Shown in pieces: positions 1 to 60,870 of a stretch of 60,870 nucleotides of DNA. The notes beneath the pieces are model-generated. The model searched no databases and had not been told where the DNA came from. It saw only the letters and a program-made list of their open reading frames with translations. A program made the translations under genes and the position numbers. This DNA is from an uncultured Clostridia bacterium (GTDB taxonomy: Bacteria; Bacillota; Clostridia; TANB77; CAG-508): contig CALXRZ010000003.1 in NCBI GenBank assembly GCA_944391015.1, positions 1-60,870 on the forward strand. Reading direction: 5' to 3'. How positions within the stretch are numbered: the first letter of the stretch is position 1; each line of letters starts with the position of its first letter.

Positions 1-3
1 ATT

Positions 4-44
4 AAAGCTCTCTAGTACGGTATTATACCTTACTAGAGAGCTTT
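4..44. terminator. Hairpin terminator after lemA
   Basis: A perfect 14-bp stem (arms 4-17 and 31-44) closes a 13-nt loop. It lies just beyond the lemA stop and has an A run and a T-rich tail, so it could end transcripts from either side. Confidence 0.8.
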
Positions 45-65
45 ATTTTAGCTATTTAAGTTTTT

Positions 66-692
66 TTACCCAAAATCGACCAAATTTGTACTGCTTGCCG
101 ACTCATCTGCTTTGAATGTTTCTATTTCTTCAAAGCCATAAATCTCTGCAAGAATACTTCCGGGGAAATGGCGTATTGTCCTATTGTATTCCGACACTTC
201 CTCGTTATAGGTTTCTCGAGCAATGGAAATCCGATTAACACTTCCTTCTATTTGGTCCATAAGACTAGTGTACTGTTCACTTGCAGTTAATTCAGGATTG
301 TCTTCCACAATAGAAATTAACCTATTAACTGCTGTTGTAAGGCTGTCATTAGCCTCACTAATTTGTTCCAAGTCTCCAGTATTAAAACTTTGTGCCAAGG
401 CTTCACGAGCATTTGTAATATCTTCAAATACTTGCTCCTCGTGCTTTGTATATGCTTTTACTGTAGAAACTAAATCAGGAATAAGTTCTAAACGCCTCTG
501 CATCATAGTTTCTACATTTGCTTCGGCATATGCAACATTCTCCTGCAAATCAACCAAATTGTTATAGGTAGAGATGAATGAGCCCACAACAGCGACTATT
601 CCCATTACAACAACCGTTAAAAAAGTAAAAAGGAAAACGGAGATTATCGTTATAAGTCTTTTGCTTTTTTCTTCATAACTGTTTTCGTTCAT
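66..692 (-). CDS. lemA: LemA family membrane protein
   Basis: LemA proteins are small membrane proteins of unclear function with one N-terminal helix and a long alpha-helical domain. Here a hydrophobic segment lies at about residues 15-40, followed by the family block with YNNLVDLQENVAYAEANVE and RLELIPDLVSTVKAY. I chose the ATG at 692 because it has a GGAGG five bases upstream; the longer frame from 707 has none. The next gene upstream is a TPM-domain protein, the usual partner of LemA, and the two form an operon. The length of about 208 residues is typical. The base composition is richer in G+C than most of the window. Confidence 0.93.
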   Translation of the reverse strand: MNENSYEEKSKRLITIISVFLFTFLTVVVMGIVAVVGSFISTYNNLVDLQENVAYAEANVETMMQRRLELIPDLVSTVKAYTKHEEQVFEDITNAREALAQSFNTGDLEQISEANDSLTTAVNRLISIVEDNPELTASEQYTSLMDQIEGSVNRISIARETYNEEVSEYNRTIRHFPGSILAEIYGFEEIETFKADESASSTNLVDFG

Positions 693-748
693 AAAGTATT
701 CCTCCAATAAATTATTCCTTTCAATTAACTGATGTTAAAACTACTGGC

Positions 749-2620
749 TTAAAAACCTCTTGATGCTCCACCTCCAGACGAATGACCTCCAAAGCCACCA
801 AAATGACTTCCACCACTAAAGCCACTAGAAGAGTTATGATGTGACGAATAGATAATATGCTCACGTTGTCTTTCCTCTTCTCTTCTTCTCTCTCTCCGTG
901 CGTGGTCGTCATCTGCTTCATTCTTAAACTTTCTCATCTGATTTAAGAGTTCAGCACTAAAATATGCTCTTTGCGCCATACTCAAATTATTATAGTACCT
1001 AAAAGCTTTAGAGATTTTATCTCTGTCGTCTTCATCTGCACTACTATGAATATGACCAATAGTCTGTTTAGCAGCTTCTTCTGCATTGCGAGCGGCATCA
1101 TAATTACGCTTATCTTCTTGCGCTTTCCTCAAAACAATCTCGTATTCTCGTAACATTTTATCATCAGGGAAAAACTCTTTTTGAGCATAAGTCAATTCTT
1201 CATAGAGCGAATACGCTTTATGCAAGGCATCATACTCTTCATAAGTTCCCTTTTGATTGTTATGATATACTTTAATCATTTCGTTATAGGCCTTTTGAGC
1301 TTCAGCTTTATCACGCAATTCTTGCTGCTCTTTTTCGTAAGCTTCGCGAAGCTTTACCGACTCTTGATATAATGCCCTTACTTTTGCAATGTCTGCTTTG
1401 ACATACTGCTGAGCTTTAATCTTTGCATCTTTCGGATTGAAAGTACTTTTGCTAAATGTGGAAATGTTATACTGCTGAGCTTTAGTTTCTGCATTATCAT
1501 ATGCTTTAATAGCATCTTCAAATACTTCAACATTGTCTTTGTCAGCAGGCATTCCCAGCACAGAATTAAGTTTCTGATCAATTACTCTTGCTTCAGCCAT
1601 AGCTTCAGCTTCGAGCATTTTTTTAACTTCTTTCTCAAAGTCTAATTCAGGATGCAATCTCCGAACTCTGCTATAGAATTCGTTGGTGCTTGCCAATCTT
1701 TCTGCAAGTGTTTTATTCGCCATTTCAAGTTTACTGTTGTCTTCCCTAAATGCCTCAACACATTCTTTAAGACTTAAACAACTTTTCTCCAATTCTTGTA
1801 TTTTCTTTGCTCCATTGTTATTACGCTCTTTTAATTTGCTATTTTCTTCAGATAATTTTCCATTATCTTCTTCAAGTTCATTTACTTGAGTTTTAAATTC
1901 ATTATATTTTTTCCAATATCTTACAAGCTGAATGATGTTAAGAACTATTGGAATGACAAATACCAATACAAACAAATAGCCAAACAACATATATTGCCAC
2001 TTATTTTGTTGTCCATTATTGACTTCGTCTCCGGTTGTAGGTGCAACTGCATCTGGTACTTCTGTTACATTCGAAGTCTCATTAGTACTACTCCAATCAA
2101 TAGGAACAACATTTCTTATTTCGGCAATTACAGCCTCTTGGACTGATTTTAAGCCTTCGGCAAACCTATCTTCCTTGAAATATTGCATTCCATAGTTATC
2201 AAGCAACTGCCCAGACTTAGAATCCGTAATATACGCTTGCATAGTTTTTCCTGTCTCAATTTTTACTTGTCTGTCTTCAACAGAAAGCAAAATTAAGATT
2301 CCCATACTATCTTTTCCAATTCCGTATTGCTCATACATAGAATAAGCATATTCCTCGATTTGATTGCCATTTAAACTATTTACTGTGGAAACAACTACTT
2401 GAATGCCGTCATACTCTTCTGCGAGTTTGACTGCATTTTCCATCATAACTTGCTTATCCTTTTCAGTAAAAAGATTGGCAAAATCATTGACGTAAAACTC
2501 GTCGGTTTGCTTTTCAACTTCTACATTGTACCTATTACTTCCAAAGGCAGTAAGGGATACTGTCATAAGCAGAAATGCAATGGCTAAAATAGTCCGCCAC
2601 AAATTACTTGTCCTTTTCAT
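749..2620 (-). CDS. TPM-domain membrane protein with coiled coil and Gly/Ser-rich tail
   Basis: A signal peptide is followed by a TPM (Psb32/YgcG-like) domain at about residues 30-180, with FVNDFANLF-like and GIQVVVSTVNSL segments, then a membrane helix near residue 215 and a long lysine/glutamate-rich coiled coil. The end is the GGSHFGGFGG-type tail, low in complexity and rich in Gly and Ser, typical of TPM proteins paired with LemA. The start at 2620 follows AGGAGG by five bases; the longer frame adds 14 residues without a binding site. At about 623 residues it is longer than usual, because of the coiled-coil insert. TPM domains may act in membrane protein quality control, but the exact job here is unknown. 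Confidence 0.88.
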   Translation of the reverse strand: MKRTSNLWRTILAIAFLLMTVSLTAFGSNRYNVEVEKQTDEFYVNDFANLFTEKDKQVMMENAVKLAEEYDGIQVVVSTVNSLNGNQIEEYAYSMYEQYGIGKDSMGILILLSVEDRQVKIETGKTMQAYITDSKSGQLLDNYGMQYFKEDRFAEGLKSVQEAVIAEIRNVVPIDWSSTNETSNVTEVPDAVAPTTGDEVNNGQQNKWQYMLFGYLFVLVFVIPIVLNIIQLVRYWKKYNEFKTQVNELEEDNGKLSEENSKLKERNNNGAKKIQELEKSCLSLKECVEAFREDNSKLEMANKTLAERLASTNEFYSRVRRLHPELDFEKEVKKMLEAEAMAEARVIDQKLNSVLGMPADKDNVEVFEDAIKAYDNAETKAQQYNISTFSKSTFNPKDAKIKAQQYVKADIAKVRALYQESVKLREAYEKEQQELRDKAEAQKAYNEMIKVYHNNQKGTYEEYDALHKAYSLYEELTYAQKEFFPDDKMLREYEIVLRKAQEDKRNYDAARNAEEAAKQTIGHIHSSADEDDRDKISKAFRYYNNLSMAQRAYFSAELLNQMRKFKNEADDDHARRERRREEERQREHIIYSSHHNSSSGFSGGSHFGGFGGHSSGGGASRGF

Positions 2621-2693
2621 AAAGTCCTCCTGTTGTTTTATGGGTTTATACTTACTTTTCAAAAACTTAAATAACCATCTCCTTTCAAATTAG

Positions 2694-2730
2694 AATAGGA
2701 TACTTAGCATAAAAATGCCTGTATCCTATT
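2694..2730. terminator. Hairpin between the rRNA methyltransferase and TPM genes
   Basis: Ten-base arms AATAGGATAC and GTATCCTATT enclose a 17-nt loop. It lies after the methyltransferase gene and before the TPM gene on the minus strand. The T-run is poor, so it could be a weak terminator or a leader hairpin. Confidence 0.4.
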
Positions 2731-2808
2731 TTAACATAAATTTACATAATTTTCAATATTTCTACTAAATATCTATACTAGCTTTTTGATTTTTTCACCA
2801 TATTATAT

Positions 2809-4167
2809 CTAATCTTTTAAACATAGCACTGCCACACACTCCACATTGCTCGTGAACGGGAACATATCTACCGGTTGAATCTCTTTTACTTCATATTTTG
2901 TCTCCATCATTTTTATATCTCTTACCATAGTTGCTGGATTACAGCTTACATAAACTAGTTTTTTTACTTCTAGTTCTAATATTTTGCCTATAGTTGTTTC
3001 ATCTAGTCCTCTTCTTGGCGGGTCTACAATAATTGCAGTAGGCTTAACATTTTTCACTTCTACTAATTCCTTAAAAGCCTTTTCTACATCTCCTGCAATA
3101 AATTCTATATTATCTACATTGTTCATTTTTGCATTTTCTTTTGCTGCCTCAACTGCCTCTTCTACAATTTCTATTCCATATACTTTCTTTACTTCGTTTG
3201 ATGCAAATATTCCTATTGTTCCTATTCCACAGTATAAGTCACAAAGTATATCATTTTTATCTAATTTTGCATAATCTATTGCCTTTTGGTATAACACCTC
3301 AGTTTGAATAGGGTTGGTTTGATAGAATGATTTTGCTGATATTTTAAATGTATAATTTCCTAATTTATCATATATAAAGCCATTACCATATAAAATAACA
3401 TCTTTTTCTCCCAGTATTACATTTGTGTTTTTATTATTTATGTTTTTTATAATTGTTTTTACATTTGGATATTTTTGAGTGATGTTGTTTACTAGCTCTG
3501 TTTCGTATTTTATATTATCTTCGTTTGTTACTATTACGCACATTATTTCATTTGTTTTAACTCCAATTTTTACAATAATATGCCTAATTGCCCCTTTTCT
3601 TGTGGTTTCATTATATATTGATATATGATTTTCTTTTATAAAGTTAAAAATTTCTTTTGCTACTTTTTCTGCTTCTTTGCTTTGTATTAAGCAATCTTGT
3701 ATTGGTACAATTTCGTGTGTTCTACTTGCAAATACTCCCATTACAGGTTTTCCATCTTTGTTTACACCTACCGGATATTGTAATTTGTTTCTGTAATTAT
3801 ATGGGCTTTTCATACCAATTACACCATTTACAGTTATTTTATTTTCTAAACTTTTATTTACTAAATTTTGTACCATATCTCTTTTTATTTTTAACGTTTC
3901 TTCATATTTTATATGTCTTAAGCTACAACCTCCACATCTTTTATATGTGGCACAATCAGGCTCTACTCTGTTCTCTGAGGCTTTTATTACTTCTAATAAC
4001 CTTCCAAATGCAAAAGTTTTGTTAACTTTTGTTATTACTATTTTACATATTTCTCCTTTTATTGCTCCTTTAATAAAAATAGTAAAATCATCTATTTTAG
4101 CTATTCCTTCGCCCTCATACCCATTGTCTATTATTTTAACTTTATATTCTTTATTTTTTTCTACCAA
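2809..4167 (-). CDS. 23S rRNA (uracil-5-)-methyltransferase, RlmD/RlmCD/TrmA family
   Basis: The protein transfers a methyl group from SAM to C5 of uridine in 23S rRNA or tRNA. It begins with a TRAM RNA-binding domain (YEGEGIAKIDDFTIFIKGA), followed by four cysteines of the iron-sulfur type (C-X5-CGGC and a later C). The C-terminal Rossmann methyltransferase has LCDLYCGIGTIGIF and VDPPRRGLD, and the catalytic cysteine in YVSCNPAT. The frame opens at 4203, but neither ATG (4203, 4176) has a usable binding site. A TTG at 4167 lies nine bases after AAAAGGA, so I prefer it. Firmicutes often carry several paralogues; which uridine is modified cannot be told from sequence alone. Confidence 0.9.
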   Translation of the reverse strand: MVEKNKEYKVKIIDNGYEGEGIAKIDDFTIFIKGAIKGEICKIVITKVNKTFAFGRLLEVIKASENRVEPDCATYKRCGGCSLRHIKYEETLKIKRDMVQNLVNKSLENKITVNGVIGMKSPYNYRNKLQYPVGVNKDGKPVMGVFASRTHEIVPIQDCLIQSKEAEKVAKEIFNFIKENHISIYNETTRKGAIRHIIVKIGVKTNEIMCVIVTNEDNIKYETELVNNITQKYPNVKTIIKNINNKNTNVILGEKDVILYGNGFIYDKLGNYTFKISAKSFYQTNPIQTEVLYQKAIDYAKLDKNDILCDLYCGIGTIGIFASNEVKKVYGIEIVEEAVEAAKENAKMNNVDNIEFIAGDVEKAFKELVEVKNVKPTAIIVDPPRRGLDETTIGKILELEVKKLVYVSCNPATMVRDIKMMETKYEVKEIQPVDMFPFTSNVECVAVLCLKD

Positions 4168-4216
4168 TATTCTCATTCCTTTTATATTGTAATCAGTTTG
4201 CACATTTGCAAGTTAT

Positions 4217-5065
4217 TTACTCTTCAAATATTTCGTCTCTATTTTTCTTTAGATTAAAATTAAATTTATAATAATATGGTTGAATATCTCCTACTTGATC
4301 TGCAAAATATATAAGATTGCCATCTTTGTCTTTAATTTTTAAGTTTGGAAATGTTCTAATCATTTTTCTATCATCCCAATATGTATTTATAAATTTTGCA
4401 AGTTTTTCGTTATTATATATTTTTTCGTATGCACTGTCTGCCCTTTCTTTATTTACTACAGGTAGGTTGTTTTCGTGAATTTTCCTTACAATAAAGTATT
4501 CCAAGGCATACCCTGTAAGTACAAAATCTATAAATAAAAATATTGTCACACCAAGTGTTATTATCTTTAATTTATTTACTGAAATTTTAGATTTAAGCCA
4601 ATTTATTAGTCTATCAACTCTAGGATTTATATATGACATTAAGTATATTGCTAAAAGCCCCCAGAAAATTGAGAAGAATACACATATTCTCCCATTCAAA
4701 TTTAGTGGCATATTTGAATAATCCCACCATTTTACATTTAGCGCTACCTCACCTATCCAGCTTACAACATACTCTATAATAGACCCTACAACAAATCCTC
4801 CCCAAAATAACCTATTACTATTTTGGTTAAAATATTGAAGGGATAATATCATTATTACTGCACCTAAGCCATAAATTCCACAAAATGGTCCATATAAAAA
4901 GCTTTGCCTACTTTCCCAAGTTCCTTTAGTAACAATTCCAAAAATTGTTTCTATAATGTAACCTAACACGCTATATATAATAAAATAAGCCAAAATTCTC
5001 CATATTGTGTAGCCAAAAATAGTTAATCTCTTTTTTTGTTTTGTTTGTTCTTTTACTTTTTCCAT
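4217..5065 (-). CDS. CmpB-like multi-pass membrane protein (PF06541 type)
   Basis: About six hydrophobic segments and the conserved block FLYGPFCGIYGLGAV, with a later WWDYSNMPLNLNGRI, place it in the 'putative ABC-transporter type IV' family (CmpB). Despite the name, no transport role has been shown that I can rely on. The C-terminal 90 residues are cytoplasmic and charged and are absent from the shorter paralogue at 59040-59657. AAGGAACG precedes the ATG. It ends 13 bases before the first ATG of the methyltransferase frame, so the two may be cotranscribed. Confidence 0.8.
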   Translation of the reverse strand: MEKVKEQTKQKKRLTIFGYTIWRILAYFIIYSVLGYIIETIFGIVTKGTWESRQSFLYGPFCGIYGLGAVIMILSLQYFNQNSNRLFWGGFVVGSIIEYVVSWIGEVALNVKWWDYSNMPLNLNGRICVFFSIFWGLLAIYLMSYINPRVDRLINWLKSKISVNKLKIITLGVTIFLFIDFVLTGYALEYFIVRKIHENNLPVVNKERADSAYEKIYNNEKLAKFINTYWDDRKMIRTFPNLKIKDKDGNLIYFADQVGDIQPYYYKFNFNLKKNRDEIFEE

Positions 5066-5180
5066 ATAAAATTACGTTCCTTTCTTGATTACGTATTGCG
5101 AAGTAAAAACCATATGTGGGACTTATTTACAATTTAATTTACAAGCTGTTTATTGTTTTTACATAAACGCATATTGACAA

Positions 5181-5225
5181 AATACTTTTTACAATTTAAG
5201 CCCGTCCCCAATTGTAAAAAGTATT
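5181..5225. repeat. Palindromic repeat with loop GGGGACGGGCTTA
   Basis: Two perfect 16-base arms (AATACTTTTTACAATT and its complement) flank a GC-rich 13-nt loop. A smaller relative lies at 7365-7390. The loop resembles the GGGGACAGG core of the repeats at 16675, 18432 and 56892. Confidence 0.6.
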
Positions 5226-5278
5226 ATACACTTTTTTATATATATTAGCAACACTTTTATTTCAATCTTTTTTTGATA

Positions 5279-5330
5279 AGTTACTGGATAATGGTGCTCA
5301 ATAAAATCTAGGCACTATTATCCAGTAACT
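5279..5330. repeat. Long inverted repeat, 19-bp stem
   Basis: Arms of 19 bases starting AGTTACTGGATAAT pair with one G-T wobble around a 14-nt loop. No T-run follows on either strand, so it is not a classic terminator. It may be a remnant of a small palindromic element or an RNA processing site after the cad operon. Confidence 0.5.
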
Positions 5331-5401
5331 TTGGTAAATCAAGCACGTCACAGCTTTTGCAAAAATTATTTTTATTATATTATTTTATAAAAGACCATAT
5401 T

Positions 5402-7345
5402 TTATGACTTGGTATGTAAAGCCCTTATTGCATTTAAAATAGCTAAAATCGATACTCCAACATCTGCAAATACTGCTTGCCACATTGTAGAAATGCCTAA
5501 AGCAGATAATATTAAAACTAGTATTTTTACTGCTATCGCAAATATAATATTTTCTTTCACAATTTTCATTGTCTTTTTTGATATTTGTATTGCGTTTATT
5601 ATTTTAGATGGCTCATCTGTCATTATTACAACGTCTGCTGCTTCTATGCTACTGTCTGCACCTATTCCTCCCATTGCAACTCCTATATCAGAAATTGCAA
5701 GTACTGGTGCATCGTTTATACCATCTCCAACAAAGATAAGTTTTCCTTTTTCTGATTTTGTTTTAAGTAATTCTTCTACCTTTGCCACTTTTTTATCTGG
5801 TAATAATTCTGTGTATACTGTATTTATTCCAATTTCTTTTGCCACTGCTTCTCCTACTTCTTTTTTATCACCTGTAAGCATTACAATTTGCTTTATATTA
5901 TTTCTTTTTAACTCTTCTATAGTCTTTTTTGCATCAGCTTTTATTGTATCTGATATTAAAATATGTCCTGCAAACTTTCCATCTATTGCAACATATAAGA
6001 TTGTTCCAATATCATTACATTTTGTAAATTCTATTTTCCTTTCATTCATTAGCTTTTCGTTTCCAACTAGTACGTTTTGTTTTCCTATTTGTGCTTCAAT
6101 TCCACGTCCAGATAGTTCTTGCGAGCTTATTATTTGACTTTCATCTATTTTCTTTCCATATGCTTTTTTTACAGATTTAGATATTGGATGGTTTGAATAA
6201 TTTTCTGCATATGCTGTTATTTTTAGTAGCTCCTCTTGGGTAATTTTATAATCCTGTATTCCAGCCCTTTCCACTTCATTATTCAAGCTTATACTTTCCC
6301 CTAAATTATTCTGTACAAAGCCTTTTGTTTCAATTTGGTTATCGGTTTTAGCCACTTCTACTTTTTGTACTTCAAACACACCTTCTGTTAAAGTTCCTGT
6401 TTTATCAAAAACAGCTATTTCCGTGCTGGCCAAAGCTTCTAGATAGTTGCTTCCTTTAACTAATATTCCAATTTTAGAAGCTCCTCCAATTCCTCCAAAA
6501 AAGCTTAATGGTATAGATATTACTAGTGCACAAGGACACGAAACCACTAAGAATGACAATGCTCTATATATCCAATCTTGAAAATTTGCTCCTTTCACAA
6601 TAAGTGGTGGAACTATTGCAAGTACAACTGCTATAATTACAACTGTTGGTGTATAATATCTTGCAAATTTAGTTATAAAGTTCTCAGATTTAGATTTTTT
6701 ACTACTAGCATTTTCCACTAAGTCTAGTATTTTACTTACAGTAGATTCTCCAAACTTTTTTGTTACCTCTACTTTTATTGTACCATTCAAATTGATACAA
6801 CCACTAAGTATATCTTCTCCTTTGCCTACTTCTCTTGGCAATGATTCTCCCGTTAATGCTTTTGTGTCTAATGTTGTATTTCCCTCAATTATACGTCCAT
6901 CTAATGGAACTTTTTCTCCAGGCTTTATTACGATGGTCTCTCCTATTTGCACTTCTTCCGGAGCTACTTTTTCTAAATTTCCGTTTCTATATGCATTCGC
7001 ATAGTCTGGTCTAATATCCATTAAACTTGCAATTGATTTTCTTGATTTATCAACTGCATAACCTTGAAATAGCTCTCCTATTTGGTAAAATAGCATAACT
7101 GCTACTGCCTCAGGAAATTCGCCTATTGCAAAAGCTCCAATGGTAGCAATAGCCATTAAAAAGTTCTCATCAAATATCTCTCCTTTAAAAATATTTTTTA
7201 TTGCATCTTTTATAATTTCAAAACCAACTATAATATAACTTACGATAAAAATCCCGTTATTTATCCAAACGTTTTCAAATTTAACTGCCATAGCAAATAT
7301 AAAAAGTATAAGAGCAATTATTATTTTTATTCCATCTTTCTTCAT
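5402..7345 (-). CDS. cadA: Cd2+/Zn2+/Pb2+-exporting P1B-type ATPase
   Basis: This is an integral membrane pump that uses ATP to export soft divalent metals. Visible motifs in order: the actuator TGES (ALTGESLPREVG), the metal-site CPC in VVSCPCALV, the phosphorylation site DKTGTLTEG, the HP-type nucleotide motif NHPISKSV, and the hinge GDGINDAPV. The sequence after CPC (SIPLSFFGGIGGASKIG) is typical of the Zn/Cd group. At 647 residues it lacks the N-terminal heavy-metal-binding domain common in CadA. It lies downstream of an ArsR-type regulator gene in the same orientation, 66 bases away, and is surely controlled by it. Confidence 0.95.
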   Translation of the reverse strand: MKKDGIKIIIALILFIFAMAVKFENVWINNGIFIVSYIIVGFEIIKDAIKNIFKGEIFDENFLMAIATIGAFAIGEFPEAVAVMLFYQIGELFQGYAVDKSRKSIASLMDIRPDYANAYRNGNLEKVAPEEVQIGETIVIKPGEKVPLDGRIIEGNTTLDTKALTGESLPREVGKGEDILSGCINLNGTIKVEVTKKFGESTVSKILDLVENASSKKSKSENFITKFARYYTPTVVIIAVVLAIVPPLIVKGANFQDWIYRALSFLVVSCPCALVISIPLSFFGGIGGASKIGILVKGSNYLEALASTEIAVFDKTGTLTEGVFEVQKVEVAKTDNQIETKGFVQNNLGESISLNNEVERAGIQDYKITQEELLKITAYAENYSNHPISKSVKKAYGKKIDESQIISSQELSGRGIEAQIGKQNVLVGNEKLMNERKIEFTKCNDIGTILYVAIDGKFAGHILISDTIKADAKKTIEELKRNNIKQIVMLTGDKKEVGEAVAKEIGINTVYTELLPDKKVAKVEELLKTKSEKGKLIFVGDGINDAPVLAISDIGVAMGGIGADSSIEAADVVIMTDEPSKIINAIQISKKTMKIVKENIIFAIAVKILVLILSALGISTMWQAVFADVGVSILAILNAIRALHTKS

Positions 7346-7364
7346 AATTCTTCCCTTCTTTTCA

Positions 7365-7390
7365 GCAATTATGGACGGGCCTAAATTGCA
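7365..7390. repeat. Small hairpin, loop core GGACGGGC
   Basis: GCAATT and AATTGC flank a loop containing GGACGGGCCC. It sits between the regulator and pump genes and shares its loop with the larger palindrome at 5181-5225. It could lower or separate pump expression, or may just be a repeat copy. Confidence 0.45.
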
Positions 7391-7411
7391 AATTTTATTT
7401 TTTGTTTTTAT

Positions 7412-7774
7412 CTATTTTTTATGTTCTATGTGCTCCATCGCTATTTCAAATACATATTTTACGTGTTCATCATCAAGCATATAGTACACCTCTTTGCCTT
7501 GTCTTCTACACTTTACTATTCCCATTCTTCTTAAAGTTCCTAATTGATGTGATATTGACGATTTACTCATTCCCAATACATTTGCTATATCACATACGCA
7601 CATTTCGTTTTCGTCCAATGCAAATAGTATTTTAGTTCTTGTTGTGTCACCTAATATTTTAAAGAATTCTGCTATTTTATTAAACGAGTCCTCATCAGGC
7701 ATCTGCTTTAAGGCTTTGTCTACTACATCTTGGTGGATAATGTTACAGTCACATATAAATTCATTCTTTGACAT
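7412..7774 (-). CDS. cadC: Metal-sensing repressor, ArsR/SmtB (CadC/CmtR) family
   Basis: This is a winged-helix DNA-binding repressor released by metal. The helix-turn-helix is at about residues 55-85 (CVCDIANVLGMSKSSISHQLGTLR), and the sequence EMCVCDIA is the ELCVC-type metal site of the alpha-3 family. Additional N-terminal cysteines (FICDCNII) could complete a CadC-like site. The end EHVKYVFEIAMEHIEH has histidines and glutamates that could form a second site. It is the first gene of the operon, before the P-type ATPase, and its promoter carries two inverted repeats of the expected type. Which metal is sensed (Cd, Pb, Zn) is inferred only. Confidence 0.93.
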   Translation of the reverse strand: MSKNEFICDCNIIHQDVVDKALKQMPDEDSFNKIAEFFKILGDTTRTKILFALDENEMCVCDIANVLGMSKSSISHQLGTLRRMGIVKCRRQGKEVYYMLDDEHVKYVFEIAMEHIEHKK

Positions 7775-7819
7775 TAGTTTTCCTCCTGTTCTATGAGTTT
7801 ATTATTTATATTGTTTTGA

Positions 7820-7877
7820 TTGAATATTTATTCAACTGTTTTACTATATTATAGTTGAATGCTTGTTCAATTGTCAA
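7820..7877 (-). promoter_or_regulatory. cad promoter with two repressor operators
   Basis: The -35 TTGACA (7872-7877) and -10 TATAAT (7848-7853) are both perfect, 18 bases apart. Operator 1, TTGAACAAGCATTCAA (7855-7870), fills the spacer. Operator 2, TTGAATAAATATTCAA on the minus strand (7820-7835), lies just after the expected start. Both fit the TTGAA-N6-TTCAA pattern known for ArsR/SmtB repressors. Confidence 0.88.
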
Positions 7878-7915
7878 TAGATTTTGAAAAATATTTTTAT
7901 TATTTTAGCATTAAA

Positions 7916-8002
7916 AAAAAGAAGTATAGCCTCTAAAAAAAGTATGAAAATCAGCTTGACCGACATATTTGAAATACTTTTTTAGAGGCTATACTTCTTT
8001 TT
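7916..8002. terminator. Very long hairpin after the superoxide reductase gene
   Basis: A 24-25-bp stem with one bulge (arms starting GAAGTATAGCCTCT) surrounds a 28-nt loop and is flanked by A and T runs. It follows the desulfoferrodoxin gene and precedes the cad promoter, so it insulates the two. The stem is unusually long for a terminator. Confidence 0.7.
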
Positions 8003-8020
8003 AAAATTAAATATATTGTT

Positions 8021-8404
8021 TTACTCTACTTCTGTCTTCCATAATCCGTGTTTGTTGCAGTATGCATATATTGTAGATTCTGGAATATATTTGAATCTAA
8101 CTTCTGGTTTTTGATTTGGATGAAGTCTTATTCTTGTTGTTTGATTATCGCTTACTTGTGCAATCCACATTATATAATGGTCTTCTACCATAGGGTGCTC
8201 TACCTCTCCTACTCTTACTATTATTTCGTCTCCATCCTTTTCATATACTGGTACGTGTTTTTCAGTTGCTGCATCTTGGCTGTTTGCTACTAATAGTTCC
8301 ATTTCTTTTCCACAACATCTCATATGGTTAATGTCACCATCTATTAGTCCTATTATGTTACCACAAATTGGGCATTTATAAAATACTGTATTTTTTTCTT
8401 TCAT
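8021..8404 (-). CDS. dfx: Desulfoferrodoxin, 2Fe superoxide reductase
   Basis: Reduces superoxide to peroxide without making oxygen, the usual anaerobe strategy. The N-terminal desulforedoxin centre is complete (CPICG and a CC pair, four Fe-binding cysteines in about 20 residues). The catalytic centre II ligands appear in order: the His in EKHVPVY, two His in VEHPMVEDHYIMW, then Cys and His in YCNKHGLW. The Glu-Lys pair by the first His matches the family. It is 127 residues long, the usual length, and the start follows AGGAGGTAATG. It is a single-gene unit with its own promoter and terminator; no rubredoxin gene lies nearby. Confidence 0.96.
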   Translation of the reverse strand: MKEKNTVFYKCPICGNIIGLIDGDINHMRCCGKEMELLVANSQDAATEKHVPVYEKDGDEIIVRVGEVEHPMVEDHYIMWIAQVSDNQTTRIRLHPNQKPEVRFKYIPESTIYAYCNKHGLWKTEVE

Positions 8405-8431
8405 TTTTCATTACCTCCTGTTTTTTTGTAT

Positions 8432-8460
8432 ATGTTATCACAAGACTGATTAGTTTTCAA
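8432..8460 (-). promoter_or_regulatory. Promoter of the superoxide reductase gene
   Basis: TTGAAA (8455-8460) and TAACAT (8432-8437) are 17 bases apart and sit a short distance before the AGGAGG of the gene. I see no clear operator. Confidence 0.55.
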
Positions 8461-8654
8461 GTGCTAAAATTTAATAAATCATTGGAATTTGTAATATTTT
8501 GTCGATAAGTTTCTGTTGACTTTATTTAAGATGGATGATATAGTTTTAGTATAGTTTCTAGGTCTTTATATTTATTTCAATAAAAATTTATTCTTTTTAT
8601 TTTTTCAAAAAAATTGTAAAAAATAATATAAAATGTTATAATGGAGGTGATGTT

Positions 8655-8921
8655 TTGCCTTTAATTTCACAATTTTATGGCATACTAATTTATATTTACA
8701 AAGAATTAGGTGGTCACCATAAAGAACCACATTTTCACGTAAAATATAATGAATATGAAATGTCAATATCTTTATCAGGTAAAGTCTTAGATGGCTATAT
8801 TCCAACTAAACAAAAGAAATTATTAGATGCTTGGTTATCATTACACGAAGATGAATTAAAAGCCTCTTGGTATTCATATAATAATGATGGCGAAGTAATT
8901 AAAATAAAAGGATTGGAGTGA
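8655..8921 (+). CDS. DUF4160 domain protein
   Basis: The 88-residue protein begins with the family start MPLISQFYGILIYIY and has the conserved HHKEPHFHVKY block. The start is a TTG, six bases after GGAGGTG; the neighbouring ATG is out of frame. DUF4160 proteins are often found with DUF2442 proteins, as here, with the next gene four bases away. The pair resembles small toxin-antitoxin-like modules, but no activity is known to me, so that role is a guess. It is one of the few plus-strand genes in this half. Confidence 0.88.
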   Translation: MPLISQFYGILIYIYKELGGHHKEPHFHVKYNEYEMSISLSGKVLDGYIPTKQKKLLDAWLSLHEDELKASWYSYNNDGEVIKIKGLE

Positions 8922-8925
8922 TTTT

Positions 8926-9165
8926 ATGAGACCTAGAGCTATTAGTGTAAAACCTTTAAATGATTATAAATTATTAGTTACCTTTAGTAATAACGAAATT
9001 AAAATTTTTGATGTTAAACCATACTTAGAGTATAAACAATTTAATAATTTAAAAAATATATCTATATTTAATACTGTTAAAATATCTGGTCTATCTATAG
9101 AATGGATTGATGGTACTGATATTTGTCCAGACGAATTGTATAATAACAGTGTTACTGTAAGTTAA
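8926..9165 (+). CDS. DUF2442 domain protein
   Basis: The protein has 79 residues, with the family layout: an RAISVKPLNDYKLLV beta strand pair, FDVKPYLEYK, then IEWIDGTDICPDELY near the end. It is translated right after the DUF4160 gene from an ATG preceded by GGAGTG, so the two are made together. Its function is unknown; in such pairs the DUF2442 partner is sometimes proposed as the antidote, which the sequence here cannot show. Confidence 0.88.
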   Translation: MRPRAISVKPLNDYKLLVTFSNNEIKIFDVKPYLEYKQFNNLKNISIFNTVKISGLSIEWIDGTDICPDELYNNSVTVS

Positions 9166-9187
9166 CTTTTTTATGTTTCTAAAGTTC

Positions 9188-9223
9188 AAAAGTTCTTAAA
9201 GCTTTTCTACTCTAAGAACTTTT
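9188..9223. terminator. Convergent terminator between DUF2442 and spoIIP
   Basis: Eleven-base arms AAAAGTTCTTA and TAAGAACTTTT with flanking A and T runs serve both converging genes. Confidence 0.8.
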
Positions 9224-9239
9224 TTGCTTAAAATAGTTT

Positions 9240-10382
9240 CTACTCCTCCACTAGCACCTCACTTAATACTTTAGACAAATACTTCATACTGTTTAAGCAT
9301 TGCTCCATTGTGTTTCCTGTTGCGCCAACTTCTATTATGCTTGCACCTTTTGCTAGTTGCTGGTTGTACCTACTATCTCTAAGTATTATTGGCTTAAACA
9401 GGCCTGGATATAATTCATTTGCTTTTTCTTGTATTTTTATTGCTAGTTTTAAATTCTCGTTCCAATTATCGTGCTTGCTACCTCCTCCATTACTTCCTAT
9501 AACAAACATCATTTGTGCTGCCTCTTCGTCTCCTATTTTTACGGTTGGTGCATATGAACTATCTCCTATAGCGTCTCTATGTATATCAAATAATATATCT
9601 GTGTTTTCATTTTCTTCTAGTATTTTTGCCACTCCTTTTAGTGACCTATCATATGATGCACTATATGATGGATAGTCATATAATGTGGTGTCGTGAATTA
9701 CATTGTATCCATAGTGTTCTAAGTATTTTGTAAGTTCTGTTCCTACTCTTACCACAGAATACTTTATGTCTGTTGTTCTAAAATTTCCTGACGCTTTATA
9801 TTCGAAATTTTTTGTTGGAGTATAACTTTCGCACGAATGAGTGTGATATATAACTATATCTTTTGTGTTTACATCTACATTTGGAGTAAGCATTTCCTCT
9901 GTAAGCTTTATGTTGTCTGTTTCGTTTCGTATTTTTACCCCATTATATTCACTTGTATATTTTTCTGGTACATTAGTTTCTAGCACTTCTGTTGTTAAAC
10001 CTGTTTCTGCTTCTTTAAGTTCTTCTGTTTTGCTTTCACTTGTCTCTTCATCTTCCTTTTCCGAATTATCACTCTCAGCTTCTAGGCTTGCTACATCCGT
10101 TTTTTCCACACTATCCAAAACACTCAATTCCACTTCCAGAGCCATTTTTAGTGGCTTTTTAGCTTGCTGTGTACTTGTAGTATTTTCTTCCTTTTGTTCA
10201 GATAGTTTTATGCTTGGAATAGCTATATCTAAACATTTTAAAAATGAATTTTTATCTACATTTAATTTTGTTTTAAAGCCAGAGAAGAATTTAGTTAGTG
10301 CCACTGCCACCACTATTGTTACAGTTATTTTTATTAAGTATTTAACAATATCTTTTAACTCAATTACGGCTAAATTTATCAT
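9240..10382 (-). CDS. spoIIP: Stage II sporulation protein P, peptidoglycan amidase
   Basis: SpoIIP is the membrane-anchored amidase and endopeptidase that works with SpoIID to thin septal peptidoglycan during engulfment. A membrane helix lies at about residues 13-33, then a low-complexity acidic linker, then the amidase domain with IYHTHSCESY, ILFDIHRDAIG and SIIEVGATGNT; the two His and the Glu are the expected zinc ligands. The ATG at 10382 follows GGGGGAT; the frame could extend 12 residues further without a binding site. It stands alone between terminators. Its presence with sigK argues for a spore former. Confidence 0.93.
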   Translation of the reverse strand: MINLAVIELKDIVKYLIKITVTIVVAVALTKFFSGFKTKLNVDKNSFLKCLDIAIPSIKLSEQKEENTTSTQQAKKPLKMALEVELSVLDSVEKTDVASLEAESDNSEKEDEETSESKTEELKEAETGLTTEVLETNVPEKYTSEYNGVKIRNETDNIKLTEEMLTPNVDVNTKDIVIYHTHSCESYTPTKNFEYKASGNFRTTDIKYSVVRVGTELTKYLEHYGYNVIHDTTLYDYPSYSASYDRSLKGVAKILEENENTDILFDIHRDAIGDSSYAPTVKIGDEEAAQMMFVIGSNGGGSKHDNWNENLKLAIKIQEKANELYPGLFKPIILRDSRYNQQLAKGASIIEVGATGNTMEQCLNSMKYLSKVLSEVLVEE

Positions 10383-10465
10383 ATATCCCCCATAAAAAAC
10401 TTTTATATATAATAACATTGTACAAGTATGCTATATATAAATATATGCTTTAGAGCAAAAAAATA

Positions 10466-10489
10466 TAACCTAAAATGATATTTAGGTTA
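10466..10489 (-). terminator. Terminator after hisS
   Basis: Nine-base perfect arms TAACCTAAA and TTTAGGTTA close a six-base loop, followed on the minus strand by a run of seven T. Confidence 0.85.
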
Positions 10490-10563
10490 CATTTTTCATT
10501 TAATTTGTTTTATAAATTTTAATCTCATAGACATTTTTTGAAATTAACTTATCTTTTGAATGT

Positions 10564-11877
10564 CTATCTATTTTTTAAAATTTCAATCATTTTCTCAACG
10601 CTCATTTCCTCTTGCTCGCCTGATTCCATATTCTTTAAAGAAACTGTTCCGTTTTTTTCCTCTTCCTCTCCAATTACTGCTACATAAGGAATTTTTAATT
10701 TATCTGCATATTTGAATTTAGCTTTTATTTTTTTGTTTTCTAAGTATACATCTGTATTTATTCCTTCGTCTCTAATTTTAGTTGCTACTTCTAATGCTCT
10801 TGAAATGTCATCTGTCATTGATACAACTAGAACTTTTGAAATTGACTCATCTTTTTCGTTTAATATATTAAGCTCACTTAGTTTTGAGAATAATCTAGTT
10901 AAGCCTATTGATACCCCAACTCCTGGCATTTTTTTATCTGTATAAAATTCTGCTAGGTTATCATATCTTCCACCAGAACATACACTTCCTAGTTCTCTAT
11001 AGTCATCTAAAAATGTTTCGTATACTGTACCTGTGTAATAGTCTAATCCTCTTGCAATTGTTAAATCTACTTTAAAGTTTGAGTCTGGTACTCCAAACAG
11101 TCTTACATATTTTACTACTTGTTTTAATTCGTTTAGTCCTTGTAAAAATAGTTCATTTGTAAAGTTTAAGTTTTCTAACTTTTGTAGTTTTTCGTCAGTG
11201 GTTCCGTCTATTTCTATAAAGTTTAAAATTTTTTGTATTTTTTCATCTGCTACCTTTAAATCTTGTAAGCATTTTACTACATTTTCTCTTCCTATTTTTT
11301 CTAGTTTATCAATTATTCTCATTATTTCTACAGATTGCTCTTCTAGGTTTAATTCTGCAAATAATCCATTTAAAAGTTTTCTATTATTTATTCTGATAGT
11401 AAACTTATCAAAACCAAATTCTTTTATGGTTGTATAAATTACACTTGGCATTTCTGCATCATTTACTATGCTTAGCTCTCCATCTCCAATTATATCTATA
11501 TCACATTGATAAAATTCTCTATATCTTCCTTTTTGTGGCCTTTCTCCCCTATATACCTTGCCTATTTGATATCTTTTAAATGGAAAACTTATATCATTGT
11601 TATATTCGCAAATATATTTAGCAAGTGGAACTGTTAAGTCAAAACGTAATGCTAAGTCTGTTTCTCCTTTATTAAATCGATAAATTTGCTTTTCTGTTTC
11701 TCCTCCTGCTTTGGCAAGAAGTACATCTGCCATTTCTATTATTGGAGTATCTAGTGGAAGAAAGCCAAATTTTTCGTATGATTTTCTTATTTTATCTACT
11801 AAACTGTTAAACTTTATTTGGTCTGCCGGTAATAATTCCATAAAGCCCGGCAATGTTCTTGGTTCTACTTTACTCAT
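10564..11877 (-). CDS. hisS: Histidine-tRNA ligase
   Basis: A class II synthetase that charges tRNA-His. Motif 2 is clear (YRGERPQKGRYREFYQ), as are the histidine loops RGLDYYTGTVYE and motif 3 (GVSIGLTRL). The start LPGFMELLPADQ corresponds to motif 1 of the short form. The C-terminal anticodon-binding domain begins near residue 335. At 437 residues it is slightly longer than the usual 420. No T-box leader is visible upstream: only about 50 bases separate it from the MBL hydrolase gene, and both belong to the relA-MBL-hisS run. Confidence 0.96.
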   Translation of the reverse strand: MSKVEPRTLPGFMELLPADQIKFNSLVDKIRKSYEKFGFLPLDTPIIEMADVLLAKAGGETEKQIYRFNKGETDLALRFDLTVPLAKYICEYNNDISFPFKRYQIGKVYRGERPQKGRYREFYQCDIDIIGDGELSIVNDAEMPSVIYTTIKEFGFDKFTIRINNRKLLNGLFAELNLEEQSVEIMRIIDKLEKIGRENVVKCLQDLKVADEKIQKILNFIEIDGTTDEKLQKLENLNFTNELFLQGLNELKQVVKYVRLFGVPDSNFKVDLTIARGLDYYTGTVYETFLDDYRELGSVCSGGRYDNLAEFYTDKKMPGVGVSIGLTRLFSKLSELNILNEKDESISKVLVVSMTDDISRALEVATKIRDEGINTDVYLENKKIKAKFKYADKLKIPYVAVIGEEEEKNGTVSLKNMESGEQEEMSVEKMIEILKNR

Positions 11878-11930
11878 TTAAAAACCTCCTCTTTTTATAT
11901 CAATAATAATTTTTATTTTTTATCTTTACC

Positions 11931-12581
11931 CTATTCTTCTCCTGGCATCAAATTATAGTAAATAGGCTCCTCTTCTACAATTCTAGTTGGTATTCCGTGC
12001 CCAGGATACACTATTGTTTCATCTGGTAATACTAATAATTTATTTGATATAGAAGCAATTATATCGTCAAAACTGCTAGTTGGTAAGTCCGTTCTTCCCC
12101 ACATTCCTTTAAAAAGTGTGTCTCCCGAAAATAGCATTTTTTCTTTTTCACAGTATAAACTGCTTCCACCTTTTGTATGCCCCGGTGTATGAATTACTTT
12201 AAATTCCAAATCTCCTATATGCAGTAAATCTCCATCATTTACTCTAGCATCTGCCTCTAAACGTATAGGCTTTTCAGACATAAAACCTGTTAAGTTTACT
12301 TCTGGCTTTTCTAGTCCTTCATAATCATCTGTCTGTATTAGTATTTTACCACCTTTAATATTTTTAAGCTCCTCTGCTGCTCCTATATGATCTCCGTGGC
12401 AATGTGTTAAATATATATACTTTAATTTTGCTCCAATTATATTTAGCAATTCTAAAATTTTATCACACTCGCCAGCTGGGTCTATTACCATTGTTTCTTT
12501 TGTATTTTCATCCTCTACTATATAACAATTTGTGACTATATTTGCTATACTAGATGTTAATCTTAATTCTTTTAGTAACAT
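11931..12581 (-). CDS. MBL-fold metal hydrolase, glyoxalase II-like
   Basis: The HxHxDH zinc motif is in THCHGDHIGA, with further ligands in IHTPGHTKGG and the Asp in FSGDTLF, and a late VYPGHG. It is 216 residues long, like YqgX/GloB-type proteins of Firmicutes. The substrate could be a thioester such as a hydroxyacyl-thiol, but nothing here decides this. It starts 11 bases after relA and likely shares its transcript, an arrangement (relA, MBL hydrolase, hisS) common in Clostridia. Confidence 0.88.
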   Translation of the reverse strand: MLLKELRLTSSIANIVTNCYIVEDENTKETMVIDPAGECDKILELLNIIGAKLKYIYLTHCHGDHIGAAEELKNIKGGKILIQTDDYEGLEKPEVNLTGFMSEKPIRLEADARVNDGDLLHIGDLEFKVIHTPGHTKGGSSLYCEKEKMLFSGDTLFKGMWGRTDLPTSSFDDIIASISNKLLVLPDETIVYPGHGIPTRIVEEEPIYYNLMPGEE

Positions 12582-12592
12582 TGTTTTTCTCC

Positions 12593-14794
12593 TTATTGTT
12601 TTTTTCTTTTTACTTCATATACACTGTCTACTTTTCTTAAATTCTTTAGCACATTGTTTAGTTTTTCTGTATTTTCAACTTCTATTGTTAATTCTATAAC
12701 TGCTATTCTTTCTCTGTTAGTTTTAGATGCAACTGCTATTATGTTACATTTATTATCCCCTAGCACTTTAACTACATCTGCTAAAAGTCCTATCCTATCG
12801 TTTGCATATACTTCTATATCAGCACTGTAAGATGTTTTTTTAGTATCGCTCCAGTATACATCTATTATTCTATTTCCTTCTTCTAAAAGTTTTTTAGTAT
12901 TTACGCAGTCTGTTCTATGAACCGATACGCCTCTTCCTCTTGTTATATACCCTATTATTTCGTCTCCCGGAACAGGGTTACAACATTTAGAAAGTTTTAC
13001 TAAGCAATTATCTATTCCTTTAACTATAATTCCATTTTGTGATGGCTTTTCCTTGTGTACTTTTTCTTTAGATAAAGCCTCTAATGTTTTTTCTATGTCA
13101 TCTTCTTTATGTACTTTTTTGTATTCTTCAAGCATTCTAGCTATTATTTTTCCAGATGATATAGAGCCAAAGCCAACACTTGCATACATATCATCTATTG
13201 TGTTATATTTATACCTATTTAATGCTGCATTTATAAATTCTGGCTTAAACAAATCATCGTGTTTTACACCTATTTTTTTAAGCTCTCTTTCTATTATTTC
13301 TTTGCCTTTTTCTATGTTTTCTTCTCTTAGATTCTTTTTAAACCAAGATAGAATTTTGTTTCTTGCTCCAGAACTTTTTACAAATTTAAGCCAGTCTCTG
13401 CTTGGTCCTTTTGCTTGGTCTGAAGTTAGTATTTCAACTATATCTCCACTTTTTAAAGGTGTTATAATTGGCATCATTTTGCTATTTATTTTGCACCCTA
13501 CCATATGATGCCCTATTTGCTCGTGTATTTGATAAGCAAAATCTATTGGTGTCGCACCTTTTGGAAGTACTTTTATTGCTCCTTTTGGTGTAAATACATA
13601 AACTTCATCCTCAAATAATTCTTTTTTTAGTGTTTGCATAAACTCTTCTGGGTCTTGCATTTCGCTTTGCCATTCCAAAGTTTCCCTAACCCAAGCAAGC
13701 TTGTCTTCCTCTACTTTTACATTTGCTTTTTTACCACTAAAGAAGCTTGATTCTTTATAGGCCCAATGCGCAGCAATACCGTATTCAGCAATTCTGTGCA
13801 TATCCCACGTACGAATTTGTACTTCAAAAGGTGTTCCTTTAGGTCCTATTAAGGTTGTATGTAATGATTGATACATATTTGGCTTTGGCACTGCTATATA
13901 GTCTTTAAACCTACCTGGCATTGGATTATATAAGTCGTGCACAATTCCAAGTGCTGCATAGCAATCTTTTACAGAGTTTACAATAATTCTTAGTGCAAAT
14001 AAGTCGTAAATTTGGTCTAAGGTTGAATTGTCTCTTTTCATTTTTCTATATATACTGTATAAATGCTTTGCTCTTCCAGTTACTTCTGCATCTATTTTTT
14101 GTTTTTTAAGCTCTGCTTTAATTTGGTCCATTATTAAGTCAATGAACTTTAATCTTTCTTCTCTTTTTTTATCTATTCCTTCTACTATTTCTCTAAATTC
14201 TTCTGGATATAGGTATTTGAATGATAAATCTTCTAATTCCCATTTTAAAGAATACACACCTAGCCTATTCGCAAGAGGCGCATATAGTTCCATTGTTTCT
14301 TTGGCATTTGCTATTTGTCTATCTCTTGACAAATATTTTAGTGTTCTCATATTATGAAGTCTGTCTGCAAGTTTTATTAAAATTACACGAATGTCCTTTC
14401 CCATTGCAAGGAACATTTTCCTGTAATTTTCTACTTGTTGCTCTTCCACACTAGCATACTGCAATTTACTTAATTTGGTTACACCATCTACCATATATGC
14501 AACTTCTGAATTAAACTCTTTTTCTAGGTCTGCATATGTTGTATCTGTGTCCTCTAATACGTCGTGTAAAAGCGCTGCACATATAGTGTTGTCATCCATT
14601 CCTAATGTAGCAAGTGTATATGCAACTTGCACAGGGTGAATGATATATGGCTCACCTGATTTTCTTAATTGGTCTCCGTGTTTTGCCTTTGCATATTCAT
14701 AAGCCTTTTGTATTATTTTAACATCTCGTCTTCCTTTTTGTTTTTTTACTGTAGATATTATATCTTCTATTCCTACTTCTTTATATTCTGACAT
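12593..14794 (-). CDS. relA: Bifunctional (p)ppGpp synthase/hydrolase
   Basis: Makes and degrades the alarmone (p)ppGpp, controlling the stringent response. The N-terminal HD hydrolase is intact (CAALLHDVLEDTDTT), followed by the synthetase domain with RFKDYIAVPKPNMYQSLHTT and FEVQIRTW. A TGS domain (VYVFTPKGAIKVLPKGATPIDFAY) and a C-terminal ACT domain (DRIGLLADVVKVL) complete the long form, about 733 residues. The start at 14794 follows GGGGGGAT; the longer frame to 14830 lacks a site. His codons here are CAC before G and CAT elsewhere, an example of the CATG avoidance noted in the findings. Confidence 0.96.
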   Translation of the reverse strand: MSEYKEVGIEDIISTVKKQKGRRDVKIIQKAYEYAKAKHGDQLRKSGEPYIIHPVQVAYTLATLGMDDNTICAALLHDVLEDTDTTYADLEKEFNSEVAYMVDGVTKLSKLQYASVEEQQVENYRKMFLAMGKDIRVILIKLADRLHNMRTLKYLSRDRQIANAKETMELYAPLANRLGVYSLKWELEDLSFKYLYPEEFREIVEGIDKKREERLKFIDLIMDQIKAELKKQKIDAEVTGRAKHLYSIYRKMKRDNSTLDQIYDLFALRIIVNSVKDCYAALGIVHDLYNPMPGRFKDYIAVPKPNMYQSLHTTLIGPKGTPFEVQIRTWDMHRIAEYGIAAHWAYKESSFFSGKKANVKVEEDKLAWVRETLEWQSEMQDPEEFMQTLKKELFEDEVYVFTPKGAIKVLPKGATPIDFAYQIHEQIGHHMVGCKINSKMMPIITPLKSGDIVEILTSDQAKGPSRDWLKFVKSSGARNKILSWFKKNLREENIEKGKEIIERELKKIGVKHDDLFKPEFINAALNRYKYNTIDDMYASVGFGSISSGKIIARMLEEYKKVHKEDDIEKTLEALSKEKVHKEKPSQNGIIVKGIDNCLVKLSKCCNPVPGDEIIGYITRGRGVSVHRTDCVNTKKLLEEGNRIIDVYWSDTKKTSYSADIEVYANDRIGLLADVVKVLGDNKCNIIAVASKTNRERIAVIELTIEVENTEKLNNVLKNLRKVDSVYEVKRKKQ

Positions 14795-14905
14795 AGAATC
14801 CCCCCTTACTGAATTATTTAGTATTTTCATAGATTATTTTTATCTTATATAGTATGATTTTCTTCTTCTTTTACTAAACTTCGCATTTGTTCGTTTCTTT
14901 CTTAG

Positions 14906-16591
14906 TTAGTATGATTTTCTTAAATCTTTCATTACTATTTGTATACTATCATTTCCATTAAATGAATTTATTTCTAAGCTTCCTACGACATCAACTTTAT
15001 CATCTAAAAGATATTTTTCTGATAATTCTCCCATATTAAAACCTATTGCATCTATCATAAAGTTGTCTTCTTTTAAGGTTAACTTTAAATGCTTTCCCTC
15101 TGATAATGCTCTAATAGAATTGATTTTCAAATTTTTAAATAAGAAAAGTGGAGTTTTATTTGCTTCTCCAAAAGGCTCTAACATTTTTAAACTTTTTACA
15201 CTATCTATATCAATATTTTTTAGTTGTACTTCACTATCTATATTTATTATTGGAACAATTTTATCTATATCACATTTTTTTGCATACTCTTCTAACTTTG
15301 TTTTAAATTCATTAAACTTATCTTTTGCTACAGTTACACCGACTGCCATTGCGTGCCCACCAAATTTTTCTAGCTCTGCACTGCAATTCATTAAAGCTTC
15401 GTGTAAATCAAACCCAGGAATGCTTCTGCCCGAACCTTTTCCGATATTATTTTCAAAACAGATTAAAATTGATGGCTTAAAATACATATCTGTAACCTTT
15501 GAGGCAACTATACCAATAATGCCGTGATGCCATCCTTCTCCACCAACTATTATGCACGCATTATTATTTTCTTCATTTTCTATTTTTTCTTTTGCCTCAT
15601 CAAAAATTCTTTTCTCTATAGACTGTCTTTCTGTGTTATATTCATTAAGTTTTATAGCGAGCTTTTTTGCAGTTTCATAATCCTTTGCTAAAAATAAATC
15701 TAAAGCAATCTGCTCGTGCCCCATCCTTCCACAGGCATTTATTCGTGGCGCAACACCAAATGAAATTGTTCCTGAGTCTATACTCTTAAAGCCTACTACT
15801 TCTAATAAAGCTTTAAGCCCTATGTTTCGTGTTTGATTTACAAGCATTAGCCCAAGCTTTGCTATAACCCTGTTTTCATCAACTAGTGGAACAATGTCCG
15901 AAATTGTACCAATACATACAATATCTAAATATTTCAAATATTCCTTTTCTTCTAAATTTAGCTTTATAGAAATTGCTTGTATAAGTTTAAATACAACCCC
16001 CACCCCGGCTAGCTGATTAAATGGATATTCATTATCTTTTCTTTTAGCATCAACCACTGCTAACGCATTCGGTAGAGTCTGCGCTGGTTCGTGATGGTCT
16101 GTTATTAAAACCTCCATACCTAAAGAATTTGCATAGTCAACTTCATCTATTCCAGAAATTCCACAATCAACCGTAATCATAAGTCTATGGCCATCATCAA
16201 AAACTTTCTTAATCGCCTTTTTATTCAATCCATAGCCTTCATCTAGCCTGTTTGGAATATATGAGTCTACTTCTAGCCCTCGCTCTTCTAAAAAGCTTTT
16301 TAGTACAGTTATACTTGTAATTCCATCAGCATCATAATCACCATAAATAATAATTTTTTCATTATTATCAATAGCCTTTAAAATTCTATCAACTGCAATT
16401 TCCATATCTGGCATTAAAAACGGATTATGAAAATCATTTCTTGTAGGATTCATAAATAGGTCTATATTTTCTTTTTCTGTTATTCCTTTATTAAGTAGAA
16501 CTCTTGCAAGAAGCTCGTTCAAATTATACTTTTGCATAAATTCTTTTAGCTTTTTTTCATCTATCTCATAGCATTCCCATTTTTTATTCAT
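14906..16591 (-). CDS. recJ: Single-stranded-DNA-specific exonuclease RecJ
   Basis: A 5'-3' exonuclease for recombination and mismatch repair. DHH motifs are visible in order: YGDYDADGITS (motif I), the Asp in ITVDCGISG, DHHEP (motif III), and the DHHA1 part with GSGRSIPGFDLHEAL and GGHAMAVGV; an OB-like end follows. At 561 residues it is the short E. coli-like form without the extra Bacillus C-terminal domain. The gene is followed by relA after 111 bases, its usual neighbour in Clostridia. Confidence 0.95.
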   Translation of the reverse strand: MNKKWECYEIDEKKLKEFMQKYNLNELLARVLLNKGITEKENIDLFMNPTRNDFHNPFLMPDMEIAVDRILKAIDNNEKIIIYGDYDADGITSITVLKSFLEERGLEVDSYIPNRLDEGYGLNKKAIKKVFDDGHRLMITVDCGISGIDEVDYANSLGMEVLITDHHEPAQTLPNALAVVDAKRKDNEYPFNQLAGVGVVFKLIQAISIKLNLEEKEYLKYLDIVCIGTISDIVPLVDENRVIAKLGLMLVNQTRNIGLKALLEVVGFKSIDSGTISFGVAPRINACGRMGHEQIALDLFLAKDYETAKKLAIKLNEYNTERQSIEKRIFDEAKEKIENEENNNACIIVGGEGWHHGIIGIVASKVTDMYFKPSILICFENNIGKGSGRSIPGFDLHEALMNCSAELEKFGGHAMAVGVTVAKDKFNEFKTKLEEYAKKCDIDKIVPIINIDSEVQLKNIDIDSVKSLKMLEPFGEANKTPLFLFKNLKINSIRALSEGKHLKLTLKEDNFMIDAIGFNMGELSEKYLLDDKVDVVGSLEINSFNGNDSIQIVMKDLRKSY

Positions 16592-16674
16592 TAAAATCTC
16601 CTTAAAATAACAATTTTACAATCTATTTTACTACAAATTAGCAATTTTTTAAAGGGGTTGAGCAGAAATTTTTT

Positions 16675-16725
16675 GGCACCTTGGTGCCTGTCACAAAAGT
16701 GCCATTTGGCACTTTTGGGGACAGG
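16675..16725. repeat. Dispersed palindrome, CCTGTC...GGGGACAGG type
   Basis: Contains GGCACCTTGGTGCC followed by a long stem, CCTGTCACAAAAGTGCC against GGCACTTTTGGGGACAGG. Relatives lie at 18432-18483 (inverted) and 56892-56918. It resembles REP-like repeats spread by IS200-type transposases in Firmicutes; no such transposase is in the window. Confidence 0.7.
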
Positions 16726-16744
16726 TTTCATTTACGCAACAAAA

Positions 16745-16776
16745 AAGAAGCTAATTTAGTTTAAGCTTAGCTTCTT
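16745..16776 (-). terminator. Terminator after the metallopeptidase gene
   Basis: Ten-base arms AAGAAGCTAA and TTAGCTTCTT with a 12-nt loop, followed on the minus strand by a T run. Confidence 0.75.
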
Positions 16777-16908
16777 CGTTTTACTTTTTATCTTACAATT
16801 TTTTACTTAATTTATCCATACTAACTTGCCATCTCTGTTGTGTAGTGTAGTCTACTTTACTAACTTTCTATATTTGTTGTGTAGTCTACTTTTCAATTAT
16901 ATAAATTT

Positions 16909-17616
16909 TTAGAATATCAAACCTATTATGCACAGAAATACAATTTTTAATATAATTCCTACTATAAGATAAAAATTTGTAAGTGGTATACCAATTTTGT
17001 TTAACTTTGCCATATTTTCTAATAATATATCTACTTCTTCTTTCGTTATATTAGTACTCGTTTTTGCTGTTTCTTCCATATATTCTTTTGCAACATAAAA
17101 TGCCTTAGTCATTGCATCTGTTTCTAGGTATGCCTTTATAACGTAACTGATTATACCTATTCCAATATATATTTGAACAAATACAAACCCCCCTAGCACA
17201 TTAAATAAAACTAGAAATATTGCTACTAAAAAATATAATAAAGATATATTTGAGAATATAAAATTGAATAATAGCATTGCTCTACTTTGCACTGAATGTA
17301 GGCACTCGTGCGCAATTGTTTGTATTCTAGTAAAAGTATCTTTTATATTTGCTATAATAATTTTATCAGATACTGCTATATACAAACTTGTTTTGGAACC
17401 TTTTTCTTCCTCTATGTTTACTTTTTTATTATCTAATTTTTCCAAAATTGTAATGCAAATTTCTTTATTATCTGGAAATTTACTTGCTATTTTATTTAGC
17501 TCTTTATCATATCCTATTTCTTTTATCTTTTTTAAGTCTTTAAGGTGAATATTTAGTCCTATTTTTAATAGTATAATTGATATTATCATTATTGCTATAG
17601 TTATTATATATTCCAT
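16909..17616 (-). CDS. Membrane zinc metallopeptidase, YugP-like
   Basis: The N-terminal helix (about 3-22) anchors the protein; the zincin motif HECLH lies at about residue 105 in TIAHECLHSVQSR, followed by two more hydrophobic segments (about 112-165), a possible third ligand Glu in AYLETDAM, and a last helix at the end. This layout matches the YugP/Zn_peptidase_2 group more than classical HtpX, though the sequence is divergent. The substrate is unknown. It is a single gene with its own terminator, after a 335-base gap from ylbF. Confidence 0.65.
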   Translation of the reverse strand: MEYIITIAIMIISIILLKIGLNIHLKDLKKIKEIGYDKELNKIASKFPDNKEICITILEKLDNKKVNIEEEKGSKTSLYIAVSDKIIIANIKDTFTRIQTIAHECLHSVQSRAMLLFNFIFSNISLLYFLVAIFLVLFNVLGGFVFVQIYIGIGIISYVIKAYLETDAMTKAFYVAKEYMEETAKTSTNITKEEVDILLENMAKLNKIGIPLTNFYLIVGIILKIVFLCIIGLIF

Positions 17617-17951
17617 TTGCTATTGCTCCTTTTCCTATTTTATAGTTTGTTCAAATTTTATTGCTTTGCACTATTTTAATTATATTCTGTTTTTGCCACA
17701 AATACTTTTTCTAAAAAGCATTTTATATTATCTACGAGCATTTTATACAAAGCAAAGCTTTTGGTATACTATAATAGCATATCAAAAGCCTAATAAGAAC
17801 CTGCCCCGACATAGAAATCAAGATTGCAGTCTGGTACCCCAGAACCTTGTTGTCTTCTACAATAACAACTATTTTCACACATAATATCGACATTTTTTCT
17901 ATTTGTAATAATATATTTTTTTATGAATTATTATAACTTTTCCAAATATTT
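17617..17951. other. Gene-free stretch with GC-rich structured patch
   Basis: The minus strand has a possible promoter (TTACAA, 16 bases, TATTAT near 17885-17915). It is followed by an unusually GC-rich patch with a UCUGG-GGUA-CCAGA hairpin, a half-copy of the GGGGACAGG repeat (17795-17807), and a stem GCTTTTG...CAAAAGC near 17757-17790. It could be a small RNA or just repeat debris; I could not match it to a known RNA family. Confidence 0.3.
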
Positions 17952-18284
17952 TTAAAGTACATCTCTTATTGCTTCTGCTATAATTTTATTCACATCTGCT
18001 ATCATTACATTAAATTTCACTTCTAAATCAAAGTAATTTTTTATTTGTTCATCTTGAACTAACATTGCATACATTTCTTCTAACTTTTTTGTTTTTTCTT
18101 CGTCTCTATTTTCGCCAGTGTATTGTGTTAGTTGAACTTCGTATCTAAGTTGTTCGAATTCTTCAATCTTCTTTTTTAAAGTTGGATTAGACATAATCTC
18201 GTCTTTTAGTTTTTTATATGATTTATACTCTTCTGATTCACGAATTTCTTTTGCTAGCTTATTAGCTGTGTCGTATACGTTCAT
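17952..18284 (-). CDS. YlbF/YmcA family regulator
   Basis: An all-helical 110-residue protein with the family layout: AKEIRESEEYKSYKKLKDEI, NPTLKKKIEEFEQLRYEVQ and the end VKFNVMIADVNKIIAEAI. In Bacillus, YlbF forms a complex with YmcA and YaaT that acts with RNase Y on mRNA maturation and affects sporulation and biofilm. Whether a matching complex exists here cannot be seen in the window; no YmcA or YaaT gene is present. A clear binding site (AGGAGAGA) precedes the ATG. Confidence 0.85.
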   Translation of the reverse strand: MNVYDTANKLAKEIRESEEYKSYKKLKDEIMSNPTLKKKIEEFEQLRYEVQLTQYTGENRDEEKTKKLEEMYAMLVQDEQIKNYFDLEVKFNVMIADVNKIIAEAIRDVL

Positions 18285-18431
18285 AAATTTATCTCTCCTA
18301 ATAAATTATATTTTCAAGAGGACTGCCTCTAAAACTGACAAAAATGCCAGAAAAGAGCCTGTCCGTCAAAGGCACACAGTTTTTGTCTCATTTATGTCTG
18401 TTCTAAAAGCTGACAAGCTTGTTTATTTTAA

Positions 18432-18483
18432 GCCTGTCCCAAAAAGTGCCAAATGGCACTTTTGTGACAGGCACCAATGTGCC
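18432..18483. repeat. Dispersed palindrome, second copy
   Basis: An inverted copy of the repeat at 16675: GCCTGTCCCAAAAAGTGCC and GGCACTTTTGTGACAGGC form a stem with loop AAAT, followed by an ACC...GGTGCC-like remnant. It lies directly after the glycosyltransferase gene and could also act as its terminator. Confidence 0.7.
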
Positions 18484-18487
18484 AAAA

Positions 18488-19780
18488 TTAAGCATAAGCG
18501 TGTTTTTTTCTAAATGTAAGTAAGTTTGTAATTTCTTTTTCTGTATTTTTTGCTTTATTTGCTTTTTTAGCTTTTTCTTGTTCAATTTGTTCTGCTTGTC
18601 TTTCTGCCATTGTTTTGCAAATTGCTTTTTCATATATGTAATGCGTGTCCTGTGCAATTTTATTCCAGTTAAATTGTTCTTTTACTTTTGCTCTCGCTTT
18701 TTTTGCTACACTTGCTGATAGTCCTGCGTCAAATAATAAGCTTAATACTGAATCTGCTATAGAGTTTGGATTTCCTGCATAGCTCTTCATACCATCTACT
18801 CTATGCTCTACTATTTCATTTAGTCCCCCTACATCTGATACTACGGTTGGAACTCCTGCTAACATTGCTTCTAGTGCCACTATTCCAAATGGCTCGTATG
18901 TGCTTGGGAATACTGCTACATCAGCGCATTTATACATTTTTTGTACTTGTTTTGAATTTAAGTATCCTGTAAAGTATACTTTATTTGCAAGCCCCATATT
19001 TTCTGATTGTGCTTTTAATTCGTCAAGCATTCCACCTTTTCCAGCTATTATTAGTTTGGCATCGTGATAATTTGCTAAAATTTTAGGCATTGCTGATATT
19101 AAATGTTGTACACCTTTTTCATATACTAATCTTCCTAGATAAAGTATTATTTTTTCGTTGTCCATTGCGTATTGTCTTCTAAAGTCGTAATCTCTATCTA
19201 TTCCTGTGAAGTTGTTTAAGTTAATTCCATTTGGAACTACATTTATTTTATCAAATGGTAATCCAAAAAGACCTTGTACGTGACTTTTCATATAATTGCT
19301 GTTAACTATTACTTCTGTTGATTCATAAGTTAAAAGCCATTCTGTATCATTTATGTATCTTTGTGTTTCGTCGTGTATTCCAGAATTTCTACCAGATTCT
19401 GTAGCGTGGATTGTAGATACTATAGGAATATTAAATGAATTTTTTAATGTTTTTGCTGCATTTGCTACTAGCCAATCGTGTGCGTGTATTACATCAAATT
19501 TTCCTTTTTTATTCATTATTTCTGTGGCTTTTGCAGTTAGATTAAAGTTAAGTTGCAAAATCCAGTCTATGAAATTATTTGGATGTATCATATAATTATC
19601 TACTCTGTACACCTCTACACCTTTGTCATTTTCATAATATGGTGTGTCTCCATCTTTGTATGTTACTACTGTAACTTCGTGTCCATCTTTTATCAATCTT
19701 TTTGATAAATCGTGCACTACTCTTGCAATTCCTCCAACTATTCTTGGTGGATATTCCCACGTTAGCATCAATATTTTCAT
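18488..19780 (-). CDS. GT4 family glycosyltransferase, glycogen synthase-like
   Basis: A GT-B fold enzyme: the N-terminal domain starts MKILMLTWEYPPRIVGGIARVV, with the glycine loop expected for a retaining GT4 enzyme. The C-terminal domain has ILYLGRLVYEKGVQHLI, the donor-binding Glu motif PSTYEPFGIVALEAMLAG, and VSDVGGLNEIV. The opening resembles the ADP/UDP-glucose starch and glycogen synthases of Clostridia and Archaea, so glycogen synthesis is one option; a surface glycan or glycolipid is another. The last 35 residues are a charged lysine-rich tail. It has its own transcript, next to the tmRNA gene on the opposite strand. Confidence 0.85.
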   Translation of the reverse strand: MKILMLTWEYPPRIVGGIARVVHDLSKRLIKDGHEVTVVTYKDGDTPYYENDKGVEVYRVDNYMIHPNNFIDWILQLNFNLTAKATEIMNKKGKFDVIHAHDWLVANAAKTLKNSFNIPIVSTIHATESGRNSGIHDETQRYINDTEWLLTYESTEVIVNSNYMKSHVQGLFGLPFDKINVVPNGINLNNFTGIDRDYDFRRQYAMDNEKIILYLGRLVYEKGVQHLISAMPKILANYHDAKLIIAGKGGMLDELKAQSENMGLANKVYFTGYLNSKQVQKMYKCADVAVFPSTYEPFGIVALEAMLAGVPTVVSDVGGLNEIVEHRVDGMKSYAGNPNSIADSVLSLLFDAGLSASVAKKARAKVKEQFNWNKIAQDTHYIYEKAICKTMAERQAEQIEQEKAKKANKAKNTEKEITNLLTFRKKHAYA

Positions 19781-19916
19781 TGGCTATAGCCCCTTTCATT
19801 TTTTCTTTTGATTTCTCGTTTCAATATGTATATTGTATACAAAAATATATTAAAAGTAAACATTTTTCGATAAATTTTTTTAGATTTTTTTGATAAATTT
19901 TGTACATAAAAAACTA

Positions 19917-19945
19917 TTGTTTTTTTACTCTAAATATTATATAAT
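19917..19945 (+). promoter_or_regulatory. tmRNA promoter
   Basis: TTGTTT (19917-19922) and a perfect TATAAT (19940-19945) are 17 bases apart, about 15 bases before the mature 5' end. Confidence 0.7.
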
Positions 19946-19959
19946 AAATATTGTTACTT

Positions 19960-20320
19960 GGGGATGTATTTGGTTTCGACAGTAACTTTGAAGTACGAAT
20001 AGCGAGTAGTGGATGGTCGCTTCGGCCACTATAAAAAAGCGAAATTTAAAAATAAACGCTGATAATAATAGAGAATTAGCTTACGCTGCTTAAGTTTAGT
20101 GGCACGTCTTACTTTAATTGCCTACGGTTAGAGATAAGGCGACAAAATAGTAGGAAACGAATTTATTCTGTGCCATAGGAATAAAGGGTAATTATTTGGC
20201 TACCTAGATTTTAAATTTGTTTGTTAGTTTATTTTTAGGGAATTTTTTAACAAACTGCACTCGGAGAAGTTTGTATGGATTGGTTATTGGACAGGAGTTC
20301 GACTCTCCTCATCTCCACCA
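19960..20320 (+). ncRNA. ssrA: Transfer-messenger RNA (tmRNA)
   Basis: Rescues stalled ribosomes with SmpB. The 5' end GGGGATG pairs with CATCTCC at the 3' end, the tRNA-like T-arm GGAGTTCGACTCTCC is present, and CCA is encoded. The tag frame runs at 20058-20093 and reads ADNNRELAYAA followed by TAA, a typical Clostridia tag ending in YAA. GTATTTGGTTTCGACAGTA is the conserved 5' block. The length of 361 bases is normal. Confidence 0.96.
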
Positions 20321-20443
20321 AATAAGCATTATACGAACACATTGAGTTCACTTATGGATAATCAATTTCTGCCCAATTTTTTTCTTTATACATATTGACT
20401 ATTTATACAGTTTTATGATATAAATATATATGTTATTTATTTC

Positions 20444-20518
20444 GGCCCCTTGGTCAAGCGGTTAAGACGCAGCCCTCTCAAGGCTGAATCATGGGTTCGA
20501 TTCCCGTAGGGGTCACCA
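20444..20518 (+). tRNA. tRNA-Glu (CTC)
   Basis: A 75-base cloverleaf: acceptor GGCCCCT pairs with AGGGGTC, the anticodon arm CAGCC-CTCTCAA-GGCTG gives anticodon CTC for codon GAG, the T-arm is GGGTTCGATTCCC, and CCA is encoded. It contains one of only two CATG sites in the native part of the window. Confidence 0.95.
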
Positions 20519-20524
20519 CATATT

Positions 20525-20557
20525 AAAGAGTATTAGTTTTTATTACTAATACTCTTT
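20525..20557. terminator. Convergent terminator between tRNA-Glu and mrnC
   Basis: Perfect 13-base arms AAAGAGTATTAGT and ACTAATACTCTTT close a 7-nt loop, with A and T runs on both sides. Confidence 0.88.
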
Positions 20558-20563
20558 TTTCTT

Positions 20564-20977
20564 TTATATTCCATCACATTTTTCTATACAAAAGTCTAAA
20601 ATTTCCTTTAGTCTTTCATCTTGTTTTGTTAAGTATAAATAACCTATTAAAGCCTCAAACCCTGTAGAATACATATATTCTTGTACAGTTGCATTTTTAG
20701 GAAGATGATGATTTTCTGCATTTCTTCCTCTTTTTACAATTTCTTTTTCATTCTCCGTTAATTTTTCTTCAATTTTTTCCAATATTTCTGCTTGTGCTTT
20801 TGCTTTTACATATTTTATTGCTTCTAAATGTAATTTATGTGGTTTTAATTTAGTTGTATTCACTAAAAATTCCCTTACATATAGTTCATATACACTGTCT
20901 CCAATATACGCCCAAGTTAGTGGAGACATAGTGTTTACATCTGCAATATTTTTTGGTCTTTCTATTATTTCTATCAT
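20564..20977 (-). CDS. mrnC: Mini-ribonuclease III
   Basis: An RNase III catalytic domain without the dsRNA-binding domain; in Bacillus it matures the 3' and 5' ends of 23S rRNA. The family block SPLTWAYIGDSVYELYVRE carries the catalytic Asp, followed by RGRNAENHHLPKNAT and the second acidic cluster in YSTGFEALIGYLYL. It is 137 residues long, as expected. In many Clostridia it follows cysS, which is not in this window. Confidence 0.94.
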   Translation of the reverse strand: MIEIIERPKNIADVNTMSPLTWAYIGDSVYELYVREFLVNTTKLKPHKLHLEAIKYVKAKAQAEILEKIEEKLTENEKEIVKRGRNAENHHLPKNATVQEYMYSTGFEALIGYLYLTKQDERLKEILDFCIEKCDGI

Positions 20978-21127
20978 TATTGCCCCTTTCTATGTTTATA
21001 ATAAGGTTTGTACAATATATTTAATTTTATAAATATATGTGCTTTCAATCTGCATTATTTAATCATAATTTAATTGTATAATATGCCAAATTCTAATTCC
21101 AATCAATTATGTCGTATTTATATAAAA

Positions 21128-22021
21128 CTAAATCTCCTCCAATGTTATTCTTCCTATTTTTCCACTTCTAAAATCGTCTAGTATAATTTTTGCTACTTTC
21201 TCTTCGTCAATATTTCCTCCAGATATTAGTGCTCCTCTTCTCTTTCCTATTAAATGCATTACTTCAAGCACTTTTTCATTTTCTGCAATATCCATATTAT
21301 TTATTTCTTCAAGTTCATTAGGAGTTAATTTATATCTTTCCATCAATTTATTTAAATGCTTATTTATTAGTACCCTTAGCAAATTAAAGCCAATTTCTAT
21401 TGTTTCAAGCACATCATCTTTTATGCTTCCTGTATATGCTAAATTTAGTGCCACTTCTTCACTTTGGAATTTTGGCCATAGCACTCCTGGTGTATCAAGC
21501 AATTCTATGTTTTGATTTATTCGTATCCATTGTTTTTGTCTAGTTACACCTGGTTTATTTCCAACTGTTGCAGAATTCTTTTTAGATATACGATTTATAA
21601 AAGAAGATTTTCCTACATTTGGAATGCCAAGTACCATAACTCTAATTGCTTTTCCTATTCTTCCTTTATTTTCATATTGACTTTTTCCACTACTATATAC
21701 CTCTTCTATCTTGCTAATTGCTTTATTTATTCCCTCTCCTGAGTTTGAATTTACTAGCACTGCCTCTATACCACTTTCTTTAAAATGCTCTATCCATTTA
21801 GCGTTTTGCTTTTCATCTGCTAAGTCATATTTGTTTAGAACAATAACTTTCTTTTTGTTCTTTGTATATTCAGCTATATCAGGGTTTCTACTAGATATTG
21901 GTATACGGGCATCTAATATTTCTACTACTACATCTATTAGTTTTAAATCTTCTATTATTTGCTTTTTCGTTTTTGCCATATGTCCTGGATACCAGTTGAT
22001 ATTCATTTTATTTTCATTCAT
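21128..22021 (-). CDS. rbgA: Ribosome biogenesis GTPase RbgA (YlqF)
   Basis: A circularly permuted GTPase needed for late 50S subunit assembly. The order of motifs is G4 (NKYDLAD) first, then G1 (GIPNVGKSSFINR) and G3 (DTPGVLWP), as required for the permuted family; the start INWYPGHMAKTKK is diagnostic. The C-terminal ANTAR-like RNA-binding domain covers about residues 200-295. The ATG at 22021 is eight bases after an AAAGAG-type site; a GTG three codons upstream is also open. Confidence 0.95.
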   Translation of the reverse strand: MNENKMNINWYPGHMAKTKKQIIEDLKLIDVVVEILDARIPISSRNPDIAEYTKNKKKVIVLNKYDLADEKQNAKWIEHFKESGIEAVLVNSNSGEGINKAISKIEEVYSSGKSQYENKGRIGKAIRVMVLGIPNVGKSSFINRISKKNSATVGNKPGVTRQKQWIRINQNIELLDTPGVLWPKFQSEEVALNLAYTGSIKDDVLETIEIGFNLLRVLINKHLNKLMERYKLTPNELEEINNMDIAENEKVLEVMHLIGKRRGALISGGNIDEEKVAKIILDDFRSGKIGRITLEEI

Positions 22022-22127
22022 TATTTTCACTCTTTCTTTTTTCTACATTGCCATTATTATATCACATTTATGTTTTTTTATAAAGTCAATTGTTTCAATA
22101 AATGGTACATAAGCATATATAATTAAA

Positions 22128-24416
22128 CTATTTGCTTCTTTCTTTTAAAATACCTCTATTAAACATTTCCATTACCAATTCTAAATTCCTAATTTTATCA
22201 TCATTTTCTGAAGTACTTTCAAAATTTTCATTATTTTCATATAATCTATTCAATTCAGTTTGAACTTGATTTTTATAATAATAATTTTTTATATTCAAAT
22301 CAGTTTTTATTTTAAGGTATGCTTTATAAAAAGCTTTCGGATAATGTACCTTAAACCATGCAATTCTAAATGCATTCATTGTGCATCCTATTGCATGAGC
22401 TTTAGGAAACATATATTTTATCTTTTCAGCACTTTCTATATACCATTCTGGAATATTATGTTTTTTAAGTAATGTTTTATACTCTTTCCATTTAATATTC
22501 ATTTCCCTATATCTATTTTGATTGTGTGTCCATAGATTCACTCGCCCTTTTCTAATAAATTCAACAATATCAAAAGCTGTAGATTTTTCTATTCCATGAT
22601 TTACTAAATAATTAAACATATCAGCTCTATTTGAAATGACCTCATCTACTCGTTTATGTTTATTTTCTATTAAAAAAGATGCATTATTATTCCAAGTGCA
22701 TGTACCATGAAAAAGAGCCGAAATACAAACCAGATCATTAAAATTACATGGTTTTTTTGTTGTTTCTATCATTTTTTGAACAAAGGGGTTTCCAAACTCT
22801 GGAATACCATTTGTACTAATTGGATATGATTTATCATTTGCATGTAAAAACATCTTTAATGTTTCTTTATCATTAAGATCAATATTCTTTGAATTTATTT
22901 TTGTTTCTTTTTCCAATTCATGTATCAAGCTTAAATCATCATTGCTTAACAAATCAAATTTATATAATCCCAAATTCCAAAGTGTATGATAGTCATAATG
23001 CGTTTTTATATGCCCTTTATTTCCAATTTCTGTCGGACAAAAATTCAATATCTCCGATTCTTCAGAAGTTATAAAAACTCCATCCAAATTTTCTCCAGTA
23101 CATTTTTTCACTTCAAATAATTTACCTATGATTGTTTCCTTGTCAGAAGTATTCTTTATTCCAAGTATATCAACATATTCATTGTAAGACTCTTCTATTA
23201 TCTTACCTGTTAATGTTTCTATTGTTCCTCCACATATTATTTTATCTTTACCATATTTTTTTTGAAGATATGTAAATATTTTTTCTTGTATTTTTCTAGA
23301 AAAAGTTAAGTTTATATCAGGCTCTTTTGCATAATCTTTTCCTGCAAAAAATTCAAAAGGAAGATTGTATTGTATAGGATTAATATCTGTAATTTCTAAT
23401 AAATATGCTACAAGTGAATTTCCTACACTCCCTCTACAACCTACTTTGTATCCTAACTTTTTTGAATAATCTACAAGTTCACTTGAGATTAAATATATAC
23501 TTGCAAAATTATTTATTTCAATAGAGTGTAATTCTAACTTTAATCTTTCTTCAATTTCTTTTGGCAATCTTTCACCATATATTTCTTTTACTTTTTTATA
23601 ACATTTTTGTGAAATAGTATTTGTTGCAAATTCTATCTTAGGATACGTAATCTTGTATGGCATTACATTAATATTCTTTATTTGTTCCGATATTTTTATA
23701 GGATTATTTATTACAATGTCTTCTGAATTTTCTATATAATTAAAACAACTTAATAGTTCAGCCGTAGTTTGAAAATATTTTGTATTTCCTAATTTAATAT
23801 TAGCACTTTTTTTATAAATATTTAATATTTCATTGCATCTATAGTCATTTTTATTAATAAAATTACATTCTGATGTTCCTATAAGCATTTTATTATATCT
23901 TTTACATAATTTACCAATTTTTATGTTTACATTTTTGTCGCTCTCATTTGGTTCAATTCCAATAAAATCATAAAAATCTATTATGGAATTAATATTTTTA
24001 TCTTCAATATTTTGATAAACTTCACTTTTATTCCCAATTGCAGCATATAATAAGCCACTTCTATATTCTATTAAGTCACTTTTGTATATTTGAGATGTTT
24101 TATTATTATATGCTTTTGATATTAACTTATATAAGTTTTTTAAGCCGTTTTGCTCTTTAACATAAACATATATTGTATATATTTTATCCGAATTCTGTGA
24201 AATTTTAAAATGCATTTCAGAGCCATATATAATTTTGAAATCATTATTTCTTACATACTTATATGCTTCAAAAAAACCTTGAGTGCTATCAACATCTGTT
24301 ATAGCAATAGATTTGTAGCCTCGATTTATAGCTTCCTCAATATATTCTTTAGCATAATTAAATCCTTGTAATTTTGACATTTTTGTATGGCAACATAGTT
24401 CTACTCTATTTTCCAT
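22128..24416 (-). CDS. Shortened PolC-type DNA polymerase III alpha paralogue, probably altered active site
   Basis: Homology to PolC is clear over the polymerase core: RGSVGNSLVAYLLEITDINP near residue 330, IPEFG near 545, VCISALFHGT near 570, and EWYIESAEKIKYMFPKAHAIG near 660. It has 762 residues against about 1,440 in PolC: the OB domain, inserted exonuclease and CxxC zinc loop are missing. The N-terminal PHP domain has lost metal ligands (HxHTPMS is CCHTKMS, and TDH is TDV). The palm motif PDIDLNF reads PDINLTF, so one of two adjacent catalytic aspartates is Asn; the third, in LDILGHDD, survives as FDLLSNDD. It is the last gene of a replication-like cassette and carries seven CATG sites. 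Confidence 0.85.
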   Translation of the reverse strand: MENRVELCCHTKMSKLQGFNYAKEYIEEAINRGYKSIAITDVDSTQGFFEAYKYVRNNDFKIIYGSEMHFKISQNSDKIYTIYVYVKEQNGLKNLYKLISKAYNNKTSQIYKSDLIEYRSGLLYAAIGNKSEVYQNIEDKNINSIIDFYDFIGIEPNESDKNVNIKIGKLCKRYNKMLIGTSECNFINKNDYRCNEILNIYKKSANIKLGNTKYFQTTAELLSCFNYIENSEDIVINNPIKISEQIKNINVMPYKITYPKIEFATNTISQKCYKKVKEIYGERLPKEIEERLKLELHSIEINNFASIYLISSELVDYSKKLGYKVGCRGSVGNSLVAYLLEITDINPIQYNLPFEFFAGKDYAKEPDINLTFSRKIQEKIFTYLQKKYGKDKIICGGTIETLTGKIIEESYNEYVDILGIKNTSDKETIIGKLFEVKKCTGENLDGVFITSEESEILNFCPTEIGNKGHIKTHYDYHTLWNLGLYKFDLLSNDDLSLIHELEKETKINSKNIDLNDKETLKMFLHANDKSYPISTNGIPEFGNPFVQKMIETTKKPCNFNDLVCISALFHGTCTWNNNASFLIENKHKRVDEVISNRADMFNYLVNHGIEKSTAFDIVEFIRKGRVNLWTHNQNRYREMNIKWKEYKTLLKKHNIPEWYIESAEKIKYMFPKAHAIGCTMNAFRIAWFKVHYPKAFYKAYLKIKTDLNIKNYYYKNQVQTELNRLYENNENFESTSENDDKIRNLELVMEMFNRGILKERSK

Positions 24417-24484
24417 TGTTCTGACTTTCCTTTCATTTGCTTCATTATCTTTGGAATATCTCTAAAGATTATATTTTTATTTAT
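24401..24484 (-). pseudogene. Leftover 3' end of a duplicated gene
   Basis: A reading frame between the AAA+ gene and the PolC-like gene encodes FRDIPKIMKQMKGK, nearly identical to the C-terminus of the 229-residue protein at 26987-27676 (FRDVPEIMKQMKGK). It overlaps the start of the PolC-like gene in another frame. It looks like the tail of a second copy, the rest of which has been replaced. Confidence 0.6.
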
Positions 24485-24491
24485 AGTCTTT

Positions 24492-26063
24492 TTAAAATCC
24501 TATTTTTTGTTTTATCTTATCTTTCTTTACTTTTGTATTCCTTATTGCTTTCAATACATCTTCGAGTTTTATAAGATTTTTATTTTCCTCTTCATTAATT
24601 ACACGATTTGCCTGCTCTATTTTTATTTTTTCAAATAGACTTCTCACAAACCTTGCATTAGAAAAGTTTTTACATTTTTTTGCTACTTCAAAATATTTTA
24701 CTAAATAATTTTTTATGTTTGGTGCAATTTTATATTCTTCTTTTTTGCATAATCCTTTAAATATCATATATAATTCTTCAGCTGTATAATCTGGAAAGTT
24801 TATTACAAATTGGATTCTACTTTCAAAACCTGGATTTACATTTAGCATTCTTTCCATTTCATTAGTATAACCTGCTAGAATTACACACAACTCTTCCCTA
24901 TGATCTTCCATACCTTTTAATAATGTTGCTATACACTCTGCTCCATAATCTCTCCCTGCTTCGTCACTAATATATGATGCAATAGAATATGCCTCATCAA
25001 TAAATAATACTCCTCCTATAGCTTTTTCAATTACCCTTTGCGTTTTAGGGGCAGTTTGTCCAACATATTCTCCTATCAAATCATTTCTTTGTGCTTCCAC
25101 AAAATTTTCTTTATCTGATAAAATTTTTTCTTCTGAAAAAATTTTTCCTATAATTCTTGCAACAGTAGTTTTTCCAGTACCTGGATTTCCATTAAACACC
25201 ATATGTAACATTGGTAATTTTTTTCTATTCTTGCATACTTTTATATAGTTTATTATCTTTTTAATTTGTTCTTTTGTATCTTCTAATCCTATTAGACTTT
25301 CAAGTTCCTTCATTCCCGTATTTTTATTTACTTTTTTATTTTCTTTTTGCCCTTGATTATCCTGTAATAAGTAATCAACATTATTTGTTTTATTAATTTT
25401 ACTTTTTACTAAAATATTTATTAATTCACTCTGTATTTTATAGTAGCTATTTTCTGATATTTTCTTTAAAATATTTTTACTATATATTAAATTATTTTTT
25501 TTCATAAATTTTTCAACATATATTTCTTTCTCATCAGGAGAGATTTTATTTATTTTCATAGCCCAAGTAAAATAATCAAAATATTGTGCATTAGTTTCAC
25601 CTTCTTTATAACTACATTCAATCATTATAAAAGATTTTGTTGGAAATGTATTTATAATCTGTATGATAGATTTTCTTATATCACTTGAGTTCCAGCCCAA
25701 ATCACTTAAGTCCAATACTATAAGTCCCTCTTTGGCGCCTTCCCATTTTTTCATTTTTACTCTATTTATTCGTATTTCATCTTTAGAAATATATAATATA
25801 TCGGAATTTGAAATAATTTTATTTTCATAGTAAATTTCTGCAATAACTTTTACCAATTTTTCGTACGAATTATAAGCTGATTCATTTCTTATAATTATAT
25901 TATAATTTTCAAACTCAATATTACATTTGTATTCTCTCATTATTTCATGGTATTTTATTATTTCTCTTAAGGTGTCTTTACATTTATTTAATCCTACAAT
26001 ATTATCTAGTTTATTTAATATTTTTTCATTTGCTTCATCTAATAATAGTTCCGATTTTTCCAT
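24492..26063 (-). CDS. CbbX/SpoVK-type AAA+ ATPase with unknown N-terminal domain
   Basis: The C-terminal half is a CbbX/CfxQ/SpoVK AAA+ module: MKELESLIGLEDTKEQIKKI, Walker A GNPGTGKTTVAR near residue 294, a pore-loop region with DLIGEYVGQTAPKT, Walker B GVLFIDEAYS near 350, and the sensor region VILAGYTNEMER with the arginine-containing NPGFESRI. The first 240 residues match nothing I know and include an IVLDLSDLGWNSS stretch that could be a second, degenerate ATPase. Such enzymes remodel proteins. It lies between DnaB-like and PolC-like genes, which suggests a remodelling role in the same process. Confidence 0.85.
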   Translation of the reverse strand: MEKSELLLDEANEKILNKLDNIVGLNKCKDTLREIIKYHEIMREYKCNIEFENYNIIIRNESAYNSYEKLVKVIAEIYYENKIISNSDILYISKDEIRINRVKMKKWEGAKEGLIVLDLSDLGWNSSDIRKSIIQIINTFPTKSFIMIECSYKEGETNAQYFDYFTWAMKINKISPDEKEIYVEKFMKKNNLIYSKNILKKISENSYYKIQSELINILVKSKINKTNNVDYLLQDNQGQKENKKVNKNTGMKELESLIGLEDTKEQIKKIINYIKVCKNRKKLPMLHMVFNGNPGTGKTTVARIIGKIFSEEKILSDKENFVEAQRNDLIGEYVGQTAPKTQRVIEKAIGGVLFIDEAYSIASYISDEAGRDYGAECIATLLKGMEDHREELCVILAGYTNEMERMLNVNPGFESRIQFVINFPDYTAEELYMIFKGLCKKEEYKIAPNIKNYLVKYFEVAKKCKNFSNARFVRSLFEKIKIEQANRVINEEENKNLIKLEDVLKAIRNTKVKKDKIKQKIGF

Positions 26064-26181
26064 TTTTTTATTTTGTTCCTTTTATAATATATTTAGGTTT
26101 CTAATAAAGGATTTACCTATAAACCTATTCGTCTTTCTAATACAAATTAGTAATTGAAGTCATTTACAGTTAATGCAACTC

Positions 26182-26985
26182 TTAAATATTTTCTATAGTA
26201 TTACTAAACTTTAAATACTCTGGTATCCATTTTAGTTTAACTATACCAGTATTTCCTTTTTTATTCTTTTCAACAATTATCTCTGCAATATCATTTTTGT
26301 TTTCTTTGTTATAATAAGAATCTCTATAAATAAACAGTACCTCATCAGAGTATGTATAAATTCCATATTTTGAATCTGAAAAATCTGACATCGTCGGTCT
26401 TTTATTATCTCTCTTTTCGCATTTTCTTGACAATTGGCTTGTTACAATAACTGGAACATCTAAATTTTTTGCTAATATTTTTAGATTTTTTAATATTTCA
26501 GTAACTTCTTCATTTCTACTTAGTAACATATTTTTATCAAAATGTATTAACTGAAGATAATCAATTATAATTAGTTCTATATCTTTTACTTCTTTGAGTT
26601 TTCTAGATTTTTCACATATATCTTTTATTGTATATGGAGTATCACTCATTATATATATTGGAGATTTTTTTAATAATTTTATTCCATATTTAATTTTATC
26701 TAAATCATTTTCTGAAAAGTTTAATGTTTGAATTTCATTTTTTTTATACAGATTAAACTTTTTTACTTCTATCGTCGAATTACTTATAATTAGTCTTCTT
26801 TTAATGTTTTCTTCACTGTTTTCTAAACTAATAAATATAACCTTCTTTTTGTTTTCTAATGCAATGTGACTTAACATATTTAATACAAATGCTGTTTTTC
26901 CCATTGCTGGTCTAGAAGCTATTACCATTAAATCTCCTTTATTTAATTCAATTATTTCATCTAAATTTTTAAATCCTGTATTCAT
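26182..26985 (-). CDS. DnaB-like helicase core without N-terminal domain
   Basis: A RecA-fold replicative helicase domain: Walker A ASRPAMGKTAFVLNM near residue 25, the Glu motif FISLENSEENIKRR, Walker B LIIIDYLQLI near 143, then VIVTSQLSRKCEKRDNKRP and the late EVLFIYRDSYYNKE and VEKNKKGNTG arginine-finger region. All of these match DnaB. At 267 residues it lacks the whole N-terminal domain that forms the dimer collar and binds primase. It starts one base after the stop of the preceding gene, so translation is probably coupled. Confidence 0.9.
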   Translation of the reverse strand: MNTGFKNLDEIIELNKGDLMVIASRPAMGKTAFVLNMLSHIALENKKKVIFISLENSEENIKRRLIISNSTIEVKKFNLYKKNEIQTLNFSENDLDKIKYGIKLLKKSPIYIMSDTPYTIKDICEKSRKLKEVKDIELIIIDYLQLIHFDKNMLLSRNEEVTEILKNLKILAKNLDVPVIVTSQLSRKCEKRDNKRPTMSDFSDSKYGIYTYSDEVLFIYRDSYYNKENKNDIAEIIVEKNKKGNTGIVKLKWIPEYLKFSNTIENI

Positions 26986-26986
26986 A

Positions 26987-27676
26987 TTATGGTTTTCCTT
27001 TCATTTGCTTCATTATCTCTGGAACATCTCTAAAGCTTGTATTCTCATTTAATGTTATTCTTCCACTTTCAATATCTCTCCAAGTATTATTTTTTAATTT
27101 TATTTCTCCTTTAAAATACTTACTTAAAAATATAATAGGAGAGTCTTCAGGTAATTTATTTGTATATAGTTCAAGTTCTTTTTCATTAAAGACATCTACA
27201 TGACAACCTTCATCAAAACTATTATGATTAACTATAACTCCATAAGAATTTCTAAAAAACTTTCGATTTTTTACTTTGTGAGGAATATCTGTTATTACAT
27301 GTAATTTATCATAAAAATTATAATCTCCTAGATGACTATCATAATCTTTTTTTATTTTTACAATATCTCCTTTTTTAAATTTTGTACCTGCAGATGGATT
27401 TATATAATCTTCGTAATCCATCATTACTTTTTGTTCACGTTTTTTTCCGTTATAACTAAAAATATATACCCCCGAAATATAAATCTCTTTTCCGTTATAA
27501 TCAAAGCAATGTTCAATTTTAGCTGGTGTTAGATTGCTACAATATAAATTCAGTTCATTTTCTAACCATATTTCTCCTACTTGTTTTGCTAATTCTAAAC
27601 TTGAATATACATTTTCATAGTGATGTTCGTAATTGTTAAAATTAAACATTACTTGTAATAGGTTAATTTTACTCAT
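26987..27676 (-). CDS. Unknown protein of the replication-like cassette
   Basis: I do not recognise this 229-residue protein. Residues 95-165 contain GTKFKKGDIVKIKKDYDSHLGD, a typical small beta-barrel (KOW/SH3-like) opening, and GVIVNHNSFDEGCHVDVFNEKELELY, common in mobile-element proteins. The last 14 residues are duplicated downstream of the AAA+ gene. It overlaps no neighbour but is one base from the DnaB-like gene. It carries two CATG sites, like other genes of this island. Confidence 0.55.
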   Translation of the reverse strand: MSKINLLQVMFNFNNYEHHYENVYSSLELAKQVGEIWLENELNLYCSNLTPAKIEHCFDYNGKEIYISGVYIFSYNGKKREQKVMMDYEDYINPSAGTKFKKGDIVKIKKDYDSHLGDYNFYDKLHVITDIPHKVKNRKFFRNSYGVIVNHNSFDEGCHVDVFNEKELELYTNKLPEDSPIIFLSKYFKGEIKLKNNTWRDIESGRITLNENTSFRDVPEIMKQMKGKP

Positions 27677-27719
27677 CTTTTTCTATCTCCTAATTTTCAA
27701 TATCAATATATTTATAAAA

Positions 27720-27893
27720 TTATTCTTCCACACTGTTTTCATCCTTTTGTTTTAATTTTTTAATATCTCCATCTGAAAATCCTGCTAATTTTAAACCTTC
27801 TTCTGTATACCAATTTCCAATATATTTTCTATCCTCTATCTTAAATTCTTCATAAGCATCTAAAAATAGTTCTAACGATATTTTATTTTTCAT
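27720..27893 (-). CDS. Small unknown protein, 57 residues
   Basis: An ATG nine bases beyond the stop of the previous gene opens a 57-codon frame ending in TAA. The protein is charged, with KIEDRKYIGNWYTEEGLKLAG and a lysine-rich end. It fills exactly the gap between the 154-residue and 229-residue genes in the same orientation, which supports it as real. The Shine-Dalgarno site is weak, so it may be translated by coupling. Confidence 0.6.
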   Translation of the reverse strand: MKNKISLELFLDAYEEFKIEDRKYIGNWYTEEGLKLAGFSDGDIKKLKQKDENSVEE

Positions 27894-27901
27894 CAAACTA
27901 C

Positions 27902-28366
27902 TTATAGCTTTAAGTCTTGTGCTATTAGTTCATCTATTTCTTTGTATGTTTTCACTATATTATTTTTTGTAGCTATATAATTATCCCATTTTCGTGTAGA
28001 TTCATAGTATGCATTAAAGAAATGAACCACATTTTCTTCCTGCTTTAAGAAATTCGTTTTTAAATCTTGTAGTCTTTTTATTTCATCACTTATTAGTTTT
28101 CTTACACTATCATAATGTTTGCAGTTTATTCTTTTTATTACCTCCATATCTGGATAATTTTTTATTAGATTTTTATATATGCTTATTTTTTCATCAATGC
28201 TCATTCTTTTATTTCTATAAACTAAAACTGCTAATTCTTCTGTATTGAATTTATGCTTTATTTTTCGACAATAATTTCCAATAGATAGTGAATTTATTAA
28301 ATCATATTCATCTAATATTTTTTCTTCTGTGTCATTTATTTTCTTTTCTATCATAGCATTTTTCAA
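27902..28366 (-). CDS. Unknown protein of mobile-element type, 154 residues
   Basis: First gene of the cassette. The segment SIGNYCRKIKHKFNTEELAVLVYRN followed by SIDEKISIYKNLI and VIKRINCKHYDSVRKLI has a pattern I have seen in hypothetical proteins of Clostridia mobile elements; its function is unknown. Helical, with a basic centre. The start is a TTG about ten bases after AGGAG; the next ATG is too far from the site. A promoter is likely in the 100 bases upstream, which follow the WYL gene terminator. Confidence 0.6.
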   Translation of the reverse strand: MKNAMIEKKINDTEEKILDEYDLINSLSIGNYCRKIKHKFNTEELAVLVYRNKRMSIDEKISIYKNLIKNYPDMEVIKRINCKHYDSVRKLISDEIKRLQDLKTNFLKQEENVVHFFNAYYESTRKWDNYIATKNNIVKTYKEIDELIAQDLKL

Positions 28367-28470
28367 ATTATATCAACTCCTATACTTTCTTATAAAACAT
28401 TTAATTATAAAGCTTATTATTTTTATTAAATGCACTTAACGACTTAAAATTGTTTTCCTGTTATAACACC

Positions 28471-28516
28471 AAAAAAAGATAACTAATACATTTTAATTAT
28501 ATTAGCTATCTTTTTT
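28471..28516. terminator. Terminator after the WYL regulator gene
   Basis: Arms AAAAAAAGATAACTAATA and TATTAGCTATCTTTTTT with one mismatch. It separates the WYL gene from the replication-like cassette. Confidence 0.75.
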
Positions 28517-28620
28517 ATATACAATATGCGTGGTCAAGTATTGTATTCTTGTTTAAGTAAATTTAGTATATAACAATTTACAATTTAAATTTTTTAGAGA
28601 ATAAGTATATATTTTTTTAT

Positions 28621-29610
28621 TTACTTGTATCTTTTTTCAGCATCTTCAATTACTTTCTTTATTTCGCTAACTAGGCTCTCTGGCTTCTTTATTGTTACCA
28701 TATCCAAGTTTCTCATTGTCCATAATTTAAAGCCTAAAGGATTTGCCTTTATTTTCATTATAAATTTTTTCTTGTTTATTGGAATTACTTCTAGTTTTTT
28801 TCCAAACTTTTCATACACTTCACCTAATAAGTATTCATCACATTCAGCCTCTATTTCTACTTCATTTCCACTAAATACTTCTACTGAGGTTTCTACGTAT
28901 TCTTCTATCTCTTTTTCTGTTTTTGTAATTTCCACTTTTTCTTGTAACTCTGTTAAATTTTTTATTCTATCTAATCTATAATGGAAAAACTCTTCATTGC
29001 CATCTTTTATTCCCAGCATATAAAATTGTTGTTTATCATACAAGATTGCATAAGGAGATACAACTGGTTTACTTACTATTTGTTTTTTTATTCTATCTCC
29101 CTCTATACAGTATTTCCAATATTCAAATTTCACTTTGTTTTTATTAGCAATACTATTAGAAATATCCTCTATGTTTTTTATTACCTCTATATTACTTGTC
29201 CTACCTTTTGGTGAATATATACGATAGTTTTTTAGTTTTTCGTTTTCATATATATTTTGTAAATTTTTGCACTTTTCTATTATTGCTTTTGATAGTTTTT
29301 CTTCAATGAATGTCGAATAACTAAAGGTATCTATAATTGCTCTTATCTCTCCCGGCTCGAAATCAGTTTCTGGGTCATTGTTTATATAGTAGCCTTCTTT
29401 GTTATCATTATATGTGCTTATGTCATAGCCAAATTTTTGTTGTAGTAAAATAATGTTTCTTCTTATTGTTCGTGTGTCTATTTCTACATTGTACTCGTCT
29501 ATTATTTTATCTCTTATTTGTTGTGTTGATAGTTTGTGTTGCTCATCAGTATATTTTTTTAATATATTTAGTATGTATAATATGTTTCCATTTTTTTCAT
29601 ATAATTCCAT
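28621..29610 (-). CDS. WYL-domain transcriptional regulator
   Basis: The N-terminal winged helix (about 1-70, DTRTIRRNIILLQQKFGYDI) is followed by a WYL domain at about 150-225 (VSPYAILYDKQQFYMLGIKDG) and a C-terminal WCX extension. WYL regulators sense nucleic acid or nucleotide ligands and often control phage-defence islands and DNA-repair genes. Here it sits between the replication-like cassette and the nuclease genes, all on one strand, so it may regulate either. CGGAGAT precedes the ATG. It has no CATG site and may be older in this genome than its neighbours. Confidence 0.88.
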   Translation of the reverse strand: MELYEKNGNILYILNILKKYTDEQHKLSTQQIRDKIIDEYNVEIDTRTIRRNIILLQQKFGYDISTYNDNKEGYYINNDPETDFEPGEIRAIIDTFSYSTFIEEKLSKAIIEKCKNLQNIYENEKLKNYRIYSPKGRTSNIEVIKNIEDISNSIANKNKVKFEYWKYCIEGDRIKKQIVSKPVVSPYAILYDKQQFYMLGIKDGNEEFFHYRLDRIKNLTELQEKVEITKTEKEIEEYVETSVEVFSGNEVEIEAECDEYLLGEVYEKFGKKLEVIPINKKKFIMKIKANPLGFKLWTMRNLDMVTIKKPESLVSEIKKVIEDAEKRYK

Positions 29611-29797
29611 AACTTTATCTCCGATTCTAATTATTATTTATAACTCTCTTAACAAATACATTTTTCTTTTTAGAATTTTAATCTTTATTTGCTTAAAAAA
29701 ATTCAAAATGATATCTTGTTATAATAAGCATTATCAAATAAATTTTCATTTTTTTATCTTCTATACACCTTATAATTTTACAAAACTTATATATAAT

Positions 29798-30841
29798 TTA
29801 TGATTTTTTATTAAGTATTTTTATAGCATTTATAAATTTTATTTCTATATCTTCTCTTAATTTATCATTAATATTATCATAATGTTGATTATGTAATGTA
29901 TCTAAAAAATCCTCATAGTATTTATAAAATAAATCATTTTTTAATCTAATATCATTTTTATATGCTTTGAAAAAATTATATAAATCATCATAAGTAATAA
30001 TTCTATATATTTCTTTAATTTCTTTATAATCTTTTTCTAGATTTTTAATTTCATTTTCTATTTGCAAGACATTATAATTTGGAATAAATATCATTCCCAA
30101 TATTTTTCTTTGCTCTTTTTGATTATTTTCATCATCCTTTTTATACTTTCCATTTTCTACATCACTTATATAATCAGATAATTGTGTGGTCCCCTTTTCT
30201 TTATCAACATGATGTAATTGGGCTTTGATTTTATTTTCGATTATAATTATATTTTTAGAACCTATTGCTAGCATATCCATTCTTCCACTTCCAGATTTTG
30301 ATTCTTTATACAATGAATAATTATCAACTGGAAATTTCTTAATTTCTTTGCTGTTCATAATAAAATCTGACACAAACAATTCAAACATTGAATGTTCATC
30401 TATTTTTCGCGTAAACCAATAAAAGAGCATATTAGTGTAAATTTGTTCATCATCTTCCTTTTGACACATATGTAAAAAATTTATATTATTTTCTTTAGAA
30501 TATTTCTCTATATTTACTTTTTCTGTAGTATCTTCTTTTTCCCAGTTATCATTTTCTAATAATTGCTTCATACTTTCATAATTTTTCTTTTCTTCATTTT
30601 TATTAATTATAGCATACATTTTTTGACTTGGTAATTGTCGTATTTTTTCTTTTATTTCTTTATTCTTTTTTTTCTTTACTGTATCTTTTAAAATAATATA
30701 TTCTTCTGGATTCTTTACAACTTGTGGGTTTTCTTTAACAAAAGAATCATTACATATATATATATCTTTTTTAGCTTTTAATATTTTACTTACTTTATAA
30801 GTTATATATATAGCTTCAGCATTTCCCTTATTATGCTCCAT
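29798..30841 (-). CDS. PD-(D/E)XK nuclease, downstream part of a frameshifted gene
   Basis: The catalytic core is at about residues 185-205: GRMDMLAIG supplies the Asp and IIIIENKIKA supplies the E-x-K, as in the PDDEXK_4 family. Later segments (TTQLSDYISDVENGKYK, ILGMIFIPNY) fit the family. The nominal ATG has no ribosome binding site and the frame stays open upstream to the stop of the 87-residue gene. Adding one A to the A7 run there would join both into one protein of about 470 residues. Probably a DNA nuclease of a defence system, but the target is unknown. Confidence 0.75.
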   Translation of the reverse strand: MEHNKGNAEAIYITYKVSKILKAKKDIYICNDSFVKENPQVVKNPEEYIILKDTVKKKKNKEIKEKIRQLPSQKMYAIINKNEEKKNYESMKQLLENDNWEKEDTTEKVNIEKYSKENNINFLHMCQKEDDEQIYTNMLFYWFTRKIDEHSMFELFVSDFIMNSKEIKKFPVDNYSLYKESKSGSGRMDMLAIGSKNIIIIENKIKAQLHHVDKEKGTTQLSDYISDVENGKYKKDDENNQKEQRKILGMIFIPNYNVLQIENEIKNLEKDYKEIKEIYRIITYDDLYNFFKAYKNDIRLKNDLFYKYYEDFLDTLHNQHYDNINDKLREDIEIKFINAIKILNKKS

Positions 30842-30942
30842 TATGTCATATAATTTTTGCTTTCCATATTTTATATTCTTTTTATCAATAATCTTCCTTT
30901 GTGCATCATTTATTTTTTCATCTCCACGTTCCTTCTCTATGT

Positions 30943-31206
30943 CTATTTTTTTATTATTTCATCATTTCTATCAATTTCTGCCATAGCTAATACTTTTACT
31001 CTATTATTTTCAAGCCCTGTAGTAAAAATAATATAATTTATTTTTTCATAATGACCAGCTCTCATTCCTCCATAAGCAGGTACATAAATATATTCTTCAT
31101 TATTATCTGTTTTAAAAAAGTTTATAATCTCATGCCCTATATTTTCATTATTGAATTCACCCACATACATTTTTACAATTAATACTTCTTCTCCAATTTC
31201 TTTCAT
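30943..31206 (-). CDS. N-terminal part of the frameshifted nuclease gene
   Basis: Eighty-seven residues with a strong AAGGGGGAG site, 11 bases after the DUF2779 gene. The centre YIYVPAYGGMRAGHYEKINYI forms a compact beta unit I do not recognise. The frame ends in TAG straight after AAAAAAA (T7 on the plus strand, 30946-30952). The minus-one neighbour frame continues without a stop (KKIDIEKERGDEKINDAQ) into the nuclease. Either the pair is one gene with a slip site, or a broken gene, or a base-calling error at the homopolymer. Confidence 0.65.
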   Translation of the reverse strand: MKEIGEEVLIVKMYVGEFNNENIGHEIINFFKTDNNEEYIYVPAYGGMRAGHYEKINYIIFTTGLENNRVKVLAMAEIDRNDEIIKK

Positions 31207-31217
31207 AAGACTCCCCC

Positions 31218-32714
31218 TTATATTATTTTTTTAAATTTCATCCATATTTTTACCATAGCATAAGTATCTAATTGACAATATAATAATAAACCTCTTCTTA
31301 GTTCTTCTTGCTCTTGTTTTGATTTTCCTTTTAGACTTAAAAAAGTGGCAGATGCTTCTTCTCCATTATGTACTACTGGCAAATTATGATAATTAAGTTC
31401 TGGGTCATCCGGATATAATGCTGGCAACACTTTTTTTATTGAAGCAGAGCCTTCCATTTCTTTCATATAATATTGTCTTTTTTTAAACGGTGGTAAAAAG
31501 TCTACCATATTATTGTTTATTCTCATAAGTTCTTGTTTTAAATCTGGAAAAATTTCTCCAAGTTCGTTTATTCTTGAATGTTCAAAATTCATATTATATA
31601 CAATTACACTACCATTTTTAGGAATATCTTTTATCATACTTTCTGCAAAATGTCTTAGGAAATCTTTATCTTCTATTTCCGCTAAAAACTCCTTATGCTG
31701 TATTGGTGCTCCCTCTTTTTCAATTATATGGAGTGAATATTGAAACGGTAATTGCTGATATGGTTTCGTTCCTTCATACTCTGGAATTGCTAACTGAAAA
31801 GTTTCAAAATCTATAAAATATAGTGGATATTTTATAGATTTTAATAATTCTTTAATTGGTTCTTTTTCTATCTTAGGTTCTTTATTGTTTATCTCGAAAT
31901 CGATCTGTTCTAAATACTTTGAATTAAGATTTTCATATTGTAATTCTTTAAAGCTTATCTTTCCCTCATAATATTTTTCAAATTTTTTGTCATTATGCAT
32001 TCCACCTTTTATATCAAAAACATTCGGCTTTGGTAAATCCTTTATACAATATTCCCAATACTCACATTGGTATGGATTTACACATTGCATTCCAATTAGC
32101 TCTTGAGGTTCATTATTTTCTTTATATTTATTCATATAAATATTTATCTGATCAATATTCTCTTTTATTTCATCATACTTGTCTTTTGCAATTTCTGTAA
32201 TATCTTCTACATTAAATAACTTATTTAATTCAAGCTTTCCATGTCGTATATATTGATTATTTATATACACTATACTGACCTTTTTCACATTATAACCTAA
32301 ACTACTTAAAACATAATATTGATATGAAGCATCATCAAGATAAATATCACTTATTTCTGTTGAGCTTTTAACTTCATATATTTCTAGTCCCTCTGGATTA
32401 TTTTTTAAAATATCTACACTGCAAAAATTATTATTATAATTAAAAGATGCCTCTGTTATTATATTTACTTTATTTTCTATTGCATATTTTGTATCTTCTA
32501 TCATTTTAGATAAATCTTTATTATATGGTATATTAGTATAATTTCCAAATAGCCCTCTTGCTAACTCTCCAACTTTAGTTCCATTATTTAAAATATTTTC
32601 TCTTGCTTTTATAATTTTCTCTTCTTCTCTATATTTATCTAGCCATAAAATTTTTTTGCATTGTATTGCTCTGCAATATTTAGATTTTGACAAATGGATT
32701 ACATTTTCTATCAT
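31218..32714 (-). CDS. DUF2779 protein: Cas4/RecB-like nuclease joined to DEDD-type exonuclease
   Basis: The N-terminal 225 residues look like a Cas4-type PD-(D/E)XK nuclease: LSKSKYCRAIQCKKILWL at the start, CSVDIL and EVKSS (near 117) as the catalytic Asp and E-x-K, and a C-X6-C-X5-C cluster near 209-222 that with Cys14 could bind 4Fe-4S. The C-terminal half has an RNase H-like exonuclease pattern: YFIDFETF near 300, VYNMNFEHSRI near 375, and YCQLDTYAM near 485. Both sets of catalytic residues seem present. It precedes the frameshifted nuclease in one transcript. Confidence 0.85.
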   Translation of the reverse strand: MIENVIHLSKSKYCRAIQCKKILWLDKYREEEKIIKARENILNNGTKVGELARGLFGNYTNIPYNKDLSKMIEDTKYAIENKVNIITEASFNYNNNFCSVDILKNNPEGLEIYEVKSSTEISDIYLDDASYQYYVLSSLGYNVKKVSIVYINNQYIRHGKLELNKLFNVEDITEIAKDKYDEIKENIDQINIYMNKYKENNEPQELIGMQCVNPYQCEYWEYCIKDLPKPNVFDIKGGMHNDKKFEKYYEGKISFKELQYENLNSKYLEQIDFEINNKEPKIEKEPIKELLKSIKYPLYFIDFETFQLAIPEYEGTKPYQQLPFQYSLHIIEKEGAPIQHKEFLAEIEDKDFLRHFAESMIKDIPKNGSVIVYNMNFEHSRINELGEIFPDLKQELMRINNNMVDFLPPFKKRQYYMKEMEGSASIKKVLPALYPDDPELNYHNLPVVHNGEEASATFLSLKGKSKQEQEELRRGLLLYCQLDTYAMVKIWMKFKKII

Positions 32715-32866
32715 CTACTTACTCCCTTTTTGTAAATATTATCATTTTATATTCGTTTTGTAAATATTGCTTGGACATAAATTGCATGATAATTTCAAAT
32801 ATTTATTTTCTTCTTTCGTATTGCGAAGAACTTTTACTCTTCGTTGCTTATATTCTTTCTATCCAA

Positions 32867-35365
32867 TTACTTTTCTATTTCGTCATCATTATCTATATTT
32901 CTATAGAATTTTCTATTGCTTTTTAAAAAATAAAATAATTCGAGAAATCTAGGTTCACTAAATTTTTGTTTGTAGATAGTTCCAAGTCTAAATATTGCTT
33001 TATTTGCTTTACATTCTATATAAAATTCGTCTACTAAAACTTTTCTTCCATCATAGCTAGTTTCATATTTTCCTTGACTGATATTATAATTTTTTAATAA
33101 TTCATCTTTAATTTTTTCCTTTGCTATCTTTTTATGCAAATATGCACCTTTCTTTTCAAAATATAAACAGGTCTCGGTCAAAGCCCATCCATCTACTCCA
33201 ATTTTATTAAATGCTTTACACGTATCCACAATAAATTTATAATAATCAAAGGTAAGTGATTTGTTTTCCCCAAATAAACGTATATCTTCTTCTGTTCTTT
33301 TCCATAATCCTAAACGACTTGCACTACAATAATATTTCGTATGAGCTGTTGGACTATCAGGCACTTTTGTAAATTTTTCATTAAAATAAGCAAAATCTAC
33401 ATCATTTAAGTTTTTTCTTAAATAATCTTCTAGTATTTCCCTTGTCATTATTTCATATTCTGTAACTCTTCCTTTGTCCTTAATGTACTGTAATACTTCC
33501 TCTTTAGTAAATTTCCCCTTACTAAAGTCTTCCATTAGGTATGCATACATTGCTAAATATTGACCTATGCGCAATCCTGTTCTTAAATAGTAATAAAATC
33601 TATGTCCTAAATCAATACCATTTTTCCTTGCATTTTTATTATAATCTCTAATTGTTTGAATTAGAAATTTATAATATTCCATATTTTGATAACCATATCC
33701 GTTAGATGGATTAGAACGTGGATATAATCCCTTGTTTATATTTTCTGCAAATTTCCACCCGTCATTATAATCTTCCCAAAATCCATTATATGCTTTTTCT
33801 AAGTTTGTTGTTTTCCACAATTTAAGTATATCTTTTGCCATTGTTGATGGATTAAATTTATATATTTGCAAATTAGAGTTCTGTAAATATTCAGGGTTTA
33901 TTTGATCAAGACAACAATATTTATAAGGATTATCTTTAAAATCAGCTGTATATAACATTAGAGTAAATAGTCCATCTCTACCATATTTTTCTATTCTTAA
34001 TAGAGCAACAAGTTTATCATACTCTTCTAATATATAATTTGAATCTTTTAAAGACAAATGCTTATCCATAAAATTTATTAAGCCAGCATCATTCGATTCT
34101 CTATGAACTTTATCTATTATTTCAGCTATAAATTTAAGATAATACTCTTTTTCTTCTTCGCTTTTTATCTCTATAGGTTCACTTTTGTGTAAATCAAAAT
34201 TTTCAGTTTCAAATGATAAAGCATAATAATAAAATTTCGTTTTATAAAATTTTTCTTTAAAATCAGCTGGAATTTCTTCTCCAAATATTTTAATTAGTCT
34301 TTCGATATTTTCTAATTTATTATAATACTTATGGTAAAATCTATTTATTGTTTCTAGATATAATCTTCCCTCTGCTTCTATAAAAGCATCCGGAAACATT
34401 TTCTTTGCCCAGAGTGGAACATCTAAATAATCACTTTCTATTTCCTCCCATAATTTACTTTGATATTCTGTTGCTTTTTCTAAAAGTCCTCCTCTTGATA
34501 ATAACTTTTCTCTATTTTCTGCTACATATAAGTCCAAATATTTTTTAGCAATTACTATAATTTCTATTTTTTTATCTAAGGGCATTTTTGTATCTAATTT
34601 GTCTAAAGTTTTTCCTTCAATAGTTAAAGGGGTTACGTTCGAAAATGTTTCAATAGCATTTATCGAACTTTTTAAGCTCTCATATACTTCGTCCAATATT
34701 TTGTCTGCAATTTGTTTACTTTCTCTTTCGTCATTTGCTTTTATGAATCTATCAAGAGTAACATTTTCATCAAAGTACGTATATTGTTCACTTTTTACAC
34801 TTTGTTGTAACATATTTATTATTTTAATATTTACAGATAGCCTTGAGATTGCATTATTGATGGCATTTACTTTATTAGTATCGGTTTTATCACTCATAAA
34901 AAACATTTTCTTTTTAGATTTTTTTAATTCATTTTTTCCTAAATCTTCTAATACAATTATTCTTATTTCGCAATTTCTTTTTAATTTTTTTAAATCATCT
35001 AAAATACTATTTATTTCAGCATTATTAAATACTATTTTAACTTTTTTTCTAATTGCTTGCTCTAATGAAACATTACTAGCAAGTGACTTATTTTCATCTA
35101 TGTTTTGATTCAGTCTTTTTCTGATAATTTCCATATATGAATTAGTTTTTTTAGCTATATCATCCCCATAAATAATAAAAGTAGAAAAATCTTCTGAATT
35201 TATTTCTTCAAAAAGTTTTTTTCTACTTTTTTCTTCTTCTTTTGTTAAATTTCTATCTATTTCTATGTCAGATGTGTCTATTATAGATAATTCGATTGTT
35301 TTTGTTGGCTCTATACTACTTTTCTCTTTACGAAACAACTTTTTTAAATAATCTATTAGTATCAT
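32867..35365 (-). CDS. Unknown 832-residue protein in the defence-like region
   Basis: I do not recognise this protein. It is charged and largely helical, with no signal peptide or membrane segment. Recurrent features are aromatic-rich segments (RFYHKYYNKLENIERL, KFYYYALSFETENFD, GHRFYYYLRTGLRIGQYLAM) and a conserved-looking SRLGLWKRTEEDIRLFGENKSL stretch near 685-706. The first 40 residues are basic, then acidic. AGGAGAAGC precedes the ATG. It is the first gene of the minus-strand run towards DUF2779, 150 bases ahead of it. It has no CATG site over 2.5 kb. Confidence 0.6.
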   Translation of the reverse strand: MILIDYLKKLFRKEKSSIEPTKTIELSIIDTSDIEIDRNLTKEEEKSRKKLFEEINSEDFSTFIIYGDDIAKKTNSYMEIIRKRLNQNIDENKSLASNVSLEQAIRKKVKIVFNNAEINSILDDLKKLKRNCEIRIIVLEDLGKNELKKSKKKMFFMSDKTDTNKVNAINNAISRLSVNIKIINMLQQSVKSEQYTYFDENVTLDRFIKANDERESKQIADKILDEVYESLKSSINAIETFSNVTPLTIEGKTLDKLDTKMPLDKKIEIIVIAKKYLDLYVAENREKLLSRGGLLEKATEYQSKLWEEIESDYLDVPLWAKKMFPDAFIEAEGRLYLETINRFYHKYYNKLENIERLIKIFGEEIPADFKEKFYKTKFYYYALSFETENFDLHKSEPIEIKSEEEKEYYLKFIAEIIDKVHRESNDAGLINFMDKHLSLKDSNYILEEYDKLVALLRIEKYGRDGLFTLMLYTADFKDNPYKYCCLDQINPEYLQNSNLQIYKFNPSTMAKDILKLWKTTNLEKAYNGFWEDYNDGWKFAENINKGLYPRSNPSNGYGYQNMEYYKFLIQTIRDYNKNARKNGIDLGHRFYYYLRTGLRIGQYLAMYAYLMEDFSKGKFTKEEVLQYIKDKGRVTEYEIMTREILEDYLRKNLNDVDFAYFNEKFTKVPDSPTAHTKYYCSASRLGLWKRTEEDIRLFGENKSLTFDYYKFIVDTCKAFNKIGVDGWALTETCLYFEKKGAYLHKKIAKEKIKDELLKNYNISQGKYETSYDGRKVLVDEFYIECKANKAIFRLGTIYKQKFSEPRFLELFYFLKSNRKFYRNIDNDDEIEK

Positions 35366-35454
35366 TAGCTTCTCCTATTGTTTAATCTAGTATTTTATCA
35401 AATATAGCCAATTAAATATTGATACTTTGTTATTATAACATATTTGGTAAAATA

Positions 35455-35483
35455 TTGCAATTTACATAAAATCATGCTATAAT
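35455..35483 (+). promoter_or_regulatory. Promoter of the 267-residue gene
   Basis: TTGCAA (35455-35460) and perfect TATAAT (35478-35483) are 17 bases apart and face away from the 832-residue gene. Confidence 0.7.
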
Positions 35484-35560
35484 AAATAAGATTTACGGCA
35501 ATTTGCTGTAGTTGTATTTTTTATTAACCAATCAGGAAATAAATTGAAGGAGATTTTTTT

Positions 35561-36364
35561 ATGGCAATTTCAAATTCATCAAAAGTTCTTTATTTAGCAT
35601 CTTCTGATGGTTCTACTAAAAAGAAAATGCGAAGTAAAGAATGGGAAATTTCCCGGTCTTCTCTGGCTAAAGTTCAAAAGAATCCTACATATAAAGAATG
35701 TAGAGAATATGCTTGCAAAGATATTTGTTTGCATACTCAAATAGAGGAACAGGGCTTTATTTCGGAGCTTCCTCGTGGTAGTAAATTTAGTTTTCTGGTA
35801 AGAGTAGGTACAAAGCTCTCAAATCCCAACGATCCTTCAACCTATTTTGGACAGTTTGAAAATAGAAATTTTATTTCTTTTTCTACTATCAGTAATAGAA
35901 ATGTATCTTATTATGGATTAGGTGGAAATGTCCTTTTTGCCTACAATATGTCCCCTGATTTAATTGCTCACGTTTTTCCAATGGACTGTGACTCCGATCC
36001 TAACGCAGTTAATGAGGAGGATATAACAGAGTTTCCTAGCATTTGGCTTACATTACATGAGCTAAATGAGGCGACATTAAGACTGAAAACTTACAACCAG
36101 ATAACCTGTAGGACTAAGTGCAATGGTAAAATTATTAAACCTGCAAGAATTATTGCTATTGATGCAATAACTCCTGAGGTTGAAGCCATTGCAAGGGCTT
36201 TCGGCATTGGGTGTACTATAGTGCATCCCAATAAAAACGCTATTTGTGAAAAAGGTGATCCTTTCTTTTCTTTTATCCCTGAAAATAAAAGTAAAAGAGA
36301 AGCTATCTTCAAAGAGTTGAAAAAGATGTACTCTCTTGAAGAAAGGCAACGTTTGACACTATAA
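35561..36364 (+). CDS. Unknown protein, single-gene cassette
   Basis: I do not recognise this 267-residue protein. It is soluble, with four cysteines clustered at about 48-56 (ECREYACKDICLHTQ) that could bind metal, and ends in a basic tail (ENKSKREAIFKEL). The gene is richer in G+C than its neighbours, is on the opposite strand, has a near-consensus promoter, AAGGAG before the ATG, and its own terminator. These suggest a separately acquired cassette; one CATG site agrees. Similar cassettes lie at 36593, 44910 and 59757. Confidence 0.65.
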   Translation: MAISNSSKVLYLASSDGSTKKKMRSKEWEISRSSLAKVQKNPTYKECREYACKDICLHTQIEEQGFISELPRGSKFSFLVRVGTKLSNPNDPSTYFGQFENRNFISFSTISNRNVSYYGLGGNVLFAYNMSPDLIAHVFPMDCDSDPNAVNEEDITEFPSIWLTLHELNEATLRLKTYNQITCRTKCNGKIIKPARIIAIDAITPEVEAIARAFGIGCTIVHPNKNAICEKGDPFFSFIPENKSKREAIFKELKKMYSLEERQRLTL

Positions 36365-36375
36365 TTCTGATTATG

Positions 36376-36411
36376 AAAAGGCAACAATTTATTTAAGAAT
36401 TGTTGTCTTTT
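36376..36411 (+). terminator. Terminator after the 267-residue gene
   Basis: Arms AAAAGGCAACAATT and AATTGTTGTCTTTT with one wobble, followed by CTTGTTTTTT. Confidence 0.85.
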
Positions 36412-36509
36412 CTTGTTTTTTCCAATTCTAAGTTTCCGACTGGAATGAGTAAATCTTAAACGTGATAACAATTTCGGTCCAAGGAAACTTAGCCTTGTTG
36501 TACATAAAA

Positions 36510-36551
36510 ACCAATGGCAACTCCGATAAATTTATCAGAATTGCCATTGGT
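36510..36551 (-). terminator. Terminator after the VanW gene
   Basis: Arms ACCAATGGCAA and TTGCCATTGGT, with an inner GATAAA/TTTATC stem. Confidence 0.75.
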
Positions 36552-36592
36552 CTAGATTACTTCAATTTTTCTTCTAAAGTAGAAGAGCGCAT

Positions 36593-37363
36593 TTACAGGA
36601 TTTGATAAAGACGGATAATGACAGTCCCACCATCCGTGAATGCCTCGATTTGGATAGGAAATCCAGCATTGTTGGTAAACACCAATGTTTTCCTATACCT
36701 TTCGTCAGAGGACCAGGATACGGTTGCATCATACCCCTCTGCCACATAGGAAGAAGGAATACTGTGGTGAAATACCTTATCTACCTGCAGTCCTTGTTTT
36801 AGGACTGCATTGTAGAGTGCAGTCGATACTTGGCATACACCTCCACCGTATCCATCTACATACTTGCCACCACTAATTACGGTGGCAATCTTGTAGCCAT
36901 TTTCTTTGTTGGCAATGCCAACAGTAGCATACCATTCGAATTGCTGGCCTGGCTCCATTCTGTAACCATCCAATTTGGTACAGGCAAGAGCCATATTGTA
37001 GTTCCGATTTGTTCCACTCGAATCATTATCGATTCTCACTTCACACAAGAACTGCTTTCCAGTTTCTTCTGCCGGAAGTAAGATATACCGTTTTAAAGCA
37101 TACCCTGTGCTTCCGTCCTGTGTTCTAATTGTGTAGAAATCGCCTTCCTCTCCTGTAATAAATACGTTTTCGCCGTTCGAGAGTTTTTTGATTCTCTCAG
37201 CACTTTTAGACGGCGCATTCCTCAGAGAAAGGAATTCCTGCACCATCACCGTGCCAGTTTTTTCCGTTTCATAGCCTACTGCGTATACAGTAAAACTACT
37301 CATCAAGAAAATCAGGCACATAGCCAAAAATACGGACAAAATTGAAGTTTTCCGGTCCTTCAT
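36593..37363 (-). CDS. Exported SH3/VanW-domain protein
   Basis: A signal peptide (about 1-29, cleavage near TVYA) is followed by a bacterial SH3 domain at about 35-95 (FLSLRNAPSKSAERIKKL), then a VanW domain at about 105-240: RNYNMALACTKLDGYRMEPGQQFEWYA and GGKYVDGYGGGVCQVSTALYNAV are diagnostic. VanW proteins are cell-wall associated; their enzymatic role is not settled. Composition is richer in G+C than the surroundings, with its own promoter and terminator, so it is another single-gene unit. It has no CATG site, unlike the cassette beside it. Confidence 0.88.
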   Translation of the reverse strand: MKDRKTSILSVFLAMCLIFLMSSFTVYAVGYETEKTGTVMVQEFLSLRNAPSKSAERIKKLSNGENVFITGEEGDFYTIRTQDGSTGYALKRYILLPAEETGKQFLCEVRIDNDSSGTNRNYNMALACTKLDGYRMEPGQQFEWYATVGIANKENGYKIATVISGGKYVDGYGGGVCQVSTALYNAVLKQGLQVDKVFHHSIPSSYVAEGYDATVSWSSDERYRKTLVFTNNAGFPIQIEAFTDGGTVIIRLYQIL

Positions 37364-37397
37364 ATCTGAGGGCCTCCTTTCTAAAAATTATGTTAAC

Positions 37398-37426
37398 ATT
37401 GTAGCACTATTTTATGACTTTGTCAA
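37398..37426 (-). promoter_or_regulatory. Promoter of the VanW gene
   Basis: A perfect TTGACA (37421-37426) and TACAAT (37398-37403) are 17 bases apart, about 20 bases before the GGAGG of the gene. Confidence 0.8.
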
Positions 37427-37475
37427 TGTCTGAATTGCTAATAGTTTTAATCTTATATTTTAACTAATTTTACAC

Positions 37476-37655
37476 CTATCTTCCTCGACCACTTCCTTGT
37501 TCAGGCATTCCCATATTTTCTCCACCTTTTCCCGGCATACCCATACCACCTGAAGTACTTCCAGAAATTGTACTAGTTACAGTTACACTACTGCTTGAGC
37601 TTCCGTTTATACTTAGTGTGTGGGTTTCTCCATTTTTTATTTCTTCAATCGTTTG
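37476..37655 (-). pseudogene. 3' remnant of a Cthe_2159-type carbohydrate-binding protein gene
   Basis: The frame encodes 59 residues ending in TAG. It starts after a stop, without an ATG, with IEEIKNGETHTLSINGSSSSV and a Gly/Met/Pro-rich tail (GGMGMPGKGGENMGMPEQG). This is the C-terminal style of DUF4353 carbohydrate-binding proteins (Cthe_2159 family) found beside CotH-like genes. The rest of the gene is missing, so it is a deletion remnant. Confidence 0.6.
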
Positions 37656-37743
37656 TTATTATGATATGTTTTTTACCTTAAAAAAAATTTAAGTTTTTGT
37701 AAAAATTGTGTGTCCTTTTTATGAAAAAATATTTTTTTACACA

Positions 37744-37778
37744 CAACAAAAAAAGACCCATTTAAGAGTCTTTTTGTT
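37744..37778 (-). terminator. Terminator after the 157-residue membrane protein gene
   Basis: AACAAAAAGAC and GTCTTTTTTTGTT on the minus strand close a short loop, with a T7 run. The stretch from 37779 to 37871 holds only AT-rich sequence. Confidence 0.75.
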
Positions 37779-37871
37779 ATTATATAACAAATTTTTTATT
37801 GTTATAATTCACAGTTTCTTTTTGTCTTATCAATGTATATTTTAGGGCAAGCCGTGAATTGTAACTTTTTA

Positions 37872-38345
37872 TTATAAAGTTCTATAATTATTCTTATCTG
37901 CTCTTTCATCAAGTTTTCTATCATAAGCTTTATTTTTATAAAACCAGTCTGTCTTTTTATCTGTTGGGTGTGCTTTTCTATTTTTATCTAATAATACATC
38001 AAATAATGCAGCTATTGCCAAAACTAATGCAAAGAATTCAAATAACATTCCCATTACTTGAGTTGCATCTATTGTGCCATCTACTATTTGTGTTAAATGT
38101 GATGCAAAAGATGGGCCATAATACATAAAATGTGCTATTAAATATATTACTGCTGCTAATAATTTACGCTTTATCATAAAGCAAATACATATAAATGTTA
38201 AGAACAATAATACTATTTCCATAGTCATATTTGATGGTGTAAACATAAATTCTATTCCTATTGATGATAGTACTGTTCCTACTAATCTAAATCCCCAAAA
38301 CATAAATGCAAACATTGCTATTAACCAACTTGAAAAATTTTTCAT
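37872..38345 (-). CDS. Small four-helix membrane protein of unknown function
   Basis: Four hydrophobic segments (about 5-25, 40-60, 63-80, 95-117) are followed by a charged cytoplasmic tail of 40 residues (DKKTDWFYKNKAYDRKLDERADKNNY). I do not know the family. It has AAGGAGGAC before the ATG and stands alone between two terminator-like hairpins. Native composition and the absence of CATG suggest it is a long-term resident. Confidence 0.6.
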   Translation of the reverse strand: MKNFSSWLIAMFAFMFWGFRLVGTVLSSIGIEFMFTPSNMTMEIVLLFLTFICICFMIKRKLLAAVIYLIAHFMYYGPSFASHLTQIVDGTIDATQVMGMLFEFFALVLAIAALFDVLLDKNRKAHPTDKKTDWFYKNKAYDRKLDERADKNNYRTL

Positions 38346-38428
38346 CTGTGTATGTCCTCCTTAAATTTTTAAATACTATAAATATATTTTATCATATTTT
38401 ATTTTTATTACAATACTTTGGTCGAATT

Positions 38429-38453
38429 TTATCCTATAAATGTTATAGGATAA
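38429..38453. repeat. Perfect small palindrome
   Basis: TTATCCTATAA, ATG, TTATAGGATAA: an 11-base perfect inverted repeat about 85 bases before the membrane protein gene. It could be an operator or a hairpin. Confidence 0.45.
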
Positions 38454-38547
38454 TGTTTTTCTTTATTCAAGCCTTGGAATTCAGCTAGTATGTGTTTTCA
38501 AGCTATTATCTTGTAACTATATGATAATGTCAAAAAGGCAACACAAA

Positions 38548-38620
38548 AGCCTAAAATAAAGTATATTCAGCATTGTGCATATTAACGAAATTGTTAAGAA
38601 ATATACATTTATTTTAGGCT
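38548..38620 (-). terminator. Long hairpin after the DUF1292 gene
   Basis: Arms AGCCTAAAATAAAGTATAT and ATATACATTTATTTTAGGCT pair with one bulge around a 34-nt loop. It resembles the long hairpin at 7916-8002 in its AGCCT and AAAGTAT ends. Confidence 0.6.
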
Positions 38621-38641
38621 ACTAGTTTTTATTTATAGATT

Positions 38642-38959
38642 TTATTCATCAACAAAATTGAATTCGTCTTTAAATTTTTCTTTAAATATATCGAATACAG
38701 CTTGTAATACATCTTCGTCTTCTACGCTTACATAAGATTCTTCGTCTTCTGAGTCTGTATCTTCTAATTTAAGAATTACAACTTCATCAGCTTCATCTTC
38801 ATCATTAGGTAGTAAAACTACATATTCTTCTCCCTCATATTCAATTAAGTCTAAAAATTCAAATTCTATTTCGTCTCCGTTTTCGTCATTTAAAACTATT
38901 ATATTATCTAGTTCCTCTCCTTCTTGATTGTTTGGAACATTGTTTTCATTTTCACTCAT
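38642..38959 (-). CDS. DUF1292 protein (YrzB-like)
   Basis: A strongly acidic protein of 105 residues with the family core IIVLNDENGDEIEFEFLD and EEYVVLLPNDEDEADEVVILKLE. Function unknown. In Bacillus the homologue yrzB lies with ireB-like yrzL and ruvX-like yrrK; here the same trio ends one operon, in the order ireB, ruvX, DUF1292. Confidence 0.92.
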   Translation of the reverse strand: MSENENNVPNNQEGEELDNIIVLNDENGDEIEFEFLDLIEYEGEEYVVLLPNDEDEADEVVILKLEDTDSEDEESYVSVEDEDVLQAVFDIFKEKFKDEFNFVDE

Positions 38960-39076
38960 TTTTTATATTCTCCTTTCAAAAATTTATTTATATTAAAATT
39001 TTAATATCTAGTTTTTAGTTAAGTGCTATAATTTGCGCCCAGCTAAACCTTTTATATTTTAGCTCATAATATTTCT

Positions 39077-39520
39077 CTAACTATTTTCTTCATTGTTTTT
39101 TATTTTATTCACATATGTTTCTAAAATATATACAGCGGAAATAGTGTCTACAATATTTCTTTTTTCATACTTATTTATATTCAAGTAATTCATTGTTCTA
39201 TGTGCAGCAACAGTAGTTAGCCTTTCATCTATTTTTTCAATTTTTATTTTGTTAAACTTGCATTTTAGTTTGTGAATAAATTTTTCTGTAACTTCTACTC
39301 TTTCTGACTTGGTTCCATTCATATTTATTGGCAAACCAATAACTATAGTATCTATTTCATATTGGTTAAGTATTTCTTCTAATCTTTTTAGTACTATTTT
39401 ATCATTTCCTTTATGATGAATAGTTTCTAAACCTTGCACAGTTATTCCAAGTTCATCTGTTATAGCAAGACCTACTCTGCTATCTCCATAGTCAATTCCT
39501 AATTTTCTCATTTTATTCAT
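39077..39520 (-). CDS. ruvX: Holliday junction resolvase-like RuvX (YqgF)
   Basis: An RNase H-fold nuclease that matures pre-16S rRNA ends and may resolve branched DNA. The starting motif [35 protein letters not shown] in the centre, and [14 protein letters not shown] near residue 105 are the standard signature. It has 147 residues, as usual. Its start overlaps the ireB stop, so translation is coupled. Confidence 0.95.
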
Positions 39521-39770
39521 CTAATCCTATATAATTTTTAACCATTCTTTCTAGCAATTCATCTCTTTCAACTTGCCTAATTAAATTTCTTGCATTATTA
39601 TGACTTGTTATATAAGTAGGGTCTCCTGAAAGAATATATCCTACTATTTGGTTTATTGGATTATATCCCTTTTCTTGTAAAGCATTATAAACTTCCTTAA
39701 GTATTTCTTTTGCTTTAACGTTTTTATCTTTTTCAACCTTAAAGCTCATTGTTTCATCCATCATTGGCAT
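39513..39770 (-). CDS. ireB: IreB family phosphoprotein
   Basis: A small helical protein that in enterococci is phosphorylated by the PASTA kinase IreK and tunes cell-envelope stress and cephalosporin resistance. The threonine-rich start MDETMSFKV is the phosphorylated region, and [30 protein letters not shown] is the family signature. AAGGAGG precedes the ATG. The order ireB-ruvX-DUF1292 is conserved in Firmicutes, but the three upstream genes of this operon are not the usual alaS. Confidence 0.95.
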
Positions 39771-39783
39771 AATACATACCTCC

Positions 39784-40887
39784 TTATAATTCTGTTATTT
39801 TACTTTCCTCTTTGTCTGCGTGGTCTAAGTATTCTTCTTGTTTTTTCAATACACCTTCTAGTGCTGTTCCTTTATAATATGTAGATATTATAACATTTAT
39901 TTTTGGTTTTGCAACTACATCCTCATCATCTTCAAATTCCACATCTACTGGTTCTATTTCTAAAGCTTCAACATTTTCTTTCATTTGCTCTATAAAGCTA
40001 AAAGCAGAAGATTTTTCTATTCCTGAAAATACTATAGCAAATTTTGGTCCCATATATCTTACAAAAATGTATTGGTTTGCTAAATTAGCTTTTATTACCT
40101 CACACACTCTAGTTATAACAGCATCACCGGTTTTTCTGCTTATATCTTCATTTATTTCCTCTATATTGATTATTCTAAACATACATACAGTAGATGTTGT
40201 ATATAAGTCTATAGTCTTTTTTCCTTCGCCATACAAATATTCTGCAGTTTTTAGTGTACTATATTTGTCATCTCTAACTATACTTTCTATTATTCTTTGA
40301 TTTTCTACTGTTTTTAGGATTGAAACAATATTATTTCTAATTACCTCTAGTATAGTTGTATCTATAGAGTCAAATTCGTGTGGTTGTCCACCTTCTAGTA
40401 ACCAATATCCTATATATACATTGTCTACATATAGAGGGAAGAATAATGCACTTTTAGCTCTAGCAAATTCCATTTTTTGGTATGGTAGCCTGTCTCCTTC
40501 TTTTTCTACAGTTATATATTTTGGTATAGAAGTTTCTATGCTTTCTTTAAAAACTTGTTGTTCTTCCAAGTCACTTAAAGAACTTAAAGCATCCCAATGT
40601 TTTTGGTCAACATTTGAGGCTTTTACCACATATTTGGTTCCATCATATATTACAATAGTGGAGTATTTGAATTGATATCTTTCTATAATAATATTATTTA
40701 TTTGTTCTATTTTTTCATCTACTGAAGCATTTTGGCTTATTGTGTCCATAAAATCTTGCAATATATTTAAGTTTGTTACCTTTTGGTTTAAACTATTAAA
40801 ATTATTTATTTTTTTGTGTATGGACATATTATATACCATTAGCAATATTATTATTACTACTAATATTAGTATTACTCCAATTATCAA
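39784..40887 (-). CDS. GAF domain protein with degenerate GGDEF domain
   Basis: One N-terminal membrane helix (1-20), a GAF-like sensor at about 55-195 ([34 protein letters not shown]), then a diguanylate-cyclase fold in which the active motif GGDEF reads MGPKF ([15 protein letters not shown]). Cyclic di-GMP synthesis is thus unlikely; it may bind a nucleotide or a partner. The start is a TTG seven bases after GGGGTG. It lies between the MinD-like gene and ireB in the same operon. Confidence 0.78.
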
Positions 40888-40913
40888 AAGATATCACCCC
40901 TTTTGTTCTTATT

Positions 40914-43316
40914 TTAAAATCTACTTTTCATTTTGTTTAATGTTTCATTCATATTACTTGAGAAACCATTTGATTTTTGATTATATGAATTAAATTTATT
41001 AGCTGGCCTATCATTGCTCAATAAAGGATACATCATATTTGTTAATCCTTCTAGGCTTGCCATAAAGTTTTTTGGATAACCTTTAGTAGATATTTCGCAA
41101 TTTACTAAACCGTCCAAATATCTTGAATATGCCTCTTGGTCAAATGGTATACTACAAAATTTTATATGGTCTTTATCAAAAAGCTCTGTCATATATGACA
41201 TTGATGGGTCATTGTATGATGACATTCCACCTATAATTACTCTATCTGTTATGCTTCTAACACGTAAAACTTTGTTTAATACTATTCTTAGTTTACTTGG
41301 TTCTAATATGTTTCTTGATTTTAAGTTTCTTAAAAATGCTGTTAGTGGTTGTATTGTCAATATATCATAGCTTTGTACTAAATATATTTCTTGTGCACAG
41401 TCAAAGTATGCATAACTTGTTTCGTAATCGCAATCCATTATAACTAAAGAATAATTTTTAGTTAGTGTAGTAAGTACATTTTGGTAATCTATAAAGTCTA
41501 CACTTCTATCTGGAAGAGTTGTAAATACTGTTAAATTTTTATTTACCTCTATTCCTTTAGCAACTCCATTTGATAGATTGTCTACACAATTAAAAGCTAC
41601 TTTTCTAAGTTCTTCGTCATTTTGTGTATAAATGTAGTAAGAATTTTTGTTTTGAGTTAAATCTAGTATTGCAGTTTTTATTCCACGTTGAGATAAAATT
41701 TCTGCTGTACTATTAACTAAAAACGATGTTCCGTTTTTTGAAGTTCCTACAAAAGCTACTAGCTTATTTGACATACTTAGTAAGCTCTTTAAATTTGTAT
41801 TATCTCTTGGCTCGTATTCTTTTTTTGGTTCAAGCTCTCTTGAAGTTGGAGCATAGCTGTTTTGATTATACATATTTTGATTTAAGTTAGGTGTTGTATT
41901 TGCATTTATGCTTGGTGCTTGATTTCCTAAGTTAAACAAATTTACTTCTTCATTACTACTATTATTTACCACTTTTGAATTTTGATTATTGTTTGGTTCA
42001 TCTTCTAAACCAGGCAATATAAGTTCTCCAGATGAACTATTATTATCGCTTTCATTTCCTAGACCAAATAAATTAACTTCCTCATCTGCTTTATTTGTTT
42101 CTTCTGGCTGTACCTTTTTAGGTCTTCCTCTTCCTCTTTTTGGAGTAGTAGCATCTTCTTGTGTAACTGTTTGAACTTTTTTAGGTCTTCCTCTTTTTTT
42201 CTTTTGAGGTTCTTCTGCACCATTTTTTTCTGATATATCTGTTTCTACTGATTGCAATATATTTTCAATTTCTGATTCGTCTAATTCATTTTTGTCAGCT
42301 ACTTCATCCGCTTTTTGCTCTACTGCTTTGTTTTGGTCTACTGCATTAACATTAAAATTTGCTAAAGGATTAACTTGTTGTTCACTTAAACTAGTTGTTT
42401 CTGCACCAGTTGTATTCTCAAATTTTCTTATTCCTACTGTTTTTGGTATAACTGCTGGTTTAGTTAATCCTGCTTTTCCTATATTTCTTTCTAGTACATC
42501 TATTTTTCCAGTAGGCTCTATGGTTTCTTTCTTCTTTTTAGCTTTTTCATAATCTTGATTTGGAACATATTTTTCTTTGTCCTTTTTACTTCTTCCCTGA
42601 CTTATACTTGGTGTTACTGTTCCAAATGTAATAAGTTCTTGATATTTTTGTGAACCTGCCTCTAATACTGCTTTTACATTAAGTGGCAAAAATTTACAAA
42701 TTACCCTTAATTGTGCATCAGTATATTGCTCTGCTATGTTGTCGAAACTTTTTATATATTCTTCTTCGTTTTTTCCTAATCTTTTATAGTGATTTAATAT
42801 GTTTTGAATTTCAACTTCGTTAACATCACCTTCACCCTCGGCTTTGTATTCTACATCATCAGATTCTATTCTGTAATAAATTTTAGCATCTTTTTTACTA
42901 CGTGGTTTATTGATAAGTGCACATACATTTGAAATAGTTCTATCTTGTCCAAGCAGTGCGTTATATATTCCTATTCCAAATAACTTAACTAATATGTTTT
43001 CAGATTTTGTTCTTCTATCTGCACAAATTAAAATAATTGGTATGTCTTGTCCATCATTTGATGTAGCTTCGTCACTTATACTATCAAGTCTTTCAAATAT
43101 AAATTTATCTATTACTCCATAATTATTATTTGCAAATGGTTCTACATCTTCACTTATAACGATTCTATCATAAGTTTTATCTTTTTGTAATTCTCTTGTT
43201 ATTGCGTCAAAATAGTATACATTTTTACTAGTAATTATTTCTTTATAATCTTGTTGATATTTTTTTATTATTGATTCCGAAATACTTTCATTATTAACGG
43301 CAAATAATATTTTCAT
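40914..43316 (-). CDS. Receiver-like, AT-hook and MinD/ParA-like ATPase fusion
   Basis: Residues 1-140 have a receiver-like alpha/beta pattern (MKILFAVNNESISESII, YDRIVISEDVEPF, IPIILICADRRT) as in CpaE/TadZ-type proteins. A long Asn/Glu-rich linker has two AT-hook cores (KRGRPKK near 370 and RGRPKK near 395). The C-terminal 290 residues look like MinD/ParA: LVAFVGTSKNGTSFLVNS in the P-loop position, AILDLTQNKNS, and LVIMDCDYE in the Walker B position. The P-loop has Thr where the ATP-binding Lys should be, so hydrolysis is doubtful. GGAGGGG precedes the ATG, four bases after the pilin-like gene. Confidence 0.65.
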   Translation of the reverse strand: MKILFAVNNESISESIIKKYQQDYKEIITSKNVYYFDAITRELQKDKTYDRIVISEDVEPFANNNYGVIDKFIFERLDSISDEATSNDGQDIPIILICADRRTKSENILVKLFGIGIYNALLGQDRTISNVCALINKPRSKKDAKIYYRIESDDVEYKAEGEGDVNEVEIQNILNHYKRLGKNEEEYIKSFDNIAEQYTDAQLRVICKFLPLNVKAVLEAGSQKYQELITFGTVTPSISQGRSKKDKEKYVPNQDYEKAKKKKETIEPTGKIDVLERNIGKAGLTKPAVIPKTVGIRKFENTTGAETTSLSEQQVNPLANFNVNAVDQNKAVEQKADEVADKNELDESEIENILQSVETDISEKNGAEEPQKKKRGRPKKVQTVTQEDATTPKRGRGRPKKVQPEETNKADEEVNLFGLGNESDNNSSSGELILPGLEDEPNNNQNSKVVNNSSNEEVNLFNLGNQAPSINANTTPNLNQNMYNQNSYAPTSRELEPKKEYEPRDNTNLKSLLSMSNKLVAFVGTSKNGTSFLVNSTAEILSQRGIKTAILDLTQNKNSYYIYTQNDEELRKVAFNCVDNLSNGVAKGIEVNKNLTVFTTLPDRSVDFIDYQNVLTTLTKNYSLVIMDCDYETSYAYFDCAQEIYLVQSYDILTIQPLTAFLRNLKSRNILEPSKLRIVLNKVLRVRSITDRVIIGGMSSYNDPSMSYMTELFDKDHIKFCSIPFDQEAYSRYLDGLVNCEISTKGYPKNFMASLEGLTNMMYPLLSNDRPANKFNSYNQKSNGFSSNMNETLNKMKSRF

Positions 43317-43319
43317 TTG

Positions 43320-43745
43320 TTAACCCCTCCAGCCTTTTACAACTATTGCAAACACTAATGGTAAAACTTGACATATTACCATTACTGTTATAATTCCTAT
43401 CATAGCACCAAAACCTTTGTCTCTTACATCTAGCTTTCTTATTCCTATTATATATCTGTATATACCACTAATTGCAATTCCAACAAAGCCAAATGGTATA
43501 CTATATAACCTAATTATATTTAAAATATACGCAACTAATCCGTAAGTATTATCTCCATAAGATTCTTGATAATCTTGCAAAGTTTCTAACTCTTTATCTT
43601 TAATCTCAACCAAATTAACAGTTGCATCATTTTTTAAATCTGCACTATTTGTTGCAGTATTTAGATTTGTAGCTTTTGACATTACTGTAAATAAGCCTAA
43701 AGCAAGTATTACTACCATAATTATTGCTGCTATTTTTTTCTTCAT
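43320..43745 (-). CDS. VirB2/TrbC-like small secreted membrane protein
   Basis: A signal peptide (about 1-26) is followed by a short polar region and two hydrophobic helices (about 70-97 and 110-135) separated by a basic loop IIGIRKLDVRDKG. This is the shape of VirB2/TrbC pilin-like proteins and of some small channel components, but there is no clear family motif. It is the first gene of the operon with the MinD-like fusion. No VirB4, VirB6 or VirD4 gene is present, so a complete type IV system is not supported here. Confidence 0.5.
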   Translation of the reverse strand: MKKKIAAIIMVVILALGLFTVMSKATNLNTATNSADLKNDATVNLVEIKDKELETLQDYQESYGDNTYGLVAYILNIIRLYSIPFGFVGIAISGIYRYIIGIRKLDVRDKGFGAMIGIITVMVICQVLPLVFAIVVKGWRG

Positions 43746-43845
43746 TATTTAGTATTTCCTCCTTATTTTCAATTACTATCTATTTTTTATTATATCAAAT
43801 CAGGGATTATAATATAATACAATTTTTAAAATATCAATAGAGTTT

Positions 43846-44736
43846 TTACAAATAATAATTTACCCAGTTCGAATATATTTTATCGCCATTTTCTTTCCAG
43901 CTAAAAACAGGCTTTTCTTCTGGATTATTATCTTGATAATAGTTCTCGGGCATATCTATTTTTAGTCCCTTAGCTAAATCTCTTTTATATTCTTTATCCA
44001 AAGTGTCTACTGCATATTCTAAGTGTCCTGTAATAAATAGTTGCCTTTTTTCTTTATTTTCTACAATAAACACACCAGCTTTATCAGACTCAGATACCAC
44101 TTCTAGCTGTGGTACTTTTTCTATATCTTCCTTATACACTGTTGTATGTCTTGAGTGAGGCGCTTTAAAGCCTTGTTCAAAACCAGATAATATTTTTGAA
44201 TTTTTATCATCTATTTTATGTTCAAACACCCCAAACATTTTATTTGGAATTAGATGCTTGTCTATTCCATAATGATAATATAACCCTGCTTGAGCCCCCC
44301 AGCATATGTGAAGTGTAGATTTTGCGTGGGTCTCTGACCAGCTCATTATTTTTTCAAGCTCTGTCCAATAATTTACTTCTTCAAATTCCATCTGTTCTAC
44401 AGGTGCACCAGTTATAATTAAGCCATCAAAATCTTTATTTTTTATTTCTTCAAATGTAGAATAAAACCTTTGCATATGTTCTGGCGCCGTTGTTTTGCTT
44501 ATGTATGATGAAACTTTTACAAATGTTATTTTTATGCTTTTCCCTGAAGCCCATAACTTTCGTAATAATTGTAATTCTGTATCCTCTTTTAGAGGCATTA
44601 AATTTAAAATTGCAATTTCTAAAATTTTTTCATTTTTTTCTATAGAATTTGCGTTTTCTAGTTCTCCTAGAATTTGTATTTTTTCCTTTCGTAAAATTTC
44701 GTTTACAGGTAAACCTGCTTTTGTATAAATTGGCAT
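43846..44736 (-). CDS. metA: Homoserine O-acetyltransferase, MetA family
   Basis: Acylates homoserine for methionine synthesis. The catalytic Cys is in HICWGAQAGLYYHYG near residue 142, with the His in ITGHLEY and the Glu that follows. The residue deciding the acyl donor, after GAPV, is Glu (TGAPVEQMEFEEVNYW) and not Gly; in studied MetA enzymes Glu here goes with acetyl-CoA. So acetyltransferase is the better call than succinyltransferase. The ATG at 44736 follows GGTGAT. It stands alone, with no visible S-box leader. Confidence 0.94.
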   Translation of the reverse strand: MPIYTKAGLPVNEILRKEKIQILGELENANSIEKNEKILEIAILNLMPLKEDTELQLLRKLWASGKSIKITFVKVSSYISKTTAPEHMQRFYSTFEEIKNKDFDGLIITGAPVEQMEFEEVNYWTELEKIMSWSETHAKSTLHICWGAQAGLYYHYGIDKHLIPNKMFGVFEHKIDDKNSKILSGFEQGFKAPHSRHTTVYKEDIEKVPQLEVVSESDKAGVFIVENKEKRQLFITGHLEYAVDTLDKEYKRDLAKGLKIDMPENYYQDNNPEEKPVFSWKENGDKIYSNWVNYYL

Positions 44737-44856
44737 TTCTATCACCATTATTAAATTGTACCAAAAGCATATAATTATATACTTTTACTCAAATATTGTA
44801 TCATTTGTATAAAAATAAATCAAGGAAAATTTGTAATATTTTTTATTTGTTACCAA

Positions 44857-44897
44857 AAATAGAGTAGTAACCTCATTTGAAGTATACTACCCTATTT
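44857..44897 (-). terminator. Terminator after the 226-residue gene
   Basis: AAATAG-A-GTAGTA pairs with TACTAC-C-CTATTT, with one internal mismatch. Confidence 0.6.
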
Positions 44898-44909
44898 AAT
44901 GCTAGGACT

Positions 44910-45590
44910 TTACTCGATATTGCGACAACAATGAGAAATTATACGTTCAGCAGAACCATCACCATTCTCACGGTTGTACGCATAGGTTATTAGCACATTT
45001 CTTGACAGATTAACTTTCATTACTCTGCCGTTGATTACGTCGAAATATGAACCCTCTTTCAAGAGTTCTTTTGCCTCTTCAACGCTCATAGGCGAGGGGT
45101 CATAGTCTAAGACTCCTGCTCCCGTGGGATGCGAATAATTATAGAGTGCCGACAGTACTTCTGCTTTGTCTTTGTTAGAAATGTCAACAACATCTCTTGA
45201 TATTACTGTCACTCCATATTCGCCATCGTTCACAATAGGAGGTAAAGACTCTCCAAAAGCATTGTCAAAATTTTCACGGAATTCTTGCGAAAATTCTTGA
45301 CTTGCTAATTCATCCACAATTAGTGGAAAATAATTCATATAAATTGCGAGTCTATACCTTTCGTTTTTAAGTTTCATCGAAAAGTACTTTCCACAATATT
45401 CTTCCTCGCTTGCTAAGAGCGCCTCCATAACTTCTATTGTGTACGAAACCAAACCTCTAGGAGTAATTTGATTCGGCAAAATTCCGACAAGGAATTCGCA
45501 CAAATCATACAATTCACTAGGAACAATTTTTACCTTCCGAGCTTCGTGAAGCTTGGAAGTATTTATAGTCATACTGCTTGTTATTGTCAT
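44910..45590 (-). CDS. Unknown protein, single-gene cassette
   Basis: I do not recognise this 226-residue protein. It is soluble, with an acidic centre; near residue 165 the stretch SVEEAKELLKEGSYFDVINGRVMKV, with a Gly and an aromatic after it, resembles small proteins of mobile elements. The end has two cysteines (HCCRN). The composition is richer in G+C than metA beside it. AGGAGGGAT precedes the ATG, and a terminator follows. It is an isolated unit like those at 35561 and 59757, but has no CATG site. Confidence 0.6.
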   Translation of the reverse strand: MTITSSMTINTSKLHEARKVKIVPSELYDLCEFLVGILPNQITPRGLVSYTIEVMEALLASEEEYCGKYFSMKLKNERYRLAIYMNYFPLIVDELASQEFSQEFRENFDNAFGESLPPIVNDGEYGVTVISRDVVDISNKDKAEVLSALYNYSHPTGAGVLDYDPSPMSVEEAKELLKEGSYFDVINGRVMKVNLSRNVLITYAYNRENGDGSAERIISHCCRNIE

Positions 45591-45764
45591 CGCTATCCCT
45601 CCTGAAAGTAATGTTGCACTTTTATCCTAGCATCTTATAAAACAACACTACGGTATTTAATATTATACTATATTTTACATAATTTTTCAAGATATAATTA
45701 GATTTTAATAATTAGATAAAAATATTAGGATTACAAATTGTTTTTATTTACATAAAAAAATGTT

Positions 45765-45807
45765 AAAATCGCTACGATTTAGTATTTTCAACTATTGTAG
45801 CGATTTT
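45765..45807. terminator. Terminator after tRNA-Leu
   Basis: Perfect 11-base arms AAAATCGCTAC and GTAGCGATTTT, followed on the minus strand by AACATTTTTTTA. Confidence 0.85.
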
Positions 45808-45819
45808 GCGTTTTTTATT

Positions 45820-45902
45820 TGGTACCGATGGTGGGACTCGAACCCACATGGTTTCCCGCCAGATTTTGAGTCTGGTGCGTCTGCCAGTTCCGCCACATCG
45901 GC
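45820..45902 (-). tRNA. tRNA-Leu (CAA)
   Basis: An 83-base class II tRNA: acceptor GCCGATG pairs with CATCGGT, the anticodon arm CCAGA-CTCAAAA-TCTGG gives CAA for codon UUG, a short variable arm follows (CGGGAAACCATG), and CCA is encoded. It has the second native CATG site. Confidence 0.95.
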
Positions 45903-46099
45903 ATTTTATAGGTTGCTTTTGCAATTTATTATTAGCACTTTTATATAATAGCAAAAAAAAATAACTTTTGCAAGTATTTGTAAAAATATTTTTTTCGTTT
46001 AGACTAGATTCTATGTTTTATACAAAATAATATGATAAAATTTAAAGTAATATGTATAGTCAACCAATTAAAAAGAACTAGAATTTAACGCACTTATAC

Positions 46100-46139
46100 A
46101 AAACACAGTGGAATTTCGTTTTGAACTCCACTGTGTTTT
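46100..46139 (-). terminator. Terminator after ppaC
   Basis: Thirteen-base arms AAAACACAGTGGA and TCCACTGTGTTTT, with a T-rich flank. Confidence 0.82.
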
Positions 46140-46147
46140 AATAAACA

Positions 46148-47074
46148 TTATTTTAAATTATCTAAGATTGGTGGTAAAATTTGTTTCTTTCTTGATACCA
46201 CATTTTCAAGCATTGCTGTATGATTATCAACTGGCACACCAAATGCTTTTTCTACAACTCCAGCATCATTTCCCAAAGATATAATTTTTGAGTTTGAGTT
46301 AATTATATCTGTTGCTGCAAATACATAAAAGTCTAAGTTTTCTTTTTGTATATCTTCATTTATAGCTTGTTCAAAATATGCTTGATTTTTAAATATAGAG
46401 TCTAAATCTGCTGTGTTTACTTGTGCTATTCTAAATTTTTTATTTGATTGCTCAAATAACTTTGAATCTATATTTATAACTTGTTCTGGAGTATATTCAC
46501 TAATGTCTGTTCCTGCTTTTAACATATCTACACCAAAATCATTTATGTTTAAACCAGATATTTTTTCTAGTTCTTTTACTGCTTTTCTATCATCATCAGT
46601 TGTTGTTGGTGATTTTAATACTAGTGTATCTGATGCTATAGCACTAAGCATTAGTATTGCTATGTTTTTGTCAATTTCTATATCATTTTCTTTATACATT
46701 TTGAATAAAACTGTTTGCGTACAACCAACAGGCTCTGTTCTATAGTATAATTGATATGGTGCAACGAAATTCATTGTATGGTGGTCTACAACTTTTAGTA
46801 TTTTTGAATTAGCAATATTGTTAACACATTGTGTTGCTTCATTATGGTCTACTAATATAACTTCTTGACCATCTTCAACATCTTCTATTAGGTCTGGTGC
46901 TTCCATTCCAAGATAGTTTAATACAAATTGTGTTTCTTTATTTACATTACCTGTTCTAACTGCTTTTACGTTTTCGTGTCCCAATTTTTTTTCAAAATTT
47001 TCCATTACTATAGCTGATGTAATTGAGTCTGTGTCTGGATTTTTGTGTCCGAATATTAAAACATTTTTACTCAT
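46148..47074 (-). CDS. ppaC: Manganese-dependent inorganic pyrophosphatase
   Basis: A family II (DHH) pyrophosphatase that removes PPi from biosynthesis. The motifs are FGHKNPDTDSITSA, VDHNEATQC, KVVDHHTMNF and SAIASDTLVLKSPTTTDDD, all as expected. The end has SRKKQILP, the Arg/Lys pair that binds substrate. It has 308 residues and no regulatory CBS insert. It has its own promoter (47181-47209) and a leader of about 100 bases with a hairpin. Confidence 0.96.
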   Translation of the reverse strand: MSKNVLIFGHKNPDTDSITSAIVMENFEKKLGHENVKAVRTGNVNKETQFVLNYLGMEAPDLIEDVEDGQEVILVDHNEATQCVNNIANSKILKVVDHHTMNFVAPYQLYYRTEPVGCTQTVLFKMYKENDIEIDKNIAILMLSAIASDTLVLKSPTTTDDDRKAVKELEKISGLNINDFGVDMLKAGTDISEYTPEQVINIDSKLFEQSNKKFRIAQVNTADLDSIFKNQAYFEQAINEDIQKENLDFYVFAATDIINSNSKIISLGNDAGVVEKAFGVPVDNHTAMLENVVSRKKQILPPILDNLK

Positions 47075-47131
47075 ATAAATTTCATTCCTTTCTTTCCACT
47101 TTTGAATATTACAAGTTGTATTAGTTTAGAA

Positions 47132-47159
47132 TAGGTTGGGCTTTTTTGTCTCCAACCTA
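47132..47159 (-). other. Leader hairpin of ppaC
   Basis: TAGGTTGG and CCAACCTA close a 12-nt loop in the transcribed leader, about 60 bases before the ATG. No U-run follows, so it may affect mRNA stability and not termination. Confidence 0.4.
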
Positions 47160-47180
47160 AAATCTCTCATCGACTTTTTA

Positions 47181-47209
47181 ATTATAACATAAAATGGAAA
47201 AATAGTCAA
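47181..47209 (-). promoter_or_regulatory. ppaC promoter
   Basis: TTGACT (47204-47209) and perfect TATAAT (47181-47186) are 17 bases apart. An 11-base inverted repeat (47185-47220, TAACATAAAAT and ATTTTATGTTA) covers the same site and could be an operator or the end of the upstream operon. Confidence 0.7.
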
Positions 47210-47235
47210 ATTTTATGTTATGTCAACTTGTTTTG

Positions 47236-48555
47236 TTATGTTGACTTGTTTTGGCGTGTTTTTCTTCTTACTATTATAATTATTATTCCAACTAAAATTA
47301 TCGCTATTACTATCGTTATTATTATTGCGATTTTACTTCCATCTTCTTTTTCGTTTTTTTCTTGAGTATTTGCACTTTCTATGCTTTCTTGCTTTAATAA
47401 TTGATTTACTTCTTCATTATTTTCTTCTACTGTTTCCTCATAAGCTCTTTCCTCTTCTTTATTTCTTTTATATGCTTCTATGATATATTTTTTCTTTGTT
47501 ATTCCATCTCTTGCAGTTACAGTAACAACAATTGTATTACTTCCATATTTTAATTCATTGTTTCCCTCTATTTTCACTTTTGCACTACTATCTTCTGCTA
47601 TTGCTAGTATATTTAGCAAATTTTCTGTATCTTTCACTTCTACATAATAATTTGTTATATTATTTTGAAATTCCGGCTCTAAAGTATAATTTTCTATTGC
47701 CAATGTTTCTAAATTAGTATTAGCTGTGCTTACGTTATTTGTTTTAGTAACGTATATAGTATATGTTTTGCTATTTTCGTTTAAGCTTACTGTAATTTTA
47801 ATTGTATTTAGCCCGTTTTTTAAATTTTTATTTCCCGAAATAACAACTTCTGCTTTTTTACTAACTGGTATTGCAGTAATGTCTATGTTATTTACTTTTT
47901 CGCTTACAACTAAATAATACTCCGATATTTCTGCATTAAAATCTGGTGTAATTCCCTCATAATTTGTTCTCATTATACCTAAATTCAAGCTATTATCATC
48001 ATTTTGCACTTCTGCTAGTAAATCTGCATCCTCTTGTGTGTCCGTTTGAGAACTGTTTTCTTCTTGATTTTCTAACATAGAACTGTTTTCTGACATTAAA
48101 GTTGCATCACTTATTTTAACATCAATACTGTTTCCTTGAAGAGTTAATTGCTCACCTGTTTCACTATAAAATTCACCTGTTACAGTAAAAGTTGCTATTC
48201 CATTTTGTTTAGGCATAAACTCTAATTCTAGTAAGTTATTCAGATTTTTATCTTTTCCATCACTAGAATACCAAGTATATTTTATTCTATTATCTTTAAT
48301 ACTAATATTATCCATTTGAGATATGCACTCTGCTTTGTCTTTTTCGTAATATATCCACAGAGTATATGCTGCAATATTAGCACCATTTGTGCTTATTGAT
48401 ACAGTAAAATTTTCATTATTTTGCACATTACTTTTACTACTATTTATTAAAATTTTTGAAGAATTTTCGGTAGCATTTACAGTAATTTTTAATGTGCAGT
48501 ACAGTATTAAAATGCAAATTAGTATTAAACTTAAAATTTTTCTTTGTGTTTTCAT
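47236..48555 (-). CDS. Membrane-anchored surface protein: cohesin-like domain and two cadherin-like repeats
   Basis: A signal peptide (ILSLILICILILYCTLKITVNA) precedes a cohesin-like beta-sandwich (VQNNENFTVSISTNGANIAAYTLWIYYEK), then an acidic linker, two cadherin-like beta-sandwich repeats (IMRTNYEGITPDFNAEISEY; LAIENYTLEPEFQNNITNYY), and a C-terminal membrane helix with a basic tail. It faces outward. The frame opens at 48615 with a GTG, but the ATG at 48555 gives a proper signal peptide; neither has an ideal binding site. Last gene of the surface operon; it may hold the dockerin protein or other partners at the membrane. Confidence 0.75.
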   Translation of the reverse strand: MKTQRKILSLILICILILYCTLKITVNATENSSKILINSSKSNVQNNENFTVSISTNGANIAAYTLWIYYEKDKAECISQMDNISIKDNRIKYTWYSSDGKDKNLNNLLELEFMPKQNGIATFTVTGEFYSETGEQLTLQGNSIDVKISDATLMSENSSMLENQEENSSQTDTQEDADLLAEVQNDDNSLNLGIMRTNYEGITPDFNAEISEYYLVVSEKVNNIDITAIPVSKKAEVVISGNKNLKNGLNTIKITVSLNENSKTYTIYVTKTNNVSTANTNLETLAIENYTLEPEFQNNITNYYVEVKDTENLLNILAIAEDSSAKVKIEGNNELKYGSNTIVVTVTARDGITKKKYIIEAYKRNKEEERAYEETVEENNEEVNQLLKQESIESANTQEKNEKEDGSKIAIIITIVIAIILVGIIIIIVRRKTRQNKST

Positions 48556-48648
48556 ATATTTATTATGCTGAGTTTCCCCTTTCCTTAATTTATATGTCTT
48601 TTTGCGTATTAGCACTTTTTTTCTGCTTAATTTTTTATTCGAGCAATA

Positions 48649-50946
48649 TTATTTTTGCTCTATATTTTGCAATCCTAATATATGCCTTTGGATTAGCAAA
48701 CAATCCACAGAACTTGGCTCTTTACCATTTTTTCTAACATTACCAGCTTTTACATATATATTACCAAGCTTTTCTATTTCAAGTATATGCCTTTGTAGTA
48801 CTAACAAATCTATACTGTTTATTTTTCCATCTCCGTTTACATCTCCATACATTATCAATGTATATTCAATTACTACAGAATTATTGTCTATTATTTTTAT
48901 TGTGCTACCTGTTCCCACCAAGGAACTTCCAGTAATTTTTTCTCCATTTTTATTATAAATTTCTATAGAGTAATTTGTTTGAATTTTATTTAGCAGATTA
49001 TCTACAGTATTGTTTTTGTTTGCTAAACCTGTAATTTCATTTCCAACTATTTGTAAGTCTTGGTCAAATACAATTTCTCCATCTTGCAATTTTCTTGTAA
49101 CTGTAACTTTTATTGTTTTAGATATATTTCCCTCTTCAGAACTTACTACTATATTAGTGTTTCCTTCCGAAATTCCTATTATTGTTCCAGCTTCATTTAC
49201 TTTTGCAATTCCGTCATCTTCTGATTTATAGTTTATCTTTTTGTTATCTGCATCTTCTGGTAATACCTCTGCATCTATTGTAAAGCTTCCCTCTACTTGA
49301 ATTACTACATTATCTGTGCTAAGTAGTATGTCAGTTACTGGGCTATATACAGTTATGTTTATACTACTACTTACTCCATTACTTGTTTTAGCTGTGATGG
49401 TGGCTTTTCCAGAACTAATTCCAGTTATTTTTCCACTTGAACTTACTATAGCTACATTCGTGTTGTTAGAACTATAGTTTAGCTTTTTGTCGACTGCATC
49501 TTCTGGAAGCACTTTAGCATTTAGTTGAATTATTTCTCCCTTGTTTATTGTAGTTCTGTCTAACGAAAGTTCTATTTTTTGAGCTTGGATATCTGGCACC
49601 TCTTCTACATAAGTTTGAAATACATAGCCAACCAATCCGTTTTCTAATTTTACTCTATCCCATAACTCACCTTTTTGTTTTCCTTTTGCAATTCTTGTCA
49701 TCTGCGTACCTGCTGGTACAGTTGTTAAGCTTTCGTACGATGTTCCCGGTCCACACCTAACATTTAGGCTAGTTTCAACATTTGCATACACTTTTGTATT
49801 ATCTGAAGAAAAGTCACTAGAAGAAATAGCTGGGCTTGTACAAGGTAAATCAGGCATATTTTCATATATTGGAATTACAAAAGACATTGCATTACCTAAC
49901 ATATCGCTATTTGCATAGCCTGTATAAATTATTTTTGACTCACTATATGGTGCTAAAACATTTGTCATATACTGATGCCAAAAAAGTTCATCACTTTCTG
50001 TATCATACACGTGGAACTTTTGAAGGTAAATTGAGTCTTGCCCCGAATTTATATAGCTAGAGCCAATAAAAATTGCCCCACCAGTAATTGCTCTTTCTTT
50101 TGTATTCCAAGGGATTAAGTACTTTTTCTTAGTAGCTTCACTTGCACCTTTGCCATCTTTTGCATATTGAAGACCATTTTTTATTGCTCCCATTGGCTCT
50201 GATGAACTAGTAGCACCAATGTTGTAGAAGTTGTACAAGCCCTCAAAGCCACTTACAGTACCACTTATGGAGCTATGTGACAAAAAAGGGCCCACTTCTT
50301 GTTTTATTCTTGATGCTAAATGGAAACTGCTTACACCAGAGGTTTTTGCTGCAGATAGTATTAAATCTGAGTATTTTTTATCGGTTACTATGTTGGTGCC
50401 ACTGGAATTTTTGTATTCAACAACTCTGTTGTAAAATTCTGTGCCATACAGTATTTTTTCTATGCTTGCTACATTATTTGTAGAGGCATTATATGATAAT
50501 TCCTCAAACTGAAAAACTCTTACGTAATTTAAAAAGTTTCTAGGGTCCATCGCATATTCTACAGCAGTTTTAGATGAATCGACCCAGCCACTATCAACCT
50601 CTACATTATACTCGCCTGGTTTTGTATTCTTCCAACTGTCAGAATAAGATTTAGGAACTAGATTTTTGCCAAAAACATTTTCATTTTCTATAACATAATC
50701 CCAGTCCAAATTGGTATATAGTGCCTTAAACTCCCAGTTAGGATACTTCTTTTTTAGTTCGTCAATATATGGCTGGTATTCTTCCGGAAAATCATTTGAC
50801 AAATACATTTGTCTGGTAAGTTGGTTATTTTTTTCTGCTTGCTTTTCACTATCTGCTTCATTAAGCTCAAATATGTTAAACATAACAATAAAAGCTACTA
50901 TAAAGCCAGCTATAATCGATATAATAATTAGCTTTCTTTTGCTCAT
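48649..50946 (-). CDS. Dockerin-bearing N-acetylglucosaminidase with SH3 and Big2 domains
   Basis: A membrane helix (5-25) leads to a LytD-type glucosaminidase region (about 60-370; YAMDPRNFLNYVRVFQFEEL, ASRIKQEVGPFLS with the expected Glu, GLYNFYNIGA). An SH3b domain follows (VETSLNVRCGPGTSYES), then two Big2 repeats (about 462-615), and a C-terminal type I dockerin: GDVNGDGKINSIDLLVLQ and a second repeat NVRKNGKEPSSVDCLLIQ. The first calcium loop is canonical; the second has lost acidic ligands. The enzyme cleaves peptidoglycan glycan strands. The ATG at 50946 follows GGAGG. It is beside cohesin proteins and a sortase. Confidence 0.9.
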   Translation of the reverse strand: MSKRKLIIISIIAGFIVAFIVMFNIFELNEADSEKQAEKNNQLTRQMYLSNDFPEEYQPYIDELKKKYPNWEFKALYTNLDWDYVIENENVFGKNLVPKSYSDSWKNTKPGEYNVEVDSGWVDSSKTAVEYAMDPRNFLNYVRVFQFEELSYNASTNNVASIEKILYGTEFYNRVVEYKNSSGTNIVTDKKYSDLILSAAKTSGVSSFHLASRIKQEVGPFLSHSSISGTVSGFEGLYNFYNIGATSSSEPMGAIKNGLQYAKDGKGASEATKKKYLIPWNTKERAITGGAIFIGSSYINSGQDSIYLQKFHVYDTESDELFWHQYMTNVLAPYSESKIIYTGYANSDMLGNAMSFVIPIYENMPDLPCTSPAISSSDFSSDNTKVYANVETSLNVRCGPGTSYESLTTVPAGTQMTRIAKGKQKGELWDRVKLENGLVGYVFQTYVEEVPDIQAQKIELSLDRTTINKGEIIQLNAKVLPEDAVDKKLNYSSNNTNVAIVSSSGKITGISSGKATITAKTSNGVSSSINITVYSPVTDILLSTDNVVIQVEGSFTIDAEVLPEDADNKKINYKSEDDGIAKVNEAGTIIGISEGNTNIVVSSEEGNISKTIKVTVTRKLQDGEIVFDQDLQIVGNEITGLANKNNTVDNLLNKIQTNYSIEIYNKNGEKITGSSLVGTGSTIKIIDNNSVVIEYTLIMYGDVNGDGKINSIDLLVLQRHILEIEKLGNIYVKAGNVRKNGKEPSSVDCLLIQRHILGLQNIEQK

Positions 50947-50964
50947 ATTCACCTCCCTCCTACA

Positions 50965-51633
50965 TCATACGGCTTTTGCTTTTACTATAATTCTTTTGCT
51001 TGAATAGTCACTACAGGTTATTAAGGTAATTTCTGTTTTTCCATTAGTGTTTTGTAAAAGAGCTTCTGTATTAGTAGGCACTGCTTTATATATATCGTAA
51101 ACTTTATACTCTACTTTTCCGTTTTTATTATCAGCTAAATATATTGTGTCACCTATTTCCAATTCTATTAAATGGTTAAACATATTTTCCTTGTCATAAT
51201 TGTGAGCAGCAATGCAGTAATTTCCTACCTCATTTGGCTCAGGTCCATAGTATTTTGTAGGACATATCCACATTGCCTCATCACTTTTTTCATCTAATAC
51301 ATATGTTTCCAAGTCGACTTTTGGTATATATAATTTTGCCGATACAATATAGCCCTTATATGTTTCAGGCAAGTTTACTTTTTCTTTAGATATTTCTACT
51401 TTCTGCTTATCTTTGTTATTTTCTATCAAATTATTTGTGTCATTTATATTTACTCTTGCTTCGTCTTTGTTAGTTTTTCCTATCAAAAAATCGACTATGC
51501 TAAGCTCACTTTTTTTAGCTTTATTTCCAGGTGTATCACTAATTTTGGCCTCTTTATAAATACCATATGCTGTGTTTCCTATTATTATAGAAATAATAAA
51601 AATGATTAGTATTTTTAAAATTTTCTTTATCAT
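50965..51633 (-). CDS. Sortase
   Basis: A membrane helix (about 3-24) is followed by a polar stalk and the sortase barrel. Catalytic residues are in order: His in CIAAHNYDKE near 141, Cys in EITLITCSDY near 204, and Arg in SSKRIIVKA near 211. It attaches LPXTG proteins to the peptidoglycan or to each other. The only LPXTG protein in the window is the adjacent cohesin protein (LPQTG), so the two are probably enzyme and substrate. The class cannot be fixed from sequence alone; the D-like short form is plausible. Confidence 0.92.
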   Translation of the reverse strand: MIKKILKILIIFIISIIIGNTAYGIYKEAKISDTPGNKAKKSELSIVDFLIGKTNKDEARVNINDTNNLIENNKDKQKVEISKEKVNLPETYKGYIVSAKLYIPKVDLETYVLDEKSDEAMWICPTKYYGPEPNEVGNYCIAAHNYDKENMFNHLIELEIGDTIYLADNKNGKVEYKVYDIYKAVPTNTEALLQNTNGKTEITLITCSDYSSKRIIVKAKAV

Positions 51634-51704
51634 TTTAACTTTTATCCTTTATAGTTTTTCCAAATTATTCACTTCTCTATAATTTATTCTTTAAGTTTTT
51701 AGGA

Positions 51705-52848
51705 CTATTTTCTTTTTGCTTTTTCATTTTTTAAAGTAATATATATTGCTCCTAGTATGGCTATAGCAGTAATAATGTAAACATATTTTGTCATACCTGT
51801 TTGTGGTAGTTTTTCTGGCACTTCTTCTACATTTTGTTCTCCTTGATTATTGTTTTGATCACCATTTCCATTTTGCTCATTGTTTCCATTATTATTTTCA
51901 TTACCACTTTGTCCACCATTGTTGTTTTCCTGATTTCCGTCGTCTGTATTTCCATCTGGTGGTGTTGTTTCATCATTATCTGTATCGCCTGAATCAGTTT
52001 TTTCTACATTGAAAGTAAATTCTTTTGTTGCAATTACTGCATCTGATGAATCTTTATCTAATAAACTAATTTTTATTACATACTTGCCCACTTCACTAAA
52101 TACACCCTGAACATCTAAAATTTGTTCTACATCTTTTCCTCCTAATTCATATCCATCTGGTCCTCCCCAGCCATCTTGAATTAAGTCCACTTGTGCTCTT
52201 GTTCTTTCTATTGCAAGTAGCTGTACTGTAGCACTATCTGAAGGTTTTTGAGTTACCTCAACTTGCATTTTAACGTGGTCATAGTTTTTGCCCATACTTG
52301 ATTTTGTGATTAACTCCATTGCATTTTGTTCATCTATGACTAATTTTTCAGAATGTTTAAATTCTATACTATAATCAATATAATTTGGTTCAACTGTGAC
52401 ATCTTTTTTTATTGGAATTGTAATATCATCATACTCTTGTGATGCATCATTATTTGCTAGTCCCTCTGCTGTAACAGAAAAATCTGTTGGGTTTGTGCTA
52501 GTTATATCATCTTTAGCCTTAAATGTAACAGACATATTAGAACGTGGATTTAAACCTCCTGCAGTATCGTAATAAGTAACTCTTACTCTAGTTCCATTAT
52601 CATTTGGAGTTCCACCTTCAGCGCTTACATATTCAAATATACTATTGTCATATGCTACGTCAAATGTATATGCTCCAAGGTCTGTACCAAAATTGATATT
52701 TACTGTTACTTCTTCACCAGGTAGCACCTTTTCCTTTGTTACATCTACAGTAACTGAGCCGAAGTGGTACTGAAGCAGCATTTGCAGTTAATTGAAATAT
52801 ACAAAAAATTAGCAAAATAGCTAATATAAAACTAAATAATTTTTTCAT
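51705..52848 (-). CDS. LPXTG-anchored cohesin protein, frameshifted after the signal peptide
   Basis: The mature part starts with a cohesin domain: VTKEKVLPGEEVTVNINF, LGAYTFDVAYDNSIFEYVSA, SVTFKAKDD. An Ig-like domain (about 130-260), an Asn/Gly-rich linker, and LPQTG with a membrane helix and a basic tail follow. Its obvious start is an ATG at 52848 after GGTGAT, with signal peptide MKKLFSFILAILLIFCIF. That frame runs out near 52770: one base too many or too few within GTACCACTTCGGCTC separates it from the mature part. The frame from 52781 alone has no export signal. Either a true mutation or a base error. Confidence 0.82.
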
Positions 52849-53069
52849 AAAATCACCTTTCTTAATATTAGAATTAAAAAATAAGTACAATTCACTTAAT
52901 TTTTCAATATTAGTATGTGATTTTTTTGTTTTTTTATTTTTCCATTTTTTTGAATTTAAAAAAGCCCTAGAACTTTTATTCTAAAGTGGTAAAGTGTGTG
53001 AAATCAGAATTTTTGTTTCTATTTTTCTTTACTACTTAAAATATATTCTAAGGCCTTTTTCTTTAAATA

Positions 53070-53816
53070 TTAGCTTATTTCTCTTAATTTATTGTATACT
53101 TCATAAGTTATTTCAACATCTTTTAATCCCCTATGGGCTCCCTCATAATTTATATTAAATAACTTAGCAAGTGTTCCAAGCTTGTGATTTATACTATTTG
53201 GCACCAATTTTCTAGCCAAATACAATGTATCTATGTAGTCATTGTTTAAATTGTAATTTAGATATTTTTTACATTTATTGCATAAAAAACCTAAATCAAA
53301 ATTTACATTATGACCAATAATAACATTATTACCTACAAATTTTATAAATTCCTCAAGTACAGTTTTAGGCATTTTGCCTGTAGCTAGCATATTATCGGTA
53401 ATTCCTGTAAGCTCTGTTATTTTTTGTGGTAAAATTCTATCTATTTTTATTAACTGGCTATATTCATCTATCATCTTATTGTTTTCCACTTTTATTGCAC
53501 CAATTTCGATAATATCATCATAAATTGGTGATAGTCCAGTAGTTTCAATGTCAACCAATACGTAATTGTCAATAAATCTATTTAAGTTTTTCCCAGCTTG
53601 ATCTGTTGACTGAGCAACATTGCTTCTTTTTATTCCACCAGTTTTGAATATTACATTGCTTTTTTGCTTTGTCGAAGCATTGTTATTTATGGCATTATTA
53701 CTTTCATTTTGTGCATCTGCTAGCATATCAAAACTAATTTGCGAATTTTCTTCTGCTTTTTGTGCTTCTTGTTTTTTTCTTCTATTATTATTTATAAAAA
53801 TAAATTTATTATACAT
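53070..53816 (-). CDS. DnaQ-like 3'-5' exonuclease
   Basis: A DEDDh exonuclease like the epsilon-type domain of PolC. ExoI is VLVDIETTGLSPIYDDIIEIGA, ExoII is VIIGHNVNFDLGFL, ExoIII is GAHRGLKDVEITYEVYN. The first 80 residues are charged and unlike known domains. Possible roles are proofreading or DNA repair. It has its own transcript between the cohesin gene and the FGE-like fragment. Confidence 0.9.
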   Translation of the reverse strand: MYNKFIFINNNRRKKQEAQKAEENSQISFDMLADAQNESNNAINNNASTKQKSNVIFKTGGIKRSNVAQSTDQAGKNLNRFIDNYVLVDIETTGLSPIYDDIIEIGAIKVENNKMIDEYSQLIKIDRILPQKITELTGITDNMLATGKMPKTVLEEFIKFVGNNVIIGHNVNFDLGFLCNKCKKYLNYNLNNDYIDTLYLARKLVPNSINHKLGTLAKLFNINYEGAHRGLKDVEITYEVYNKLREIS

Positions 53817-53984
53817 ATTTTACTCCATCTATTGTTATTTGCTATGTTAATTTTTTATAGTACTTTTGTAATTTTTTTACTTGTGTAACATAGTGGAATA
53901 AATTTTAACACATTTATTTTTGTTTTGCAATTTAATTTTGAGATTATATTAAGAATTTTTTTAAGTTTACTCTATTTATTAGTT

Positions 53985-54926
53985 TTACTCTAAGTATAGA
54001 GTTAAGCGGAATGAAACAGCGCGGTATTCATTATAATTTGAATCGGAAGCAAATTTATAACGATATGTTGTGTAGCCGACACTATCTCCACAATACCCTC
54101 CTCTACTTACACAAGGAAAAACTCTGTAGTTACCAGCATAGCTATAATAACTAGAATATTCTGTTGTCATTTCTGTACAATTTGCTGCTATATCATTTAT
54201 TTTGCATACTTCATCCAATCCTGTCCCAGTATTAGCTAAATTACTGTTAATTGAATTTCCTATTTTATTTGCATAATTAGTATTTCCTGCTTCTTGTATA
54301 TACACTATTGCTGTATCCCAGGCATAGCTATTCATTAAATCACTCTTTATACCATTAGAACTATCTTCATAAGTATTTAGTGCTACCTTTGATGCATTTA
54401 ATTGTGTAATGAAGTTCCATAATGTTCCCGGTGTATACGACATACTGTCTCCTGAAAAGCCTTTTGATACTTTTGATGATGCCTTATAGTTTGCTATGTT
54501 ACTTCCACTAGCATAACTTGCTTCATATCTTCCTATATAATATCCTCCATTTTCTTTTACACTATTTACCCACGCCTCTAAATTATATGCTGTTGCATTT
54601 TGTCCATCTTCCCAATTGCTATTTATTCCTTCTCGATATGTTGATAACTCACTATAATATGAATCTATTACTACAGTATTTTTGTAATTTTCTGGTTTTT
54701 CTTCTGTATAGGCTGCTTGTTGTAATGTTGGTGTTCCATTTGATGTATTAAAAGTATATCTTCCTAGCACTATCTCATTGCTCTCTGTTCCATCATCTTT
54801 TGTAAACTTTCCTACAGGTATCCATACATATTGACTTCCTCTTACATTTACATCTTCTGAAAATGCATCCTCTATTACTATTCCTTGTTGCACTGTATCT
54901 CCAGAATCTTCTGCTATTTTAAAACC
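53985..54926 (-). pseudogene. FGE/sulfatase-modifying-like surface protein, 5'-truncated
   Basis: The C-terminal region (VSRGGYCGDSVGYTTYRYKFASD, AVSFRLTLYLE) and the start SQYVWIPVGKFTKDDGT are those of the formylglycine-generating-enzyme-like fold used in surface and phage-tail proteins of Clostridia. The frame continues upstream of the first ATG (GFKIAEDSGDTV) until a TAG at 54927, without a start or binding site. The N-terminus, often a prepilin-like or membrane segment, is missing. The break meets the small XRE gene head-to-head. Confidence 0.65.
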
Positions 54927-54960
54927 CTAAAGAATAAAACAATTATTAAAAGAAAATAAT

Positions 54961-55140
54961 ATGAAACTTTATGATTTATCTAAAGCTGCTGGAGTATCTT
55001 TGCCTACTATATCTGATTTTTTAAAGAATGATACTAAAAATTTAAGAATGGATACAATGTTGCACATCTGCGAAGCTTTTGGCATAACTTTAAAAGATTT
55101 CTTTGATAATCCCCTTTTTGATGATGTTATTTCAGAATAA
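54961..55140 (+). CDS. Small XRE-family HTH protein, possibly 5'-truncated
   Basis: The 59-residue frame has a Cro/C1-type helix-turn-helix: LYDLSKAAGVSLPTISDFL, then MDTMLHICEAFGITLKDFF. The frame stays open upstream (RIKQLLKENN, the usual start of helix 1) to a TAA at 54929, suggesting that a few residues and the original start were lost where it meets the FGE-like fragment. The ATG here has only a weak site (AAAAGAAAA). Probably a DNA-binding regulator; no target known. Confidence 0.65.
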   Translation: MKLYDLSKAAGVSLPTISDFLKNDTKNLRMDTMLHICEAFGITLKDFFDNPLFDDVISE

Positions 55141-55162
55141 TTTTTATTAACTATAATTATAA

Positions 55163-55211
55163 AAAAGAATATCTAGTTGAAAACTAAATTATTTCAGCTA
55201 GATATTCTTTT
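55163..55211. terminator. Convergent terminator between the XRE gene and sigK
   Basis: Fourteen-base arms AAAAGAATATCTAG and CTAGATATTCTTTT close a 21-nt loop, with A and T runs. Confidence 0.85.
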
Positions 55212-55213
55212 CT

Positions 55214-55927
55214 CTATTCCTTAAACTCCTTTGCAAGCTTTCCTATTGCCTTTGTTTCTATTCTCGACACATACGAACGCGATATTCCCATCATTTCTGC
55301 TATCTCGTGTTGCGTTTTTGGTTTTGTTCCTTTAAGTCCAAATCTTAACTCTATTATTGACTTTTCTCTGTCCTTTAACACTTCTTTCATTTTATTATAT
55401 AATTTTTTTATTTTAAACTTTAAGTCCACTTCTTCCTCAATACTTCTCTCATCATTTTCTAAAACTTCTTGAAGTGTAACCGTATTATCATCCTTATCTT
55501 TTCCTATTGGATCTTCTAAGTACACCTCTGCATTAAGCTTTTTTGAGCTTCTTAGATACATCAATATTTCATTATCTATGCATCTTGCTACATAAGTGGC
55601 AAGCCTTACCCCTTTAGTTGCTTCAAAACTATTTATACCTTTAATCAATCCTATTGTGCCTATTGAAATCAAATCGTCTTGTTCTGCTTTTGCTGTAGTA
55701 TATTTTTTGCAAATATGAGCAACTAGCCTTAAATTTCTTTCAATCAATATATTACGTGCCTCTTCGCTTCCCTCTTTCATTTGTTCCAAATACATTTTCT
55801 CATCTTCTGCCGATAATGGTTCTGGAAATAAGTTATTACTTGATATATATCCTAATAAAAACACAGCTGATTTTAAAAATTCTATAAAAGTTATGGCTCC
55901 TAAGCCTCCACAAAATGCAGTAAACAT
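55214..55927 (-). CDS. sigK: RNA polymerase sporulation sigma factor K
   Basis: The late mother-cell sigma factor for spore coat and lysis. It begins with a hydrophobic pro-sequence (AITFIEFLKSAVFLLGYI) that keeps it inactive until processed; then region 2 (RNLRLVAHICKKYTTAKAEQDDLISIGTIGL with TYVARCIDNEILMYLR) and region 4 (TQHEIAEMMGISRSYVSRIE). The ATG at 55927 follows GGAGGTG. The gene is whole, without the skin-type element that interrupts it in some species. A SpoIVFB-type protease should exist elsewhere. Confidence 0.95.
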   Translation of the reverse strand: MFTAFCGGLGAITFIEFLKSAVFLLGYISSNNLFPEPLSAEDEKMYLEQMKEGSEEARNILIERNLRLVAHICKKYTTAKAEQDDLISIGTIGLIKGINSFEATKGVRLATYVARCIDNEILMYLRSSKKLNAEVYLEDPIGKDKDDNTVTLQEVLENDERSIEEEVDLKFKIKKLYNKMKEVLKDREKSIIELRFGLKGTKPKTQHEIAEMMGISRSYVSRIETKAIGKLAKEFKE

Positions 55928-56096
55928 AAATGCACCTCCGACTTTCTTATACATAAATTATATGTGTAACAAAGTCAAAAGTGCCTGACCTTTAAAATAT
56001 TAAGCTGTACTATTTTTTCCTTTTCTTGAATAGTAATTTAGTGATAATAATATAAAAAGTTGTGGTCTATCCAAATTTACTAAGGAGTGAATAGTT

Positions 56097-56892
56097 TTGA
56101 GTAGAATATTTGATTTTTTTATAGGAATATTGCTTGGTGCTGGTGCAATATTACCAGGAGTTAGTAGTGGCGTTATTTGCGTTATTTTAGGTATGTACGA
56201 TAAACTGATTGATGCTATATTTAATTTATTTAAAAATTTTAAAAAAAATTTTTTATATTTGCTTCCTATTGGTTTAGGTGGTATTATTGGTGTATTTTTA
56301 TTTGGCAATATATTAAAAACACTTTTTTCTACCTTTCCAACTCAGACTAGTTTTTGCTTTATTGGTCTTATATTAGGTAGTATTCCTCTGTTAGTTAAAA
56401 AAGTGAATTCCGAACATACTTTTAAGTTAAGATATGTTCTGTTTACAGTTATATCATTTATATTAGGATGCTTTTTAGTGATTTTTGAAAATAGATTAAA
56501 CTTATCTAATGATGTAAGTAACTTTTCGTTTTTATTTCTTGTTATATCTGGGCTTTTAATGGCTATCGGAGTAGTATTTCCCGGTGTTAGTAACACTTTA
56601 ATTTTGATGTGTCTGCGGAGTTTATGCTACATATTTAGATGGCGTAGCAAATATAAATTTAAGCATTTTAATACCTATGGGAATTGGTCTTGTATTAGGC
56701 TCAGCATTTTTTTTGGTAATTATGAAGTTGTTGTTAAAACATTTTTATATGCAGACTTATTATTCTATAATAGGTTTTACACTTGGTAGTGTATTAGTAC
56801 TGTATAGTCCAATTTCATTTAACTTAGTAGGTATAGCTTCTGTTCTATGCTTTATAATTGGTTTTAAGCTTGCTACCAGGCTTTCGGGGTAA
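56097..56892 (+). pseudogene. DUF368 (PopT-like) membrane transporter, frameshifted
   Basis: DUF368 proteins (PopT) recycle undecaprenyl phosphate across the membrane. The start is a TTG after AAGGAGTGA: IFDFFIGILLGAGAILPGVSSG is diagnostic, and a repeat of the PGVS motif is at VVFPGVSNTLILM. The frame breaks near 56610-56620: one extra base within CTGCGGAG turns the expected GVYATYLDGVANINLSI into nonsense; the rest continues in the second frame up to the stop at 56892. It is either inactive or a sequencing error. Other members could replace it. Confidence 0.8.
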
Positions 56893-56918
56893 CCTGTCAC
56901 AAAAGTGCCATTTGTCAT
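56892..56918. repeat. Partial copy of the dispersed palindrome
   Basis: ACCTGTCACAAAAGTGCC then TTTGTCATTTTTTT, half of the repeat seen at 16675 and 18432. It ends both the DUF368 gene and the U32 gene and may serve as terminator. Confidence 0.55.
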
Positions 56919-58192
56919 TTTTTTCTTCTTAATATCCAGCCCTTTTCACATTTTATAGGTAATTTCATTTTTATGCTTTGTCCAGCTTTTCCCGGATTAA
57001 CACAATCTACTTCCTCACTTGTTTCTGTATCCCATAATTTTTCTATTTTGAATTCCACTGGTGTTATTTGGCTTGGTATTAGTATTTCCATTGTGTCCCC
57101 AACTTTTAATTTGTTTCTAATTTCTATTATATATTTTATACCTTTTTCTTCTGTATTATCATTTTGTTCAAACTTTGTATTCTCCATTGAATCAATTCCG
57201 ACTACTTTTCCGCCAAATTCATAATCTGGGTTGTATTGTTTTCCATCGTATTCTTGGAAATCTTTGTTGTTTCTATCATTAAAGTAAAATGTTGTAAGTC
57301 CTCTTGTTTTTGTTTTTTCTAATTCTTTTAAGTATTTTGTATAATCGTATTTTTCTGGCTCCTTCATATAATCATTTATGGCATTTCTATATGCATTTAC
57401 TACACTAGCTAAATAGTACTCAGTTTTTAGTCTTCCCTCTATTTTTAAGCTATCTATTCCCATTTCAATTATTTCTGGTATTTCTTTTATTAAGCATAAG
57501 TCTTTTGACGAAAATATGTATGTTCCTTTTTCGTCGTGTTCTACTGGCATTAGGTTTCCCGGTTTGTTATGCTCTTCTACATATACGTTGTATGCCCATC
57601 TGCAACTTTGCGCACAGTCTCCAAGGTTTGCACTTCTTGATGCTAAGAAATCACTTAAAAAACATCTACCTGAGTATCCAAAACATATTGCTCCGTGAAC
57701 AAACATTTCCACTTCTAAGTCTTTTGGTTTGTGTTCCATTATTTGTCTAATTTGCTCTTTGTTCATTTCTCTTCCGAGTATTACTCTTTTTGCTCCGTTT
57801 TTGTACCAAAAGTTAGCTGAGTGATAACTTACAATATTTGCCTGTGTGCTTATGTGTATATCCACATCAGGAGCATATTCTTTTAAGATGTCTATTACTC
57901 CTCCATCTGATGCAATAATACCGTCTACTTTCATCTCGTTTAACATTTTAGCTTGCTTTTTTATTTCTTCATAATACTCATCCCAAGCATATATGTTTAT
58001 AGCGGCATATACTTTTTTACCTATGCTATGTGCATATTTTATTGTTTTTGCCAAATCGTCGTCATCTACTTCTGCTCTACTTCTTAAAGATAAACTTCCT
58101 GTTCCACAATATACTGCATCTGCTCCATACATAAATGCTGTTTTGGCTTTTTCAAATGACCCTGCTGGTGCTAATAATTCTGGTTTTTTCAT
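56915..58192 (-). CDS. trhP: U32 family tRNA hydroxylation protein TrhP
   Basis: The start KKPELLAPAGSFEKAKTAF and centre EMFVHGAICFGYSGRCFLSD with GDCAQSCRW are the U32 signature; the cysteines C-x6-C, C-x3-C can bind an iron-sulfur cluster. Members such as TrhP (YrrO) hydroxylate U34 of tRNA to ho5U using prephenate. The ATG at 58192 follows AAAGGGAT. A SAM O-methyltransferase of the TrmR type, which makes mo5U from ho5U, lies only 2 kb away (60168). In Bacillus the genes are adjacent. I infer that these form the same pathway. Confidence 0.88.
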   Translation of the reverse strand: MKKPELLAPAGSFEKAKTAFMYGADAVYCGTGSLSLRSRAEVDDDDLAKTIKYAHSIGKKVYAAINIYAWDEYYEEIKKQAKMLNEMKVDGIIASDGGVIDILKEYAPDVDIHISTQANIVSYHSANFWYKNGAKRVILGREMNKEQIRQIMEHKPKDLEVEMFVHGAICFGYSGRCFLSDFLASRSANLGDCAQSCRWAYNVYVEEHNKPGNLMPVEHDEKGTYIFSSKDLCLIKEIPEIIEMGIDSLKIEGRLKTEYYLASVVNAYRNAINDYMKEPEKYDYTKYLKELEKTKTRGLTTFYFNDRNNKDFQEYDGKQYNPDYEFGGKVVGIDSMENTKFEQNDNTEEKGIKYIIEIRNKLKVGDTMEILIPSQITPVEFKIEKLWDTETSEEVDCVNPGKAGQSIKMKLPIKCEKGWILRRKK

Positions 58193-58354
58193 TTTAAATA
58201 CCATCCCTTTCTTGCTTCATTCAAAGGTAACACATAGTTATAAAAGATATTTCTTTCAAACTATAATTCGTCCTTTCCATATTTTAAATCTAATTATTTT
58301 AGCTTTTTTCTACATAGCTTACAGTATTTAACTATATAGATAATTTATTTTTAC

Positions 58355-58864
58355 TTATTTAAGTCTATCATCAAAATATCCACTAATTTCTTCTAAATTT
58401 TCAAAATTTCTTTGTCTTAGTATGTCATATGCAACTATTGCAACTGAGTTTGATAAATTTAAAGAGCGAAGTGTTGGTCTCATTGGAATTCTAATTGTTT
58501 TATCAATATATTTTAACAATATGTCTTCTGGAAGACCTTTTGTTTCTTTTCCAAATAGTGCAAATACTTCGTCCATTTTAGAATAGTCTGGCTCAGAATA
58601 TACGTGCTTCCCTTTAGTTGTAACAAAGAACATATTATGGTTTTCTGGCTTATATTTTTCAAGAAATTTTTCAAATGACATATGTTCTTCTATTTCTAAT
58701 TTATCCCAATAATCAAGTCCTGCTCTTTTTACTGCTTTCTCCGTTATTTTAAAGCCTAGTGGATGTACTAAATGTAGCTTTGCGCCAAGTGCAGCACAAG
58801 TCCTTGCAATGTTTCCTGTATTTTGAGGTATTTCTGGTTCTACTAAAACTATATTTAATTTCAT
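58355..58864 (-). CDS. trmL: tRNA (cytidine(34)-2'-O)-methyltransferase TrmL
   Basis: A SPOUT-fold methyltransferase for the wobble 2'-O position of tRNA-Leu isoacceptors. Motifs: NIVLVEPEIPQNTGNIARTCAA, then ALFGKETKGLPEDIL and IPMRPTLRSLNLSNSVAIVAYD forming the knot. It is 169 residues long, as expected. It lies between two other wobble-position tRNA modification genes, trhP and trmR, so this end of the window gathers three such enzymes. Confidence 0.94.
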   Translation of the reverse strand: MKLNIVLVEPEIPQNTGNIARTCAALGAKLHLVHPLGFKITEKAVKRAGLDYWDKLEIEEHMSFEKFLEKYKPENHNMFFVTTKGKHVYSEPDYSKMDEVFALFGKETKGLPEDILLKYIDKTIRIPMRPTLRSLNLSNSVAIVAYDILRQRNFENLEEISGYFDDRLK

Positions 58865-59039
58865 TAAAATTTCAATTCCTTTCTTTTTTATCAGTGCCTC
58901 ATTATTATACTACAAAATTCGACTTGTTACAATCCTTTACTTGTTGTTTAATTGTTCTTTCGTTACTGGACTTTTCTTAATATAGTTTACTTTTTGCCCA
59001 TTTTCTGGTATTATATATATTGTAGAAAGGGATGTATTT

Positions 59040-59657
59040 ATGAAAAATAGTATTAAATCGCAATCAAATGATAAAGCTTTAAATAATACAAATATAAAAT
59101 TAGCTAATTCATCAAATGCTGTTATAACAAAAAAGAAACTACCTAGAGTTTACTTGTATTTTATATATTTTATTGTGTTTGCTTTTATTGGATGGCTTAT
59201 AGAAACAGCTTTTAGCTATTACTCTCTTGGTCACTTTACTAAAAGAGGCTTTTTGTATGGCCCACTTTGCCCAATATACGGCTGGGGTGCTATTATACTT
59301 ATTATGTTTTTTAGCACTTATAAGAAAAAAAATTTAAAACTTTTTGTGTACTCAGCTATTATTTTTACACTATTTGAGTATTTAGTAAGTTTTGGTATGG
59401 AAGCGCTATTTTCTTTAAAATGGTGGGATTATACTGAAGAATTTATGAATTTGAATGGTAGAGTTAGTATTTTTTATTCTTTTGCTTGGGGAATTATTGC
59501 AATATTAGTTATAAACTTTATTTATCCTTTTTTTAAAAAGAAAATAAATATAATACTTTCAAAAATACCTTATAGTATTCAAATTACTATTGTTTATGTG
59601 CTTTTTGCTATATTTGTAACAGATACGGTTCTATCTTTTATAAGATATTTGGTATAA
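59040..59657 (+). CDS. CmpB-like membrane protein, short paralogue
   Basis: Shares with the gene at 4217 the blocks IGWLIETAFSYYSLGHFTKRG, FLYGPLCPIYGWGA and LKWWDYTEEFMNLNGRVS, in a multi-pass protein of 205 residues. It has a polar N-terminal 35 residues and lacks the long C-terminal tail. The putative ABC-transporter type IV (PF06541) family has no clear function. AAAGGGATG precedes the ATG. Divergent from trmL, with a common intergenic region. Confidence 0.8.
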   Translation: MKNSIKSQSNDKALNNTNIKLANSSNAVITKKKLPRVYLYFIYFIVFAFIGWLIETAFSYYSLGHFTKRGFLYGPLCPIYGWGAIILIMFFSTYKKKNLKLFVYSAIIFTLFEYLVSFGMEALFSLKWWDYTEEFMNLNGRVSIFYSFAWGIIAILVINFIYPFFKKKINIILSKIPYSIQITIVYVLFAIFVTDTVLSFIRYLV

Positions 59658-59672
59658 TTTTCAAAATGTATC

Positions 59673-59701
59673 TAGACATTTGTCATAAAAAGAGTTATAA
59701 T
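59673..59701 (+). promoter_or_regulatory. Promoter of the 119-residue cassette gene
   Basis: TAGACA (59673-59678) and perfect TATAAT (59696-59701) are 17 bases apart and lie about 40 bases before the GGAGG. Confidence 0.65.
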
Positions 59702-59756
59702 AGTTTTATGTAAAATTATTTTACACAAAACTATTTTTTTAATGGAGGAAAATCTT

Positions 59757-60113
59757 ATGACAGTCAAAACTTACGGAGAGAATATGTCCAATTGGGATTC
59801 CGAGGCAGATGCACGGTATTTCAGGCGCCAGTTCGACAGAGCTCTGGAGAGGAAAGATTATCCTCGGCTGGAGGAGTTAATCGAAGAAGGCAGACGGTAC
59901 AACTACCCGATGCCTGCTACTGATGATGTGAACGTGCTTGAGATGAAAGCAGATGCTTTCATGAATAGCTTTAGGTGGGCAGAAATCCACCATAACTATT
60001 CAGACATCGTCAAACTGTTCCACGAGGCAATTAAGGATGGTTATCCCATCCCTGCTCCGAGGAACCCCATTGTAATGAGTCTCATTATCGGACTCATGAG
60101 CTTTAGTAAGTAA
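59757..60113 (+). CDS. Small unknown protein, single-gene cassette
   Basis: I do not recognise this protein of about 118 residues. It is soluble and helical, with two similar halves: YPRLEELIEEGRRYNYPMPA and YSDIVKLFHEAIKDGYPIPA look like a helical pair repeated, as in TPR- or ankyrin-like repeats. The ATG at 59757 lies eight bases after GGAGG; the frame start at 59742 overlaps that site. It is much richer in G+C than its surroundings, has two CATG sites, its own promoter and terminator. Recent transfer is likely. Confidence 0.7.
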   Translation: MTVKTYGENMSNWDSEADARYFRRQFDRALERKDYPRLEELIEEGRRYNYPMPATDDVNVLEMKADAFMNSFRWAEIHHNYSDIVKLFHEAIKDGYPIPAPRNPIVMSLIIGLMSFSK

Positions 60114-60122
60114 AAACCTCCC

Positions 60123-60148
60123 CCCCAGAGATGCAATATTCTCTGGGG
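60123..60148 (+). terminator. Strong terminator after the cassette gene
   Basis: CCCCAGAGA and TCTCTGGGG form a GC-rich 9-bp stem, followed by CTTCTTATTTAT. Confidence 0.85.
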
Positions 60149-60167
60149 CTTCTTATTTATACTTCTT

Positions 60168-60770
60168 CTAGTAATCAGCTCTTCTAGCAATTGCTAAGCC
60201 GTCTCCTACTTCTAAAACTCTAACGTCAAATTCTTTATTTTCTTGTAGTTCATCTAATTCTTTTAAAAATTCTCTTAAGTTTCTTACTGCTGTACGCTGT
60301 TTATGTTTATTGTAATCGCTTAGTACATAGCCTTTATATAAAACATTGTCTGCAAATATTATTCCGTTTGTTGCAAGCATTCGCAATGCTTCTTTTAAAA
60401 AAAATGGATATTTTCCTTTTGATGCATCTATAAATACCATATCATATTTTTCGTTTAATGTTGGTAGTATTTCAACTGCATCACCTTGTATAATATTTAT
60501 TTTTTCCTCTACTTCTGCTCTTTTTATATTTTCCTTCGCTTCTATTACTCGCTCTTCTTCTCTTTCTATTGTGTCTATTTTTCCGTTTTCTGCCAAAAAT
60601 TCTGAAAAGCAGATTGCAGAGTATCCAACAGCTGTACCAATTTCCAATATTTTCTTTGGTCTAAATAGTTTTAATTCTTCTTCTATAACAGCTAGTGTGT
60701 CGTCCATTATTATTGGAATGTGGTCTTCTAATGCTTTTGATTTTATTTTTTCTAGTTCTTTTCTATTCAT
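60168..60770 (-). CDS. trmR: O-methyltransferase, tRNA ho5U-methyltransferase TrmR (YrrM) type
   Basis: A class I SAM methyltransferase of the catechol-O-methyltransferase family: ILEIGTAVGYSAICFSEFL is motif I, DTIEREEERVIEAKENI binds the SAM ribose, DMVFIDASKGKYPFF has the metal-binding Asp, and IFADNVLYKGYV supplies the further metal ligands. TrmR methylates ho5U34 in tRNA to mo5U, after TrhP. The neighbouring trhP supports this role. The ATG at 60770 follows AAAGGGATG at good spacing. Catechol or other small substrates remain possible. Confidence 0.85.
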   Translation of the reverse strand: MNRKELEKIKSKALEDHIPIIMDDTLAVIEEELKLFRPKKILEIGTAVGYSAICFSEFLAENGKIDTIEREEERVIEAKENIKRAEVEEKINIIQGDAVEILPTLNEKYDMVFIDASKGKYPFFLKEALRMLATNGIIFADNVLYKGYVLSDYNKHKQRTAVRNLREFLKELDELQENKEFDVRVLEVGDGLAIARRADY

Positions 60771-60870
60771 TTTAAATTTCATCCCTTTCTCGCTTTGGTT
60801 TTGTCAAAAGTTTTCTAGTAAAAACCTTTGTAAACCTTGTTTTTTCTATAAAAATTATAAAAACTTGATA

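Follow-up and report, generated by a model that had tools for sequence, protein, structure and literature searches.

The window analysed here, a stretch of 60,870 nucleotides from an uncultured Clostridia bacterium (genome G000), combines long native stretches in which the word CATG is almost absent, and which include recJ and relA/spoT, with an accessory island and two small open reading frames in which it recurs (Table 1; names of recJ and relA/spoT assigned by Pfam). Over the whole window, 21 CATG sites were observed against 132.3 expected (second-order Markov estimate), and the native parts hold only two against 98.6 expected (Poisson P for two or fewer, 7e-40). The zero-order expectation, 2.44 per kb, agrees with the figure of about 2.5 per kb which the first-pass annotation had derived from base composition. 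That annotation had located a single CATG in each of the two native stretches, in tRNA-Glu and in tRNA-Leu, and isolated sites outside them at 35473, 36056, 59960, and 60095, all of which we recovered. It was also right that CATG occurs in the island and in its PolC-like gene, and it fell slightly short in both counts (about 13 and seven, respectively, rather than 15 and eight); the island is not equally depleted. The scarcity of GATC, which is almost as pronounced in the window (15 sites against 83.5 expected), had been overlooked.

Table 1. Features bearing on the distribution of CATG in the window, and the related locus elsewhere in the genome.
Feature	Position	Strand	Observation	Basis
Native stretch	1..22100		CATG 1 vs 48.8 expected; GATC 3 vs 29.5	
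relA/spoT (HD_4, RelA_SpoT, ACT_4)	12593..14830	-		Pfam; codon reading
recJ (DHH, RecJ_OB)	14906..16591	-		Pfam; codon reading
tRNA-Glu (ctc)	20444..20518	+	Sole CATG of 1-22,100, at 20490	
Accessory island	22101..32800		G+C 24%; CATG 15 vs 22.5 expected	Pfam, PADLOC
PolC-like gene (PHP, DNA_pol3_alpha, finger domains)	22128..24416	-	8 CATG	Pfam
AAA ATPase with lid domain; weak IetA-like matches	24492..26063	-		Pfam, PADLOC
DnaB-type helicase C-terminal domain protein	26182..26985	-		Pfam
WYL-domain protein	28621..29610	-		Pfam, PADLOC
DUF2779 protein	31218..32714	-	CATG at 32240	Pfam
267-residue ORF, no Pfam family	35561..36364	+	CATG at 36056	
Native stretch	36601..59700		CATG 1 vs 49.8 expected; GATC 3 vs 28.8	
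tRNA-Leu (caa)	45820..45902	-	Sole CATG of 36,601-59,700, at 45847	
123-residue ORF, no Pfam family	59742..60113	+	CATG at 59960 and 60095	
D12 adenine methyltransferase (352 aa) and adjacent EVE-plus-PD-(D/E)XK-like nuclease (369 aa)	G000:C24:271-2650		Outside the window	

The avoidance proposed from this one window is confirmed genome-wide, as further contigs show the same depletion and the whole genome contains 64 CATGAA against 1027 for a reversed-letter control. In a sample covering 31% of the genome, divided into native and island segments by a two-state model using CATG alone, such that the CATG contrast between segments is circular, native DNA holds 24 CATG against 1001 expected (2.4%), a ratio far below one; other words, and the window coordinates of the first-pass annotation, are independent of this segmentation. 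CATG is the lowest of the 16 four-letter palindromes in this genome. It is just one among several avoided palindromes, as ATTAAT, TCTAGA, and GATATC, likewise overlooked at first, are also avoided in the sample.

Codon usage reveals how the word was removed. In native frames, histidine is written CAT in 2.8% of cases before G, compared with 71% before other bases and 87.7% before G in congeners. NCN codons end in A in 1.8% of cases before TG, compared with 57% before other T and 47% before TG in congeners, and NNY codons end in C in 0.1% of cases before ATG, compared with 24% before other AT and 15.7% before ATG in congeners. Histidine and methionine contents are similar between native frames and congeners, and the purge was made by synonymous codon change in all three phases, at the level of the DNA word. 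The two window genes cited by the first-pass annotation illustrate this well: DHHEP in recJ reads GAC CAT CAC GAA CCA, thus without CATG, and all five histidine codons that precede G in relA/spoT are CAC.

CATG-bearing stretches of the genome carry phage-like, surface-protein, and defence-like genes (Pfam, PADLOC), one island being counted twice because contigs C4 and C20 have 19.4 kb in common at 99% identity. Such stretches also include fbp, uvrB-like, and groEL-like genes, and so mark replaced or recombined DNA besides new genes. The suggestion that CATG serves as a clock for recent gene arrival therefore holds only roughly.

Among 22 readable congeners sampled, only G012 shares the depletion, and the CATG observed/expected ratio in congeners, G012 included, is 0.60 overall. 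The sampled stretch of G014 is wholly N-masked, and the rows for G001, G003, G006, and G015 (half masked), G020 (12,000 of 40,000), and G025 and G026 (a small part) rest on less sequence. Whether G012 is the sister of G000 was approached by protein identity, for which shared genes were too few to decide. Across 287 genomes of the order, the whole-genome ratio of CATGAA to its reversed-letter control has a median of 0.83, and five genomes are extreme outliers (G040, 0.022; G190, 0.041; G000, 0.062; G012, 0.080; G111, 0.159), the sixth-lowest value being 0.295. GATC ratios range from 0.04 to 1.0 in sampled relatives, most of which are also low, and GATC avoidance was accordingly rejected as a species-specific trait. 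ATTAAT is reduced to 220 in G000 against a control of 1380 (0.16), and stands at 0.70-1.95 of control in 18 other genomes counted. A BsuBI/PstI-like system (G000:C2) was considered as the cause and rejected, as the four other carriers among the 287 genomes (G092, G295, G051, and G069) keep ATTAAT at 1.2-1.95 times control, and as CTGCAG is no lower in G000 (0.71) than in congeners (0.72).

The first-pass annotation had proposed a genome search for an NlaIII-like or other CATG methyltransferase, which was answered in part. On contig C24, a D12 adenine methyltransferase (PF02086, E 5.8e-42) adjoins an EVE-plus-PD-(D/E)XK-like nuclease (hereafter EVE-nuclease), both with open reading frames, in DNA that is itself CATG-poor (one site in 20 kb). 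Identity of the methyltransferase to its relatives in G040 and G051, both of which carry an ICEA endonuclease, is 75-76% and 56%, respectively. Neither protein search nor family search detected ICEA in G000, a result which is not final given that the assembly is 84.91% complete, and no ICEA remnant was found in the spacer between the two genes or in the 270 bases between the EVE gene and the contig end. As no ICEA was found, the avoidance may be a relic.

An AlphaFold2 model of the EVE-nuclease (mean pLDDT 83) contains an EVE/YTH-like fold, and its best Foldseek matches are EVE-type proteins (PH1033, THYN1) followed by YTH domains, with the Pfam EVE match falling below cut-off (17.4 of 23 bits). 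Weak matches to the NucS/EndoMS fold (2vld, 5gke; Foldseek E about 4e-3) appear to cover the C-terminal half, and a sequence search of PDB chains returned no NucS/EndoMS match. Residues D265, E282-x-K284, Q295, and Y299, which we take to be a putative catalytic nuclease motif, are invariant together with E224 in 10 of 10 aligned proteins, the alignment being made without L185 and L192 (broken genes) and without L183 (same contig as L162). The protein had no match in viral contigs, plasmids, or phages.

Only two of the 287 genomes, G000 and G040, carry the EVE-nuclease, and both are CATG outliers (hypergeometric P 2.4e-4). In G040, a single cluster unites the EVE-nuclease, ICEA (PF05315, E 1e-69), and the methyltransferase, and CATG is its lowest four-letter palindrome (0.07). 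A wider scan, limited to stretches matching two peptide patterns and thus missing more distant relatives, brought the genomes found with an EVE-nuclease to 12; a related methyltransferase lies near the gene in all 12, an ICEA-family endonuclease in eight, and a second methyltransferase is often present. These genomes belong to unrelated taxa with unmatched backgrounds, in which CATG observed/expected ratios are 0.07-0.67 in the eight ICEA carriers, and 0.80-1.31 in the three carriers besides G000 that have the EVE gene and methyltransferase without ICEA. Among ICEA carriers outside the order, the rank of CATG among 16 palindromes, counted from the lowest, is second in G302 and G306, and fourth to ninth in G304, G307, G308, G309, and G310; not all are convincing as CATG avoiders. 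Within the order, the whole-genome CATGAA ratio is 1.42 in G051, even though ICEA, the methyltransferase, and a second methyltransferase are all present there, and about 1.9 (1033 vs 548) in G221, whose ICEA relative is distant (30% identity). Possession of any methyltransferase relative was rejected as a predictor of CATG loss (43 carriers including close ones vs the other 244, P 0.31).

Site avoidance is already known as a footprint of restriction; Gelfand and Koonin reportedly described in 1997 how host genomes avoid the sites recognised by Type II systems. According to the accessible part of Rusinov et al. (2015, PMC4687349), under-representation of palindromes is tied to resident or lost restriction-modification systems; it arises where orthodox Type II systems have been resident for a long time, and may persist after their loss. 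G000 resembles such hosts, and differs in the extremity of its avoidance (2.4% of expectation in native DNA) and in the clear contrast between native and island DNA within one genome. The avoided word is the one recognised by NlaIII and HpyI (iceA1-hpyIM), and the pairing of a D12-class methyltransferase with ICEA, seen in relatives, is also that of these systems. The iceA1 gene of Helicobacter pylori is 52% identical to R.NlaIII (PMC2749054, accessible part), and M.HpyI is the methyltransferase of the iceA system, targeting CATG (PMC10423294, likewise). In H. pylori, unlike in G000, no motif is denser than CATG, although M.HpyI is present in all genomes, the endonuclease often being absent (PMC10423294). 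The clusters described here further differ from NlaIII and HpyI in adding the EVE-nuclease, and often a second methyltransferase, and in that no ICEA was found in G000. The predicted order of domains, EVE then PD-(D/E)XK-like nuclease, is that of the modification-dependent (Type IV) EVE-PD(D/E)XK endonucleases listed by Bell et al. (PMC7641849), the main text of which, where accessible, contains no occurrence of NlaIII, ICEA, or NucS; here, by contrast, the gene lies near a Type II-like D12 methyltransferase wherever it was found. With NucS/EndoMS, the protein shares weak fold matches and conserved D, E-x-K, and QxxxY residues, and differs in the EVE/YTH-like fold of its N-terminal half. In the literature searched, no description was found of an EVE-nuclease recurring as a partner in CATG cassettes.

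Together these findings suggest that an NlaIII/IceA-type Type II restriction-modification system, long resident in the lineage, probably purged CATG through selection against self-cutting. Such a system would methylate C-m6A-TG and cut unmethylated CATG, and over a long residence selection against self-cutting would deplete the resident genome of the word. The methyltransferase of G000 would make CmATG, and the ICEA endonuclease may have been lost, recently relative to the rate at which CATG sites return, or may lie in sequence that the assembly lacks. Long-term selection by a CATG cutter, as the first-pass annotation had envisaged, is well supported by the synonymous purge, by its sharing with G012 alone among 22 congeners, and by a methyltransferase of ICEA-associated type, although the cutter itself was not found in G000.

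Other explanations must be weighed against this one. That the pattern is an artefact of a single window, or of reading by eye, is already refuted by its repetition on other contigs and by the whole-genome CATGAA count, and need hardly be entertained. A bias of mutation or repair, codon usage, or tRNA supply acting without any restriction system could be entertained given that many genomes of the order are poor in some four-letter words, such as GATC, but is very improbable: all three codon phases are purged only where a codon pair would spell CATG, congeners retain the word to a much greater extent, and a genome-wide mutation bias would not long spare the far less depleted islands of the same genome.

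The more serious contenders concern which system acted. The purge might have been made by a different CATG restriction system that has since been lost or was not assembled, in which case the specificity of the C24 pair would be unrelated. Three of the five CATG-depleted genomes of the order (G012, G190, and G111) have no match to the EVE-nuclease, the methyltransferase, or ICEA, and the strong avoidance of ATTAAT, for which no system was identified, implies that unseen or lost systems probably acted in G000. We nevertheless consider this unlikely, since both EVE-nuclease carriers among 287 genomes are outliers, and the methyltransferase closely resembles the ICEA-clustered one of G040, itself strongly depleted. 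Alternatively, the EVE-nuclease may itself be the active endonuclease that enforces avoidance, rendering ICEA dispensable. G000 has only the two open genes of the pair, which lie within CATG-poor DNA, and the putative catalytic residues are kept in all aligned proteins. Against this, G311 has an open EVE-nuclease and methyltransferase, no ICEA, and a CATG ratio of 0.85, and the EVE gene is broken in the ICEA-less G305 and G312, which suggests that it does not long stand alone; we therefore regard this role as distinctly unlikely.

Under the preferred reading of an NlaIII/IceA-type system, the domains of the EVE-nuclease suggest that it most likely gives the cassette a second restriction arm, one that senses modification. 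A tentative extension, which we hold to be rather unlikely, is that CATG cassettes of several phyla carry such an arm to sense modified DNA or CmATG, and that in G000 the arm and the methyltransferase outlived the cutter and, through a coupling of the arm to the methyl mark, may still police CATG. If so, then phage would be unable to evade a CATG cutter simply by modifying their DNA. More broadly, the avoidance in G000 is nearly complete, differs between resident and incoming DNA, and can be compared with close relatives that do or do not share it, so that word avoidance is roughly usable both to separate resident from incoming DNA and to guess the specificity of uncharacterised systems. From its recurrence near such methyltransferases, it seems that the EVE-nuclease, as a nuclease that would sense modification, can belong with a classical Type II system to one module.

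The avoidance of CATG claimed for native DNA of the window was borne out by counting, as was its contrast with the island at 22.1-32.8 kb: 21 sites are observed across the window against 132.3 expected, the native parts hold two against about 99, both within tRNA genes, and the island holds 15 against 22.5. The positions in the first-pass annotation were correct to within one base, although its counts were too small, falling about two sites short for the island and one short for the PolC-like gene. The depletion extends through the genome (G000), a draft of 1,512,174 bases in 83 contigs that is 84.91% complete and has the window as its contig C3. In 22 further stretches (406,440 bases), CATG occurs 99 times against 1049 expected, a ratio of 0.09 that is far from one and the lowest among the 16 four-letter palindromes. 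A two-state model of 472,369 bases (these stretches, the window and contig C69), in which CATG itself defines the split, yielded native segments (396,365 bases) with 24 sites against 1001 expected, and island segments (76,004 bases) with 89 against 199. The same division appears in words that played no part in the split, with native and island ratios of 0.12 and 0.72 for ATTAAT, 0.19 and 0.61 for TCTAGA, 0.18 and 0.49 for GATC, and 0.27 and 0.50 for GATATC; several palindromes are thus avoided, CATG being the extreme case. GATC is low in most sampled relatives, so its avoidance is not specific to this genome. ATTAAT is depleted in this genome only, among 19 counted, and no responsible system was found in it. 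Contig C2 (L221) encodes an Eco57I-type methyltransferase and, after it, a BsuBI/PstI-family endonuclease, beside what by eye is a secA-like gene; the site of this system is apparently neither ATTAAT nor an avoided CTGCAG. Contig C47 (L224) encodes an 839-residue protein in which a C5-cytosine methyltransferase is combined with an Eco57I-type methyltransferase domain, and the next protein, of at least 310 residues up to the locus end, matched no Pfam family.

Codon usage records how sites are removed. In 222 native frames (called mechanically, at least 200 residues), CAT makes up 2.8% of His codons ahead of G and 71% ahead of other bases; NCN codons end in A in 1.8% of cases ahead of TG and 57% ahead of other T; and NNY codons end in C in 0.1% ahead of ATG and 24% ahead of other AT. 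The corresponding values in CATG contexts of 395 congener frames (G012 excluded) are 87.7%, 47.4% and 15.7%. All three two-codon spellings of CATG are avoided through synonymous choice, and His and Met content is about equal in the two sets; selection here acts on DNA words rather than on protein.

Among relatives, 36 were sampled as stretches, and 35 of these were readable (22 congeners and 13 more distant). CATG ratios span 0.49-0.85 in 21 of the 22 congeners, with G012 at 0.11, and 0.41-1.04 in 11 of the 13 others. G030 has a sampled ratio of 0.25, yet a whole-genome CATGAA ratio of 0.65; G026, with no CATG against 30 expected in 15 kb of short contigs, was left out of account, since it has a normal count over the whole genome. 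Relative to its reversed-letter control, CATGAA has a median ratio of 0.83 across 287 whole genomes of the order, from which G040, G190, G000, G012 and G111 stand out (0.022-0.159; the next genome is at 0.295). ACGT, nearly missing in samples of G008 (0 against 27 expected) and G009 (1 against 9), is another lineage-specific avoided palindrome within the genus.

For a candidate system, a PF02086 search of 37 genomes gave one D12 methyltransferase match in this genome, on contig C24; no ICEA endonuclease was found in this genome. The adjoining 369-residue protein has an EVE match below the Pfam threshold, and the top-scoring folds for its AlphaFold2 model (mean pLDDT 83) include EVE-type and YTH structures, with NucS/EndoMS matching more weakly. 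Across ten aligned proteins, E224, D265, E282-x-K284, Q295 and Y299 are invariant and are taken as a putative nuclease motif; the protein would combine an EVE reader with a PD-(D/E)XK-like nuclease domain. The pair looks like an old resident, given its CATG-poor surroundings (one site in 20 kb, inside the methyltransferase gene itself). EVE-PD(D/E)XK proteins count as predicted modification-dependent endonucleases in PMC7641849, but searches of open-access papers, with word searches inside PMC2749054, PMC7653180 and PMC7897488, turned up none that links them to NlaIII/ICEA cassettes.

Among the 287 genomes of the order, the EVE-nuclease occurs in G000 and G040 only, and both fall among the five CATG outliers (P = 2.4e-4). 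A scan of 84,980 species genomes returned 11 loci, the G040 contig among them, labelled as Bacilli, Clostridia, Eubacterium, Soehngenia, Alphaproteobacteria and Mucispirillum; all 11 have a methyltransferase 45-76% identical to that on C24 within a few kb of the EVE gene. With G000 this makes 12 genomes, of which eight carry ICEA (PF05315); it was not found in G000, G305, G311 or G312, and the EVE gene is broken in G305 and G312 and open in G311. A second methyltransferase-like gene lies within the cluster at six of seven loci inspected for one; in CATG cassettes this gene has an HPPYWDI motif (L182, L184, L186, L187, L189, L191 and L166), and PF01555 was confirmed in both tested, L184 and L166 (the G051 locus).

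In a comparison across phyla, with samples of 17-56 kb and unmatched backgrounds, CATG ratios are 0.07, 0.14, 0.34, 0.42, 0.58, 0.58, 0.61 and 0.67 in the eight carriers of ICEA and EVE, and 0.80, 0.85 and 1.31 in the three EVE carriers other than G000 that lack ICEA. Against a simple relationship, CATG ranks only fourth to ninth lowest of 16 palindromes in five of those eight (G304, G307, G308, G309 and G310); G221, carrying a distant ICEA relative, is undepleted by hexamer count; and no cassette gene was matched in three of the five outliers (G012, G190 and G111). G051, which has ICEA and the methyltransferase with no EVE match, also counts against it, showing a ratio of 0.54 within 22 kb of short contigs but 1.42 genome-wide, as for a recent arrival. 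Passages of PMC10423294 report that in H. pylori M.HpyI is present in all genomes and CATG is the densest motif, with the endonuclease often absent.

Locations of the candidate nuclease and of CATG-bearing DNA (G000, this bacterium's genome; C, contig; L, locus)
Feature	Location	Remarks
369-residue protein	G000:C24	Adjoins D12 methyltransferase
PolC-like, AAA, DnaB-like, WYL and DUF2779 proteins	Window island	Basis: Pfam
CATG-bearing segments with fbp, uvrB-like and groEL-like genes	L036 3762-9419; L037 6904-8538	Contigs otherwise CATG-poor

Outside the window, seven of ten CATG-bearing island genes have a Pfam family. Four of these encode a surface protein with SpaA repeats, a DUF2142 membrane protein, a lysozyme of phage type and RhuM; the rest are fbp, a groEL-like gene and a uvrB-like gene (501 residues, the N-terminal part absent from the frame read), in segments that look as if swapped in by recombination. 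The proposal that CATG density serves as a clock for gene arrival therefore holds insofar as it marks DNA not long under purge, but this includes replaced housekeeping genes and not accessory genes alone. Positions 1-20000 of C4 (L034) and of C20 (L045) have 19.4 kb in common at 99.1% identity, reflecting either strain redundancy of the assembly or a doubled element.

As to cause, passages of Rusinov et al. (PMC4687349) relate avoidance to orthodox Type II systems, increasing with residence and possibly outlasting their loss. The pattern here fits, and suggests that a CATG cutter was most likely long resident in this lineage; that enzyme would most likely either have been lost recently or be encoded in sequence that the assembly lacks.
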